This document shows, in pieces, positions 1 through 64,000 of a stretch of DNA of 64,000 nt. The stretch is from Tribonema minus (lineage: Eukaryota; Sar; Xanthophyceae; Tribonematales; Tribonemataceae): positions 1 to 64,000 of the forward strand of contig JAFCMP010000516.1 of NCBI GenBank assembly GCA_017506865.1. The letters are read 5' to 3'. The notes beneath the pieces are model-generated. The model saw nothing but the letters and a program-made list of their open reading frames with translations, was not told the origin of the DNA and ran no database searches. The first letter of the stretch is position 1, and each line of letters begins with the position of its first letter. The position numbers were made by a program, and so were the translations under genes.

Positions 1-3000
1 GAGCTCCGCGTGCACGGCTGCCTCGTCGTCGCCGAGGCGGTCAAGGCCGAAGATGGTCGCCAGCACGTCCGCCATGCCGCCGTACGGGACGACGGACGCG
101 TGCGGCGAGGCGCTGCTGCTGTAGCACCGCGACCTGTGGGGTGAGGGTCACCAGGAGCAGGTAAGTACTGTACACGAGCTTCGCCTGCTTAGCAAGGGTC
201 ACTAGGGGTAGATGACTATTGCAATGAGGTTTGTCGTACGGGATGACGGAGGCATGCGGCGAGGCGCAACTGCTGTAGCACCGCGACCTGTGGGGTGAGG
301 GTCACCGGGGGTAGGTAAGTATTGGGATGAGCTTTGCCGCAGGGGACGTCGGAGGCATGCGGCCAGGCGTTGCTGCTGTAGCACCGCAACCTGTGGGGTG
401 AGGGTCAACAGGGGTGGGTAAGTATTGTACTTCAAAGTATTGGGCTTTACCACACAGGATGACGGAGGCGTGCGGCGAGGCGCTGCTGCTGTAGCATTGC
501 GACCTGTGGGGTCACGGTCGTGTGGGCAGGTGAGTATTGTAACGAGCTGCAACTGCACGCGAGGCATGCAGCGAGGCACTGCTACTGCAGCACCGTGACC
601 TGCAGGTGCGGGGTCATCAAGTGCATCGTGGCCAATTCCTTGAGCTCAGCTTGTGATGACCAGGGCCGTTGTGAGGCGTGGGGGGGGCGTGGGGCCATAC
701 ATACATACATGCACACCCCCCCCCCTCCCATTTGATAGCTACACATACATAGACAGGTACCATTTGTAAACTCCCCCCCCCCTTTGTCAACTATGCGTAC
801 AAAGGCAGGTACCTGAAGTAGGCGCAAGCGGCGCGCTTGATGCGCTCCACGACGAGCGTCTTGCCGGTGCCCTGCTGGCCGCTGATGGCGACGACGCGCG
901 CGCGCGGGGGGCGCCGCCGCGCGACGCCGCCTCGCCCAGGCCGCTCAGCATGTCGTGCACCTCGTTGAGGAGCTCCGTTCGGCCGACGACCTGCCGGGGG
1001 GGTGGGGGGGGGGGGGGGGTATGTAGGTATGGGGCAGGTGCATGGTGGTGAGGTACACTGTTGTGGCACTGTGTGTGGTTTGCGCTGCTTCCATGTGCTT
1101 GCAGCACCGAGAACAAGCGCTGATCCTAGTGATGTGGACTGCCTGAGCCACTCAGCATGGCGTGCACCTCGCTCAGGAGCTCCCGGGGGCCAATGACCTG
1201 CCACAGGCGGTGGGGTATGTAGGTATGGGGCAGGTTCGTGGAGGTGAGGTGCAATGTCGTGGCACGTTGTGTGTGTGGTGTGCACTATTTTCATGTTGCT
1301 GCAATCATGTACTTGCAGTACAGCTCAGCTGTCATGCGCCTCGTTGAGGAGCACGCATACGTGGCCATAAATGGTCCTGACATTACGGGTTTGCCTGCAA
1401 TGTGGGATAGGGCGCGCTTCATGGACGAGCTCCGGGCGGCCGACGAGATGCCGCAGGGGGTATGGATAGGTGCTCAATAGTGCAGTACGCTGTCGCGACA
1501 CTCTGATGTATGCGCGGTGCCGAAAACGAAATGACCCCCTGATCCTAATGATGCTGATGGCCGTGATGGCTCAGCGCGGTGTGCTCTGCGTCAAAAAGCT
1601 CCAGCCAACTGCCTGCTGAACAGAACGGCGTCATCGACTAGCACTTACAATGCGAGTGAGGGCCGTAGCTGTTCTGTGTCCTGTCCCTGTGACCGCCAGT
1701 AGCTTAGGATTAGGGTTAGGGTTAGGGTTAGGGTTAAGATCAGTCACCGCGGCGTCTTCGACATCTGGGTGCCTGAAGGCACACCCACGTGCGTACTCAC
1801 CGCCAATGGAGCCCGCAGCGGCGGGCGCCGCGGCGGAACCGTGAAGACGCATTGCAGAAACTTCGGAGTATGCTACCTACCAACAAATCTGTGCCTGAGT
1901 AACATAGGGACATATATGCCAGCATGATCGCGTATTGTGTCAGTAAAATGGTGAAGACACCAGCATGCGTGTTGGCCTGTAAATAGCTGTTCCAAATGCT
2001 TTCAAACTGAACCTGCAGCTGCCGGCTCGTCTGCCACATTTGGTCACTGTCCTCTGTCGGACACACCCATTGCCACGCGTGTATACCTCGAAGTATGTAT
2101 TGTGTGAACTACATCAACTTCAACAAACACTTGAAGGTCTGTTGCGGCACGCAAGGGCCGGCCTGTCACCGCCGTGAAGCAATAGTTACATACCTGTAAC
2201 TGCCTGCTCTTGTGCCACATCTGGTCGCCATCCTCCGCCAGGCACACCCACGGCGAGATGGGCACGGACTTGCCCTTGAGCGCCATCGGGCTCAGCTGGC
2301 GGAAGTACGCGGCCTCCTGGCCGTCGCGGCCCACCTGAGCCGCAGATGCAGATGTAGAGTGATGAGCAACACGATCACCATGAAAACTGCATACTGGGTA
2401 CGCATTTCGGTGAGTAAAGAAGTACTGATTGCTGCTTGAAGGGCGTTGGAAGTGCGATGCCCCCTCGTATGGCGCAATGGCCGTCGCGGCCCACCTGAGC
2501 GACCCCCCGATGGAACGTGGTGGTGATCAACACAATGGCCGGGAGGCTGTGGACTGGATATGCATTGAGGATGTATAGAAGTACATGGTTGATCCTACTG
2601 AGAAAATACGCCGCAGCCTGACCGTGGCACCCATGCGAGCAACAGCTGTGATGTAGTGATGAGCAGCATATGTGTACTCATATAGCATCGAGGTATTTTT
2701 TATATATATCACAAGGAGGGCTGTAAAGTAGGCATGCGTTAGCCATGTTTGAAGTAGAATTGACCCTGGAGCTACCACGCTCACAAGTCCAGGAAAAAAA
2801 GTGTCACTTCCAAACATTTCAGAATCCTCTTCGCACAACTGGTCCAGCACAGGCTCTGAAAGAACGTGAATATTGAGAGAACACACGCACAAGCCTACGG
2901 CTGGTCACGCACTTCCCTTAGGCTTATTATTAGGGTAGGGGTTAGGGCTAGGGTTGTGGCACACCTGCGCACTGATGGCAGGGCCAGCGAGAGACATGCT

Positions 3001-6000
3001 GTCAAGCATCACAACAGCAGCATGCCCTGCAGATATGCTCCACATCGCATAGCAGCAGACCTTCAGTTGGTACGCCCCACCACATATGCCTAACTATGTC
3101 CACCCCTGACTATTGCGCCGTTTGATGTACACCGGCTCGGCACCTGTTGTGTTTTGTGTCGCATAGAAGGTACTTTGAAGTATGTAGTGCGCTTATTTCA
3201 CAACGACCAAGTGATCGTGCTTTGAACATTTTCACAGGTGATTTGGTAAACCCAAAATTTGAGCCTGGCACAAGAGTACATGGCTCTGCTGATAACAAAA
3301 TAGGTACTGCGCTGCTGGCTTACTGATTATGATTCTTTAACCTCACAATCGAGGCTTGCAGACTTTGTGCGTCTTGTGGTGTAGGTGGCATCTTTGCACA
3401 GAATGCAACACTCGGCCTTGCTCGTGCAGCGCACGGCGAGTTCGGCTACGCCAGCGACATCGTACTCACTTCCTAAACCCTACAATTAAGCAACTGCTCA
3501 TCGTAAACGCGCTTACCTTGGTGTACGTGGCGTCGTCGCATAGGATGCGGCCCTTGGCCTTGCTCGTGAAGCGCGCGGCCAGGTTGACACGACGGCGCAC
3601 TCGCTTCCTAAACCCTACAATTAAGCTCAGTCTCCTCAAAAACACAAGCGTACCTTGGTGTAGGTGGCGTCATCGCACAGGATGCGGCCCTTGGCCTTGC
3701 TCATGAAGCGCGCGGCCAGGTTGATGACGTCGCCCACTACGGCGTACTCGCTGCGCAGCTTGCCGCCCACGCGACCGCACAGCGCGCGCCCCGTCGTCAC
3801 CTGCATGCGCACGCGATGCACGGAGCATCAGCGACGGCGTGCACGGAGTCAGTCCACATGCTTTTGACGGCTGTTGCAGGGCTGGTGCACAAATGCACCA
3901 TGAACAAGTTCACCTGACAATCAGCAACAGGGTCAGCACAGCGCGCGCCCCGTCGTCAACTGCGGTCGCGCCCAGTGCGCGCAGCATCAGCGGCGGCGCG
4001 CAAAGAGTCAGCAGAGTCAGTCCAGACACTTTTCTCATGCATCACGGCAACACAGACAACATTGCATGAGGATTAGCAGCGGCGTCACGAGAAGTAGGGT
4101 TAGGGTTAGGGTTAGGGGGCCAGCTGTCGCCTGCGTTTGCACTCACGCACAGCGGCGCCATTGGCGCTGCCCCTAACCTGAAGGGGCGCTGGCTGGGGCC
4201 ATGCGCACACAGGGCACCTGCATCTAAAGCGTAATCCTAATCCTAACTGTAACTTTAACCCTTACCCTGACCCAAACTCTAGCCTAAGCCTCCATTTTGA
4301 CCCCAAATGTAATACTGCCACTAATGGGCGCAAGCATCCGGGCCAAACGGCGGCGTAGATTGAGACAGGCCACTGTCAAGTGACGGGCTTTCGTGTCACT
4401 GCCAGGTATGATGTGACGCGAATCAACACACTCCACCGGCGGACCTATTTTGAGAATTGATGTACACGAGGCAGGAAAAACAATGTGTGCCCAACTGTGA
4501 CCGCCCATCTGCGCATGCACGCATCTTACCCTAGCACTAGGGTTAAGGTTGCGTACATACGTACCCCGAGGCTGGTCTTCATGCGCTGCGCGCCCAGCTG
4601 CTTGTGCAGCTCCACGGCGGCGGCCATGGCGCGCGCGCAGTTATCGGAGTGACTGCCACGCAGCAGCGGCAGCAGCAGCAGCAGCAGCAGCGGCAGCAGC
4701 GGCAGCAGCGGCAGCAGCGGCAGCAGCAGCAGCAGCAGCAGCAGTAGCAGCAGCACGATACACAGGCGGTCGGGATTAGGGTTTGCATCAGAGATAGGGT
4801 GAGACTCTCGTTGTTGTAGGCCATTGAGAGTCACTGCTTCAGTGGTGGCGTTCGGGTTGGGTCCAGGGGCCAAGATAGGGTTAGGGGACTGGTGTTAAAA
4901 AAAGTAGAGTACCTAAGGGTCACGGCATGCAGGTGCAGCGGAACCAGTAATGCTGTGCAGGTGCAGGGCGGATGCAACTTCAACAGTAACATCCTGGAGC
5001 CTCACTTTCTGCCGGGCGCAACCCAGCAGGCAATGAGGACGCAGACCTTGTCATTGACATGGAATTGCCACAAGAACCCATGCTTCTTCCGTTTCAGTAG
5101 CACAAATCCGACAGGCAATGAGGACGCAGTCATTGTCATTGACAGGAAACTGCCGCAAGCACCCATTATTCTTTTCCAGAAGCACAGCCTTCAACAGCAT
5201 AGAAATTCCAACAGCATAGAAAGCGCACTTCCTGCCGGGGACGGCCCTGCACGCAATGAGGACGCAGCCCTTGTCGTCGACCAGGAACTGATGAAAAATC
5301 CAAGCTCTTTTGTTTCAGAAGCACAAACTTAAACATGTTACTTCAACATAAAGCTCACTTTCTGCCGGGGACGCCCCAGCACGCAATGAGGACGCAGCCC
5401 TTGTCGTCGACCAGGAACTGTCGCAGGAACCCCTCCTTCTCGGATAGGATGCCCTGCGCCGTCGCAAGGAAGCCCTGCAGGCTCAGCAGATCCCTGCGCG
5501 ACAGGAGAGGCGTCAGCGCTCGGCAGGTGTGTTCCGCAGCAGCTCACAGTGACGCGACGCTGCAGTTGAGCGTTGCACTGGCGGCGGCCACGTACATTGT
5601 ATACTTCCGCATGAGGGGCGAAAACTCTATTTCGCACCACGACATGTATAACGCGTACTACAGTGTGCTCCTATTGTGTTTGTGCAAGCGTTCTCCGCTG
5701 GGATCTCTCCAGCATACACGACCACCCACGACGCTATCTACAGATGGGACCAGTGCAAGGCTGTTCGTGCATATGATTGGGTCAGGGCTGGAGTTGAGGG
5801 GCTTGGGGCGCATCGGCTGAGCCGCAGCGACATATCATGAATCCTCACGACAACCTCCAGTCACTTGAAGTTGGGGAATCACACTCCACATGGTTGAAGT
5901 CACAAGGGGCTGCGGCGTCAGAATTCAACAACAGCTACGCCCGCCCCCCCCCCTCGCCTCCCCCATGCACACACTTCAACTTTGTGCGCGTTGAAGTACC

Positions 6001-9000
6001 TGTGCTCCTGCGCGTCGTACGAGTCTAGCTTCATGAAGACCGTCGTCACCGTGCGCAGCTCCGCCATGTAGTCGAAGATGCCGCTGCACACGAGCTCCGT
6101 CACCGGCAGCGGCACGAACCCCTTCATCATGGGGACCAGGCCGGGGGGAACGGCGGCGCGCAGCAGTTTTGCGCCCCCCCCCCCTCCCCCCCCCCCGCCC
6201 CCTGGAGCGGGGGATGGTGGAGCGCTGCTGCCTGACATGGACCCCCCGCTGCCGCCGTTGAGGAAGGAGAGGTCCATGTTGCCGCCCCAAGACACGCGCT
6301 CGATGTGCTGCGGTGGTTGCTGCGCGTGACGAGAGACAGATGTGCATTTTATATGATGCGCCGCCCGTGAGTGGCGTCCACCGTCGTGAATCAGCAACGA
6401 GAGAGAGAGAGATATATATATTCATGTGAGGCGCGGCGCCCGTGAGAAGGCGCTCGGCCGCGTTCACGATCGTGAATGAAACCATGAATGAAGGTGCGGT
6501 CGGCGTGCGTTCAGCGTCCGCTGGGCGGTTGCGCAGACGCGGCAAGCGATGGCGCGCATGCAGCGTCTCGGCATCAGTTGCGAGGGCGATGGCACGGGGG
6601 TCAGGGGTTAGGGTTAGGGTTGAGGATGGGCTGCAGACCCCGGCTGCATGTCGCGCGATCTGCCCGCTGCTTTCGCTTCCCGTTAGGAGTGTCGTCAGAG
6701 GCAGTGCATGATCGGGAAGCCAGAATACTGACCGCCGCAGGATTAGGGTTCGGGTTAGGCACGCAACCCCTCCCCGGGAGCTGTCGGCGCGCGCAGCGTC
6801 CGGACGCGCTGTGTTGAGCACTGATACACATCAAACATGGCACAGCGCGCGCAGCGTCCGGACAGCGAGTGCGATGCACCATGCTGGGCATTGACACACC
6901 TCAAAATTTGGTATTGCTGAGCTGATGTGTTGGAATCATCTGTATGTGAGATGGAGGCAAAGCATCGACAGGACCAGAACAGCATTTGTCTCGCGGCAAC
7001 GCCGCCAGTGCTGCTGCTACATTACATGCTTGCATGTGTTCCTGGCCACTTTGAGATTACCTCATCCGCACACTATGAATACTATGCTCTGACGATAACA
7101 CAAGTCACAGTTGATGCTCAAGATTGCGTAGTCACCGACGGTCTCGGGTATCCTTGACGATTGCTTGTGACAGGGAAATGCCAACCCTCCCTGCTGCAAC
7201 ACAGCATTTGAACACACTGGTCTGCCAACAACAGGCTGAAAGGTGTCAAGTGTCAATAAAATCACCTCAGCCACTGCTTTGACGGTTTCAAGCAGAAGGT
7301 TCCCGGATGGCAGGAAGGTTCCGTGCACGTCCACGCCGAGCAGTTTGAACGTCTCCACACTCAGCACGACCTGCACAACAAAAGCACAACTAAGATGATT
7401 TTAGAAACCAGTTTGACACGGTTTCCGCGCACCGCATGCACTTCGCTGTTCTCTAACCCTAATTGCGACCCTAGTCCTGACTCCAAGGCTTGAACAGTGA
7501 TGCCAGCAACGTTGAGCATGATATAGCCTGTGTCACCATATTCCATTGCAGTTCGCCTGCGGCACGTATACCATGACTGATTATTCGCCCAGCATGCGAG
7601 CGTATCGCATGATGTGGCGTGCATGACACATTTACGAATTCCCATGAATTTCACGTTCATTATTTTTTTCAAATGCTACATGTATGAATTCTCTTGATGT
7701 GCTGGCTGGTGTGTCCGGGCTTAACAAGGGTAGTGGCGAGCAGTATTGGGTGGCAGTATGCATACATGTGGCCCTCGCTGCGACGCCATTGTACTCAAGC
7801 CCATCTTGTCTGCAATCACTTGTACTGTACGGGAGCCTTGTCGGGTATGAATCTTATTGACTGCGCGCGCGGGTTGGCACGACTGAACGTGTGCGGCCTC
7901 AATGCCATTGACGCGTCCGCAAATGTAGTCGCATGCACGTGTCGCATATGCCCACATCCGGTTGTAGAGGATGTAGGTATGTGATCTCATCATACGTACG
8001 TACATACCTCGTAGGGATGTGACCTAGTTGTTGCTTTTTGTGTTGGCCCCCATTCAAGGCTCTGCTGCAGCTGCGTGCCGTGTGTTATTGGCATCCTGTG
8101 CCCACCAACAAGTGATGGTTCTACGCTGCTGCTTCCCCTAGTCTCTCCGCATGAACTTAACAATATATTCGATACGCCTGTTCCCCATGTAGCCGCATTA
8201 TACTTTGAAGTACCTACATGCCCCCTACCAAATCGCAGCCATGTGCCCGCATGACACATGCCCGTAGGCATATCTGTACATGTGCTGATTGCGTGCAGAT
8301 CACCTCAGGAGAAGTATGAAATTCTAGCCCTCACTCTAGCCCTAATGCTAGCCCTAACCGTAATTATGACACTAAGCGGCCACTGCGGGCCTGCTCAACA
8401 CACACATGCGCTATGCTGCCGCCACATGCAGCAGCGCATCAACCTCGTTGTACTCAAGGCCTATCTTGTCCAGAATCACTTTGTCGGGTATGAGCGTGAA
8501 TGACTGCACGGGCCTGACTGAACGCGTGCGGCCTCATTGCCCATGCCAGAGGTTCAACCCGCAAACATGCCGCTAATAGGACCCTTTGCCGCCCCTTTGA
8601 GCTCCTCCCCTCCTCGCCATCAGGCGCAACTGAGTCTCCGCCAACATACCACTTGCACTCTGCCACGTGCTCTGACTACAACCGTGAACTCAGCCATAAT
8701 GGCTGCCACAATTGACAATTGCAACTTGAAGTAGTGAAGACATGAGACCGCGCGCGCCTGCCCTCGCTGCGCCTGCTCCAGCGCCGCCAGCGCAGCATAC
8801 CATTTCTGGAACAGTAAAGCGTGCCCATGCTGCGGCCAAGCGCCTACTTGGTGACTCATTGCAAACCTACCCCTAACCCTAGCCTCAACCCCAAAGTGCG
8901 CGAAAGAAAAAGAAAGTGTGTGACGACATACATACCTGCCCCTGCTGCGCCTCCTCCAGCGCCGCCAGCGCCGCACACCAAAGGTACAGCAGCGTGTTTC

Positions 9001-11164
9001 ACTGCTGCCGCCATGGGCCTACTCGGTGACTTGTTCCAACACTAACCCTAACACAAACCCTTAACCCCACGCCTAAACCCAGAGTGCGCGAGAAGGGAAT
9101 GACATTCACGAGGGCATATGTACCTGCCCCCGCTGCGCCTCCTCCAGCGCCGCCAGCCCTGCACACCATTTCTCCAATGTGCAAGCATTTCCATGCTGCC
9201 GCCAAAGACTTACTCGGTGACTCGTCCTAGTGTGTCAGGAAAATAATTGAAATCAGTAAGGGCGCGTACGTACCTGCCCCCGCTGCGCCTCCTCCAGCGC
9301 CGCCGCCACCAGCGCGATCGTCTCCCCGCTGATGAGGCACTCCCAGTAGTCCTCCACGCCGCCCAGCACGCCAAAGCACAGCTCGCCGCACGATATGCCC
9401 ACGTGCAGCGACAGCCCGTCCGACGCGACTGCGCGCAGCAGCATCTGCGTTCCACACGTCGCCAGCGCCGCGCAGAGATCGAGGAGTGAGACAGGGGTAG
9501 GTATAAAGTGCAGGACAAAACGTGTGAGGCGGCAGCGCACGGCGGCAGGCGTCTGGCGTAAGGGGATTCGAGCGAATGAAACTGAGGTAGATATGTATCG
9601 TGGGACGAGGCGACGCGAGCGTGAGGCGGCAGCGCACGGTAGCGGGCATCTGCGCGTTGGCGGCGCGGATGCCACGCGGCAGCGGCGCCTGTCCACCGCG
9701 GCGGCGGCTCCGGCGCGGCGCGCGTGCTGCTGCAGCACCGCAACATGAGCTAGCGGGCGGCGGCGCGCTCTCCGCCGCCGCCGCCGCCGCTGCCGCCGCG
9801 GCAGCAGCACCTGCTCCTCATGCGGCCCCCGTGTGCGTGTCACTTGTGATGGGTATGGGGTATCGTAGCGGCCCCAGCAATACGACTCAGAATCAGAGTC
9901 AGAGTCAGGCGCAGGAACGTGCCGCCTCCTTCAGGGTAGGACACGTTCCGCGGCCATTGCCACCGCCGCCGCCACCGCCGCCTCCGCCGCCGCTGCCGCA
10001 CCGCCTGAGAGCCTGTACACAGCTGCAGAGCGAGCTGCGGGCACGCGGCGAGCGTGTGGATGCCCGGTCGCATTGTGCCGAGGATAGACAGCTGGAGCGC
10101 GGGTGTTCGGTGACGCTACTGTGGTTGAGTGCTGCTGCACCGCGTGCGGGCCCACGTGCGCGCCTCTGACTAGAGTCTGCAACAGCCTGAATACACGCGA
10201 CAAGGGCTGCGGCAGCACCCACTGTCATGGACACCTGCTTGTTGAGCACTGTGACAAATAGCACTATCAGGGCGCGGTGCGGATGCCGAGACGTCACGCC
10301 AACACGGTGCGCAGAGCCAAATAAGCGTCGCCCCGAAGGCGCAGGCCGCACCTGCAGCGACAGCAATACAGAGTCAAACGCAACCCTATCATCACATGAC
10401 AAACGCGTCTGCTCTATCGCTGCCTTTACCAGTGCCACAACCCTCGTGTTGCTACGTCCAGTTACAGCACTCACTGAGGCCCTATCACTGCCTGTAACCC
10501 TCATATTGCTGCTGTCACACACACTCACTGAGCACTGAGACGCCCTCAGCGCCGCCGGCCGCAGGTCCTTGGGCGACTCCGTCTTGAGCGGGAGGAACGT
10601 GCAGTACAGCGCGTCGCCCGCGATCTTGATGATGTCCCCGCCCGCCGCGTAGATCGCGTTCACGAGCTGCGTGTAGTACGAGTTGATGATGGTGACGAGC
10701 GCGTCGAGGCCCTGCGCGCCCTGCTTGGCGTGCCGCTCCGACAGCGCCGTGAAGCCGGAGATGTCGGCGCAGACGCACACGCCGCGCAGGTAGCGCGACT
10801 CCGGGGACAGGGGCGGGCTCCGCCCCATGAGGTAGTCCAGCAGCAGATCGGGCACGAAGGCGCTCATCATGGTGTTCTTGACGATGGTGGACGCCCTCCT
10901 CTCGACCCTGAAGAGAGCGCTGGTGGAGGACCGCCTCTCATTCCTGAACGCCGCTGCGGCTGCTGCAGGCGACGGTCTCCTAGTCGGCGTCTCAGCACAG
11001 TTCACTGCGCCCTTGCCCGCTGATTCACTGATTGCTGGCAGCTGCAGAGGCTCCGTGCCCTGTTGGTGCATTGATCCAGCAGCGTCGCCATGTTCCTGCT
11101 TCCAATCGGAGGAGCCTGGTGACAGGCAAGAAGGCCTGCCGCTCTCCACTTGCGCCAGCGGCAT
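1..11164 (-). CDS. Soluble-type (ADCY10-like) adenylyl cyclase, 3' end beyond the window
   Basis: Makes cAMP from ATP; animal soluble cyclases respond to bicarbonate and calcium, which is family knowledge only. Exons in coding order: 10529-11164, 9274-9444, 7266-7370, 6000-6319 (or to 6307), 5359-5493, 4565-4652, 3654-3800, 2194-2334, 813-990, 1-118. C1 domain: 'ADISGFTALSE' (metal Asp about residue 134), 'GGDIIKIAGDALY' (Asp 184), then 'LHVGISCGELCFGVLGG'. C2 domain: 'AELRTVTTVFMKLDSYD', 'VDDKGCVLIACWGVPG', and 'VVGDVINLAARF' with the Asn/Arg pair. The last two exons start the NTPase region: 'VVGRTELLNEVHDML', P-loop 'GQQGTGKT', then 'YGGMADVLATIFGLD'. Phases close at all junctions except a 1-nt break inside 813-990. 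The start is the ATG at 11164; the first 120 residues are low complexity, so upstream coding exons are possible. A Gly-rich linker of about 10 residues lies at 6168-6200. Confidence 0.9.
119..600 (-). repeat. Four degenerate copies of a cyclase acceptor and exon start
   Basis: The acceptor at 119 ('ctgtagcac' on the plus strand) and the adjoining exon start recur at about 273, 376, 489 and 585. Each copy keeps the GCGGCGAGG-like exon start and the following GTGGGGTGAGGG-like intron tract. Spacing is 154, 103, 113 and 96 bp. Only 1-118 gives an open exon in the right phase. Confidence 0.8.
1130..1460 (-). repeat. Two degenerate copies of the cyclase P-loop exon start
   Basis: On the minus strand, 1197 down to about 1140 reads 'VIGPRELLSEVHAMLSG', and 1450 downward reads 'LVGRPELVHEA'. 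Both copy the true exon start at 990, 'VVGRTELLNEVHDMLSG'. The copies end before the P-loop and sit 207 and 460 bp upstream of the true acceptor. Confidence 0.8.
1985..2510 (-). repeat. Ghost copies at both ends of cyclase exon 2194-2334
   Basis: About 2010-2055 copies the exon 3' end and donor ('DQMWQTSRQLQ' against the true 'DQMWHKSRQLQ'). Positions 2477-2503 copy the exon 5' end and acceptor ('ggccgtcgcggcccacctga'). The flanking intron otherwise shows nothing recognisable. Confidence 0.75.
3370..4030 (-). repeat. Ghost copies on both sides of cyclase exon 3654-3800
   Basis: Two copies of the exon 3' half lie downstream in the intron, starting near 3518 ('SKAKGRILCDDATYTK'-like, close match) and near 3372 (strongly decayed). 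Both are followed by a shared 'cttcctaaaccctacaatta' tract. A copy of the 5' end and acceptor lies at about 3934-4030. Period is about 140 bp. Confidence 0.8.
4658..4760. repeat. CAG/CTG trinucleotide microsatellite abutting an acceptor
   Basis: About 100 bp of (CAG/CGG)n on the plus strand, read as (CTG)n in the minus-strand cyclase transcript. It ends 6 nt before the acceptor of exon 4565-4652, so it occupies the usual branch-point and polypyrimidine region. The poly-Ala, poly-Leu and poly-Cys frames through it are not coding. Confidence 0.85.
5005..5310 (-). repeat. Three decayed copies of cyclase exon 5359-5493 end
   Basis: The exon string 'gcaatgaggacgcag' (true copy at 5383) recurs at 5253, 5115 and 5030. 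The copies at 5229 and 5005 keep the tttctgccgggg-like exon end. Only the 5229 and 5005 copies retain a donor-like AC. The copy nearest the true exon matches best. Confidence 0.8.
6320..7265. other. Cyclase intron with paired duplications and TTAGGG-type tracts
   Basis: No exon seen. It holds an AG/TA dinucleotide run (6400-6420), two 'cgtgaatcagcaacg'-type repeats near 6380 and 6470, TTAGGG-type tracts at 6605-6625 and 6740-6757, and a duplicated 'gcgcgcagcgtccggac' block at about 6788 and 6848. Confidence 0.6.
7371..8757. other. Cyclase intron with a 660-bp-spaced duplication
   Basis: No exon recognised. A block of about 100 bp at 7790-7905 ('atcttgtctgcaatcac', 'gtgcggcctca') recurs at about 8449-8545. 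Degenerate CCCTAA-type tracts lie at 8320-8365. The start of the intron contains one 'ctctaaccctaa' tract. Confidence 0.6.
8758..9205 (-). repeat. Three copies of cyclase exon 9274-9444 end with telomere-like spacers
   Basis: The exon end 'ALEEAQRGQ' and its donor are repeated at 8758 ('ALEQAQRGQ', donor lost), 8936 ('ALEEAQQGQ', donor kept) and 9124 ('ALEEAQRGQ', donor kept). Spacing from the true site at 9274 is 150, 188 and 178 bp. The three copies share an upstream 'W(C/Y)A(A/G)LAALE' frame that the true exon lacks. CCCTAA-type tracts separate the units. Confidence 0.8.
9445..10528. other. Cyclase intron 1: duplicated acceptor and donor regions
   Basis: A 'gtgaggcggcagcgcac' block occurs at about 9524 and 9621, each followed by a copy of the region near the 9444 acceptor. 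A copy of the donor region ('cactcactgag') lies near 10470. GCC/GGC-rich tracts at 9765-9800 and 9960-10000 make long spurious Ala, Pro or Arg frames. Confidence 0.6.
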
Positions 11165-12951
11165 AGCAGAATCACCACTGCGCTCCCTGGTGGTTCCTCA
11201 AGTCTCCTGCTGTGGCCTGTCAGGCTCTCTCTTCCGGGCTTCTGTGTCCGATAGCACGCCTTCCTCAGTGCGGCGCTGCTCTCATGACTGCCATCGAGGC
11301 CACGCCTGTTGTGATGCCCACAGCCTCGCAGTGGGCAGCACTAGTGAGCATTGTGCCCATTCCAGGTCATCGGCGACCACACTACTCATATCAGCGATGG
11401 AATGCGAGCCTTTTTTTTTTCCAGGAACTCCGACGGTTACATCTTCAGTGACCGTACCGAGATCTTGTGTGTAATCGAGTCCGAGTCGAGTTTCTTCTTG
11501 AGCAGTGCTGCTCTTGAACGGTGTGCATGGGTTAACGTAGTGGGGTGTTTCCTTGCTAGGCAGTGGGCCTTCTGGCGGCTGCCGCGGCCACGGTTGCAAA
11601 TACCTGCGAAATGTAGCTTCTCAACAACAGAGCACAAGTAAACACAACCAAGCTGGCTCAACGAGAGCTACATGTGCAAGACTACACTGCAAAAAGTTTT
11701 TTGCCAAAAACACAAGTTTCAATGCAAGCCTGCAGGCATGCGATATGAATAGCTTTGTGTTCAAGCGGACACCATACCAAGTGCTCTGCACAGGTCCCAC
11801 AAACCAAGCCTGCCTTGGGCTGCATTGTCAAGTCAGATCATGAGTTTTCAAACACTGTACCACTGTGTTTTCACTTTCAGCTAAGTGAATTGCAAAATTT
11901 GCAGCCCAAACCTGTGCAAAAATTACAGCCAGTGCAAGGGCGTGCCTATAGCATAGTGCATGAGCACGCCAGTGACAAAGCTCAGCATATCAAAATGCTG
12001 AGCAAACTCAGCAAGCAATGCACGACGCAGCGTACATAAAGCACACATTTGTAGCACCAGCTCGTGAATTACTTCCATTTACCGCTGGCTTAAACTGAGC
12101 AGGGTTGTACCCTACGTGCCTGTATCTACCATCCCCGACCTCCAGCGCACTCAGCCCCCTGGCTTGAGCACTGACTTCACCCCCTGCATGCCACCCTGGG
12201 GTCTCAGCCTGCGCGTTGTATGCACCGCTAGGGTACCAACTATGTTCAATGGACCCCCCCCCTCCCCCTCCACCCGTTACACACAGCGGCCGAGTGAGGG
12301 CGGCAGCGACATAAAACAACCGCCCACACGTGCGTACGTCTACACGAAAACAGTCAGTGGCTACAGCTCTACGGCAGCGAGCGCCGGGATTGCGACGAAG
12401 GCTGGGGGGGGCAAAGAGGAATGCCGCCCCCCCCCCCCCCCCCGCTTCCCTTTGCCTGCGACCTGCTCGCTTGATTGATACAGGATCACACAGTGTACAG
12501 TGACACTGTACACTGGTGTACAGCTGCGGTACATGGTTCACTGTGGACAGCAGCAGCGTACGTGCTCGGAGCTTGCCCCCCCCCCCCCCCACGCCCTCCT
12601 CCTCCCCCCCCCCCACCTCCTTTCTCAGGTCACATGATTACTCCGACACAAGCACCCCCCCCCCCCCCCCCAACGACTTGACGACAGCCTACTGAAACAG
12701 CACCGCGCCAGCGCAGGCTAAGAGAGCCCGAAACCGCTGCGCTTCCTGCAGGGTCACGCGCCGGTGCGGCGGCGCGGGAAATACGCAGACACCCCCTGAA
12801 ATCGCGGGTGCACCCGCCGCTGAATTCCCCCCCCACCCAAAGGGAGGGGTAGAGGAGGGGGACCCACGGTGGGCCCTCGGCTCGGCGGACGCGCCGCGAA
12901 GCGGCAGTTCAACTGTGGAGTTCGCCCGCCGCCTCGAGCAGCAACGGCGCG
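11165..12951. other. Intergenic region between cyclase start and HMGR stop
   Basis: No convincing gene. 11165-11660 is upstream of the cyclase ATG and may hold its 5' UTR or promoter. 12240-12690 contains several long C-runs on the plus strand and a perfect hairpin at 12491-12515. The HMGR 3' UTR should lie just below 12952. Confidence 0.6.
12491..12515. other. Perfect 11-bp inverted repeat with 3-nt loop
   Basis: 'cagtgtacagt' and 'actgtacactg' are separated by 'gac'. It lies about 440 bp past the HMGR stop codon. A further 'tacactggtgta' palindrome overlaps its right end. Role unknown; a transcript-end hairpin or protein-binding site is possible. Confidence 0.7.
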
Positions 12952-15900
12952 CTACTGCTTCTTGCGGTTGTGCTGCATGTGCGCGCGCACGAGCTGGTTC
13001 GACGCGAGCGCGGCCATGAGCGAGAGCTCGCCGGCGAGCACTGCCGCGGCGATGACCTGCGCGTAGGGTTGCACAAAAGCGTATTGTGAAGTTTAGTTCT
13101 CCGTTCAAGTGCCGCCTTTGTGGTATGACTATGCGCTCGGAATCGAGCAGCCTCACCAGATGCCCCACAAATGCGCCCTTCGCGCAGCATGTTTTCATGT
13201 CGAGGTTTGCTTGAGACGCATCCGTGGTTGCCAGATACGCCCCACATAACGCCGTCATTGTGTGGCCAAGTTATGTTTTTGTGCCACCCTACCTGTGCCA
13301 GCTGGCGCGCGTTCGCGCCGGGCGCGTCGGGCGCCTGCGACGCGCCGCGGCAGCCGATGACATCGAGGCACGCGGCCTGCGCGGGCAGCGAGGTGCCGCC
13401 GCCGACGGTGCCGACCTCTATGCACGGCATGTTGACCGAGACCAGGAGGTCTCCGTCGTCGGTCTCCTCCATGAGCGTCATGCACATGGACGCCTCGACG
13501 TTCTGCGCGGGGTCCTGGGGGAGGGGGGTAAAAAGGGGGGGGGGGGGAGGGGGGGGGGGGGGGGGGGAGTGCGTTGAGAGGACGGTTCGTGTTGCCGCCT
13601 TCACAACAGGCGCGTTGATGCTGACTGTAACTGTATTGTGAGGGCGGTACTGTACGATGGTCCACTGGTGTGCATGCAACACGATTGTGGCAAGGACAGG
13701 GGCATGATTGCAGTTGACGACAGTCAGCTTGATGCAATTGGGGCATGTTCAACAAGCGAGGTCCAGACCTGGCCTTGACATTTGTGCTGCAACACATTAT
13801 GGCCGTGTTGTTCTGCTTGGTCTCGTCCACTGCTTCACAGTTGTCCCAGCAAAGCTCCTCGTCACACGCAAACATATCCACACCACCACGCAAGGCGCGC
13901 ATGCGAGTGGGTGCGGCGAGCACTGCTGCAGCAGCGCGCGCCTCACCTGCCCCGTCGTCAGGAACATGGTGGTGACGACGTTGCTGGCGTGCGCGCTGAA
14001 GCCCTCACCCTCAAACCCTAACCAAAGTCACGTTGAGCGGCGGCGCTGAAACAACGTCTCTCACCTGCCCCGTCGCCAGGAACACGGCGGTGACGACGTT
14101 GCTCGCGTGCGCGTTGAAGCCGCCGAGCGCGCCCGCGAGCGCGCTGCCAATGAGGTTCTTCTGCACGTTCGTCTCGACGATCGCGCGCACGGTCGTCTTG
14201 AGCGTGGACTCGACGTAGCGCCCGGGGATGCGCGCCTCGCACACGACGCTCTTCCCGCGCCCCTCTATCCAGTTGATCGCCGCGGGCTTCTTGTCCGTGC
14301 ACATGTTGCCGGAGATGGCGATGAGCTCGAGCTCGGGGAAGGCCTCCGTGAGGAGGTCCACCGCCGCGAGGCACCCCTTCGACACCATATTCATGCCCAT
14401 CGCGTCGCCCGCCGCGCACACGAAGCGCAGGTACACGTTGCGCCCCGCGACGGCGCCCGTGACGGCGTTCAGCCGCCCGAAGGAGGTCGTCGACTCGAAC
14501 GCCGCCTTGACGCGCGCGAAGTTCGCGGGCGCCTCAACCCACTGCTTGACGCGCGCCGCGCCGATCGTGTCGGGCATGCGCAGGCACGGCGCGCGCGTGA
14601 TGCCGTCCTTGAGCACCACGGAGCGCGCGCCGCCGCCCTGCGAGATGGCCTTGCAGCCGCGGTTCGTGGACGCGACGAGGCACCCCTCCGTCGTCGCCAT
14701 CGGCACGTACACCTCGCGCCCGTCGAGCAGCAGCGGGCCGACGATGCCCACCGGCAGCGGCACGTAGCCGCACACGATCTCGCAGTTCGCGCCGAAGACG
14801 CGCGCGTAGTCGTAGCCCGCGTGCGGCAGCGCGCGCAGCGCGTCGTCGCGCCCGAGCCGTGCCGCGAAGACGCGCCGCCGCACCGCCACCGCGCGCGTGT
14901 GGTCGCCGAGCCGCGGCTCCAGCTGGTGGTCCTTGACGGCGCCGCTGAGCACTGCCTCCGCCACCTCCTCGTCTGACAGCGCCGCGAGGTCCTCGGGGGC
15001 AGCGGGCGCGCTGCGGGGCGGCCGCGCCGGTGCTGCCGCTGCCGCCGCGGCGGCGGCGGCGGGGGTAGGGGGTTCCGTGGGGGCGCTCAGCTCCGCGCCG
15101 CAGACCGTGGAGGAGGAACTGGCGGCGGTGTGCTGGCGGCGGTGAGACTTCTTGGCGGCGTGGCTGCTGCTGCTGCGGCGGCGCGCGCGCGGCGATGAGG
15201 GCGCGAGCCCCGCGTCCAAGTGGCCGAGGCCAAACGTGGAGGGCGAGCGCTGCATGGCCTCCTTGTCGAGGAACGACACGCCGAAGAAGCCAAAGAAGTA
15301 GGCCAGGCAGCCTGGGGGGGGAGGGGGTGGGGGGCGGGCGGTGAGTGTGTGGAGTGGAGAGCGGGCCCGCAAATGGGGGGGTGGGAGGGAGGGCGGGTGA
15401 AGGAGCAGCGCGGGGGCGCGGCGCTTTGTTATGCGCTGAGGCAAAGCGCCTTTGAGGGAGGAAAAAGAGTGCGTGGGCAGCGCAGTGGCATGTGGTTCAT
15501 CATCGCTGATGCATTGTGCAGTTGTGGTTGAGGGTGCACATGAGGAGCGACACAGGGTGACTAACCCTCATGATATGCCCCCCTTCAGAGGCACACAGGC
15601 GGCAGCAACTCCGCAGTGCTCAGAGGCACGCAGGTGGGGAGTGTGAAACAGCGCGGAAATGAATGCACTGCACGAGGCGTGAGTCAGGACTACTCTCACA
15701 GCCGCCATCTAAAACGCTTCATACTTCACACAGGACAGAGCACGAAGGGGAAGGGGGTTGGTTGTCTGAGGCCTGCACTCTGAGCTCTGCTTCGACATGG
15801 AGCTCCTTCTAAAGTAGTGCAAATCGTCAGCATTTGCTCCACACAAGGAGTTGGAACAAGTCTCATTGTCGATAAGCACCACTCTGCATGGCACTCTGTG

Positions 15901-16875
15901 CCTGCTACAGTAGCATGGCGCTGCGTATGCGGTTGCCGCTTTCAGGAGATGAGCGCTGTACAACTTCACACCCTGCCTGGCACTGAGCTGTAGGCAGTCC
16001 CACTGCAACAACAAGGGATCATGGAATCGAGGTCGGCGATCAAACTGGGCGACGGCAAATAGAACGCCTCTGCTGTATCTTAGGCCTCCAGGCGCTTCCG
16101 TCCTCACGATGTCATCCGCACAGAAGGAGTGCGCCTGGTTCTGCTGAAGCAAACCAATACCATATTCTCATGCTAACAGATCTGATGTAGGCTCGTGGCA
16201 CCGAGTAAGACACCACAACAAGAACGCCACGCGAACCGGCGAACACAACGAAGAGTAACATTTGATAAAGGCACACACGTACCGCACCACACCAGCAGAA
16301 TAGGGTAGAGCCCGCCTCCTTTAGATCCGCTCCCCGCCTGCATATCGCTGCTCACCGCCCTGTAGTTGAACGCTACGTACGCCAGAGACGCCGCGAACAC
16401 GCCCACAACGAAGTAGTTCAGCACCGACAAGACCTCCCACCGGGGAAGAGGCTCGGGCTTTCTCGGTTCTGCCCATGCCCCTGGCTGCTGCGCCTGCTGC
16501 TTGTGTTTGCTAGCCATGGCGCCCTCCTCTGAGCCGTTGAGAAACAGCTTGGTCAGAGTAAAGTAAACTAGCACTCCAGCGATCACGACTCCAATCGCCC
16601 CCAAATTGTCCAACACCAACAGGGCCGCGGGCGCCAGAACCTGTTGGATGGCGTGACGAGGGACGCTATCAGAAAGATGGAAGCCGAAAGCCAAGAAGTG
16701 ATACTGCAGAAGGTCAGCACAGAGTGGTGTGTGTGTACCAGCCGGAGCTTCGGCGGTTAAGCCATGATGGAGACACGCACGACGGAGAGCACGTTAGTTT
16801 GCCCATGCAAACGACAGCGGAGGTGCAAAGTGTAGGGCATGTACGGCATATTGAGGTGGTTCTCACCGTGTCCAT
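12952..16875 (-). CDS. HMGR: 3-hydroxy-3-methylglutaryl-CoA reductase
   Basis: Reduces HMG-CoA to mevalonate with NADPH, the committed step of the mevalonate pathway; ER membrane enzyme. Exons: 16867-16875, 16283-16640, 14065-15311, 13293-13514, 12952-13056; total 1,941 nt, 646 aa, all phases close. Residues about 4-122 hold a first membrane segment ('[18 protein letters not shown]') and part of a second that continues into '[14 protein letters not shown]'. A Ser/Arg/Ala-rich linker follows, then the catalytic domain: '[13 protein letters not shown]' (Glu), '[15 protein letters not shown]', '[11 protein letters not shown]' (Asp), '[14 protein letters not shown]' (Lys), 'DPAQNVEAS', '[12 protein letters not shown]', and C-terminal '[10 protein letters not shown]' with catalytic His 638. 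The tiny first exon (Met-Asp-Thr) is inferred from a good donor and matching phase; it is the least certain part. The usual inhibitory-kinase Ser after 'HNR' is Lys here. Confidence 0.96.
13942..14012 (-). repeat. Ghost copy of HMGR exon end and donor
   Basis: About 68 bp starting with 'ctcacctgccccgtcg' repeats 14060 onward at a distance of 118 bp, with roughly ten differences. It ends in a CCCTAA-type tract at 14014-14022. It keeps an intact donor and lies in intron 3 (13515-14064). The rest of that intron is unremarkable apart from a G-run at 13527-13567. Confidence 0.85.
15312..16282. other. HMGR intron 2
   Basis: A 971-bp intron. Its acceptor end (15312-15345) is almost pure C in the transcript. 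The 147-codon open frame on the minus strand (15709-16152) has no recognisable family and lies wholly inside the intron, so I do not call it a gene. Confidence 0.7.
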
Positions 16876-17160
16876 GATGCCTCGCGACGATGTTGGTGCC
16901 CAGACACGCACCTCGCTGGCTCTATGCGCGTAAAGCCATCGTCATCATCACTATGTCTCGGATTGAGGGGATGAAAGGCCACACATGTATGCACAAGCAT
17001 TGCGATTTTGGGGGGTAGGGGTTGGTAACTGTAACTTGAAGGAGGAGTCACAGAACAGCGTGTAGTTTTTTGCAGTGTCTGGGCGGCTGCAGTAGCTGCT
17101 CATCTATCAATATCATGAGTGTCTGGTTTACCGATAGGTAGGATATCAGAACAGCAAGCC
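16876..17160. promoter_or_regulatory. Shared divergent promoter region of HMGR and PIG-M
   Basis: The HMGR start (minus, 16875) and PIG-M start (plus, 17161) face away from each other with 285 bp between. No TATA box is obvious. The right part contains a short upstream open frame for PIG-M (17115-17141). Transcription start sites cannot be fixed from sequence. Confidence 0.65.
17115..17141 (+). promoter_or_regulatory. Upstream open reading frame before PIG-M
   Basis: ATG at 17115 runs 8 codons to TAG at 17139-17141 and ends 19 nt before the PIG-M ATG at 17161. If transcribed it could reduce initiation at the main start. Whether the transcript includes it is unknown. Confidence 0.45.
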
Positions 17161-20100
17161 ATGGGTGGCTCTCCTCACACCGACGAAGGCAACAGCAGGA
17201 TCCACACGTATCTTGTCTATGCAGCAGCTCTGGGCATTCGCCTAGCGCTGATTGCCTGGGGGCAGTGGCAGGATACTTGGGCAGGGGTAAGGTACACCGA
17301 CGTAGACTACGATGTGCTCACGGATGCAGCGGTGCTGATGGCAGCGGGAAGGAGCCCTTACAGCAGAGCTACCTACCGCTACACGCCGCTGTTGGCATGG
17401 CTGATGATTCTAAATGGTAAGCGTGCTTTGGAGTTTAAAGTGGCACACCAGTTGGATAGTCTGATACACAGTATGTGCATGCATGGACGAAGCGCAGGGC
17501 CGGGCTCTCAGCGATGAGAGCTGCATGCAACATGTCAGAATGAGGGCATGTTCCCCTTGCCTGAGAGCAGGAAGGCATCCATGCTGCTGGACTGTTGCAC
17601 ACAGTGCATCCTCAAACGCCTCGCATTGCGCACTCAGCTCAGCGATGAATACAAAAGTGTTTGAATGTTGCATTACAAGCACATGCTTGTACTTTCAGCC
17701 TACTGGCTGTGAGGTGCTGAAAGCTCCACACGTATGGTATTTACGTGATAGGCCCTCTGGATGCAAAGAGCATGAATGATCTTCCCGCTGAGCTGCTGCC
17801 AGCAGGTAAATGCAATCTAGTGCTCCTTGCCTACACGCGGCCAGCTCAGCAGTGTTGGCGCATCGTACACGGAGATGCGGCACTTCGTGCTCATCGTAGC
17901 GTACGCCTCGATGACCGTCGAGGGCCACTTTGCCTTCTAGTAGCAGCTCCACGCTGTTGCAGCGCTCAGCTGTCAATGCTGAGGCGTGCCTCAAGGCCTG
18001 CTCGGATGACCCGATGCTCTGCTGTCAGTTGCAAAAAGGCGCTGTTCAGAGTGCAGACTTGCTGCCTGCCGCGTGCGCACTCTTGGGGGGAAAAGTGCAG
18101 CACATTGCAGCTTCAATATGCATGCTCAGCATACTTGCATGACACGCACATGGTCTCAAGCACATTGTCCGTAACTATGCAATGCACATGGCGCCACTCC
18201 ATCGCATTGCTTGGCACAGGCATTGAGTTTAAACAATAGACGCGGTTGCCCAGAGCGTCTGGCATCCTGGCATTTGTACAGTGATCCCACTCCACATTGG
18301 CAAATCGGACTATGCTTGAGATATCTGTGTGAGGCATGAACAAGCCCCGTCAGTACCGTATACGTTGTTGAGTCTTGACCCACAGTATGTGCTGTCTGCG
18401 GTGTGCTTCACTCATCCAGCGCGCGCCGCAGCAGCCCCCCCCCCCCCCCCCCCCGCGGTGCACCGCTCGCACGAGCTGCTGCCCCCCACAACGCGCGAGC
18501 GCAGCGGCGCCTCACTTCTGAACACACAGCACTGCTCATAGTCATCACACACACACTCATCCCCGTAGCGCGTTGCCGCACCGCCGTCGCCGCCTCTCTC
18601 TCACGCGAGCCGCTCGGCATGCCGAGCGCTGCCGCGATGCGCCTCCACCCGGACGTAGCAGTGCTCATCACTCATCACACACACGCACCCATCCCATGAC
18701 GCGGTGTCGCACCACCGGCGCCGCCTCTCTCATGCGCCGCTTGTGTTGCGCGCCGCCGCCGCCCGTGCTGAGCGCTGCTGCAGTGTGCCTGTAGTAGTGC
18801 TCATCACTCATCACACAAACGCTCACCCATAGCACAATGTTGCGCCGCCGGCACTGCCTCTCTCTCACGCACGCGCGCTGCTGTCCGTGCTGAGCGCTGC
18901 CGCAGTGACCGTCCACCCGGCGTGCGGCAAGCTGCTCTTCGCGCTGGCCGATCTCGCCGTGGGCGCTGCGATAGAGGGCGTGCTGCGCGCGCGCGGGGTG
19001 CCGGCGGCGCACGCGCGTCAGTGCTCCGCGCTGTGGCTCTTCAACCCCGTCGCCGCGAACGTCAGCACGCGCGGCAGCTGCGACTCCATCACCTCCGCGC
19101 TGGTGCTGCTTGCCGCCATGTTTGCGTCAGGTGCGCGCGGGAGCGAGGCGTTGGGGCTGCGCGCACGCAGGCTTTATACGCGCTGCTGCGGTAGCAGTTC
19201 TGCTGATGAGAGTGGTCCTGGTGTGTCTGACGTGAGGTCAACATGGTGTGCGAACAGGGCGTTGTTGAAATGCGGCTCACCGTACATTGCAGCGCAACTT
19301 GTGCTGGTGCTGCTGACGGCAGAGTCTGCGCCAGGCAACATGTGACCATCAGGCAAGGCATCATTTGATGGGGCGCATATACACCCGGTGTCTGCGACCA
19401 GCCAAGTGAGCTGATAATCAAATCTCGCAGCAAAATATTGCGGCAAGCTCACAAACTATTGCACATGAGAAAAGGCTGGGTGCCTGCACGCAACATGATG
19501 GCGTACGCTTCGGACATGAACTGCGGCTTGTGTCAACATTGCAGTTGAGATCAGGTGCAGGCAGGCCCTGAATTGCCCTTTTGCAGCTGCTGCCGATGCG
19601 CTACCGCCAAGCTTGGACATGTCCACCAGCGCTCCAGCGAAGCATCAGCAGTGCTCGACCTTGAAGTGACGTGCCCCCTGCGCAGGCCCATCGCGGAGCG
19701 TCACCGCGGCGGCAGCGCTCGCAGCGCTGCCACTCATCAGCATTGCTCAATGCTGAAGTTGACGTGCCCCGTTGCAGGCCCATCGCGGAGCGTCACCGCG
19801 GCGGCAGCGCTCGCGGCGCTGCCGCTGGGCCTGGCGGTGCACATCCGCCTGTACCCGGTCATATACGCGCCGAGCTTCGCGCTGCACCTGGGCGCGCGCT
19901 GGCGCCGCGAGCGCAAAAAGGTGAGGCAACGGCAGTAAGTTGAGCTGTCATGTACGCTGACTCATGTCGCTGAGCGTTGGTGACGGTGAGAGCTCGTTCA
20001 GCCCTGAGCGCTGACACGTGCATTAAAAGAGGTGGGAACAGTAAGCGCTGGCGCCGTGAGCGTGACAAGGTAAGGCAATGGCAGTAAGTGCTAGGTGCTG

Positions 20101-23100
20101 TCATATGCACTGAGCGTTGATGACGCGTGCCTCTAGTGGTGCGGCGCGTGCTGGCGCCGCGCTCGTGAGAAGGTGAGGCAGTGGCAGTAAGTTGAGTGCT
20201 GTCGTGTGCGCTGAGCGTTGGTGCCGCGTGACTGCAGCGGCGTTGCTTGCAGAAGAGCGAGGGCATGGCCACGTTTGAGGCAGCGGCGTCGTGCTGTCAG
20301 TACCATATTCACCCGTGAATAGCCCTCCCCCCTGAACAGCCGCAGGGGGGGGGTGAAGGGGTGGGCGGTATATCGTGGCTGAATGAGCCTCTCTCTGCAA
20401 ACAATCGCAGCACCGCATTGGCGTAGCAGACCTGCTGACGGACAGAGGCAGTCAAGCCCTGAGCGCTGCCACGTTTGCAACAAGGTGAGGCCAGTAAGGG
20501 CCCTGAGAGTCGGGACATGCTTGAAAATGTGAGCGCTGCTGCGCTGCGCCTGCAGTAGCGCCGGCGTTGCGGGACTGTGTTGGGTTGCGGGCAGAACGGC
20601 AAGGAGCGCATGGCCGCGAGGCAGCGGCAGGCGCTGCCAATGCAGGAGCATAACGGCGAGGGCGTGGCCGCGCAGCAGCAGCAAGGTGCTGAGCGCTGGC
20701 ACTGCATTCAGCACCAATGACTACACTGCAGCAGCATAGTCTGTTCTGATACTGTGCAGCACACAGCTGCCTGTGATCCATGATTTGTACGTTGGCGCTG
20801 TGTGCGCAGACAGGCGGCAAGGGCTTGGTTTCACGGCAGCGATCAGCGCTGAGCACTGGCACTGCTGCATGTGCGCGAGAACGTGGCGGCACAGTCTCGT
20901 GGCAGCAGTGAGTGCTGGCCGCTGGGACCGCGCTGAGCGTTACTTTTGTGCGCAGCGTTGACCTTGTGGATGGAGGCATGAGGGCATCATCGCGTAGCAG
21001 CAACAGATGCCGAGCGTTGACGCTGCGCACCTTAAAGCAGGAGGAGATGGTCGCGTGGCAGCAGTAAGCGCAGAGCGTTGTCACTGCACAAACGAACAAT
21101 TGAGGATACGGGTCGTGTGGCAGCAGGAGGTGCGGAGAACCGGCACTGCGCTGAGCATTGTCACCATGCGCAATACAACGGGGGGTATTGGGGGCAGGGC
21201 TGCGTGGCAGGCGCTGAGCGCAGGAGCTGAGCACTGACACCATGTGACCGCCATCAACCAGAGCTGTCATGTTATGGAATCAATGGCATGTGTTGCAAGG
21301 TGATGTTAGCCGAACGCCACTTCTGATTCAGCATGACATCAGTGCTCGTCAGCACCTAACACTGTCAGTGAAGCCGGTGCTGACAAGCCCCGCCGTGACA
21401 CCGATGTACTCGCAGCCGGTGCCGACCAGCACTGCTTTGATGCCCCCCAATAGCACTCACGGGGCGTGCACTTGTCAGGAGTGCTGACAAAACCCTCTGA
21501 CATGTGCTCCGCCTACTGACAGCGCACAGCTCAGCTCATGATGAGGTTGAGTCCTGTTGGGCACAAACGTGGCTGTTGATGTTTGCTTCCTGGGCCTCAA
21601 TAGCCACTTCTTCTAAGTAGCAATGCATGCACTAGCTGCAAGTCTTGCGGCTGCTCGCGCCCCTTGGTCGTCCATCTCTAGCACGGTGGTGAGCTATACG
21701 CGCTCTCACCTACCTGCCTGCCCCACGCAGTCGCCCATCAAAGCACGCGCAGCGCCCATCATCGATGTACTCACAGCCGGTGCCAACGATCCCTGCTTCG
21801 ATGCCCCCAGACAGTGCCCATGCTCCCGGGGTGTGCTCTTATCAGCAGTGCTCACACACACCTTCAACATGCGCCCCGCCTGCCCACATGTTGCAGGTGG
21901 GGATATATCTTATATGTCCCCCCTCCCCCCCCCCCCCCCCCTCCACGCAGTCTCCCACAAAAGCACGCGCAGCGCCCCTCATCGAGGTCCTCAAGGACGG
22001 CCTTTCGCCGCCGGCGCTGCTGTTTGCGGCGGCAGCAGCAGCGACGGCGGCGGGCGCGGCGGCGGCGTGCGTGCGCGCGTACGGCAACGCGTACGTCGAC
22101 CACGCGCTGCGCTACCACGCGACGCGCGCCGACAACCGCCACAACTTCTCCATGTACTTCTACTGGATCTACCTGGACTACGAGGTGCGCTGGGCGGCAG
22201 ATGTTGAGATGTAGGGTTTGAAGTAGGGCTAGGATGAGGATTAGAGTTACCACGCGACGCAAGCCGACAGCCGCCACAACTTCTCCATGTACTTCTACTG
22301 GATCTACCTGGACTACGAGGTGCGCTGAGCAACTGAAGTTTAGATGTACTTAGGGTTTGGTGTAGGGCTGGGACTAGGGCTGGACCATGCGATGCCCATC
22401 GATAACCGCTACAACTTCTCCATAACTTCTAGTAAATCTACATCAACTATGAATTGCGCTGCCGGTGGGATTGAGTTGTAGGGGTAACGCTAGGGCAAAG
22501 GTGAGGGATAGGGTTCAGAATAGGGAAGGGCAGCGCGCTCAGCTTTTTGTGCTGCACCGCAACTGCGGCAGGACCCACTGGAGTGTTTCCATGTGCTTCT
22601 GCTGGATCTACATACAGCCCTGCGGATTGAGGAGTAGGTTCAGCAATGGTCTGACAGCGCGCTGTCCATGTAGTACAACCACTGCGTAAGAAAGTAACGA
22701 GTCAGTGCTCAAGTGCACGCGTTCAGACACGTGGCGTCGCTCTGCAGTCCCCCTTGCAAGTCACTGCTCCCAAGTCCTGCACTGGTCCATGGGATCACTC
22801 TGTGATCACCTAGCTCAGAAGGCGGGGTATGTGCCGCAGTTCAACTGGTCTATTGAACATGCGAACCGAGCTCGACGGTCCGTTCACTGAGCAGATTGAA
22901 GTTTGGCCGCAGTACTTGCGGCACACTGTGTACTGTAAGCGTGGCTGTCAACGCATGAACCCCTTGAAAACACGTGGGTGCTGTAGTAACACAGCGGTGC
23001 CGGCCACCTCATGATGGACTCGGGAGGATACAGGTACCTGAATTTCACATCAACCATACATACCACCTAAGTAAAAGCTTGAGGAATAAAGTATACTGAC

Positions 23101-26100
23101 CGCTTCGGAGTGTTGAGTGATGCTTGTGCTTCTGGAACTCATGCTCGTGCACATTCAGTTCACACAATGCAGGCAATGGCGACTCGCTTGAAGTACATGT
23201 TGCCTGTCCGCTCTGCTGAAGCGATGGCTCAGGCAGTGTGCCGTGACCATAGGCACTTCTCAAACTTACGCAGAGCTACCTTGTGTAGCTACACGATTCT
23301 TAGCAACGAGCACGTTGGTTATGCGCCGTTTTGCAGGACCATCGCCAATACTGCACCGCATACAGTACATCACCCAGTTACTTTGCTGATATTTTTTGTG
23401 TGTATGTCCTTTTCTCGGTCCCTGCGGCCATCTTAGAGCGACGACCAGCAGCTGCGTGGCCTCCCTGCCGCCATGTTACAGGACTGTCACAAAGACTGCG
23501 ATGCATACATTACCAAGTCGGTCGGACAATTATTTTCCTCACAAGTATCGCCACAACGACCGCAATGCGTGTACCTTGAAAGTACTACTTACCAAGTGGA
23601 TTCCGCATCCACATCCCTCACATCATCTCCTCTGCGCTTGCTCCTGCGCGTGCGTCAGAGCGATAACCGGCAGCTGCTGGGGCTTGCGGCCTTCCTGCCG
23701 CAGGCGCTGCTGGTGGTGGCCGCCGCGCTTGCGTACGCGCGCAAGAACCTGCCGCTCTGCCTGTTTCTGCAGACGGCAGTCTTTGTGACGTGCAACAAGG
23801 TTGGTGGAGCTTTGGCGACAATATATGTGCTTCAACAAAACAACATTGAAGTCACATTTTACGGGCTGTTGTGCGCACTGCTGTAACATGCCCCAGGTGC
23901 ATCCAATGGCAGACTTGGGCGTTTGAGTGGGTGAGATGTGATACGCCGGCGCTACTTAGACGTGGATGTCTTCTCTTCGCTTCTCCACAGCAGTGGCGCT
24001 GACACAGCTGAGTTCTGCAGCCACTGCGTGAGCAGGATTGGCACATTATTATTCCCGCTAGCCTTTTGCCGCTGACCGATGCGGGTCAAAATCTGCAGCC
24101 CTTCGTGACTGCCCCTCTTCTGGGGCCCATAAAACATGACGGAATCTGGATGATGTGATATCAGTATGGGTGCCTGCAGCAGCGATCAACTCGCCTTCAG
24201 ATCACAGCTGCCCTTGAGTGTGAACGTGTCCAATGCGCCTGGTTGTGTTTGGCGTGTCCTTTGCTTGCCAATGTCCAGCAGCGCAGCGGGCTGTGGATGG
24301 CACGGTACTTGAAGTGCGGACATAAATGCTCTTTCAACTCTATTTTTGCAGAACTCTGTCAATGTCCCACCAGGACGTGCCCAATGTGCACAAACAACAT
24401 ATCATTAAGCAGCACTGTGTGGGGGAGACGCACTCAACGGTGTGCTGCGGTGCCGCTGCCTCCGCGCGCAGGTTTGCACAGGGCAGTACTTCATCTGGTA
24501 CATGGCAGTGCTCCCCCTGCTGGCCCCCTCGCTGGGGCTGTTCGGACCGCGCGGTCCTGAGCAGGTGCGAGCCGTCACCCTCCCATACATACCGTATTGC
24601 GCACGCTGAGCTTGTGACAATGACTTGTTTGTGATGCTAGTAAACTGGGCACTACTCTGGACGTCGAATCTGCTAAGCGCTACCGTCAGATCCAGCTCAT
24701 AACATGGTCCACCGTCACTTGAGCCTGTGGGCTCTATGCGGCCAGCAACCGCTCTGAGCATCGCTGCATCTTAACAGGGTGCGGCAATGCAAAATGTGGG
24801 CGGCATGCTTGGATCACAATATCTTGTCGCTTCATTGGTAATCTGCAGAGAAGAGTTAATGAGGGGGCTCGTCATGGGCGTTTCTGTGCATCTGCGTTAA
24901 TTAAGCTCCTGATATTGACGCTTTGTCCAGGATGCTCCAACTTGAACCCCTCTCACGTGCTGCTACATGACACTGTTTGCAGTCTGCAGCTGCCCTCCCT
25001 GCTCCAGTGTGCTCACAAGACACCAAGCAGATGGCCTTGGGTGGTGGTTTAGGCTTCGGGGTCAGATGACGCACACCTGCAACTTTACAATGACCCAATC
25101 AACTGCATCGCGTGGCTCTTAAGCGCAGTTTTCTGAACACAAAATCCTTGCACGTGTGCAAATATGTATTGCATGATCAAGTACCAGGCCATGTCTGATC
25201 CATGCAACTGGTAGCCACGCCCCCACCATGGTGTCTCTTTGGTGACAGCAGGTTTGTGTTTTGTGCCCACGTGATGCTAATCAAACATGCTCTCAATGTT
25301 GCTGCCATGCTATCCGGCAAGACATCGGCCCTGCGCTGGCTGTGCGCTGCGGGCGTGGCCTGGGCAGTTGCGCTGGCAGCGTGGCTTCTTCAGGTGCGTT
25401 GCGTTTTGATGGCAATGATATCAGCTATGCTCAGGGCGAGTCCTGGTACCTCACTGCGGGTCTTGCAAGGCCTACTTGCGTTAGGGGTCCAAATGCGTCC
25501 ACCCCGCAGTCCTGTACTTCTATTACCACCCGTAACACTTATGACTAATTCCCTTGTTGCATGCCTGCTGTGTAAATCTTGAGGTATGTACTTCGTACTT
25601 CGCTTCAAAGCAGACTTAAAGTACACTCAGCACAAGCATGCTGTGAGTAACGTATCAGTCATTGTTTACGAGTGAATGCTGGCATCACTCCCTGCTCTTG
25701 CCAAGTCCCTCATGTTGCGTCCACCCCGCAATGCTGTATCACCACCTGTAGCACCATGTCACTAATTCCCTTGTTGCATGCCTGCTGCATAGTTCTTGAA
25801 GCACGTACTCTGTATTTTGCTCTTGAGAAGTAAACTCAAAGTCTACTCAGCATACGAATATGCTGTGAATGATGTTTCAGTCATTTTGCTTTTGGGTGCA
25901 TTGCTAGCATCACCCCCACGCCCCCTCGTGTTCTGTACGCTTCAGGGCATGCGCGTCGCCCAGCGCGCACCTGCAAGCCGCATACACGCGTCACTTTGCA
26001 GAGAAGAGCATCAGGCAATGCTGTTAAGAACGCACTGTCAGCGATATGATTGGCGCTCGACCTGACACAAGGCATATGGCCAAAGCGCATCTTCCGCCGC

Positions 26101-26758
26101 GCACGTGGTTTATGCTCACAAACTATATGTTATGTACCACTACGTAGGTTCGGGTTAATTTCGTGTCAGCGCTGAACTGCGCGCTCTTTGTGCGGACAGT
26201 ATGCAAGGAGGTGCGAGTGATTGCGCGTTACGTGGGCGCTGAGCTGCAAGCTCTGGAGGGCGTGTCACATGCATTGCTGTTTCGTACGTCCTGGCTGCAT
26301 GGGCATTGTCTCTCGCGCGCATTTGTGAGTGTGTGCAGGGGGGGGGGGGTCGGACCACAAGCGCCAAACGTAAAGGTTGTTGGTGCGTGCAATCTGTTGC
26401 TGGCTTAATGGGAAACATGTACGTAAACTTCGGTCCATGCTACCAAGGCTGATGATGCAGCAGCGTGTCAGGGCCCATATTGTTCCATTCACAAGTGGTG
26501 TCCTGGTCCCAATCCTCACCGGTGACTCTACTAACCCTCTGCATTCTCGGGTGGTTTGCCCCTTGCATCCAGGCCTACCGGCTGGAGTTCCTGGGGCACA
26601 ACACCTTCACCACGCTTTGGATGGCATCGGTCATGATGTTTCTGGCCAACATAGCGGTATTGGTGGGGGTGATCCACGCGTGCGCCGCCGCGCTGCCACC
26701 GGCAGCCTGCGATTCGCCGCGCGACGGCGGCGGCAGCTGCACCAAGAAGACCGTGTGA
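17161..26758 (+). CDS. PIGM: GPI mannosyltransferase 1 (PIG-M), first mannose of the GPI anchor
   Basis: ER-membrane enzyme that transfers the first mannose from dolichol-phosphate-mannose to the GPI precursor. Exons: 17161-17416, 18906-19130, 19778-19920, 21951-22184, 23659-23799, 24472-24564, 25322-25393, 26573-26758; 449 aa, close to the usual 420-450. Exon 1 carries the lumenal DxD motif in 'RYTDVDYDV' (Asp 47, Asp 49) and 'RSPYSRATYRYTPLLAWL'. Later landmarks: 'LWLFNPVAANVSTRGSCDS', 'GLAVHIRLYPVIYAPSF', 'RADNRHNFSMYFYWIYL', 'FLQTAVFVTCNK', 'CTGQYFIWYMAVLPLL' and 'AYRLEFLGHNTF'. Multiple hydrophobic segments fit a polytopic protein. Phases close at every junction. Exon 7 uses an AAG acceptor and is the least certain boundary. 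Its partner subunit PIG-X is not in the window. Confidence 0.96.
18598..18800 (+). repeat. Two ghost copies of the PIG-M exon 2 acceptor and start
   Basis: The true junction at 18905/18906 ('gtgctgagcgctgccgcag', then exon) recurs near 18608-18655 ('ccgagcgctgccgcgatg' followed by CTCCACCCGGACG) and near 18764-18790. The nearer copy keeps a CAG acceptor; the farther one has lost it. Each unit begins with a similar 'tcatcacacacac' stretch. Confidence 0.8.
19640..19745 (+). repeat. Ghost copy of the PIG-M exon 3 acceptor and start
   Basis: 'tgacgtgccccctgcgcag' plus about 50 bp of exon-like sequence repeats the true junction at 19777/19778. 'cccatcgcggagcgtcaccg' is identical in both. Spacing is about 94 bp. 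The copy has an intact acceptor. Confidence 0.85.
19921..21240 (+). repeat. Long decayed tandem array in PIG-M intron 3
   Basis: Directly after exon 3 the exon end plus donor ('ctggcgccgcgagcg', 'gtgaggcaacggcagtaag') is copied near 20048 and 20150. A second family follows to 21240: units with 'gagcgctg' or 'gagcgttg', an 'agggc(g)tggcc' core and 'tggcagcag(t)aag' ends. About 8-10 very diverged units can be seen. No open exon is supported. Confidence 0.65.
21380..21790 (+). repeat. Two ghost copies of the PIG-M exon 4 acceptor and start
   Basis: The copy at about 21727-21775 has an intact 'ccccacgcag' acceptor followed by 'tcgcccatcaaagcacgcgc', matching the true exon at 21951. A more decayed copy starts near 21385. 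Both continue with 'gatgtactc(a/g)cagccggtgcc'. Confidence 0.8.
22240..22650 (+). repeat. Three copies of the PIG-M exon 4 end, decaying with distance
   Basis: The exon end and donor at 22184 are repeated ending near 22319 (nearly identical, donor intact), near 22455 and near 22625. Each is clearly worse than the last. Spacing is about 135 bp, and short TAGGG-type sequence lies between units. Confidence 0.9.
23428..23480 (+). repeat. Ghost copy of the PIG-M exon 5 start
   Basis: 'agcgacgaccagcagctgcg' and the following CCTCCCTGCCGCC repeat the true exon start at 23659 ('agcgataaccggcagctgct'). A TAG precedes it. It lies about 223 bp upstream of the true acceptor. Confidence 0.75.
25494..25892. 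repeat. Tandem duplication of about 220 bp in PIG-M intron 7
   Basis: 25494-25665 and 25715-25892 share 'tgcgtccaccccgca', 'aattcccttgttgcatgcct' and 'cagtcatt' in order. Unlike most arrays here it copies no recognisable exon. Intron 7 (25394-26572) otherwise holds nothing recognisable. Confidence 0.75.
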
Positions 26759-28107
26759 CACCTTTTGTGCACATGGCGTCGGCGATACTGCAGTATGTGT
26801 AAGCCAGGTTTTCGCAGGTGTACTGATCTTTTAGAGGGACAGCAGAGGAACTAGATGCTGGACTTGGCGGCTAAAAGTTGGCAGGATGTACATGATATGC
26901 GGATGTGAACAGGTCTACATGGCCAATGTAGTGACCAGGGTTGCCGACGCCCTGCTACGTAGAGATTTCTCATGTGCTTGCACTTCATAGCCACCCTCTA
27001 GAGCTCCTGAGGCACGCGCGGTGTTTTTGATTTTGCATCAACTTCATTTCAGCCATGTGGCCCCTACATGCTATCGCATATATGAAAAAAGACATGTTGT
27101 CAGAGAACACGTGCTTACTATGGCGACCGTGGCTGCCATGCCACCAAATGCATGTTGCCCTCAGTTACAGAGGGTTGTTTGTTAGCGGTCCACGTTCAAG
27201 TGTTTTTTGTCCCTGGACCGGTTGTGTCATAGGCAGTCATCGGATGTGACATGGCATTTGACTGCACCCACGAATATGTGCTGGGCATTTGTACAAATTA
27301 TGATCGCAGGCTACCTTCAGGTGCTCACCACTGTCATGCTCACATGGTCATGTTGTGTCGTGTTGCTTGCTTGTCGATATTGTAGCCTCGCTTGCACGTT
27401 TATTGCTACTGAATTTCAATGTTGAATGCGCCATTACATGTCCACTCCAATTCGCAGCAAACAGTTGGTGTGGCGCTTGCACCTCACCTGTATTATCAGA
27501 GCTTCACATGTTTCCAACTTCAACAACTCACAGCAGGCCCTTTCGTCTAGAACCCATGATCCGCGCTCGTGCACGTTATGCACAATACCTCTAAACGAAG
27601 AAGAACATGGAGTGTACCGCCACCTTGCCTTCACGCATGCCACATCAAGGTCAAATCAGGTGCAATCTAATCTGTAACTGTACAAGGAAGTAAACATCTC
27701 GTGCTGCTGTGACGTACATGAACAAGCACTACGTTAGCATCCGACAAGATGCATGCTGTACATCTTCAGGAAAAAAAGGGCATTGAGATTGGTATGCACA
27801 CGCATGCAAATGAGCACAAGGTGCTGCCTTGCTGATGTAAGTGTAGCTAGCGCAAGTGTTGGCGTACTGTTTGACCGTGCGGGCTGGGTGCTCTTGAGTA
27901 GAGGCAGCAGGAAGGGACATTGAGCCTTTATGATGCACACAATGTGTGAAACCATATGTCCGCAAAAGACACAAATCATTGTGACAAATGACAAACAATC
28001 TGTTGATGAATTGCCCATGGGAATGTGGCGTGATGCATTGTGTTTTGACAACATCGTTCTCAACAGAGTCCATGCAGGTGGTTGCGTGATGAAGTTGGCA
28101 GATAAAA
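26759..28107. other. Intergenic region between PIG-M and the BTB gene
   Basis: Both flanking genes end here (convergent), so it should hold two 3' UTRs. No coding frame, RNA gene or repeat array is evident. Short open frames lack any recognisable family. Confidence 0.6.
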
Positions 28108-29831
28108 TCATCGCAGCTGTATAATGACTTCAATGCTGATGTCGCCGGACTTGTTTGCCCACTTTTCGAGACTGTCTGTGCGCCCGTCTTTGAGCTCGAT
28201 GTCAAAGAAGTTGGAAAAAACTTGAAAACCGCTGTGAAGTTCTTCGCATCGCACAAGCTTGTCTGTGGCAGCCCTTCCGTTGCACAGAAACTGGACACAT
28301 GCGCACATGTAGTCACCGATGTCACCATTGGCCGTGCTCACAATGACATCAACGCTACAAACGCCAGGGTTGGTAAAGCACAGCGCAAAGTCAGCATTCC
28401 ACCAGTATCCTCCATAATACCTTGGAGTTGGACGCTGGTCCCTAATGATCCCGCCTTTTGGTTCAATACGGGACATACGTGCCTGTATTGCGCTGAGAGA
28501 CACTGTGGCCTTGACCTTGGCAGCCGAGATGCACGATGCACGCCGCAACCCGTCGCTGGTGTCGAGCAGCACCTGCGGAACTTCATCAAACAGCTCGAGT
28601 GATGTCCATGTGGTCGGCGCTATGGACTGCCACAGCAACGCAAGCATACGCGGCGTCCACTGCGGAAAATACTGCGCAACTGTCGCAATGAACCCTGCAG
28701 GGTGCAGCTGCCTGAGCCGAATGCAGCCGGCCACTGCATCGGGCACGGTCTCTAGCCCCTGTTGTTCTGACCAGTACACGGCTGTCGCGGCCACTGTGCT
28801 CTCTGCCGCAACGGCGAGCCTATCATCGCTCAGCAACGCTATAAGCGCTGCCTCCGGCAGCGCCATCAGCTTACCGCGCCACCAAGTTATGTTCATGGCC
28901 AGGTCCAGGTCCCCCAGCTGCTCCCGGAACCGGTCCAGCGCACGCTCCTGAAGCCGTTCGCAGACGCCGTATGGCGCGCTGACCATGCTCAAGGCATCGT
29001 CACAGGTCAGGCTGGCCTGCTGATTGAGCCATTGGGTCGCTGCAAGGAGCACATTCTCGATCGCGTAGGCGTCCGCTAGCCGTGCGAGACTGAGGGCGCG
29101 AGGAACGGTCATGTCTCCCGCTGGCAGCTTCCCGTGGTACATGCACCACATGACGTCCGCAAAAGTCGCGGCGTCCGCAGCGTCGTCGACCTCGATGCTG
29201 ATGCGCACGGGCCTTTCAGGCCCTGTCCAGTTGCAGGTGACAGCAAGATTCGTACGGACGGCTGGGCAAGCAGACAAGACTTTTTGTCAAGGAGTTGGCA
29301 ATGCATTCAGCACTGTGCTCAGGGGGGGGGAAGGCAGATGTGTTACGCAAGGCCGGGTTAGCTAAGCGTCAGATCCTCATTGAGCTGAGCATGTCGCTGG
29401 CGCGGGAGTTGGCGGAGCGCGTCATGGCGTACACACACGGAGCGCGAATGCTGTGCTGTGTTGCAGCGCCGGTATCCAAGCTCCTAGGACCCAGCGCAGA
29501 CTAGGCTGCTGCGTTGACGCAAGCTTTTCGATTGCATAGGCAACCCGGCCTCCCTTGGGCCTTTATGAATACAAGTCCATACGTCCAGTTGCAGAGCCTA
29601 GTTTGTAAAACGACACTGCGCCTGATCAGGACAAACGGAGTGCAGCTTCAGCTCGATTTGCCCCTCGCAAGCCTGCGCGATGCGGCGTTCCGTCTGCCCG
29701 TCGGTAGCTTGCCTAGCGCAGCCGTTCAAGGACTGGCCGCCCTGCATTGACGCAGCAACACTGATGGTCAACAGCACATCAGAAAACGTGCCGACGTCCC
29801 ACAATCGTTCCGCATTGCCTCCTTCCGCCAT
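28108..29831 (-). CDS. BTB/BACK-type protein, paralogue 1
   Basis: Exons 29633-29831 and 28108-29279; 456 aa with TGA at 28108-28110. The N-terminus 'WDVGTFSDVLLTISVA', then an insert of about 40 residues, then 'IELKLHSVF' and 'VMWCMYHGKLP' fits a diverged BTB fold, normally an adaptor that dimerises and can bind cullin-3. The central helical part ('ALIALLSDDRLAVAAES') resembles a BACK region. The C-terminal 150 residues are unrecognised and may be a beta-sandwich. The junction (donor GTCCTG, acceptor AAAAAG) is supported by alignment to the neighbour: 'KLHSVFLSACPAV' against 'KLHAAVLIAHSTV'. The intron carries an oligo-C tract near its 3' end. The BTB assignment is by pattern, not by search. 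Confidence 0.72.
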
Positions 29832-30328
29832 TTTGCTGGTGTTGCCTGGGTGCGGCTGGTTTCTTGCAAGGCAGGCCCTGCTGGCTCGATGAGCGCGGTG
29901 CTGCACTATCACGTCACGTCATCACATCACGGTCTTTCCCATGTACAAGGTCAAGAGTTGTCACCGTTCCGGGAGCGGGAATTGGGATTGAAGTGACTTC
30001 AAATGAGTCAACGACAACCATGGCGCCCGCAACTCCCTACCGAGCTCCACATCGTGTAAGGAGCGAAATTAGGAGATAGGAGCGAGTGCCGTCACTCACC
30101 GTTCCTGAACAACCTTCGTCAAGTTCAACTTCAACCAGTAATTTTTTTATGTGTGATGTGCGACGCGATGCGAATGTGTGTTGTATGATTCGATAGGATG
30201 TCAATGCATGTCTTGATGTGTAAGCAGCAGCACCATGTGCTGCAGCTGCACTGTGGTACTGGAATAGCAAGCCAGCAGCAAAACTGGTGAAGGATGGCCG
30301 TCAAGGTCAACTGCACTCACGCAGAGGC
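29832..30328. promoter_or_regulatory. Divergent intergenic region between the two BTB-type genes
   Basis: About 500 bp between the start of paralogue 1 and the first recognisable coding of paralogue 2. It probably holds both promoters and perhaps a first exon of paralogue 2 (an acceptor-like 'actcacgcag' ends at 30328). No known motif is obvious. Confidence 0.5.
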
Positions 30329-31744
30329 ACCAGCGCTAGACCGCCTGTGGGAGCGCTCTCTTTTCTGATGTCGTTATGACTCTTTGTACTGCCTCCACCA
30401 TACAACACACGCACGACGGGCGCAGTCACGCTGATGTAGGCAGCAATGGACAACCCGGTGCGGAAGAGAGCGATGAGGGCTGCGACGAGCAAAACGGAAC
30501 GACCCGACGCAAGAAGCAGCTGAAGCTCCACGCCGCTGTCCTCATTGCACACAGCACCGTACTGCAGGCAAAATTGAGCCTTACCACAGGCATGGGAAGG
30601 CCCGTGCGCATCGGCATCGAGCTCGAGGACGAAGCTCAAGTGGCAGCATTCGAAGACGTCATGTGGGCTATGTATCACAGCAAGCTACCCACGCAAGGCA
30701 TGACGGTGCAACGGGCCCTCCTCATCGCACCTCTAGCAGACGCCTGCGCTATTTCAAACGTTGTTGCGGCAGCTGCTTGCTGGCTAGATGCACAGTCCGC
30801 CGTGGCCTGGGACGATGCGGCGCGCATTTTCCAAGCCCCTTCCAGCGTTCTCCAGAATGCAGCTAAAAGGCATTGTTGCAGCCATGCTGGAGAAAGCGGG
30901 AGACCTGGAAGTTGCCATGAACGACGACAAGCTCCGAGAGCAGCTGGCGCTGCTGCCGGAATCAGCACTTGTCGCACTGCTCAGCGACGACCGACTCGCA
31001 GTCGCGGCGGAGAGTACAGTTGTCGCGGTCGCGCTGCAGTGGGCGAAGCAGCGGGGCCAGCCGACAGTACCCGATGCGATCGCCAACTGCATCCGGCTCA
31101 AGCACCTCGAGCCCGGTTTTGCCGCGGGCATAGCGCACTTCTTCCCTCAGTGGACGCAGCGAGTTCTTTCTCTCGTGTTCGCAGGCAGGAGCTCACCGGC
31201 GGCGTGGCAGAGCGTAAGAGGTATGTACAACGCGCCGCGGCTGCTCGGAGACGCGAACGAGCGCGCACGGCCCGGGTCAGCCGTCGTTGCTGCCAACTTC
31301 AAGTGCGTGCTGCTGCTGCGCGACCTCGCTGCGGTCTTCGAGCACAGCATACGTCACCGCTCGTTTGATATGCGTCACGCACTGGAGGGAGGCGCTCACT
31401 ACGGCGGCTTCGTGTGGCTCGCGTTTGTGGCGGTGCACCCAGCGGCTGGCACCAGTGCTCAGGCGGGGTCGTTCACCGTCGCCGTAGGCGTTGCGCAGGA
31501 GGTCTACGGCGCGCCCAAGTGCGTCGGCGGTTACATCGATTTAGCAATTACTGTCACATGCGCGGGCAATGGCAATTGCGATGCCCTCTGCGAGCACACT
31601 CGGGGTGGCATGAGCGTCGGTGATGCGTTTGCCGTGACCGGTTTCTTTGGCTTCAGTTTACACGCGTGGGATAGCAAACAGTTTGCCAGGTGGGCGGATG
31701 GCGCCGGCAACCTCAACTTTGAGGTTGAGGTGGAGATGCAGTAG
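30329..31744 (+). pseudogene. BTB/BACK-type protein, paralogue 2, with two frame lesions
   Basis: Similar along its length to paralogue 1: 'LDRLWERS', 'FSDVVMTLCTAST', 'QLKLHAAVLIAHSTV', 'FEDVMWAMYHSKLP', 'ALVALLSDDRLAVAAES', and C-terminal 'WADGAGNLNFEVEVEMQ', stop 31742-31744. Two frame breaks appear. Near 30356-30362 a 2-nt loss relative to paralogue 1 sits between the Trp-Glu-Arg and Phe-Ser-Asp codons. At 30850-30853 one extra C separates 'QAPSSVL' from 'RMQLKGIVAAMLEKAG'. After the second break about 300 codons are fully open. This is either a recent pseudogene or a working gene with assembly indels. The true start codon is not identified. Confidence 0.65.
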
Positions 31745-33463
31745 TTGTGTAGGTGGTTCCGCACCGGGTCCATGCATACAATGCACACAACAGCATTTTC
31801 GCACAAGTTGGTCCGGTCTCGGTGTCATGCTCTGCCTTGTTCCATCGCGCGCGTGTTGTTGTTCGCTTGCCCGACGCGCATGCAGGCCATGTATTCAGAT
31901 GAGCTTGTGTCACATGTTCAATTGAGTGAACATCGTCTGTATACAGTTTACTACTGCGCTGCTGCTCTATTGCGAATGCACCGTTGCAAGCAGTCAGCTG
32001 AAACAGCAGGCGTGCAGTACTGGTAGCACGACCACACGGGAAAACAGCTGCAAGCATCAAATGACAGCACAAATATCGAGGCGCGAACTTCTTAGGCTGA
32101 TTTTTGTTTCATTGCGTCAAAAAAACTGAAAACTGCCAGATCGGAAAATGACTGGTTCCCTCCCACTGCCATCTCCGCCAGCGCCCAGTGCATTCCCTGG
32201 GGGCAATGCGCATTGCGCCTGCAGAATGACAGTTGACACACACCACCCAGACCCGACCTCTCGATCCCTCGCGAAACTGGGGTCGCTACATACTGTTGCG
32301 CTTGCATCATGGCTGCCTGCGGGGCACGCCAGCTATGGCTCGCTATGTGGCCGTTCTTCAACACCACTCGTGCGCATATCAGCACTCCAAATGGGGAGGA
32401 TGCAGCTAGCTGTGCGCCGCCCCCGCAGCGCACAAGTGAGCAGCGCGCAGCGCGCATGCATCCGTTCTTGTTGGCAGCGGGTGTGCCAGCAGCAGCCATT
32501 ATGATACACACCTACTTTACGATACACACCTACTGTCTCCATGAGCAAGTAGCAGTACGCACACACAGGACTCGCTGACAAACAATGTCATCCCCATCCC
32601 CCCCAAACCCTGCCGGCCCCCCCTGGCCCCCTCTTGTACCTCCCTGACCATTGGTCTTCGATGCTGTGCACCGTTGCAAAGCGCGGCGTCAGCGCATGCT
32701 GCGCCTCGGATCTGAGCTGTGGTTTCTGTGGCAGCTGATCACGGGTTCTTGACAGAGTTGGGCGCCACCTGCGCCAGCGTGCGAGGAGCAGGCAATGCTC
32801 AGAACACTGCATCATGCGTTGTTGTACTTTGAGGCCCGGTTTAACCAAATTTGAAGGCCTCGTTTCTGAGTCAGCTTGCGCAGTTGTGGAAACGAATCAA
32901 GAGATCGTAGAGCTCTAGGTGACAAAGGATGGTTAGCCGCAAGTGCCTTCCAACCCGACACGACCTTGGCCCAAGCTCCTCGCTTGCTTCCTGCTCGCGG
33001 GCGTCGCGCACACCTTTTGTCCAATCAGCAGCCCCTAATCGCAACTACAGTTTTGTACACTTTTAAGGTAAACAATTCAACTCGCGTTTTGTCGCCCTCG
33101 TCTGTTTTCAGTATGTGAGCGCAGGCGACCGGACACGTCACCACGACAAAGGCGCGGCTTTGTCGTTTTCGGTCCCTCATGTTCGCTAGAAGGTTTGGTA
33201 AAAATTGATACTACAGGCGCCACAGCATTTCCACACGCCAGGTGTGGGTGCTCAATGTGCTGAATAAATTCAAACGCCAATGGTCTGCGAGTATGCAGCG
33301 ACGCTGGACGCAGCTGCCTGTGCTCTTTTTAACTGCTTCTGCCCACAATCAACCGCTCAAGCTCAGCCTAGAGACGCGGCCACCACACACTCCTAGACAA
33401 GGCTTGCTGCAGCGCCACCGCAACTTTCCTTCAACAGCGCCTCTGTCCTATTCAGGCACCTAC
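31745..33463. other. Region between paralogue 2 and the last seen hydrolase exon
   Basis: It should contain the final exon and 3' UTR of the hydrolase gene, because the exon at 33571 ends in a donor, not a stop. I could not identify that exon. No other gene is supported. A short tandem repeat 'acgatacacacctac' lies near 32505-32535. Confidence 0.55.
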
Positions 33464-33570
33464 CATGCAGCTGAAGACGGTGTTGATTTGTGCGTGCGCT
33501 TTCGTCCTATTTGGGTACCTACCATGAAGCTGAAGACATTGTTGAACTTGTGTGAGACTTGGGCACCTAC
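33464..33570 (-). repeat. Two extra copies of the last hydrolase exon end, with donors
   Basis: The exon end at 33571 is repeated ending at 33523 and 33464, 48 and 59 bp further on. All three keep 'CATG' followed by an exact 'gtaggt' donor. The first extension is in frame and open (16 codons, repeating the 'HKFNNVFSFM' end). Confidence 0.85.
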
Positions 33571-36500
33571 CATGAAGCTGAAGACGTTGTTGAACTTGTG
33601 CGTGACTTGCACGCGGTCCTCTGCGCGGCGGTGGTGCACGATGAGCTCCCGCAGGTCGTCGACAATGGTGGGGTTGATGTTGAAGAAGCTGTGGCGCATG
33701 CTGTGGATGTTGTTCTCGAGCCAGGTGGTGTCCTGCAATGACGCGGGGGGGGGGGGGGGGGGGGAGGGTATGCACAAATGTTTGTCATTCATGCGCTTTA
33801 CATCATTCATAAATGAATGTTCTTCCTGAGCCAGGTGGTGTCCTGCATTTGCACGCGGAGGGGGGGGGTTGGGGGGTGTCATGCACGTGTGCCCGTCATT
33901 TGTTTGCTGTGTATGCGCGGTGGCGCCTCAAAAGCCGAAAAAACAACACGCGCTAAGAAAAAAAGCTGCGATTACCCCGGCAGCTTGTGCAGCATCTCAC
34001 GCACATGGGCACACACGGATGCAACAGGACAGCATACTTTTTTGATGTCACCACCTATTTGCATGGCGCAGCTGCAGCTGTGCGGAAGCACCAGGGAGGA
34101 CATCAATGTGCGCCCAATGCAGATCAGCTTTCTGCAAGGCGGCGCCCACGACGAGTGACTTGACTCAATTGACTCATGAATCGTGACTCACAATGACGTC
34201 CATGTCAAGCCAGTCCTCCGCCTCCTCCTCCTCGTCCTCCTCCATGTACTCCGCAACAACTTCAACTTCATCGCGCGCCTTCTCGCCTGTCACGTGAAAA
34301 GATGGTGTGAACGCAACGACACATGATCGATGTGCACTCCAGCAAACCTATCATATGTGGAAAGCTCCGTTTAAAACCCCCACTCCGTTTTTTTTTGTGC
34401 ACGTAACAAGAGAATGCGAGTGCAGCAACACAAACTTCATCTGCGCATTGAAACGCATCTTCCTTTTGTAATGCATCGCGACAATGTTGGCTCATATTGC
34501 TACACACTCAACTCTGCAGAGTAGAACAAGCAGTGCGCGCTGATCACATGCGCCAACTCTTAGTAGTGAAGCGCACTGACGATGCTCAGAAATCACATCT
34601 CCTATGTCTTAAATCACTGTCGTCCTGGAGTGCATGGATTGGTAATCTCTGAGCTGTTGCCGAGATCAACCTGCGCAGTGCGCTCCGTCCGGTCAACCTC
34701 TCAAGTGACGCCTTGCTAGACCCTACAGGCTACATCTACAAATGCATGCCAGCTGCCGCCTACTGCACCCGTCGGGTGCACTGCCCCTAGGTGATTGCTG
34801 CAAGCAAATGCCTACAGAGGTATCCACCGCTGTCGACTGCACCTGGAGCTCGGCGCTGAGCGCTGCTGCCAGACAGGAAGCGTGCAGTGCGTGCTGTCGA
34901 CAACACACAAGTGCGGTAGGTACATGATCGCCATAGCGCACGCATGGCCACTTTGAGTCGGCGGCAGTGGCAGATGTCGTGACGACATTCGACCCCCCTT
35001 TTAGAGTAGTAGAGAATATACTGGAAGCTCAACTTGAATTTGACGTCCCTTTCGCCAGTTGACCATAGACTGCTTGGTGTTTCTACTTGAATTGTGCTGG
35101 CAAAGTCATCTCCCCCGCCCAAAGCAACCCATGTGAGTGCGTGACTGACTTTGAAGTGGCCAGTAGTCTCAGCCCTGAAAGTCCACTAACTTCAACTTAC
35201 CGGTCATGCTTGCAAGTGTGACGCCGACGCTGCCGCCGCTCATCTGCAGCGCCTGGACCTCATCGCCGAGCGCTGTTGCCACAGAAGGCTGCGTGATCGA
35301 CGCGCCTCCAAACGACTTGCCGCTTGGCATGCCCACGCTGCAGCAGCATCAGAGGCGTATGTTTGTGCTCTTGTGAAAACGGGCTTGAGATGCGTGCCTG
35401 CTGTGGAGAGGGCTCTCATGGTGAGGAACTCTGTGCGCTGGTGTGTTTGGCGATGGGGGTTGTGCTCCGTTGCGCGTGAGCGACGCACCCGACTTGAACT
35501 TGAGGTAAGGATTAGCCATGCAGCAGGCTGCATCGCCGCACGAGCGCTCTGTAAGCGCTTGAAGTCCATGACGCTCGCAGCGCAGGCACGCAGCGGGTGC
35601 GGTGCATGGGGGTGAGGACTAGGATTAGCTTGACCGTACCGTCAGCCTCAGGGCAAGGGACGGCGTGACTACCCAAATTTGCACATCATCTCATGCGACT
35701 TGTTGTTGCATGCAGAGTAAAGATCATGCAAGTACTGTGAGGGGGGGTGTGCCGACACGCGCTGAGCGCTGCCGTGCGCCGCCGCGCCGCCGCGCGCCGC
35801 CGCCTCACACACGAGCGCCGCTGCCGCCGCCGCCGCCGAGCAGCGCCCTGTTGAGGCCCTTCATGCGCCGAACGTGCTGAGCGCTGCCGCAGACCGCAAT
35901 GAGCGCTGCCTCACCTGCCGCCGCTGAGCATCGCCCTGTTGAGGCTTCTCATCGCACAGCATTCGCATGGCAGGACATGGCTCCAGACTGCCCCTTCCGT
36001 CGCTCGCGTGGCCACGCAAAGCGTACGCACGCCATGTGAAATGCCCTGGTGCGCCAGCAGCTCCTCGTGGGCACCTGCGCCGTTCATATAATCCAAACGA
36101 TGTGACCAGGGCTGTGGATCGTCTGCTCGCCGCCTCCTCACGACAAGGCTTCCTTTCAAAGCATGCTGAGCGCTGCCTCACCTGCTGCCGCTGAGCAGCG
36201 CCCTGTTGAGGCGCTTCATCGCGCCGACGTCCGTCTCGCGGCGCCGCCGGCTCGTCTGCGCCATGGCCGACGCCGCGGCAGTGCTCGCCATGGGAGACCC
36301 TGTCACATCCAGCCCGACGCTCGTGCCAAAGTCGGCGCCGCTGCCGCTGCCGCCGCCGCCGGCCTGCAGTGCTGCCGCCAATGTGGTGCTGCTACGGGCG
36401 GAAGGCGGCGGCGTGGCGGTGGCGGCGGCAGTGCCCTCTTCCATGGCGATGGTGTCGATGGCGATGCTCTGCGCGGGGGAGAGAGGCGGTGATAGGGTTC

Positions 36501-39500
36501 GGGTAGGGCTGGGGTTTGGTTTTGCGTGTTGGTGTGATGGGCAGGCGTGCATTGGCGAGGGTTCTTGCGGCGCACTGCTGTCAGTGGCAGCGTGAACAAG
36601 CTGGACGCGCTCCTTCTGCTGTGGTGCATGGTTCCGGTGGTGATGCCGCGTGTGACTTGCGTCAGCGGAGAAGGCATGCAGCTTGACACAATGCAGTAGG
36701 CCAGTGGCGGTTTTGAGGTGCAGAAAAATCGGCACTTCGAGGTGCATTAAGATAGCCAGCAGAAGCAGAGGCTTTGTACAGCACTTGCGACGGGCACGGC
36801 GGTCTCCAGTAGACTTGTCGTCAGGCGAGGCATGATGGTAGATGCACCATGGGAAGAAGTCACACTTCAAAGAAGCATAGTGATACTTAACGTACATGGC
36901 ACGCGTGCGCCATCTAAAACGCAGTCAACAGCTCAGCAAACATTGCACACTTTAAAGCCTGTCTAAAGCAATGCTCAATGCTAGCGTCAACACGCCTTGT
37001 CGACTTGAAGCATCACCTTAGCCTCCTCTTTGACGACGCTCGCGCTGTTATCGGCAGCAGGGCTCTGGTCCTCGGTGGGTGCGGCGGCAGGCTCGGGGCG
37101 CTTGAGACCCTGTTTACACATCAAAGATATTTTACAGAGTAAGTAGAAGGTCGCCCATGCGGCACACACATTTGGGGTAAAATTCCCAAGAAGGGTGCTA
37201 CCCCCCCTCCCTCCCCTTCAGACAGACCTCTCACGGGTTTGCGAGTCGCTAACCCTAACCCTAACCCTAACCGCACTGATGTCCGCATCGCAACAGAGCA
37301 CCGCAGTATGCCAGAGGACTATATAGAAGTACAAATATCTGGTAGCCTGAGTCACGCAACATGAAGTGAAACATCAAGAGAATCATGATGGCTCATTGCT
37401 TTTGGCAGCTGGCGTTCGTCCGATGGCCGCAGCCAATGGCAACCAGCAGCCTGAACGCTCACGCGTTCCATTAGAACTTATTTTGGTTGCCATCCGAGCA
37501 GGCAAAAAGTGGCCCTGGGCACTAATTGGGGACACAAAGCAGATGCGCCAGGTGCCGGCTGGTGCAGGCACTTGCTGCCTCAGCATGTCCTCATGAAAAC
37601 AAGTCTGTTGTTACATCAGTACACCTGATGTGCTCTTTCGCACCTGCTTATTATTTGCACCTGCTTACTATTGTGGATATACGCACATCAAACACCAGGC
37701 GGGGGGCAGTCGCTGATGCCTAATAATGGCCACCTTCACCCAAACAGCAGCGGGCCCGCAAATGTATTCACAAATTGAGGAACAGTGGCCTCGATGACAC
37801 CCCTTCAGCCAAGCTGCCGAAGTAATGGCGCACATTCATCCACTTCCCATATCAGCAATTGTAAGCATCAAGGGGCCGGCGAGATTGAGACAACCACAGC
37901 ATCTGCCCTCTGACACATAATTGAAGTGTTCTCATGATAGACCTGATTGTGATGTCGCACAATTTGGCGTTTGTAGCACCCAACGCGGAGTTGCAGATCA
38001 ATGGCTTGGGCAGGGCCGTTTATGCGATGCGGTTTTTAGCAATTGCGCAGTGCGGGCTGCATGCCCCCCCACGGGTCCGCAATTCCACATCACCCAACAT
38101 GGAACACTCCTTCAGAAGATGACCAGTGCCTTCATGGAGTTGTGACGCGTGCGCAGTTGGACCCTTACCCTCGCCCTAACTTCAACTGCAACTCTAGTGC
38201 TCTTCGAGATTCAAGGTCAAAAACCGTGCTCACGTGAATCTGCCTGCCGACACGGACAATTAATTTGAGTTTGTGTGCCTTGCTATGTCTATGCTGTTGA
38301 TTGAACAACGTGCGAGAATGTACTCACATGAATCTGCCTGCCGAGGGAGTCGGCCCAGTTCATGATGGAGCCCGCCAGCAGCGCGCCGTCCTTGGCATCC
38401 GCGTACACCGTCATTACCTGCAGAGGTGGGAGGCAAATAATGATACTTCACGTACTTGAAGTTTCATGAAGAATGAACTTCAACAGAATAAACTTCACGA
38501 TGGAGCCTGCCAGCAGCGCGCCATCCTTGGCGTCCGCATACACCGTCATCACCTGCACCAGCGGTCAACAGGCAGATAATGATACTTCATGTACTTGAAG
38601 TTTTATGAAGAATCGTACTGTCGATGACATGATGTGCGCGGAAAACCCGCCAGCAGCGCTCCATGCTTGGCGTCCGCATGTACTGTCATCAACGGTTGAC
38701 AGGAAAACAAGTACACCTCATGTACTTGAAGGTTTATGAAGAGTGCACTTCAATGAAATGAAGTGCATGATGGAGCCCGACAGCAGCGCTCCATGCTTGG
38801 CGTCCGCATGTACTGTCATCACCTGCACCAGCGAGTGACAGGAAAACAATTACACCTCATGTGCTTGAAGATCAATGGAGGATTTTACTTCAATTTAATG
38901 AAAAGCATGGCAAACCTGCCAGCGGCGCTCCATCCTTGGCGTCCGCATACATCATCGTCACCTGCACCAATGGCGGAGGGTCAATGAATTGTGGTTAAAT
39001 GAAGTGCGTGGAAACTGCCAGCAGCGCTCCATTCTTGGCGTGCGCATACACCGTCATCACCTGCACCAGAGGTTGACAGTCAAATGATGATACTTCATGT
39101 ACTTGAAGTTTTATGAATAATTGTACTTCACTGAAAAGGACTTCACGCTGCAGCCCGCCAGCAGCGCTCCGTAATTGACATCCGGATACGCCGTCATCAC
39201 CTCTGCCAAAACTAGATCACATTCAGGGCACTTGGGTGATGCTGCAGGTACTTGCAGTGCATGAACCAGAGTGCACCCGATCACGAGTCTCAACACCAAG
39301 TTCAGGTTCTTCTGCTGTTGGCGCATACTTGATGATAAAGAAGTCTGAAGCATCGCTCTATTTGGCAATGGGCCTGCCGGTGTGCGGTTGAGGGATGGTG
39401 ACCAGCCTGTGAGGGCTTGCCTACAATGTAACGCGCTTTTGCAAGCACAGGCAAGTGCGCTGAGTGCGTACACAAGCCGCGGTACACCGGTGAAACGTGT

Positions 39501-42500
39501 TTGACCTGCTGTGCGCATTTGTCGAAGATGAGTTGCAACTATCGATGCGTACTCAAGCCACGCATTAATGAAGGGGTAAGGATGCCATCAATTTCACTCT
39601 CAAGCAATGTGCATGATGTGGTAGATATGGGCCATGTATATTCTTCCAGGTAGTAGCAGCGCAACAAGTAGTTGTGAGTACGCATTCATGAGCACAACAG
39701 TGCTCAAAGACAATCTTCGCACTCACCGAGCAAAACCGAGAGATCTGATCGAACGTCCCGCCGGGCTTCGTGAACTTGATCATCTCGAAGTCGGGGTTGA
39801 GGCATGTCACCGTCTGAAGTTGAAGCTGCAAAGCAGGCACAGCAAGACGACAGCATTGTCAGTCGCAGACAAACACACAGAGGCCACACACAAAAACGTG
39901 TTGCGTCGTTGCTTGTACGCATGGCAGTAGTGTCCGTTCTTGCTGGGCACTTCTACCGCTGACTGCAGACTGAGGTCAGGGACAGCGGTGAGAAAAGGGG
40001 TCAGAAAACGAAAACGAGAAGGTTTGAAGCATCCCAACCCAAACCCAAACCCTAATCCTAGCCATCACCGTTACGACTTCGGCCGCTCAGCAGTTCACAA
40101 AAGTTTCAACTGGGGTGTCCTCCGAGCGTCCGCAGTGCTCAAAACCTCGTCATATTGAATCCGTACCTTCCAGCACGGTCTTTACGGCTCACCACCACAC
40201 ACAGCGATCTAGAGTTAAGTCCCCACAGTCACTCACCAGTATTGAATCCGCACAGAATGTCCGTTGTCATTGAAGTCATCCACCATCGCTGAGTCCCATC
40301 AACCCTTCATCTAGGATGCTAGGGCTACAGTAGCGTGACAGGCAAGCGGACCCAAGCCCTAGCGGGCCTGGATTGCAAGACAGAGCTGGAATGCAAAGTA
40401 GCAGACGTTTCTCTTTTAAGAGCGGCTCACCAGCCCGGAGGTGTCCACGCCAGTGTCCTTGGCGCTGTCTATGGTGGCAAAGACCTCATCGAAGCGCCAG
40501 CACGTCCCCATGAGCACGCGCGCGCCCATGCTGTGCGTCATTATCGACACCTGAGCAGCGCCACACGGCAGTCAGGAACGTCAAATGTGAAGGTCAGAAA
40601 GCATGGCTCAGCAGCTGCAACTGCGGTCAGAAGCATTGGTGAGCGAGGTTAATAGTTGAGTTTCCGTGCGCGGCTCAAGTGCAAGTAGGGTTACAAGCGT
40701 TACGTGAGTGAATTTTCAGGTCAGGGTCAATAGCTGAGATCTACATTAATCATGCTGTCATTTGCTCGCATAGGTATGTATGTATGCTTTGCGCCATGCA
40801 TGGCCCGCAAGCAGCGCCACTGAGAGTCAATGTCAGTGGTTCAAGTCGGAGGCTGCTTCGACGGGCAGCGAATAAGCTTGGGCCAAAGGGCTGATTCGAG
40901 CCGTCTCAGTGAACACGCATGCACGCCACACTTCAAGAAGTCCGTCTTTTTGTACTTGAAAAGTGTGTACCTTGCGGATGCCCGCTGCGCGTATGTCCTG
41001 CAGCAGCTGAATGAGGTCGGCGTGTGTCCTGGGGTTGGTGGCGGCGCGGTCGCGCGCGAGCTGGTACGTCAGCACCTGTAACAGTTGAAGTGATGCACAT
41101 CAAAACCTCAAGTTGAAGTCAGCCCCGCAAGGTCGAAATTCAACGCAGCGGGCTTCATGAGAGCTGCTACAAGTTCCCAGCGACTCGTCGCTTCGCGGGC
41201 CTGGTGCGAGCTGGTGCGTCACCACTTGTAGCAGTTGAAGTGATGCCCGCAAGTGTAGATCTTTAAGACCGCAGGCGGCCTAAACCTAGCCTTAACCCTG
41301 GCGCTAACCCTAGCCTTGAATTTGGACAACAGATACGTTTTCGGTAGTCAAGACTAGATGTGATGCACACCACACTGCCTGGGTGGTATGCCGCAAGTGA
41401 CATCTGTGAGGATGGCACAGCGTTCTGGCCTTGAACAAATCGCCCAAGATCTGATAATCAGTTGTCACTACTTGAGGATAAGGTTCTTGTTGCCAGGGTC
41501 AACAAGTACATCTGTTGTGAGTAGTCCTCTAATAACTGAACACGTCTTTGTGTGCAACTGTTGTGCACAGCTTTGAAAACAGTACACTGCGGTGCCACCT
41601 CGCATGTGCCAGATGAGAACTGCTGCAAGTAAGAATGCCACAACAGTTTGTCAAGGGAGCTAGCGGTTAGGATTCAATGCGACTCTATTGCGGCACAGCA
41701 TTGGATTGTTCACTGCTAGGGTCTGCGTACTTTGGTGATGCCGAGTATGCGATAACTACAAGCGTCCCTTGACACTGATCAAACAACAGCTGGTTGATGA
41801 CAGCTTGGAAAAAATTGAGCGAATTTATCCAACAGCCAGGCCTTCAACAAATAAACAAGGCTTGCGTACCAGGGCCCCTGCACATTTGCAGACCGAAACT
41901 AAAGCCCAGCCACGACAGCTGCGTGCAGAGCAACCTGTCGCATACATTGTAGCCGTATCCAAACCTGTTGATAGACCATTTGTGCATGTATGCAGCTGTT
42001 GCACATGCCTCACCATGCCACCAGGCCAGCTGAACACAAACGGGAAGATGTAAGGCGGGAAGTCACCGAGCGAGAACATCTGCGGGGCACGCGCGCGGCA
42101 ATACAGGCACGGTCGGCATCAGTGCCATGCATCGAGTACTGTCCTGCACGTATCATCACTTTTGGCAGCAGTCATGGCAAGGTGCTCCCATCGGATCAAT
42201 TCATGAACGTAAGGAGGTGGTTTCATGCGGTAGCGCGGGCACTGTTACCGCAAGTGTCATGCTTGCGCTTTGAGTTCCGGTTCAGATTGATGAACAATGA
42301 TACATAATACTTCTTGACGTGTGCATGACATGGTGTTCCCTTTTGAAGTCAAAGCAAATAGAATCATACACGGCAAAGCAGTTCAGCTCGTGTTGTTTGT
42401 GTAAGTTCGTATTGCAGCGAGCATGCAAAGGTACACGGAGCTATCAGCGGAGGCACATGCACAAGAGCCATGCGTTTTATTCTGTACACATGTAGGCTGT

Positions 42501-45500
42501 GAGCGTGGTGCAGGACATGCATGGCTTTTGCGCAGATGTAGCATGGCGTGTGTGCAACATTAGGCCGATTCAGCCAGTTGGTTGAGGGCATTATGATACA
42601 GTGATTTTTGGCTAGGAGATGGCACTTCAAATACGTATGCACACTGCATTTACACTATGTACATGCAGTCAAATTCATGCAGGAAGCGAGCGCTTTGCCG
42701 ACGCAACTCATCTGTGCAACAGCTTTGACAGCAAAAGCAACCTTTGCCAACCCTTTGCTCCAAGCATGTGTGAAAGAGCTTTGACAGCACTGCTGGGCAG
42801 AGTTTTGCCAACCCTCCGCTTTGAACACAAGCTGCGCTGATCATTTGTGCACACTGACCTGTGCAATCGCCTTGATAGCAAAAGCGGTGGTAGTCGCAAA
42901 GCCGTGTATGAAAATGAGGGCCTCTGCATCCTCCGGGGCCGACAGCGGCAGCATCTTGGCCAGCTGCCTGTGGCTCTGCATGACACACAAAGGGCCAGCA
43001 GAGCGCAGGGGTGAGTTATGTATACAAAGCACTTGTTGAAGTCTGCTTCACGAGGGCTACTACATATGTACACATTGTACCTGAAGCACTTGTTGAAGTC
43101 TGCGTGACACACAAAGGGCCAGAGGGGGGCGGGGATGATTATGAATACAAAGTACTCGGTGAAGTGCAAGATGCAGGAGGAGCATACGCACGTTGTGGTT
43201 TGAGAGCGCAAAGCTCAGCGGCGCGCCAGATATTGACCGCCAACGGGACCCACCTCACGCAAGTTCCACAGCAGATGGTGCATGTGTGGCTCGGAGTGAT
43301 TGGCGATCACAGGCGCACACAGCCTTCATGGCTTTGACAGGAGCATCAGTGCTCAGCAAAACCTAGCCACAACGGGCTTGTAGTTGACTGCCGTAACTGT
43401 TTGTGAGTAAGTACGCCGCGACAATTGCCGCCTCACCTTGCCAGAGCGCGCCATGGCGCAGTTGATGTTGATCTTGGCCCTGAGCTCCCCACGCAGGGTC
43501 TCTGCCTCAGCGCTCAGCGCCTTGGCGGTGGCGGACTCCGCCTCCGCAGTGCCTGCAATGTGCAAGGCGTGAGCGGCAAATACACACGCATCAAGCCGCT
43601 TCCGCACAGCGCTGGTAGTACATTAAGATATGATAACGCGTGGCTGCCCTTTCCAGGCCCCCCTGCTCTCCGCCTCCGCCGTGCCTGTGGCCCACAGGGT
43701 AGAAGGATGAGCGTGAAAAGACGCAGGCATTAAGCTGCTCTGGCGCAGCGCTGGTCATGCACTCGTGATTTCATGGTGCGCGAGGCGTGAGCGGGCAAAG
43801 ACATGCATGCATTACGCCACTGCGGCGCAGCGCTGGTCATGCATTTGAGATTTCATGGAGTAGTAGTTGCCCCCTCCGGGGGCCCCTGCTCTCCGTGTTA
43901 AAAGCCCTTCTGAGGGGTATGTAAAAGGGGGCGCAAGGGAACAAGGAGAGTAAACGTTCTCGTAATGCCTTGTCATGTCAAGCGCGATGACTCAACTCAA
44001 ACGCACGCCGTAGGTTGCTTGAATTTGTGCGGGTTTCAGCCACACTGGGGCAGGCCCTCATATACATCTGGTAAAGAGCATGCATATACCTCAAACTTCA
44101 CTTGCTTGAAGTGTGGCATACTATACTCTCAAGCAGCCACTCCGTGTCAAGTGCAAGCCTTTTCAAATAACTCAAACCACGCCACTGGTTGCTTGCATCG
44201 GCAAAGCGCTGCTCACTGCGCAGTCAGCATCAAACGCTGCGGAGCAAACGGTGAGAACTGAAAAACACAATTGCCAACCCGCTTTTGAAAAAAACTGCGC
44301 ATGCTCTCGCTTGGTAAGCTTAGTATACATAAAGATGCCCTACCTACATAGTGGGTTTCTAACAATCGCTCAAGAGTGAATCAGATCCTTTGCCTTCTGC
44401 ATGGCAGTGCTCAGAGTCTCACCGCCGTGGACAGGGGCGGCGGTTTCGACCTTGTAATCTGCGTCCCACCCTGCGCCCACGAACCGTATGCCTCCCATGG
44501 GGTAGTGCTGCGTGACAGCGAGGCGCGAAACACATGTTGCGGTGTTGGGGGCGCAGAGTCACAAGCATACTAGACTATCCAGCATGTAGTCCAGTAGTAG
44601 TCAGCTTTACTGCGTTCAAGTGAATATGCTGGAAATACTGTGTTTCTTCGGCCATGAGATGCGCAGCACCGCTCCGACCATCAGCGCTGCACACTGTAGA
44701 GGCTCACAGTTCAACAATGGGGGCCGATGAACGTTGTGAGTGCCCTGAACTCTTCACATTCATGTCGATCTGTTGTTAAGTACATCCCAAGTGCATATTG
44801 TGGTACACGTACATAATCGATCACATTTTTAAAACAGTCTGAAAAATGGTTTTGTCAGAAGGTACATGTAGGTTCTGGCAGCAGGCTTGATGTCAGCCCG
44901 GGCTTGTTTGCGCGCTCTAATTGAGAGTCACTGAAACATACACACAAAAGCGACGTTTGCAATATGCTCTCAGTATACTACATCGCTGCACCAATTTCAT
45001 GCAGCACAATTTTCGTTTTCCGCAGAGCGCACCTTCTTGTTGAGGATGCCATCGATTGGGCTGACCAGTCTGCTCACGCAGTACAGCGCGCCGGGGGCGC
45101 TCGGCGACGGCGCCACCTGTGTTGTGATCTCCGGGAGGTGCCTGCGCCGCGCACGTGTTTGCCGTCCAGAAGTGCTCTATTAACGCTTGCGAGGTGGCAT
45201 GTGACGCCAGGTGTGATGCGTCAAGGTGATGTAAATGTACCGTTGACACAAGGGCGAAAGGCAGACGTTCAAATTTGCATGCGTCGCACACGTGTTGCGC
45301 CCAGAAGGCTCAAGTTCTTCTCTAACATTGCTCTTTGCTTAGGAGGTAGCACACGAGTGTCATGGCAATAACAAAGATACTGTCTATCTGTTGTTGCCAA
45401 GGGCAGTCAAGGGGCCTGCACTGCACGCATGTCATTATTGAGGGGCCATTCCTGAATTCCATGCGCTACATATGCAGCCATTGAATAGCAAGTGATATTC

Positions 45501-48500
45501 TGACACAATTCAGTGTAGCAAAGTAGAAATGCGGAGCACTGCTGCCGCCTTGCACGCCAGCAGCGCCGTCCAGTGCCGCGCATATGTACATATATGCACC
45601 GCACGTGTATCATGCTTTGGGGGCCATTCCTGAATTCCATGCGCTACGCAGCCATTGAATTGACAGTGACTATCATGTGACATGCCACAATTCACTGTAG
45701 CATAGACGTGCCACGGAGCACTGCTGCCATCTTGCATGTCAGGGGCGCCGCCCGCTGCCACTACACATACATACATACATACACAAAAGTACATGCATAC
45801 ATACATGATTACATCTATGAGCGCCCAGCGCCACAAAGGCAGTGCGTGCCTTTCAGATATGTACTGAGTCATACTGTTGAACAAAGTTCAGCATGCAGTT
45901 GTAGATGTTTCACAGAGCGCTGCCGCTGTCACGCACGCCAAGGTTGCCGCCCACTGCCGCGCATACATATTACGTAGAACATACATAAACACCGTATATA
46001 CAACATGCATTCATACCTACGTACCGTAAAGTCTATAATTAAGCCCATGGGACGACTTTTTTATGAGAGCGAAAAAAGGGGGGTGGGGCGTCATTAATAT
46101 ATGGAGGAAAAAAGGGTGGGGCGGATTAATAGTTGAGCCATTACAGCTTATCTAACACCATCATGAAGTGACGGGCATCGCCAGCCTTGCCGTTTTTCAG
46201 CGCGTTCGAATCTCAAAAAAGCCGGTTTAAACTCGAACTTGAAAAGGCGGTTCAAAATTCAAGCACGATGGCTGACCGATCAGGAGCTGGCGGTAGGCAA
46301 GCATTGCCAAGCTATGACCAAAGCTTTGCGTGAGGTACAGGAAGGCAAGCAACGCAGCATGCTGGACGTCTTCCGCAATTGCCTAGCCGGGCCAGTTCGG
46401 TCTCCGCAACAGCCTCAGCTCAGCTTCCCCCCCCACAACGCAGCAGGTTGTCGTGCAGATAGAGTCTGAAAGCGACAGCGATTATGCTTCTGTGTATTTG
46501 CTGCCTGTTTATGTGATTGTTGCCTTTCTGACTGCTCTGCACGTTGCTGGTAATGGCTGCTTCGCGTTGTTCTATGGGCCCAAATAATGTGGTGATGTAG
46601 TGTAGCATGAGTCACTGAGTTGATCATCCCTGCAGCATGCGCATACGCAGAGGGCATGTTGTGCTGCATATGCATATGCAAAAAAGGGGAGGGGGGCATA
46701 TTGTCATGAGCAAATAAAAAGGGTGGGGCATCACTTTAGGAGAGCTCGGAAACTCATAAAAAAGTCGCCCCATGGGCTTAATTATAGACTTTACGGTACA
46801 TGAGCGCCCAGCGCCACAAAGACAGCGCACACCTTTCAGATACTATTGAATCCGTACTGTTGACCTCACCTGAAGAACATGCCGCTGACGGAACACTCCG
46901 TGGACAGCACCATGTACCCGAACCCATTAGGCCGGTGGGAGGGGAATGTGTCCATGCCCTCCAGCCCCTCGTCCTGCTCGCAGCACAGCCATCACAGTTG
47001 TGAGAACAAAGTCGATTTGGGGTGTGCTTAGCTGTCAGCCGCTGCAGTCCCATGGGCTGTGCACAGTACCACTGCACACCTTGGAAAGAGGCTTCAAGGC
47101 ATGTTCAGTGGCACGATAACATGCTCTATGGCAAACATTTTCCTTCTCAGCCGAAACTGCCCACAGGTGAGTAACTTCAAAGTATGTTATGTAACAGTGC
47201 ACAACAACCTGAACAAAACAAAATGGACTGTAAGCTCTTGGTCGCTGCTGAGGTGTTTCAGCGCTGCAATCTAGCACAACCGATTTGTTTGTAATTGTTG
47301 TCAATGCAGGCTCACATAGCAGAGATGCTGCTAGGACAACAGACATCACATCGCGGATGTGTTTGCAGCAGCCCTCAGGTATGTAATCAGAGTGGAGTTC
47401 AGGACATGCATGCACGTTAACGCATACCTACAGTACCATGACAGCTCCTCAAGTTATCACGTCCATACTCTATCAATGCAGTGCTCCGTGCTGAACTAGT
47501 CTGCTCCCACGTCAAATAACCACTTTTCTCATCAAACCACAGTGACTGCCCTCGCGCCGGCACGACACGACGATGAAGCGCATCGCGTGGAGCGGCATCT
47601 TCAAGGCAGCTGCTTGCTCGCAGCCTGACAAAAGTGGAGCGCTCACCTCTGGCCGGCACGACGCGGCGATGAACGCGCATCGCGTGCAACGCGCACCTAC
47701 TGTACCCTACAGCACCCCAGAGTGCCAGCTTGTTCAACATAGGAAGGTGACGCTCACCTCAGGCCAGTACGATGCAGCAATGCCGCGCGATGCGCGGAAG
47801 GCGACCTACTGTACTCTCTCATCAACTTCAAGGCAGCTACTTGTTTACAGCCAAACGACAGTGGACGCTCACCTCAGGCCGGCACGTCGCGGCGACGACG
47901 CGCATTGCTTGAAACTCCTACAATACGTACCCCCACATCACCTTGCAGTGCCTGCTTGTTCAAGGCAAGAAGTGGACGCTCACCTCAGGCCGGCACGTCG
48001 CGGCGACGACGCGCATGGCGTGAAACGCGTACCCCGTGTCGCTCTCCAGCGAGCGGAACGGCGCCGCGGGCACGCCGTGGTGCCACCATCCCAGCAGAAT
48101 CTCGCCATGAGGGCCCGTCTCTGTCCACTGGCCAGCGCCATGCGGGCGGCCGTTCTCGTCGAGGCCGCCGGTGTATGACACCTTGCGCCACCGCGTGGCG
48201 TCTGAGTCATTGGGGGGGGGGGGGTGTCAGAGGTAAGCAGAGACAGGCACGTGAGGGATCGAAGGGGGGGGGGGGGGGGGTAGAAGCCCTAGCACGTGTG
48301 CCCGGACGCTCGACCCACTTGCTGCAGTGGGCGTGAGATCGTATAGCTTACCACCGTGCCAGCGACGAAGGGACCCAAGCAGACACAAGACTTGCGGCTA
48401 GTGCATGTGTTGCTAGAAGCAATCCTTGAGGATCAGAAAACAGAAGATGAACAGCTGCATCAGTGCCCAACAGGACTAAACCTTAACATGAGCTCAGCTG

Positions 48501-51500
48501 CACGCTGTCAGGGCGGCATGCCATGCAGCAGCCTCGCGAGCTGAATTACATGCATTCTCATATGGCGCTCCAAAAGGTGCATGCCGCCACTTTTCGTTAT
48601 GATGCAGTATATTGACCACTGGACGTTCCAGGCATGCGCTGCGAGTCATGGGTCCCCGTGGCCAACACGCCTGAGAGTCCGCAGCTGTGTGACGTCCACC
48701 ATACGTTCGCATCCTCTTGAAGTGATGCGAGCGTTCGTACCACGCGCAGACCACTGCCGGAACACACAGCAGTACAACTACCACACGCGGATGTACTTCG
48801 GGAGAACAACGCTGCTAATTCAAGCCCGCACCCGGCAGCCCGTCCCCAGCACCAGATCCTCGTGCCGCATCCATTGACAAAAGTCAACAAACACACGACA
48901 ATTTCAAGATCCTCACTACCATACTTCTAGATCAGCATGCTGTCGACGCGCCCTTACCCGGCAGCTCGTTCCCACCACCTGACCCTGCGCCAGATCTACT
49001 GACAGAACACTCAATCAAAACACATCACAACTGCAAGATCACGCTCCCATACTTCTAGATCAGCACGCTGTTGACGCCCCCTTACCCAGCAGCTCGCCCC
49101 CACCACTGGATATTCGCGCCGCATCTATTGACAGAACACTCAACAAACACTACTACCTCAAGATCCACACTTGTAGTAACATACTTCAAGTTGAGCAGTA
49201 CGCTGTTGACGCGCGCCCTCACCCGGCAGCTTGCCCAGGCGCCGCACCCACTTGGGCAGCTTGAGCAGCATGCGCCGTGGCCACGACAGGTACTGCAGCG
49301 TGTCGGGGGAATCCGCGGCGCGCACGCCAAACCAGCGCCGCCCCAGCTTTTGGTTCTGAACGGCGTACGGGTAGACTGCACAGGGGGGCAGGGGGGACAC
49401 AGGAGGGGGGGGGGGAGGTTGAGCGATGCATATCAGTGGACGGACTGCAGTGTTTTTTTTTTGTTTTGAGTGGGCCGAAGCCCTGATACAACGAGCAGCA
49501 GTGGTGATTGGGTTTATCGTGATCGGTTGACGTGGGTCATGCTGTGACGGGCACATGATGACACCAGGCATGCACGATCATGATCTTACTCATGTTCTGC
49601 GTCCTGGACAGATGGAGGCAGCTAGTGGCTTGGGGTTTTCTCCGACGGCGGGAGCAGGCAGTGGCTTGGGTTTGCGCAATCCACAAGCAAGATTCAGAAC
49701 ATGAGAAAGAGTCGAGCTGCAGGGACCTGTGTACATCACAGTACTGTGAGCTTTGTGAGCGATTCACTTTCAGCAGTGGCTGATATGGTCATGGCACACC
49801 TCATACTTAAAAGCAAGTGTTGTACATCGATAGATGTGCAGAGAACAATTAAAGGGTGTTAGTGCCGCGGTTACATTTGTCGCTGATTAAGGTTACGGTT
49901 GGCCATGCACGCACATGGTCGACGTCTCAACTTCCGCATCACTGCATCATTGCGGGTGTACACACGATGGCGTACTTCCTGTGGTATAACGCTGCGGTCG
50001 CTGACCAGCGGCCATTCGGCAACATGCAACGTCCTCGCAATGCCTCACATACTCGTGACCGCTCGCATCAGCCGCATTGACGTGTTTCACACTTCAACTT
50101 AAAAAAGTGGAGTTGGCGTCATGCACGCCTACGCACACCATCACTGCCCGCTAAACGCACACCAGTTACCGCGACTTACAGTGTATCCTTGCGACGCTCG
50201 CCACTACCGACACCAGGCACATGACCGCGGCAGCGAGCAGCGCGTCGTTGCGGAACTCGGTGTCCGCGCCCTGTGTCCTGCCCCTCACAATCGCCGAGAG
50301 CTGCCCCGTCTTGCAGAAGATGGCAAACCACGCCAGGTAGAACCTGCGCGGCGACACGCAGAGTTGAAGTTGGGGACGGGAAGTCAAGTTGCATATGGCA
50401 TATGGCATAGAAGTACTTCAACTTGGTGCAATCGATGTGCACCTTGACTTCCCCTCCAGGCCAGCATCAGACGACACGGCAGTCAAGGTGGTCAGTCACG
50501 CAATGCGTACGTGAATGAATGTGCTAGCATCAGTCGGCATGTCGGACAGCGTGGTCAGTCGTGCATTACGTTTGTGGTCGAGAGTGGCAGCAGTTGCGTT
50601 GCTGCCAGCATCAGACGACATGGCAGTCAGGTGCGCGGTAGGCCATGCAATACTGTATGTATGTGATTGAGAGCGCGCCGGCATCAGACGACATGCGAGT
50701 CAGGGTGGTCAGTCATGCAATACGCAAGTAGGCGATTGCGAGTGGCAGCGGTTTGCTGCCAGCATCCAGCATCAGACGACAGGCCAGTCGGGGTGGTCAG
50801 TCATGCAATACATGATGTGGTTGAGAGTGGCAGCAACAGACGCGTTATGCACCGGACATCAGGTCCACGAGCGGGGCAGGTGTCTTCATAAGTTGAAGTC
50901 AAAGTTGAAGTCTGCAATGTCAGGCGTTTACTGTAGCTATTTTGTGAGTAGGCAGGAAGGAGTATGGAGGTGGGGCAGTGGGGGAAGCCCGAGCCACGTA
51001 CTCACAAGGTATGTAGGTAGGTACCCAGGACGGCTAGGGTAGGCCAGCCCAAGTTCAACCCTAAGTCAACCCTAATCAACCCTGCATCGGCGAGCGACGG
51101 TCATCACAGCCGGCGCTACCCTAGGGCACAGCACTGACGAGGCAAATAGACCGCAGCGTCAGCGGCGTCAGGACCATGACACTCCATTCACTACCCCCCA
51201 CACACTAACGACAACGCCATCTGCTTCTTTGCCTGCCGAACAGATCCTACGAGCGAGAGTGCTTCTTTCACCCCCCCTAGAACCACAGCACGGCAATGAC
51301 CCTTGTTCACCTAACTTCATCGCAAACGTGCCACCATTCTGAAGTATGAGAGCAGATTACCACAAGCCGCTTGCTGCCTTAGAGGGGGGGGGGGGGTCGG
51401 TACAGTACAGACGGTTACTCTTTTTGTTCTCAATGTCACTTGCTCTTCTCCACAGCTCGAGGCGCCTCATGAGTCAGCCTGCGGCATGGCTGCTCGCCTC

Positions 51501-53880
51501 TCTTTGCGCACTCCCCAATGTTCCAATTGGGTAAGCGTGGTTAACATGGTCCAGTATTTATTTAATCAGCGCATTCAATACTGTCCGGAGGCGTGAAAAG
51601 CGCCCCGCCCCCCCCGTCAGCACTCACCACAGCACCGCCACGCTGAGGTACGAGAACAGCTTGTCAAAGACCCACATCACCGCGAGCAGCAGCACAATGT
51701 AGCCGATCTTCGGCCCAATGTCGCTCGTCTCGGTGACCAGCACGAGCGCGCAGAGGAAGGCGACCATGTAGAGGCCGCGCTTCGCCCAGCGCTCGTACGT
51801 CATGTCGCGCCGGTACGTGCCCTGCAGCTTGCGCAGCAGGCGGCGGTGCATCTGCGAGCGCGCATTGCGATGGGGGGGGGGGGGGGGGGGGGCACTTGGG
51901 TCAGCATCAACTTCTAAAATGAAGACGTTGCACGGGGGGCGGGGGGGGGGGGGGGGGCAATCGGGTCAGCATCATTTGAACAAGCACGTTGAAAGCGCGA
52001 GAGCTCGCGGGGCGCGCGAAGCACGTGGGCAAATGCTTTCACAGGGGCGGTGCAAGCCATTGGGAGTCACTTAGAGCACTCAGCTGCAGGGGGACACGTG
52101 TTGACGGCTGCGAGGGCGCGGTGCATGCGCGCCGTGCTGCGTAAGCGCGTGTGTGGCACCTGGGTCAGCGTGACCCCAAAGACACTGCAGATCTCAGAGG
52201 GCTCAGGGCCACAGCGTGTAGCCGCATCGATGACTGCGGGGATGTGCTGCGCCTGGATTGTAGTCGCGCTGTGCGCAGTGCTGGTATGTCTCACTGCAGC
52301 CTGTAGGTGACGTGCACTGAGCGCGGCAGCCGGCGGTGGGCGCACATGCACATACGGGACCGCAGGTGCTGTCAACGATGCGAAAGCCGCAGCCAAAACT
52401 GCAGTCTGCAGTCTGCCAGTGCTTGATTCGCTCAGTGACGGCTGACACCTGTCAGCACTGATCCTTCACAATCTCCTGCGCAAGATTCCGACATTGTGCG
52501 TGCATATGGCACATGCGCGGCATCGTCCACTACTGCTCAACGATGCGAAGGCCGCGGCCAACACTGCAGGAGAGCTGGTGGTAGAAGCTGCCTGTGCCAG
52601 AGTGTGATTTGCTCAGTGGCGCCTGTCACTACCAACTCCTTCAACATCTCGACAGCAAGGTCCTGCCATTGGCGGCACTTCGTGGTCGCACAATGGCTGC
52701 GTTTGTGACAACCTCCGGGATGGTGGAGTTCAAGGAACTGTTTGATCATGAAGTTCGTCGTTTGAACATTTGGCAATTGTGCGCAGCACATGCCAAGTGA
52801 ATGCAAGCACTGTTGTGGTTGTCTGTTACGATATCATAACTGCTGCCGCAAGACGCAGAGTAGCAGGCGTGTGTGCGCTGATTGACAATTGTCACCAGTG
52901 CAGGAAGACTGTATGCCACATAGCGCACTGCCTGTCTCCTGACGCTTGGAAGGCAACACAGAGATTGTGGGACGACATCCACTCTGCGCTGTCGCCGCAG
53001 TTTGATGTCATTTTCATCACACGCATGAGAGTCAGTTGTGACGCATGCACACGATTTCTGTTTGTTCGCTGTGCTGTTGATAGCAAGTAGACCACCACAC
53101 ATACAAACATTTTTATTCCTGGTACAATGAACATTTATTGTGCCACAAGGCTCAATTCTTGCCGCATTTTGGTCCTTGGAATATTGTGGTGCTAGCAAAC
53201 AACGGACTACTGTGCAATCAAAAGCTTTCGAATCATCAAGTGCTCCCAAAATCAGCGATACAACTCTTGATTGAAGAGGCGTAATGTAGTGATTTCTATC
53301 CCTTTCTTTCTTGACATCAAGTGTTGGCGATTCAAACAGCACTGTCAAGCAAATCGTTAAGCCCTACCTGCGGTCAGCAGTCTGTCGACAGCTGACGCCA
53401 GACTGTCGAGCAAGATGTCGGCACCGGGGATCTACGAGGACATGCCATTGTCCATTATCCATTTGAGTTCAAACTTTGCTCAAGGCCCGTGTTCTTTGTG
53501 ATGTCACCGGCTCTCCATCACATCAATGGAGTCATTGCGCTATGTGTGTACAAGTGCTGCAAGCTTGTATCTCATGAGCTTGCCGTATAGGTGATGAAAA
53601 AAAAGCAATGATGACGATGACCCACGACATCTCCATGAGGCTGAAGACATTGATCATTTCCAGCAGCAGATGAGCAGCTTGTCAGAATCAAGTCTCGCCG
53701 CGCAGCATCACTTCTATGTCCTGTCCAGTCACGCAGCGTACTGCGAGATCTGATATCCGGCAGATCTTTTCTCACCATGAAATAGAATGTCACATCGGTG
53801 TTCCAGCTCAGCTTGCCGCCGGTGGCCACCGCGTCAATCTTGCGCGTCTTCTCTCCCACTCGCTTTCGAGGCATGCCCAT
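33571..53880 (-). CDS. Membrane protein with MORN-like segment and DUF900-type alpha/beta hydrolase
   Basis: Exons: 53776-53880, 51628-51851, 50180-50343, 49223-49375, 47984-48201, 46870-46973, 45033-45141, 44423-44507, 43437-43552, 42859-42975, 42014-42079, 40971-41075, 40431-40550, 39727-39813, 38328-38417, 37017-37109, 36182-36468, 35201-35337, 34192-34286, 33571-33732; 879 codons in continuous phase, final exon not found. Residues about 36-165 hold 3-4 membrane segments ('IGYIVLLLAVMWVF', 'FYLAWFAIFC'). Residues about 216-288 are MORN-like ('YTGGLDENGRPHGAGQW'). The hydrolase core has 'EALIFIHGFATTTAFA', 'FVFSWPGGM', nucleophile Ser about 529 in 'MTHSMGAR', Asp about 570 in 'LNPDFE', and a likely His about 839 in 'NNIHSMRHSFF'. 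A low-complexity, acidic insert of about 220 residues separates the last two. Substrate unknown; a lipid or ester is only a guess. The ATG at 53880 has a good context (CACCATGG), but fusion with the upstream gene cannot be excluded. Confidence 0.82.
33815..33875 (-). repeat. Ghost copy of the last hydrolase exon start
   Basis: On the minus strand an acceptor 'gtgcaaatgcag' is followed by 'GACACCACCTGGCTC', repeating the true start at 33732 about 119 bp away. The frame soon diverges. Both copies are preceded by C-runs. Confidence 0.8.
35750..35965 (-). repeat. Two copies of hydrolase exon 36182-36468 end
   Basis: 'gagca(g/t)cgccctgttgaggc' next to a 'gagcgctgcc' motif occurs at the true exon end (36190) and near 35928 and 35848. 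The 35928 copy keeps the CTCAC donor; the 35848 copy does not. Confidence 0.8.
38490..39205 (-). repeat. Six ghost copies of hydrolase exon 38328-38417 start
   Basis: The acceptor and exon start ('VMTVYADAKDGALLAGS', true site 38417) recur at about 38552, 38692, 38822, 38961, 39060 and 39200. Spacing is 135, 140, 130, 139, 99 and 140 bp. The copies share the core 'cttggcgtccgcat' and most keep the acceptor. Units are joined by 'gtacttgaagtttatgaag'-like sequence. Confidence 0.92.
39814..40430. other. Hydrolase intron with CCCTAA-type tract
   Basis: No exon seen. 40038-40066 holds 'cccaacccaaacccaaaccc' and continues as CTAATCCTAGCC. The sequence then alternates 'ttgaatccg(t/c)ac' units near 40155 and 40240. 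Confidence 0.5.
41180..41330 (-). repeat. Ghost copy of hydrolase exon 40971-41075 start plus CCCTAA tract
   Basis: 41187-41240 ('gcgagctggtgcgtcaccac' then TTGTAGCAGTTGAAGTGATGC) repeats 41055-41096 about 142 bp away. Degenerate telomere-like sequence follows at 41283-41315. Confidence 0.8.
42660..43180 (-). repeat. Ghost copies at both ends of hydrolase exon 42859-42975
   Basis: About 42708-42745 copies the exon 3' end and donor ('catctgtgcaacagctttga'). 43105-43160 copies the 5' flank ('tgacacacaaagggccag') and the following 'acaaagcacttgttgaagt' tract. The exon lies between the copies. Confidence 0.7.
43645..43900 (-). repeat. Ghost copies of hydrolase exon 43437-43552 start
   Basis: 43655-43695 ('ctgctctccgcctccgccgt' then GCCTGTGG) repeats the true exon start and acceptor at 43530-43556. 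A weaker copy is near 43870-43895. The flanking 'cgcagcgctggtcatgca' block is also repeated (43745, 43825). Confidence 0.7.
45420..46000. repeat. Degenerate tandem duplication of about 180 bp, plus CATA microsatellite
   Basis: 'ggccattcctgaattccatg' occurs at 45442 and 45622, followed in both by GCAGCCATTGAAT and 'cggagcactgctgcc' blocks. A third partial unit is near 45905-45965. A (CATA)n run lies at 45766-45800. Confidence 0.75.
46021..46799. mobile_element. Terminal-inverted-repeat DNA transposon remnant (MITE-like)
   Basis: 46021-46067 and 46753-46799 are 47-bp inverted repeats with one mismatch, starting 'gtaccgtaaagtctataatt'. The end GTAC is palindromic and could be either repeat end or a 4-bp target duplication. 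The interior has G-rich subterminal blocks and a short plus-strand frame (46239-46469) with 'LREVQEGKQRSMLDVFR', which resembles the 'KQ(S/T)xxDxFF' stretch of some transposase N-termini; this is weak. No catalytic transposase core is visible, so the element is non-autonomous. It sits in the intron between hydrolase exons 6 and 7, between two copies of a 'gagcgcccagcgccacaaag' block. Confidence 0.82.
47540..47925 (-). repeat. Four ghost copies of the MORN exon end and donor
   Basis: The true exon end at 47984 ('ctcaggccggcacgtcgcgg') is repeated near 47872 (almost identical), 47757, 47647 and 47543, at about 110-115 bp steps. Most keep a CTCAC donor. Units share a 'caaggcagctacttgtt'-type spacer. 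Decay increases with distance. Confidence 0.88.
48830..49130 (-). repeat. Three ghost copies of hydrolase exon 49223-49375 end and donor
   Basis: 'cgctgttgacgc' then a donor and 'ccggcagct' at the true site (49194-49235) recur near 49066, 48937 and 48830, about 130 bp apart. Each is linked by 'catacttctagatcagca'-type sequence. Confidence 0.8.
50461..50850. repeat. Five-unit minisatellite of about 75-85 bp in an intron
   Basis: Units begin 'agcatcaga(c)gacatg' or similar and include 'gtggtcagtcatgcaata' and 'gattgagagtggcag'. Positions about 50464, 50526, 50608, 50681 and 50768. It overlaps no recognisable exon copy, unlike most arrays here. Confidence 0.8.
51860..53775. other. Long hydrolase intron 1 with a 165-bp duplication
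   Basis: G-runs on the plus strand at 51871-51892 and 51933-51957 form the C-rich acceptor region. 'caacgatgcgaa(a/g)gccgc' occurs near 52372 and 52538 with similar sequence for about 130 bp afterwards. No exon recognised; the longer minus-strand frame at 52746-53348 has no family features. Confidence 0.6.
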
Positions 53881-54839
53881 GGTGCTTGATCAATTGATAT
53901 TTGCTGAACTCACGTAACTTCAATGTCCGTGTCGGCCTTTTTTTTTATGTTGCCGGAATTGCCGGAACTCAACCGATTTGCCCGCAACACAAACCAAAAT
54001 CCGGGCCGGCGACGGTGCCCTTGGGGGTGCCTGCTCTCCCCGGCTGGGGGGGCGTTCACCCTGGGTAAAAGTGGTTCTCTCACGTTGGTTTACGCCCATT
54101 GCGCCCTGCGAACCTCAAGAAACCATTGAACTACCGGCGCAGTTGAAAGCACCGCTCCCCATACACTGCGATTGCTGTTGTGTTGCAGGCAAGACTCGCC
54201 AATAAAATCTTGCCTACTCAAAATATCACCTGATTTCTATACAATGATACACTATGACTCTCCAGGAACACCACAATGTCATGATGCCAGGACATCACAG
54301 AATCTCATCACTGATGTCCCCGGGTGTCCACCTGTTATATCTTGTCCCGCCAGCAGGAGCAACACACCAACCAGCAGGCAGCACATCAGCGGCAGCAAGC
54401 AAAGATACCCATCAGCACATGCGGTGCTCCTTTTGATATGATGCAAGTATTTGGTCGCAGCAAACACTCGGCAATTGGTCGATAGCAGCTGCCTGTCTCC
54501 GTGGCAGAGGTGGACACTTTTGAGTCCTCCCTCCCCATGTATCTGAATGCGGCGCACTACTGCTGGCGCCTACATAGCCCATTTCAAACAATCACAAGAT
54601 GCTGGAACTGCTCGTCTAAATATTCTGCTTGGCCTGTGCCAGTGTCGGCTGATGCAATGTACGAGCGACAGCACTGCTGGTGCGCCACCTGTGATGCGTT
54701 GTATCTCTCAAAACCCTGCCGCGGCCTCTAGGTCTGCGGGGCACACTCGGCCTTGAACGACTCCAGCTTGATTTTCTGCTTGGCCTGTGCCAGTGTCGGC
54801 TGATGCAATCTACGAGCGACAGCACTGCTGGTGCGCCAC
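53881..54839. other. Boundary between the hydrolase and the Cys-rich gene
   Basis: If the hydrolase starts at 53880, this region holds its promoter and the last exon of the upstream gene. I could not identify that exon. It also contains the array at 54600-54830. If no terminal exon exists, the two genes are one. Confidence 0.5.
54600..54835 (-). repeat. Recent copies of the exon 54840-55079 end, one with a stop
   Basis: Sequence at 54636-54780 nearly repeats 54787-54930 (period about 151 bp), including the exon end and donor. In the copy the Trp codon of 'APQTWRPRQG' is a TAG (plus-strand 'cctctaggtc' near 54727). A further partial unit lies near 54600. Confidence 0.88.
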
Positions 54840-57800
54840 CTGTGATGCGTTGTATCTCTCAAAACCCTGCCGCGGCCTCCAGGTCTGCGGGGCACACTCG
54901 GCCTTGAACGACTCCAGCTTGATGGGGATGCCGCGCGGAGGGACTCCGAGGTGGCGGTCCCCCTGTGCATATTTGTACATCTGCGTCCCAGCCGCCCACT
55001 TCCGATGGATCACTTCCAGGGCGAAACCCTTGGATAATGGTCTGTTCGTGTGTTTGCCCTCGATGTTGACCAGCAGGTCCTGCAAGATCACAAAATGGAA
55101 CTGGAGTCAGACGCCGAGGATGATCCTCATTGATAATCCCAGGGCATGCAAGTTGCCAACATGGCGCATATGAACTGAGCATGTCACTGATGACATCCTG
55201 ATGATCATTACTCGCAGCGCATGAACATCTCCAGCACCAGCGTCGCGAGCCGTTGGCCATAGATCTAGCGACAGCAGAAGTAGATGCTCAAGTATCGGGC
55301 ACTGTGTGGTGCAGTATGGCCGTGATGCACCATTTGTAGCTTTGGCCAAGCAGGCATAGAAGCAGCAATCACAGTGAAAGCATGTAGTACACCCCTCGCC
55401 GGTGCGGCTAGACGCAGCAGCGTTGCATGTCCAACTCGCTGACTACGACAGAACGAGTATGACAAATCTGCGAGCAATGCACCCCAACACCATGAAGACA
55501 CGGATGTGTAAGCAATGATACGTAGCGTTCCAATACTCACCGCGAGCTGTGTCACGCCCATTTTTGCCAACGAGGGGCCCTGCTCCGCACCGTCCACCAC
55601 CTCCACACGGATGCCTTTCGCCCACTGCTTCACCTCCGCTGGACACTTGACACAATTGAGCCCTCCAGCTACAACAGCATGAAGAGAACAAAACAAGAGT
55701 GTTGATACAATGTTCAGAAGCGGCAGTCAGGCACCACCACCAAAAAGCTTGGTGTGTGCTTGCCTTTCCGACTGGTCACAGCGGCACCATGAGCTCGACA
55801 GGTTAGAGCGAGCAGCACAATCATGATCTGCTTTCAACAGCAATATTACTGCAAGTACCATCCGCCCCCACACAACTCATACACTGCCCCTGCCACCCAG
55901 TGCGCCATCCTTGTCATCACAATGAATCAAATGTACGGAAAGCGCCGGCGCGCCCATAGCGAACACTCCACAGATCACGCGCAGAGCACTGCTGTTGACC
56001 GCCGGCCCACAGCGGCGTCGGCATTGGTTGAAGTGATGCACAATGGAGGTCAAACCAGACTGAGTGACGTATCATGCGGCCGCCGAGAACTTGCAGCAGC
56101 GGCAGCTCGAAGTGTCCCACAGACGCAAACACCATATGTTCAACTTCAACTTCAAGTAGAGGGGGGCCGCTGCCGCCGCTGCTGCCAAATACGATGGCAA
56201 ACACCAGCAGTATGTGGACTAGCAACCGCCGGTGACAGAGATGCTTAGAGACACTCAAACTTTAACTTCAAATGCAACTGCTACATAAACGAGCGCAGTG
56301 GATGGCTCAGTGCTCAGCCACGTGCCGTAAAACTGTCAGCACTTTGCTGCGTGCACAAGCGTACCTTGTCAATTGCTCACGTGGCCAATTGATGATGTGA
56401 AACGGGCACTTCGACTTCAACACTGCAAATGCCTCAGGGTTCGGGTCATCCATGTGAGACGACAAACACAAACGACAACTTCAACGGCTATGCGAGATCG
56501 CGCGCGTGCCGGCAGTTGGCTCCTGTCAGCACTCCGCTGCGCGCTGCCACACAGCTGACAGGGTGAGGTGCTTACCATTCGCAGCGGCCTGCTTGTGGTG
56601 TTGATGCCCCAGGGCCCGGCACTTGCAGTCGCTGCCCGCGGAGGTGCAGTCGCAGCCTTTGGAAACGCATTTGTTGGCTGCGGCAAGGCCTGCGGCAGCA
56701 GATGCAGAACAGATGCACAGCCCATGGTCAGTATGGATCTTCAAGATGAGACCCCCTGAAGTCATGTAGGTGCGCGAGGGTGCGGCTTCAGCAGGGACGA
56801 TAAGCGCGGCGTGCAAAGTCTCAGCGCCCATCCACACAAGGTCCTGCAGCCCCTGGCTAAGACGTGAAAAGAGGCTTTGCAACCCTTCTGGCGTTGCTAC
56901 TGTCTGATGATGATTTCAACTTCAACAGCATGGCGGAGCTCAGACGAGCGACAGCGCCTCCACTGCTGCTGCCGCCGAACCGATCGTGAGAGGACACTCA
57001 AACCTCAACTTCAAATGAAACTGCTACATAAACGAGCGCGCAGTGGATGGCTGAGTGCTCAGCCAAGTGCCTGGCAACCTGTCACTTTGCTGTGTGCACA
57101 AGCGTACCCTGTCATATGCTGTCGTGGCCGGAATATGGAAGCGACTGTTGAGCGCTGCTGCACTGCCCTTAACCCTAGCCCCACGCCAACTACAACTTCT
57201 GAATCAGCTTATGGCTCACCATACCACACGTTCAATGTGCACTAGAGGCGCCCACCTTATGTATATGCTACTGATAGTGATATATAGATGCGCTGTTCAT
57301 GTAGCGCACCAGAGTTGAAACCCGGACAAAGAGATGCTTCGCGCGCACCGAGCGGATGGTCAAAGTTCATGGGTTGAAGTTCAACCTCAGTTACATGCAA
57401 CTTCAACATGAGCACTGCTCGCGCTGAGCCGTGATGCACCCCTTGCACGCGCGCTACCGCCGCCGCCGCCGCCGCCGCCCGCCGCTGCCAGATACAATGG
57501 CACACACCACTGGCAGCAGCAGCACCTGCAGCGTTGCAGCGGCACCATATCACCGCGTCCACATGTACCACGCATAAAACCTGCCTGCACAAGCCCCCAT
57601 TGCCACTTCACCTCTTGTTGATGCGATTCCAATTTCAATTGACCGTGACGTCAACTGCAACGCCAGGCAGTGATACAATGAAGCAAGCTGCGCACTCACC
57701 CTTCAGCACGGCGCCACCCTCAGTCAGGCGCCTCGCCACGCCTGCCTTCTTCTCCTGCACCGTGGCGAAGCTGTCGCGGCCGTCCGGCCCGGTCACGACG

Positions 57801-57958
57801 TACACGATGTCAACTGCAGCAACCACACAGGCGCCAGCGGGACGAGGTGTCAGTGTCATGCTGTGCCCTGTGAGCGCTGCTGCTGCTGCTGATATGCACG
57901 CGCGAAATACACGCCCAGCACAGTCACGTCTAGCTTCGACGCAAAGCACACTCACAGA

Positions 57959-57989
<31 letters not shown>

Positions 57990-60900
57990 ACAACAGTGAT
58001 ACAATGTGATACAATGAAGCAAGCTGCGCACTCACCCTTCAGCGCGGCGCCACCCTCAGTGAGGCGCCTCGCCTCGCCTGCCTTCTTCTCCTGCACCATG
58101 GCGGGGCGGTCGCGGCCGTCCGGCCCGGTCACGACGTACACGGTGTCAACTGCAGCAACAACACAGGCGCCAGCGGAACGGGGTGTCAATGTCATGCTGT
58201 GCCCTGTGAGCGCTGCTGCTGCCGCTGGTGTGCACGCGCGAAATACACGCCCAGCACAGTCACGTCTAGCTTCGACGCAAAGCACACTCACAGACTGCTG
58301 CTGCTGCTGCTGCTGCCAGAGCACACGCGCAGCCCCGACCACCGGCCGGGTGAATGAAGCCTGTTGGCGCTCAGGTGAGCGCGAAGCGTGTGGCGGAGAG
58401 AACCCTTAGGCTAGCCACATCCTCAACCCCACCGTCAGCACTGCGCGCCGTAGGCAAAAGCGCTAGCCACAACTTCAACCTGACCATTAGCACTGCACGC
58501 CGTGGGCTGTTGTCACGCACCTCGCTCTTTGCACGACGTCTTGCGGTCCCCGTTCTCCTTCGTCCCCGCCCCCGCCAAGACCAGGCCCGTCTTGGGGTCC
58601 AAGCCGGGCTTTGTGCTCTCTACGCCTGCATGGCGCCGATGCAACAACAGCACCATGGATGATCAGCACATAAAGTGTGAGGGGTTATGATGGACACCAC
58701 GTGTGTTGCAGGTGCAACCTCAAATGGACACATGCAGAACAGGAGCACAGCCCATGGTCAGTATAGAATTTGATGGTGACCCTCTGAAGTTATGTAGGTG
58801 CGCGAGCATGCCGCGTCAGCAGCGCCGACGGTGAGCGTGACGTGCAAGATCTCACCCCCCACCCACATGTGCATTAGGGTAAGGGTTAGGGGTACCTACT
58901 CCTAACCAGGGTTAACTAGCCCTAAACCTAACCCTAACCCTAGGCCAAGCACAACTTCACCTACGTCAATCAGGCATTTCAAACCTCAACGCACAACTTC
59001 AACTTCCATGGTCATGCGCCTCCGCAACCGTGCAGGGATGCAGGCGCAGGGACTGGCGCAGTGGATGGCAGCCAGCGCGCAGACATACAGGCTTACATTG
59101 GCAATAACCAACAGGGATGATTTAAAATTTCAGCTTCAGGTTGAAGTACATAAATTTCAAATTGGAACAATGGAACAGCAGTGGCGCGAAAGCGGCAGCG
59201 GCAGCGGCAGCGCACCGTGTCAGCGCCAGGAGCCGCGCGCGCTCCAGCAGCAGCAGCGGCGCGGCAGCCTGTCAACTGAGAGGTGACGCATCAGAGTTCG
59301 CAACCAGGAACGCAGTCAAGCGTACCTTGTCAACAGCATGCTGAAGCTCAGACGCATGGTGCTAGTTCAAATCAGATCGAGGTCATTGAATTCAAGCCCG
59401 CAGTTGCGCATTGATGAGCACTGGCCACTGAATCGCCATCATGTGCTAATATTTAAAAATGATGAGTCGCGGAATTAAGTGCTCATTCAGCGGCCCACGT
59501 CACGCATGCCACAGTGGCATCAGCATGACATGCAACAGCACGCCAGAGCGCTATGTGCACATTCGCCTGACATGGTAACGATCCGCCTAGCCGTCTCACC
59601 CAATGGCATCTCGCGCGCTGCCACACAGCTGACGACCTGACTTCAGTGAGTGCGCCTCATGTATATGCTACTGATAGTGATAGGTAGATGCACTGTTGAC
59701 GTGACGCACCAGAGGAGGAACACGGACAAAGAGATGCTTTGCACCTGCGCGCGCACACCGAGCGGATGGTTGAAGGTGATGGTTGAAGTTCAACCTTGAT
59801 TACACGCAACTTCAACATGAGAACCGCTTTCGTGAACAACGCCGTCGCCGCCGCTGCCAAACCTAATGGCGGCAGCGCGCGCGCACCAGCATCAGCAATC
59901 GGAGCGCGTGTTATGCTACCGAAGAGACTCACCCATCTCGCGCGCGGCCACACAGCTGCCGGTGCCGCGGCAGCTGCCCCTGTGCGCCGCATGCATCTCT
60001 TCCGCCTGGCTCAGGGTCACGCCGCTCTGCGCCAGCGCGAGCTGGACAGGGCAGTCCTCGCCCTCGCTGCACGTGCACCCGTGTCGCGCCATCGAGGCCT
60101 CGCCTGCACCAGAATCAGAGCGCAGCCGTCAACTACAACTGTAACTGCAATGTCGCAGGTCTGGCACCTGTCACACGCGCCACACGCAGCTGCGGCATCA
60201 GCGGCGGCAGCACAGGCGCCCTGCTGAGCATGCTTACATTGCACCTCGGCACGCACTGAGGCACGCGCACGCATGCACATGCAAGGACTGGGCCGACAGC
60301 GCCGCAGGCAGCGCAAATATCACGCAGCACTCTGTTTTTGCGGCAGCGACCAGGCGCTCCCGCGCCCGCCAGAACACATGCTGAACGACAGCAGTCTGCG
60401 GCGTCGCAAGGCGATGGCGCGCGCGCATACCGCCAACTTGACCTACAGACGAGGCTGCGCCCGGCATCGCATGCATGCTATCTCCAGCAGCGCTCAGACT
60501 TTGTCACCAACAACGCGTGCAAAACCAGTGCTGATGCCCCACCTCCACGCACAGCTGACTGCCGCTCGTCCGCCACCTCCTGCCGCAGCACGTCCAGGCG
60601 CGCTGCCTCCTCGTGCAAGCAGATGTACTCTGTGCTGCCCCCCAGCCCATCCTCCGCGAGTAAGTCCAGCACGCCGCACACGCCCTTCAGCTGCTGCTCG
60701 AGGTCCTCCACGCTCAGGTTAGTGCAGCGAGCCATGCGCGAAGCGAGCCCTGCACGACACAAAGACGGCACCGCATTAGGTCCAGCGCAGAAGGCAATAC
60801 GAGGCACACGAACGTCGCCCGTGCAATCGCCGCGCAACAGGTGCGGCGGGCCACGCGCAGCAGGTGGGGAGGTCGACAATGCATACGAACGCGGTGCGAT

Positions 60901-63830
60901 GTGTTGCTGACTCTTGGTGCGTATGAGCAGAAGTACCACATGCGAGCATGCACGATGGCGTTGTGCGCGGCGCTGACATCAAGCAGGTGGCTGTGTGCGT
61001 CAGCGCCGCCGCCGCCGCCGCCGCCGAGGCGGGCGACGCGCACCAGCGAACAGCGCGCCAAAAGCATGCACTGCTCAACGACATATGTCATGACCGCGAC
61101 GCGGTGGCGGATACTCGCGTGCGCCTGAACCTCATGTTGCATTGAATCATGATGGTGGTACAGGCACGTACTGCTCAATGACACACGTCCAATACGCGCA
61201 GGGGGTAGGCGGCGCTCGTCAGTCACTCACCGCCGTGGATGCCACGCAGTGCGGCGCGCACGTCGCAGCCGTCGACGCGCTGGTTGATGAGCGCGATGAG
61301 CTCCTCGACGTCGGGTGCATCCGGCGCGTCGTGGTGGCGCTGGGCCAGGTCAAGCGGGTCGATGTCCAGATCGCCGCAGGCGGCCCGCACGAGGTGGCGC
61401 TGCTGCTGCGACTCCACACCTGCGCGCAAACGGGATGCAGCAAACATGTGTGTGGGCGTCTGGTTTTCAGACTGTCCTGTCAGTACCGTCATCGAGTGCA
61501 CGACTTTCTGCTTCAGTTTTCAGGCGAGGCAGCTGCACGCCGAGGTGATGCAAATCAGAGCTCACACGCAAACCAACTACACGCAACTTCAACTTGACGG
61601 CAAGCCCTGCCCCGCGCTTGGCCGTGAACCCTTGACGTGCGTGAGCGCCGCCGCCGCCGCCGCCGCCGAGGCGGGCGACGCGCACCAGCGAACAGCGCGC
61701 CAAAAGCATGCACTGCTCACCGACATATGTCATGACCGCGACGCGGTGGCGGATGCACGTATGCGCCTGAACCTCATGTTGAATCATTGATGGGCAAGCA
61801 TGCATGATGGCGTTGTGGGCGGCGCTAACAGCAAGCAGGTGGCCGTGTGCGTGAGCGCCGCCGCCGCCATTGCTGCTGCCGCCGCCACCGCCACCGAGGC
61901 GGGTGACGTGCACGAGCAAACAGCGCTTCAGGCACGTTAGGGCAGGTGCGGCGCGTCGTCAGTGCTCGACAGTGCGCCGGGCAACCAAACATTGATGTCG
62001 TCGAGCTGAGGCTGAGGTCACGCCAGCACGCGCGCACAGCCTGAACTTTGCAAACCCAGTGCTGCTCACCTCCGTGTACGCACTGCTCGTCGTGAAGCCG
62101 CGAGTGTTGAGCTTAGACTCCTGGGCTACCGCCAGCAGACGCGCCCTTGTCGCCTCCCCCCGCACCTTCTCCACCGCCGCCGCTGCTACTGCGACGCTCG
62201 CCTGCGCGCCTTGCGTGTTCCCGCGCAGTTTTGCGGCCTCCTCCACGCGCCGCTGCACAGCTAGGATAGCCGCCATCACAACCTCCCCCTCTGTGGGCTC
62301 CAAGTCCGGCCCGCAACGCCCCCCCTCCGTGGGCTCCTCCGTGGGCTCCTCCCTGCCGCGCAGCCGCAGCAGCTTCCGCGCCAGCTCGTACAGAGCCGCT
62401 GCAGTGCCACACATGCACAGGTGCATGGTGACGATCACCTGCGCCTCCTCGAGCTTGGCGCGCCTGGCGACCGCTGCTGCGGCGCCGCCCCCCTCCCCCT
62501 TGCCCTCCTCGCACTCTGCAAACTGCCACATGCAGATGCGTGAGGCGCCGAAGATTCCGCCCACGGACGCCAGCACCAGCTGCTCTACCCTGTCGCGGCA
62601 CTCTAGCAGGTCGCGGCGGTACTGGCGACGGCTGGCGCAGCATGCGCCGCAGGCACCGCCGATGCGCGGCTGGTGCAGGCACGTGCTCCCGAAGTTCGCC
62701 TGGTAGGCGACCCAGTACTTGCCGACCAGCGGCTGCACGGCGCGCCAGTTGACGCCCGTCGCCGCGTCGCAGCCCGGCGCGCAGAACTCAAGCTTTCCGC
62801 GCGCCCGGCAGTGCGCTACCACCACCACCACCCGCTCGCGTGGTGGGAGTGCGGGGGATTCGCTGCGGAGCAGCTGCTCCAGCGCGGGGCTGAAGTGCAG
62901 CGTCGCCGGGCCGCCGTTGAAGAAGTTCGTGCGCAGGTGCGACAGAGCGCGCAGAGGGTCGTGCTCGCTAATGAGCGACTGCGCGGTGCTGCAGACCTCC
63001 TGCCAGTCGGAGAGCTCACAGATGTGCTGGTCTCCTGTCTTGAAGAAGGACAGGTAGACGGAGCGCCAAATGTTCACCTGGGCAGTGAACGTCAGCGCCT
63101 CCCACGACTGCGGGGCGGTGCCGCGCCACGGTTCATCGCTGCCCGGCAGCAGCTGCTCAAATCGCTTCCCCAGCAGCTCGCCGCCCATGCGTGCCAGCTC
63201 CAGTGCCCGTTCGTGGTTGCGCAGCACCGGGTCCGCCACCTGCAGCATGCGGAACACCTCCTCCTCGCAGAGGCTGGGGTCCGTTGCCCACGTTGCTAGG
63301 TCGTGCCGCGTGGTGTTCGCCTTCGCGAAGGGGGCGGCGCGCGCCGCGGATGGCGTCTTGCGAGCGTGTCTGGCGGGCGTCGCCGCATTGTGTGCGTGTG
63401 ACGGCGCGGCGGCGCTGTTGCTGCTGTCGAGGTCGACGCACTGCATGGCGACGGCGGCGGCGCTGCTGATGTGTATTGCGGGGGCTGCTGCACTGCCATA
63501 GCCGCCTCCATCACCACTGTGCGCCAGCAGCGGCGCAGCGGCCATGGTGGCAGCAGCAGCGACGGGGGGGTGGGGCGTGAGCAGGGCTGCACCGCCGCTG
63601 CTGCTGCCGCCGCCGTTGAGTGCAGGCGGCAGCGCGGCGGCGGCGGCTGCGACGGCGGATGTGCTGTCAATGTAGGACGGCCATGTAGATGATGCATGCG
63701 ATCTGCCGTAGCCACCAGCGGTGCTGCTGTCACCGATGCGGGGGCGCTTGCGGAAGGTAAGCGGCTGCATTTGCAAAGAGTGTATCGGCAGAGCATTTGT
63801 CTGGTCAGCGTCAGCCAATGCCACGTTCAT
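54840..63830 (-). CDS. Unrecognised large Cys-rich protein
   Basis: Exons: 62070-63830, 61231-61405, 60543-60749, 59933-60103, 58521-58619, 58036-58149, 57700-57813, 56576-56689, 55541-55668, 54840-55079; 1,041 codons in continuous phase, no stop yet. Exon 1 starts at the ATG at 63830, has a basic patch 'FRKRPRIGD', Ala/Gly/Ser-rich sequence to about residue 170, then a globular part ('EALTFTAQVNIWRSVYLSFF', paired Cys in 'GGACGACCASRRQYRRDLLE') and a helical tail. Later exons carry Cys clusters: 'HGCTCSEGEDC', 'NKCVSKGCDCTSAGSDCKC' and 'LNCVKCP'. Exons 6 and 7 are near-identical repeats. The last seen exon has 'KWAAGTQMYKYAQGDRHLG'. I recognise no family; the Cys clusters could bind metal. 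Several exons are phase 1-1 and so could be skipped or duplicated without a frameshift. Confidence 0.6.
56245..57130. repeat. Direct duplication spaced 746 bp around exon 56576-56689
   Basis: 56248-56382 and 56994-57127 match over about 135 bp ('gctacataaacgagcgc', 'cagtggatggct', 'tgcacaagcgtacc'). The exon lies between them. Both contain the TTCAACTTCAA-type motif. Confidence 0.75.
57660..58330 (-). repeat. Two near-identical 336-bp units, each with an intact exon
   Basis: Units carry exons 57700-57813 and 58036-58149. Both have good acceptor and donor and are 114 nt, phase 1-1. The encoded 38-residue blocks differ at about 6 positions. A (CTG)n run of 8 or 6 units, the 'gctttgcgtcgaagctagac' block and the GAGCGCTG motif are duplicated too. 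Confidence 0.9.
58865..58955. repeat. Head-to-head interstitial telomere-like tract
   Basis: 'attagggtaagggttagggg' is followed about 25 bp later by 'cctaaacctaaccctaaccc', so TTAGGG and CCCTAA orientations face each other. It lies inside an intron. Other tracts: 1705-1738, 4095-4118, 6605-6620, 8865-8890, 9040-9065, 14014-14022, 37248-37272. Confidence 0.85.
60951..61935. repeat. 155-bp direct repeats flanking exon 61231-61405
   Basis: 61001-61155 and 61638-61792 are nearly identical, including (GCC)7, 'gaggcgggcgacgcgcacca' and 'gacatatgtcatgaccgcga'. A third, decayed copy is at about 61800-61935, whose left part matches 60951-61000. The flanked exon is phase 0-1. Confidence 0.85.
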
Positions 63831-64000
63831 GATCAAAACTTTTACGGTGTGTTTCTGTCTTGACCCCCAGGCTCTTCTCAAACAACAATTCCAACAACGG
63901 CACAACACCAATGCCCGGCATACACTGAATGTACTACATGGCGATGAACAAATACAATGTGATTTGTTGTTGCAGCAGTAGTTTGCTGTGGGGATATGAG
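63831..64000. promoter_or_regulatory. Upstream region of the Cys-rich gene
   Basis: 170 bp upstream of the inferred ATG at 63830. It may hold the 5' UTR or promoter. The minus-strand frame stays open upstream to 63911 without an ATG. No core promoter motif is clear. Confidence 0.35.

Follow-up and report, generated by a model that had tools for sequence, protein, structure and literature searches.

Frequent short direct tandem duplications as a probable source of decoy exon edges in the introns of Tribonema minus

Background

Introns seldom retain a datable record of their growth. Those of Tribonema minus contig JAFCMP010000516.1, of which a stretch of 64,000 nucleotides (the window) was analysed, hold repeated copies of the exon end beside them together with its splice site, here called ghosts. 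The question raised by this locus is whether exon edges are singled out by the copying process or whether copying falls everywhere and is best preserved there. We consider it quite probable that the ghosts come from widespread, almost exclusively direct tandem duplications about 70-300 bp in length, with selection on exons acting as the filter.

Sequences and analysis

The total sample comprised 235 kb and the exon models are predictions of our own gene finder. Locus L003 (GC 0.69; 13 direct and 3 inverted self-matches within 1 kb) was left out of all counts after the first count over 14 loci. Predicted exons duplicating a longer neighbour were removed before exon edges were counted, introns shorter than 80 or longer than 4,000 bp were dropped from the test of 157 introns, and nearest-pair counts omit pairs with a nearer copy between them as well as matches of fewer than 30 columns. 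Targeting of exon edges was addressed in four ways: (i) random placement, (ii) decay simulation, (iii) forward simulation and (iv) distance to exons. Locus L014 and contig C290 were left out of the forward simulations and of part of the shorter-intron and distance analysis.

Results

Local self-matches at most 1 kb apart numbered 65 direct and 1 inverted in the window, and 142 and 4 in the 14 further loci (131 kb). Within 1.5 kb, the window, 13 loci and a 50-kb stretch gave 224 direct and 4 inverted matches, a direct match being present in 13 of these 15 sequences; the same search (at most 1.5 kb) returned no direct copies in L014 and L015. Contig C290 (50 kb) was copy-poor, with 9 direct and 2 inverted matches, 2.8% of its intron bases in copies and none of its 6 nearest pairs spanning a splice site. 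In the window and loci, direct copies make up about 20% of the bases in modelled introns. The spacing of nearest pairs (median 155.5 bp, 5th-95th percentile 72-543 bp) covers a broader range than the 50-250 bp originally proposed; 37 of 120 pairs were near-contiguous, and in 66 of 120 the spacer exceeded 30% of the period. A CCCTAA repeat is also present in the window; this motif is reported for the haptophyte Phaeocystis globosa, and broken rubisco fragments likewise look red-type and haptophyte-like, while a photosystem reaction-centre search yielded a single match under its cut-off.

The original prediction held that introns carry direct copies of the adjoining exon edge, and all 15 intervals it cited overlap local direct self-matches. 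The check it proposed, aligning exon edges to their own introns against controls, revealed an excess: 32 of 157 modelled introns contained a copy of their own exon edge in sense and 0 of 157 in antisense, and of 2,355 introns sampled from other genes one was matched by an exon-edge query. Introns with a ghost had a median length of 845.5 bp versus 435 bp without, a difference subject to detection bias, since a match is more easily accommodated in a longer intron; duplication may have lengthened these introns. In total, 113 ghost splice sites (68 donors and 45 acceptors) were tabulated beside 54 real sites (those of the window are in Table 1), with more than one ghost at 29 of the 54 and seven ghosts of a single exon edge in the largest array.

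That the copies include the splice site was borne out in 12 of the 15 cited intervals, where a ghost of a predicted site was mapped; two of these 12 (1130-1460 and 18598-18800) rest on weak gene models. The other three are genuine duplications without a tabulated ghost site, because the gene finder reads the interval partly (19640-19745) or wholly (33464-33570) as coding, or because removal of the ghost exon leaves no downstream exon (54600-54835). In the 92-bp PIG-M duplication (19643-19826), the gene finder reads through part of the first copy. The predicted gene at 1-11071 matches Pfam Guanylate_cyc (1.4e-10), its AAA matches lying under the curated cut-off.

Table 1. Predicted genes, real splice sites and their ghosts, and direct local copies in the window
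Position	Strand	Feature	Evidence
1-11071	-	Cyclase-type gene (predicted); 20 exons in the model, ghosts among them	Own gene finder
79-602	-	Acceptor 133; ghosts 287, 390, 503, AG intact in all	Self-match, ghost table
940-1296	-	Direct pair 940-1096 / 1147-1296, 74.5%; exon boundaries uncertain	Self-match, ghost table
3377-4011	-	Donor 3654, ghost 3517; acceptor 3800, ghost 3959	Self-match, ghost table
5001-5440	-	Donor 5359; ghosts 5229, 5006	Self-match, ghost table
8757-9304	-	Donor 9274; ghosts 9124, 8936; additional match 8757-8788	Self-match, ghost table
12952-16875	-	HMG-CoA reductase (HMGR) gene	Homology, gene finder
13942-14121	-	HMGR donor 14065, ghost donor 13947; 62 bp, 92%, spacing 118	Ghost table
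18528-18920	+	Tandem copies, 70-76%, near modelled PIG-M start; gene structure uncertain	Self-match
19643-19826	+	92-bp tandem duplication across likely PIG-M acceptor	Self-match, gene finder
19891-20233	+	PIG-M donor 19920; ghosts 20069, 20172	Ghost table
21399-21993	+	PIG-M acceptor 21951, ghost 21731; pair 21399-21514 / 21760-21881	Self-match, ghost table
22113-22515	+	PIG-M donor 22184; ghosts 22319 (GT intact), 22453 (GT lost)	Self-match, PIG-M homology
33455-33609	-	Direct copies, 48-bp and 107-bp spacing, end of DUF900 gene; putative edge	Self-match, gene finder
33704-33876	-	Acceptor 33732, ghost 33842	Ghost table
35813-36222	-	Donor 36182; ghosts 35915 (9-base site identical), 35827 (lost)	Ghost table
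38357-39202	-	Acceptor 38417; six ghosts 38552, 38692, 38822, 38961, 39060, 39200; AG in 5/6	Ghost table
47550-48032	-	Donor 47984; ghosts 47873, 47758, 47647, each with identical 9-base site	Ghost table
48824-49236	-	Donor 49223; ghosts 49086, 48958	Self-match, ghost table
54620-54923	-	Tandem pair with the highest similarity in the window: unit 151 bp, 98%, junction overlap 2 bp	Self-match
57670-58316	-	336-bp tandem duplication: entire predicted 114-bp exon and flanks, 95%	Self-match, gene finder

In the HMG-CoA reductase and PIG-M genes, homology shows that the ghost copy is skipped. Relatives of both proteins carry a single copy, and the HMGR protein joined without the ghost aligns gaplessly over the junction to its best solved relative.

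The ghosts look like neutral relics. Over 101 matches, exon/ghost mismatch was 0.110, 0.096 and 0.180 at codon positions 1, 2 and 3, and 0.209 in the intron/intron columns of the same matches. At 103 of 889 third positions and at 45 of the 1,876 positions 1 and 2, two ghosts share a base from which the exon departs; there the exon must have changed, mostly synonymously. Intron parts diverged 1.70 times as much as exon parts (95% 1.32-2.26, 27 spanning matches), a single frozen copy being reckoned to give 1.5-2, and the gap-to-mismatch ratio of ghosts relative to introns (0.65, 95% 0.27-1.15) was not clearly lower. Ghost-ghost mismatch was 0.239 at third positions versus 0.161-0.173 at the others, and some ghosts may be under weak constraint. 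The loss of GT and AG announced for the copies was not the rule: GT was intact in 55 of 68 ghost donors and AG in 38 of 45 ghost acceptors (93 of 113 in total), about the share expected from a change of about 10% per site.

Local duplications are also found in intergenic DNA and, as in-frame copies, inside predicted exons. Spacing was divisible by three in all 8 mostly-coding matches (3 arrays), although the open-frame requirement of the gene finder favours this. Of the intron bases no more than 50 bp from an exon, a bin constrained by the way it is built, duplications free of exon sequence covered 3.1%; beyond 400 bp they covered 16.7%. The proposal that tandem duplication across boundaries leaves decoys is consistent with the nearly exclusive direct orientation, the neutral decay and the intact sites; the specificity for exon edges does not hold, given these intergenic, deep-intron and in-exon copies.

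Proposed mechanism

We suggest that short tandem duplications, nearly always direct, frequently hit introns, intergenic DNA and exons; their orientation, size and distribution were observed in the sample. Within an exon, a duplication would survive only when in frame. One straddling an edge would be tolerated, since splicing at the site nearest the exon continues to yield the previous mRNA and the additional stretch of exon, with its donor or acceptor, turns into intron. As the exon is held by selection and the ghost drifts, exon-edge ghosts could be recognised for up to about twice the time of intron-intron copies; the freezing of the exon copy by selection is at least part of the reason that exon edges are conspicuous. 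Repeated duplication would produce ghost arrays, and where the intron parts suffered large indels the exon edge may be all that still aligns. Counting against this reading, separated high-identity copies (22 of 30 observed) amounted to 7-13% in uniform simulations with small indels only; heavy-tailed indels raised this to 41%. The shortage of copies in contig C290 and in L014 and L015, the third-position excess among ghosts and the simulated exon-touching shares given below weigh in the same direction. The molecular source is likely to be staggered breaks or paired nicks that are filled in and then joined end to end; junction overlaps, available for five young near-exact tandem pairs only, were 2, 0, -8, 5 and -3 bp. 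Non-tandem copying was suggested by the HMGR pair, whose intron parts do not match each other, yet 18 of 29 such unmatched spacers match other sequence at most 600 bp away and this candidate was set aside.

Alternative explanations

The most serious alternative, which we nevertheless regard as unlikely, is that breaks or nicks linked to transcription or splicing arise again and again at exon borders and duplicate the edge anew, splice site included. In uniform forward simulations, about 36% of clusters touched an exon, versus 44 of 65 observed, as did 35-37% of matches (27-42% across settings), versus 61 of 114. Ghosts per site were 2.1 observed versus 1.1 simulated, and the share of pairs aligning well on both exon and intron sides 0.16 versus 0.35-0.49; identity is at least 0.73 over about 30 exon bases and about 0.5 within 20 intron bases. 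Against such a bias, exon-free duplications show no higher density near exons, and the exon models are gene finder predictions. Moreover, simulated introns that were initially 60% shorter nearly reproduced the cluster share (0.692 versus 15 of 21 for the four genes supported by homology) but not the match share (0.416, below 19 of 32); with introns 40% shorter, the values were 0.486 and 0.330. Formerly shorter introns may explain part of the exon-touching excess. Edge targeting was not adopted: the excess in share persists, yet exon-free copies are not denser near exons. We hold it equally improbable that borders attract repeated duplication through transcription or splicing breaks while the spliceosome ignores the decoys by their position and not by their strength; if true, splicing architecture would feed back on intron growth.

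It is much less probable that selection maintains the copies as functional exons, whether alternative or mutually exclusive, or as alternative splice sites. Ghost donors score at least as high as the real donor in 35 of 68 cases, ghost-ghost differences show the third-position excess and one copy of an entire exon, unchanged in length, has an in-frame model (57700-57813 / 58036-58149, 95%). However, in 105 of 113 cases splicing to the ghost would disrupt the reading frame or bring in a stop, the exon/ghost changes at codon positions 1 and 2 are as expected of a drifting copy, and the HMGR and PIG-M relatives are single-copy; functional exons were rejected for most ghosts by codon position, gaps and frame. 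The birth of new introns from a duplicated exon segment bearing AGGT (Rogers model) shares the mutational class and would place exon sequence inside introns, as is seen in some. It predicts an intron start resembling the downstream exon start and an intron end resembling the upstream exon end, whereas the tabulated ghosts repeat one edge with its type of splice site unchanged, inside a longer intron, and do so repeatedly at 29 of 54 sites; we give this model very little weight. Least credible of all is an assembly artefact or introner-type transposition. A few pairs are at least 98% identical (54620-54923; locus L011), but the remaining local pairs listed for the window are 68-95% identical and their divergence depends on codon position, which cannot come from an assembler; the single match among 2,355 sampled introns of other genes is unlike a dispersed element.

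Significance and comparison with known systems

Here the selected exon provides a fixed reference from which the age of a ghost can be read as divergence. The 113 ghost sites beside 54 real ones constitute a natural test of the choice between a true site and a near-identical decoy and, combined with RNA data, of the roles of exon identity, synthesis order and site strength in splice choice. Annotation of such genomes needs guarding against ghost exons, which our own gene finder repeatedly called.

The statement that no such process had been described does not hold, since small tandem, internal gene and exon-to-intron duplications are already published. Although this type of process is known, the intensity seen here is unusual, as are the intact decoy sites. 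In plants, patch-mediated break repair gives small tandem duplications. According to PMC8355091, small tandem duplications arise through end joining with CST/Pol alpha-primase fill-in at 3' overhangs; those of Tribonema are likewise direct, with short units, and may share the small junction overlap, to judge by the few young pairs, but differ in that copies occupy about 20% of modelled intron bases. The within-gene duplications cited in PMC4974935 can also span exon-intron boundaries, whereas the present ones are mainly decayed edge copies and not new introns or longer proteins. In the potato RdRp case of the same paper, intron-exon structure is similarly duplicated in tandem, but a new spliced intron was gained where here the copied edge is skipped. 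Exonize (PMC12343006) finds partial, inter-boundary and intronic events in more genes than full-exon events; both data sets contain exon sequence repeated in introns of the same gene, degenerate exons included, but Exonize lists it exon by exon in annotated genomes and the arrays described here hold up to seven ghosts with splice sites. Finally, introners (PMC9860276) also produce intron sequence by copying but insert across many genes, unlike the exon-edge copies of this sample, which were found in their own gene. Compared with the whole genome, one ghost region matched itself and a single 74-base place at 78%.

Sequences and gene models

The window, which is the opening 64,000 bases of contig C513 in a eukaryotic genome of 158 Mb (554 contigs), encodes HMG-CoA reductase (HMGR), the mannosyltransferase PIG-M, a cyclase-type protein, a DUF900 hydrolase and BTB/BACK proteins. 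Genes were modelled with a small, purpose-written gene finder. Its self-training drew on long open frames and typed splice-site seeds from the window, from 13 further loci and from 50 kb of contig C290. The splice consensus that it learned is (C/G)AG|GTGAG for donors and TGCAG|G for acceptors. The gene models are predictions, firm only at homology-supported places.

Abundance and orientation of local copies

Compared with itself at distances up to 1 kb, the window gave 65 direct matches against a single inverted one, and 14 loci on other contigs (131 kb) gave 142 against 4. With later settings, from which locus L003 was excluded, the window, 13 loci and the C290 sample yielded 224 direct and 4 inverted matches, with at least one direct match in 13 of the 15 sequences. 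The original prediction had described introns filled with tandem copies of neighbouring exon edges at 15 places, and self-comparison recovered local direct copies at every one of them. The check that it proposed, comparing exon edges with their own introns, was clearly positive: a sense copy was present in 32 of 157 introns (13/59 in the window), an antisense copy in 0 of 157, and a copy in 1 of 2,355 introns sampled from other genes. Within introns, local duplications cover about 20-22% of the bases in the window and the loci, versus 2.8% in C290; for intergenic bases the figures are 6% (window), 15% (loci) and 4% (C290). The duplication process is unevenly spread across the genome sample.

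Probable decay of ghosts beside one selected exon

We call "ghost" a decaying copy of an exon edge, with its donor or acceptor, inside the adjacent intron. The HMGR exon closes with ...FLATGQ, and a 62-bp copy (92%) that carries a donor too lies 118 bp farther on. When this copy is left out of the joined protein, the alignment to 8ecg, the best solved relative, crosses the junction gap-free. For PIG-M, too, the protein assembled without its ghosts can be aligned through the same point with a solved GPI mannosyltransferase. The intron must therefore remove the ghost at these sites.

Over 101 exon/ghost matches, some of them interdependent, mismatch at codon positions 1, 2 and 3 was 0.110, 0.096 and 0.180, versus 0.209 in the intron/intron columns of these matches. 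Intron divergence was 1.70 times exon-ghost divergence (95% 1.32-2.26; 27 edge-spanning matches), and columns in which the exon departs from two concordant ghosts made up 103/889 third positions versus 45/1,876 first and second positions. Such patterns mark a single exon under selection, with copies that drift. GT or AG is intact in 93 of 113 ghosts, providing a useful natural set of decoy splice sites, and use of the ghost would cause a frameshift or introduce a stop in 105 of the 113.

Speaking against this, a third-position excess is also present among ghost-ghost differences (0.239 versus 0.161-0.173), and is increased by exon changes between ghost births; GC content at third positions is 90%, and mismatches are more frequent at CpG sites. 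Ghost-ghost divergence is not twice the exon/ghost figure, the value expected of independent copies, which suggests that ghosts were copied from ghosts or that some constraint acts. Some ghosts may be under weak constraint.

Excess at exon edges and origin of the signature

Under random placement, 18-24% of nearest pairs would span a splice site in the loci and the window, and 9% in C290, whereas 27/74, 19/40 and 0/6, respectively, were seen. The prominence of exon edges is partly a detection effect, because an exon/ghost pair decays once and an intron pair twice; under decay simulation, exon-touching matches rise to 27-39%. When duplications, deletions and indels were simulated forward, 35-37% of matches touched an exon (27-42% with other settings) versus 61/114 observed, and about 36% of clusters did so versus 44/65. 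The exon-touching excess is real under the simulation models used. Exon-free duplications showed no higher density near exons in the modelled introns, their share of intron bases being 3.1% within 50 bp of an exon (a bin constrained by construction), 7.6-8.8% at 50-400 bp and 16.7% beyond. In simulations starting from introns 60% shorter, exon-touching shares reached 0.692 for clusters and 0.416 for matches, against 15/21 clusters and 19/32 matches observed in four homology-supported genes, the match share remaining under the observed one; with introns 40% shorter, they were 0.486 and 0.330. Since shorter starts approach the observed cluster share, intron growth itself may account for part of the excess.

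The ghost signature is real, widespread and uneven. The reading that fits best is direct tandem duplication that occurs often and is filtered by selection on exons. Among the titles and abstracts listed from one open-licence library, none describes arrays of decayed exon edges and splice sites as a principal source of a genome's intron length. The closest published cases are Exonize (PMC12343006), a potato tandem-duplication case (PMC4974935) and small tandem duplications via CST-guided Pol alpha-primase (PMC8355091). The signature is a strong variant of an already known kind of change.

Structure of the copies

Nearest pairs have a median period (copy-to-copy spacing) of 155.5 bp, and unmatched spacer exceeds 30% of the period in 66 of 120. 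High-identity pairs with a large unmatched spacer were rare in simulation unless large indels were permitted. Twenty-nine large-spacer pairs reach 85% identity or more. In 18 of them the spacer matches sequence elsewhere within 600 bp, suggesting that indels have broken up arrays; the other 11, HMGR among them, lack a nearby spacer match. Where both copies lie mostly in predicted exons, the frame is kept in 8/8 matches from 3 arrays, an outcome that the gene finder itself favours, since it demands open frames. Individual features are listed in the table.

Coordinates and description of individual features in the window and in sampled loci
Feature	Sequence	Coordinates	Observation	Reading
BTB/BACK-type gene pair	window	28706-29215 / 30597-31107	on opposite strands; likeness of 66.7% in 516 columns	probably an ancient gene duplication with inversion
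Telomere-like interstitial short arrays (TTAGGG / CCCTAA)	window	1710-1733, 4100-4117, 6608-6619, 37253-37270	within predicted gene spans	
Exon duplication	window	57670-58316	whole predicted 114-bp exon and flanks duplicated in frame, 95%	may be a genuine repeated or alternative exon
Spaced copy	window	60995-61142 / 61637-61784	95%; 494 bases between, spacer without match	looks unlike a simple tandem duplication
Distant repeats	window	57255-57419 / 59655-59828; 56699-56836 / 58729-58867	74-81% alike	possible dispersed elements
Distant repeat, inverted	window	21509-21713 / 48327-48516	within the 74-81% range	possible dispersed element
Tandem duplication	L011	583-1213	313 bp, 99.4%; most similar pair among those listed for other loci	
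Direct matches	L003	G000:C1:20001-30000	GC 0.69; long matches, periods 111 and 165 bp; 3 inverted matches	
Coding-rich stretch	L019-L023	G000:C290:200001-250000	much predicted coding sequence concentrated in few exons (23 kb in 39); few local duplications, unlike most other samples	
Rubisco large-subunit fragments	L017, L018		broken; presumably red-type	probably insertions of plastid DNA
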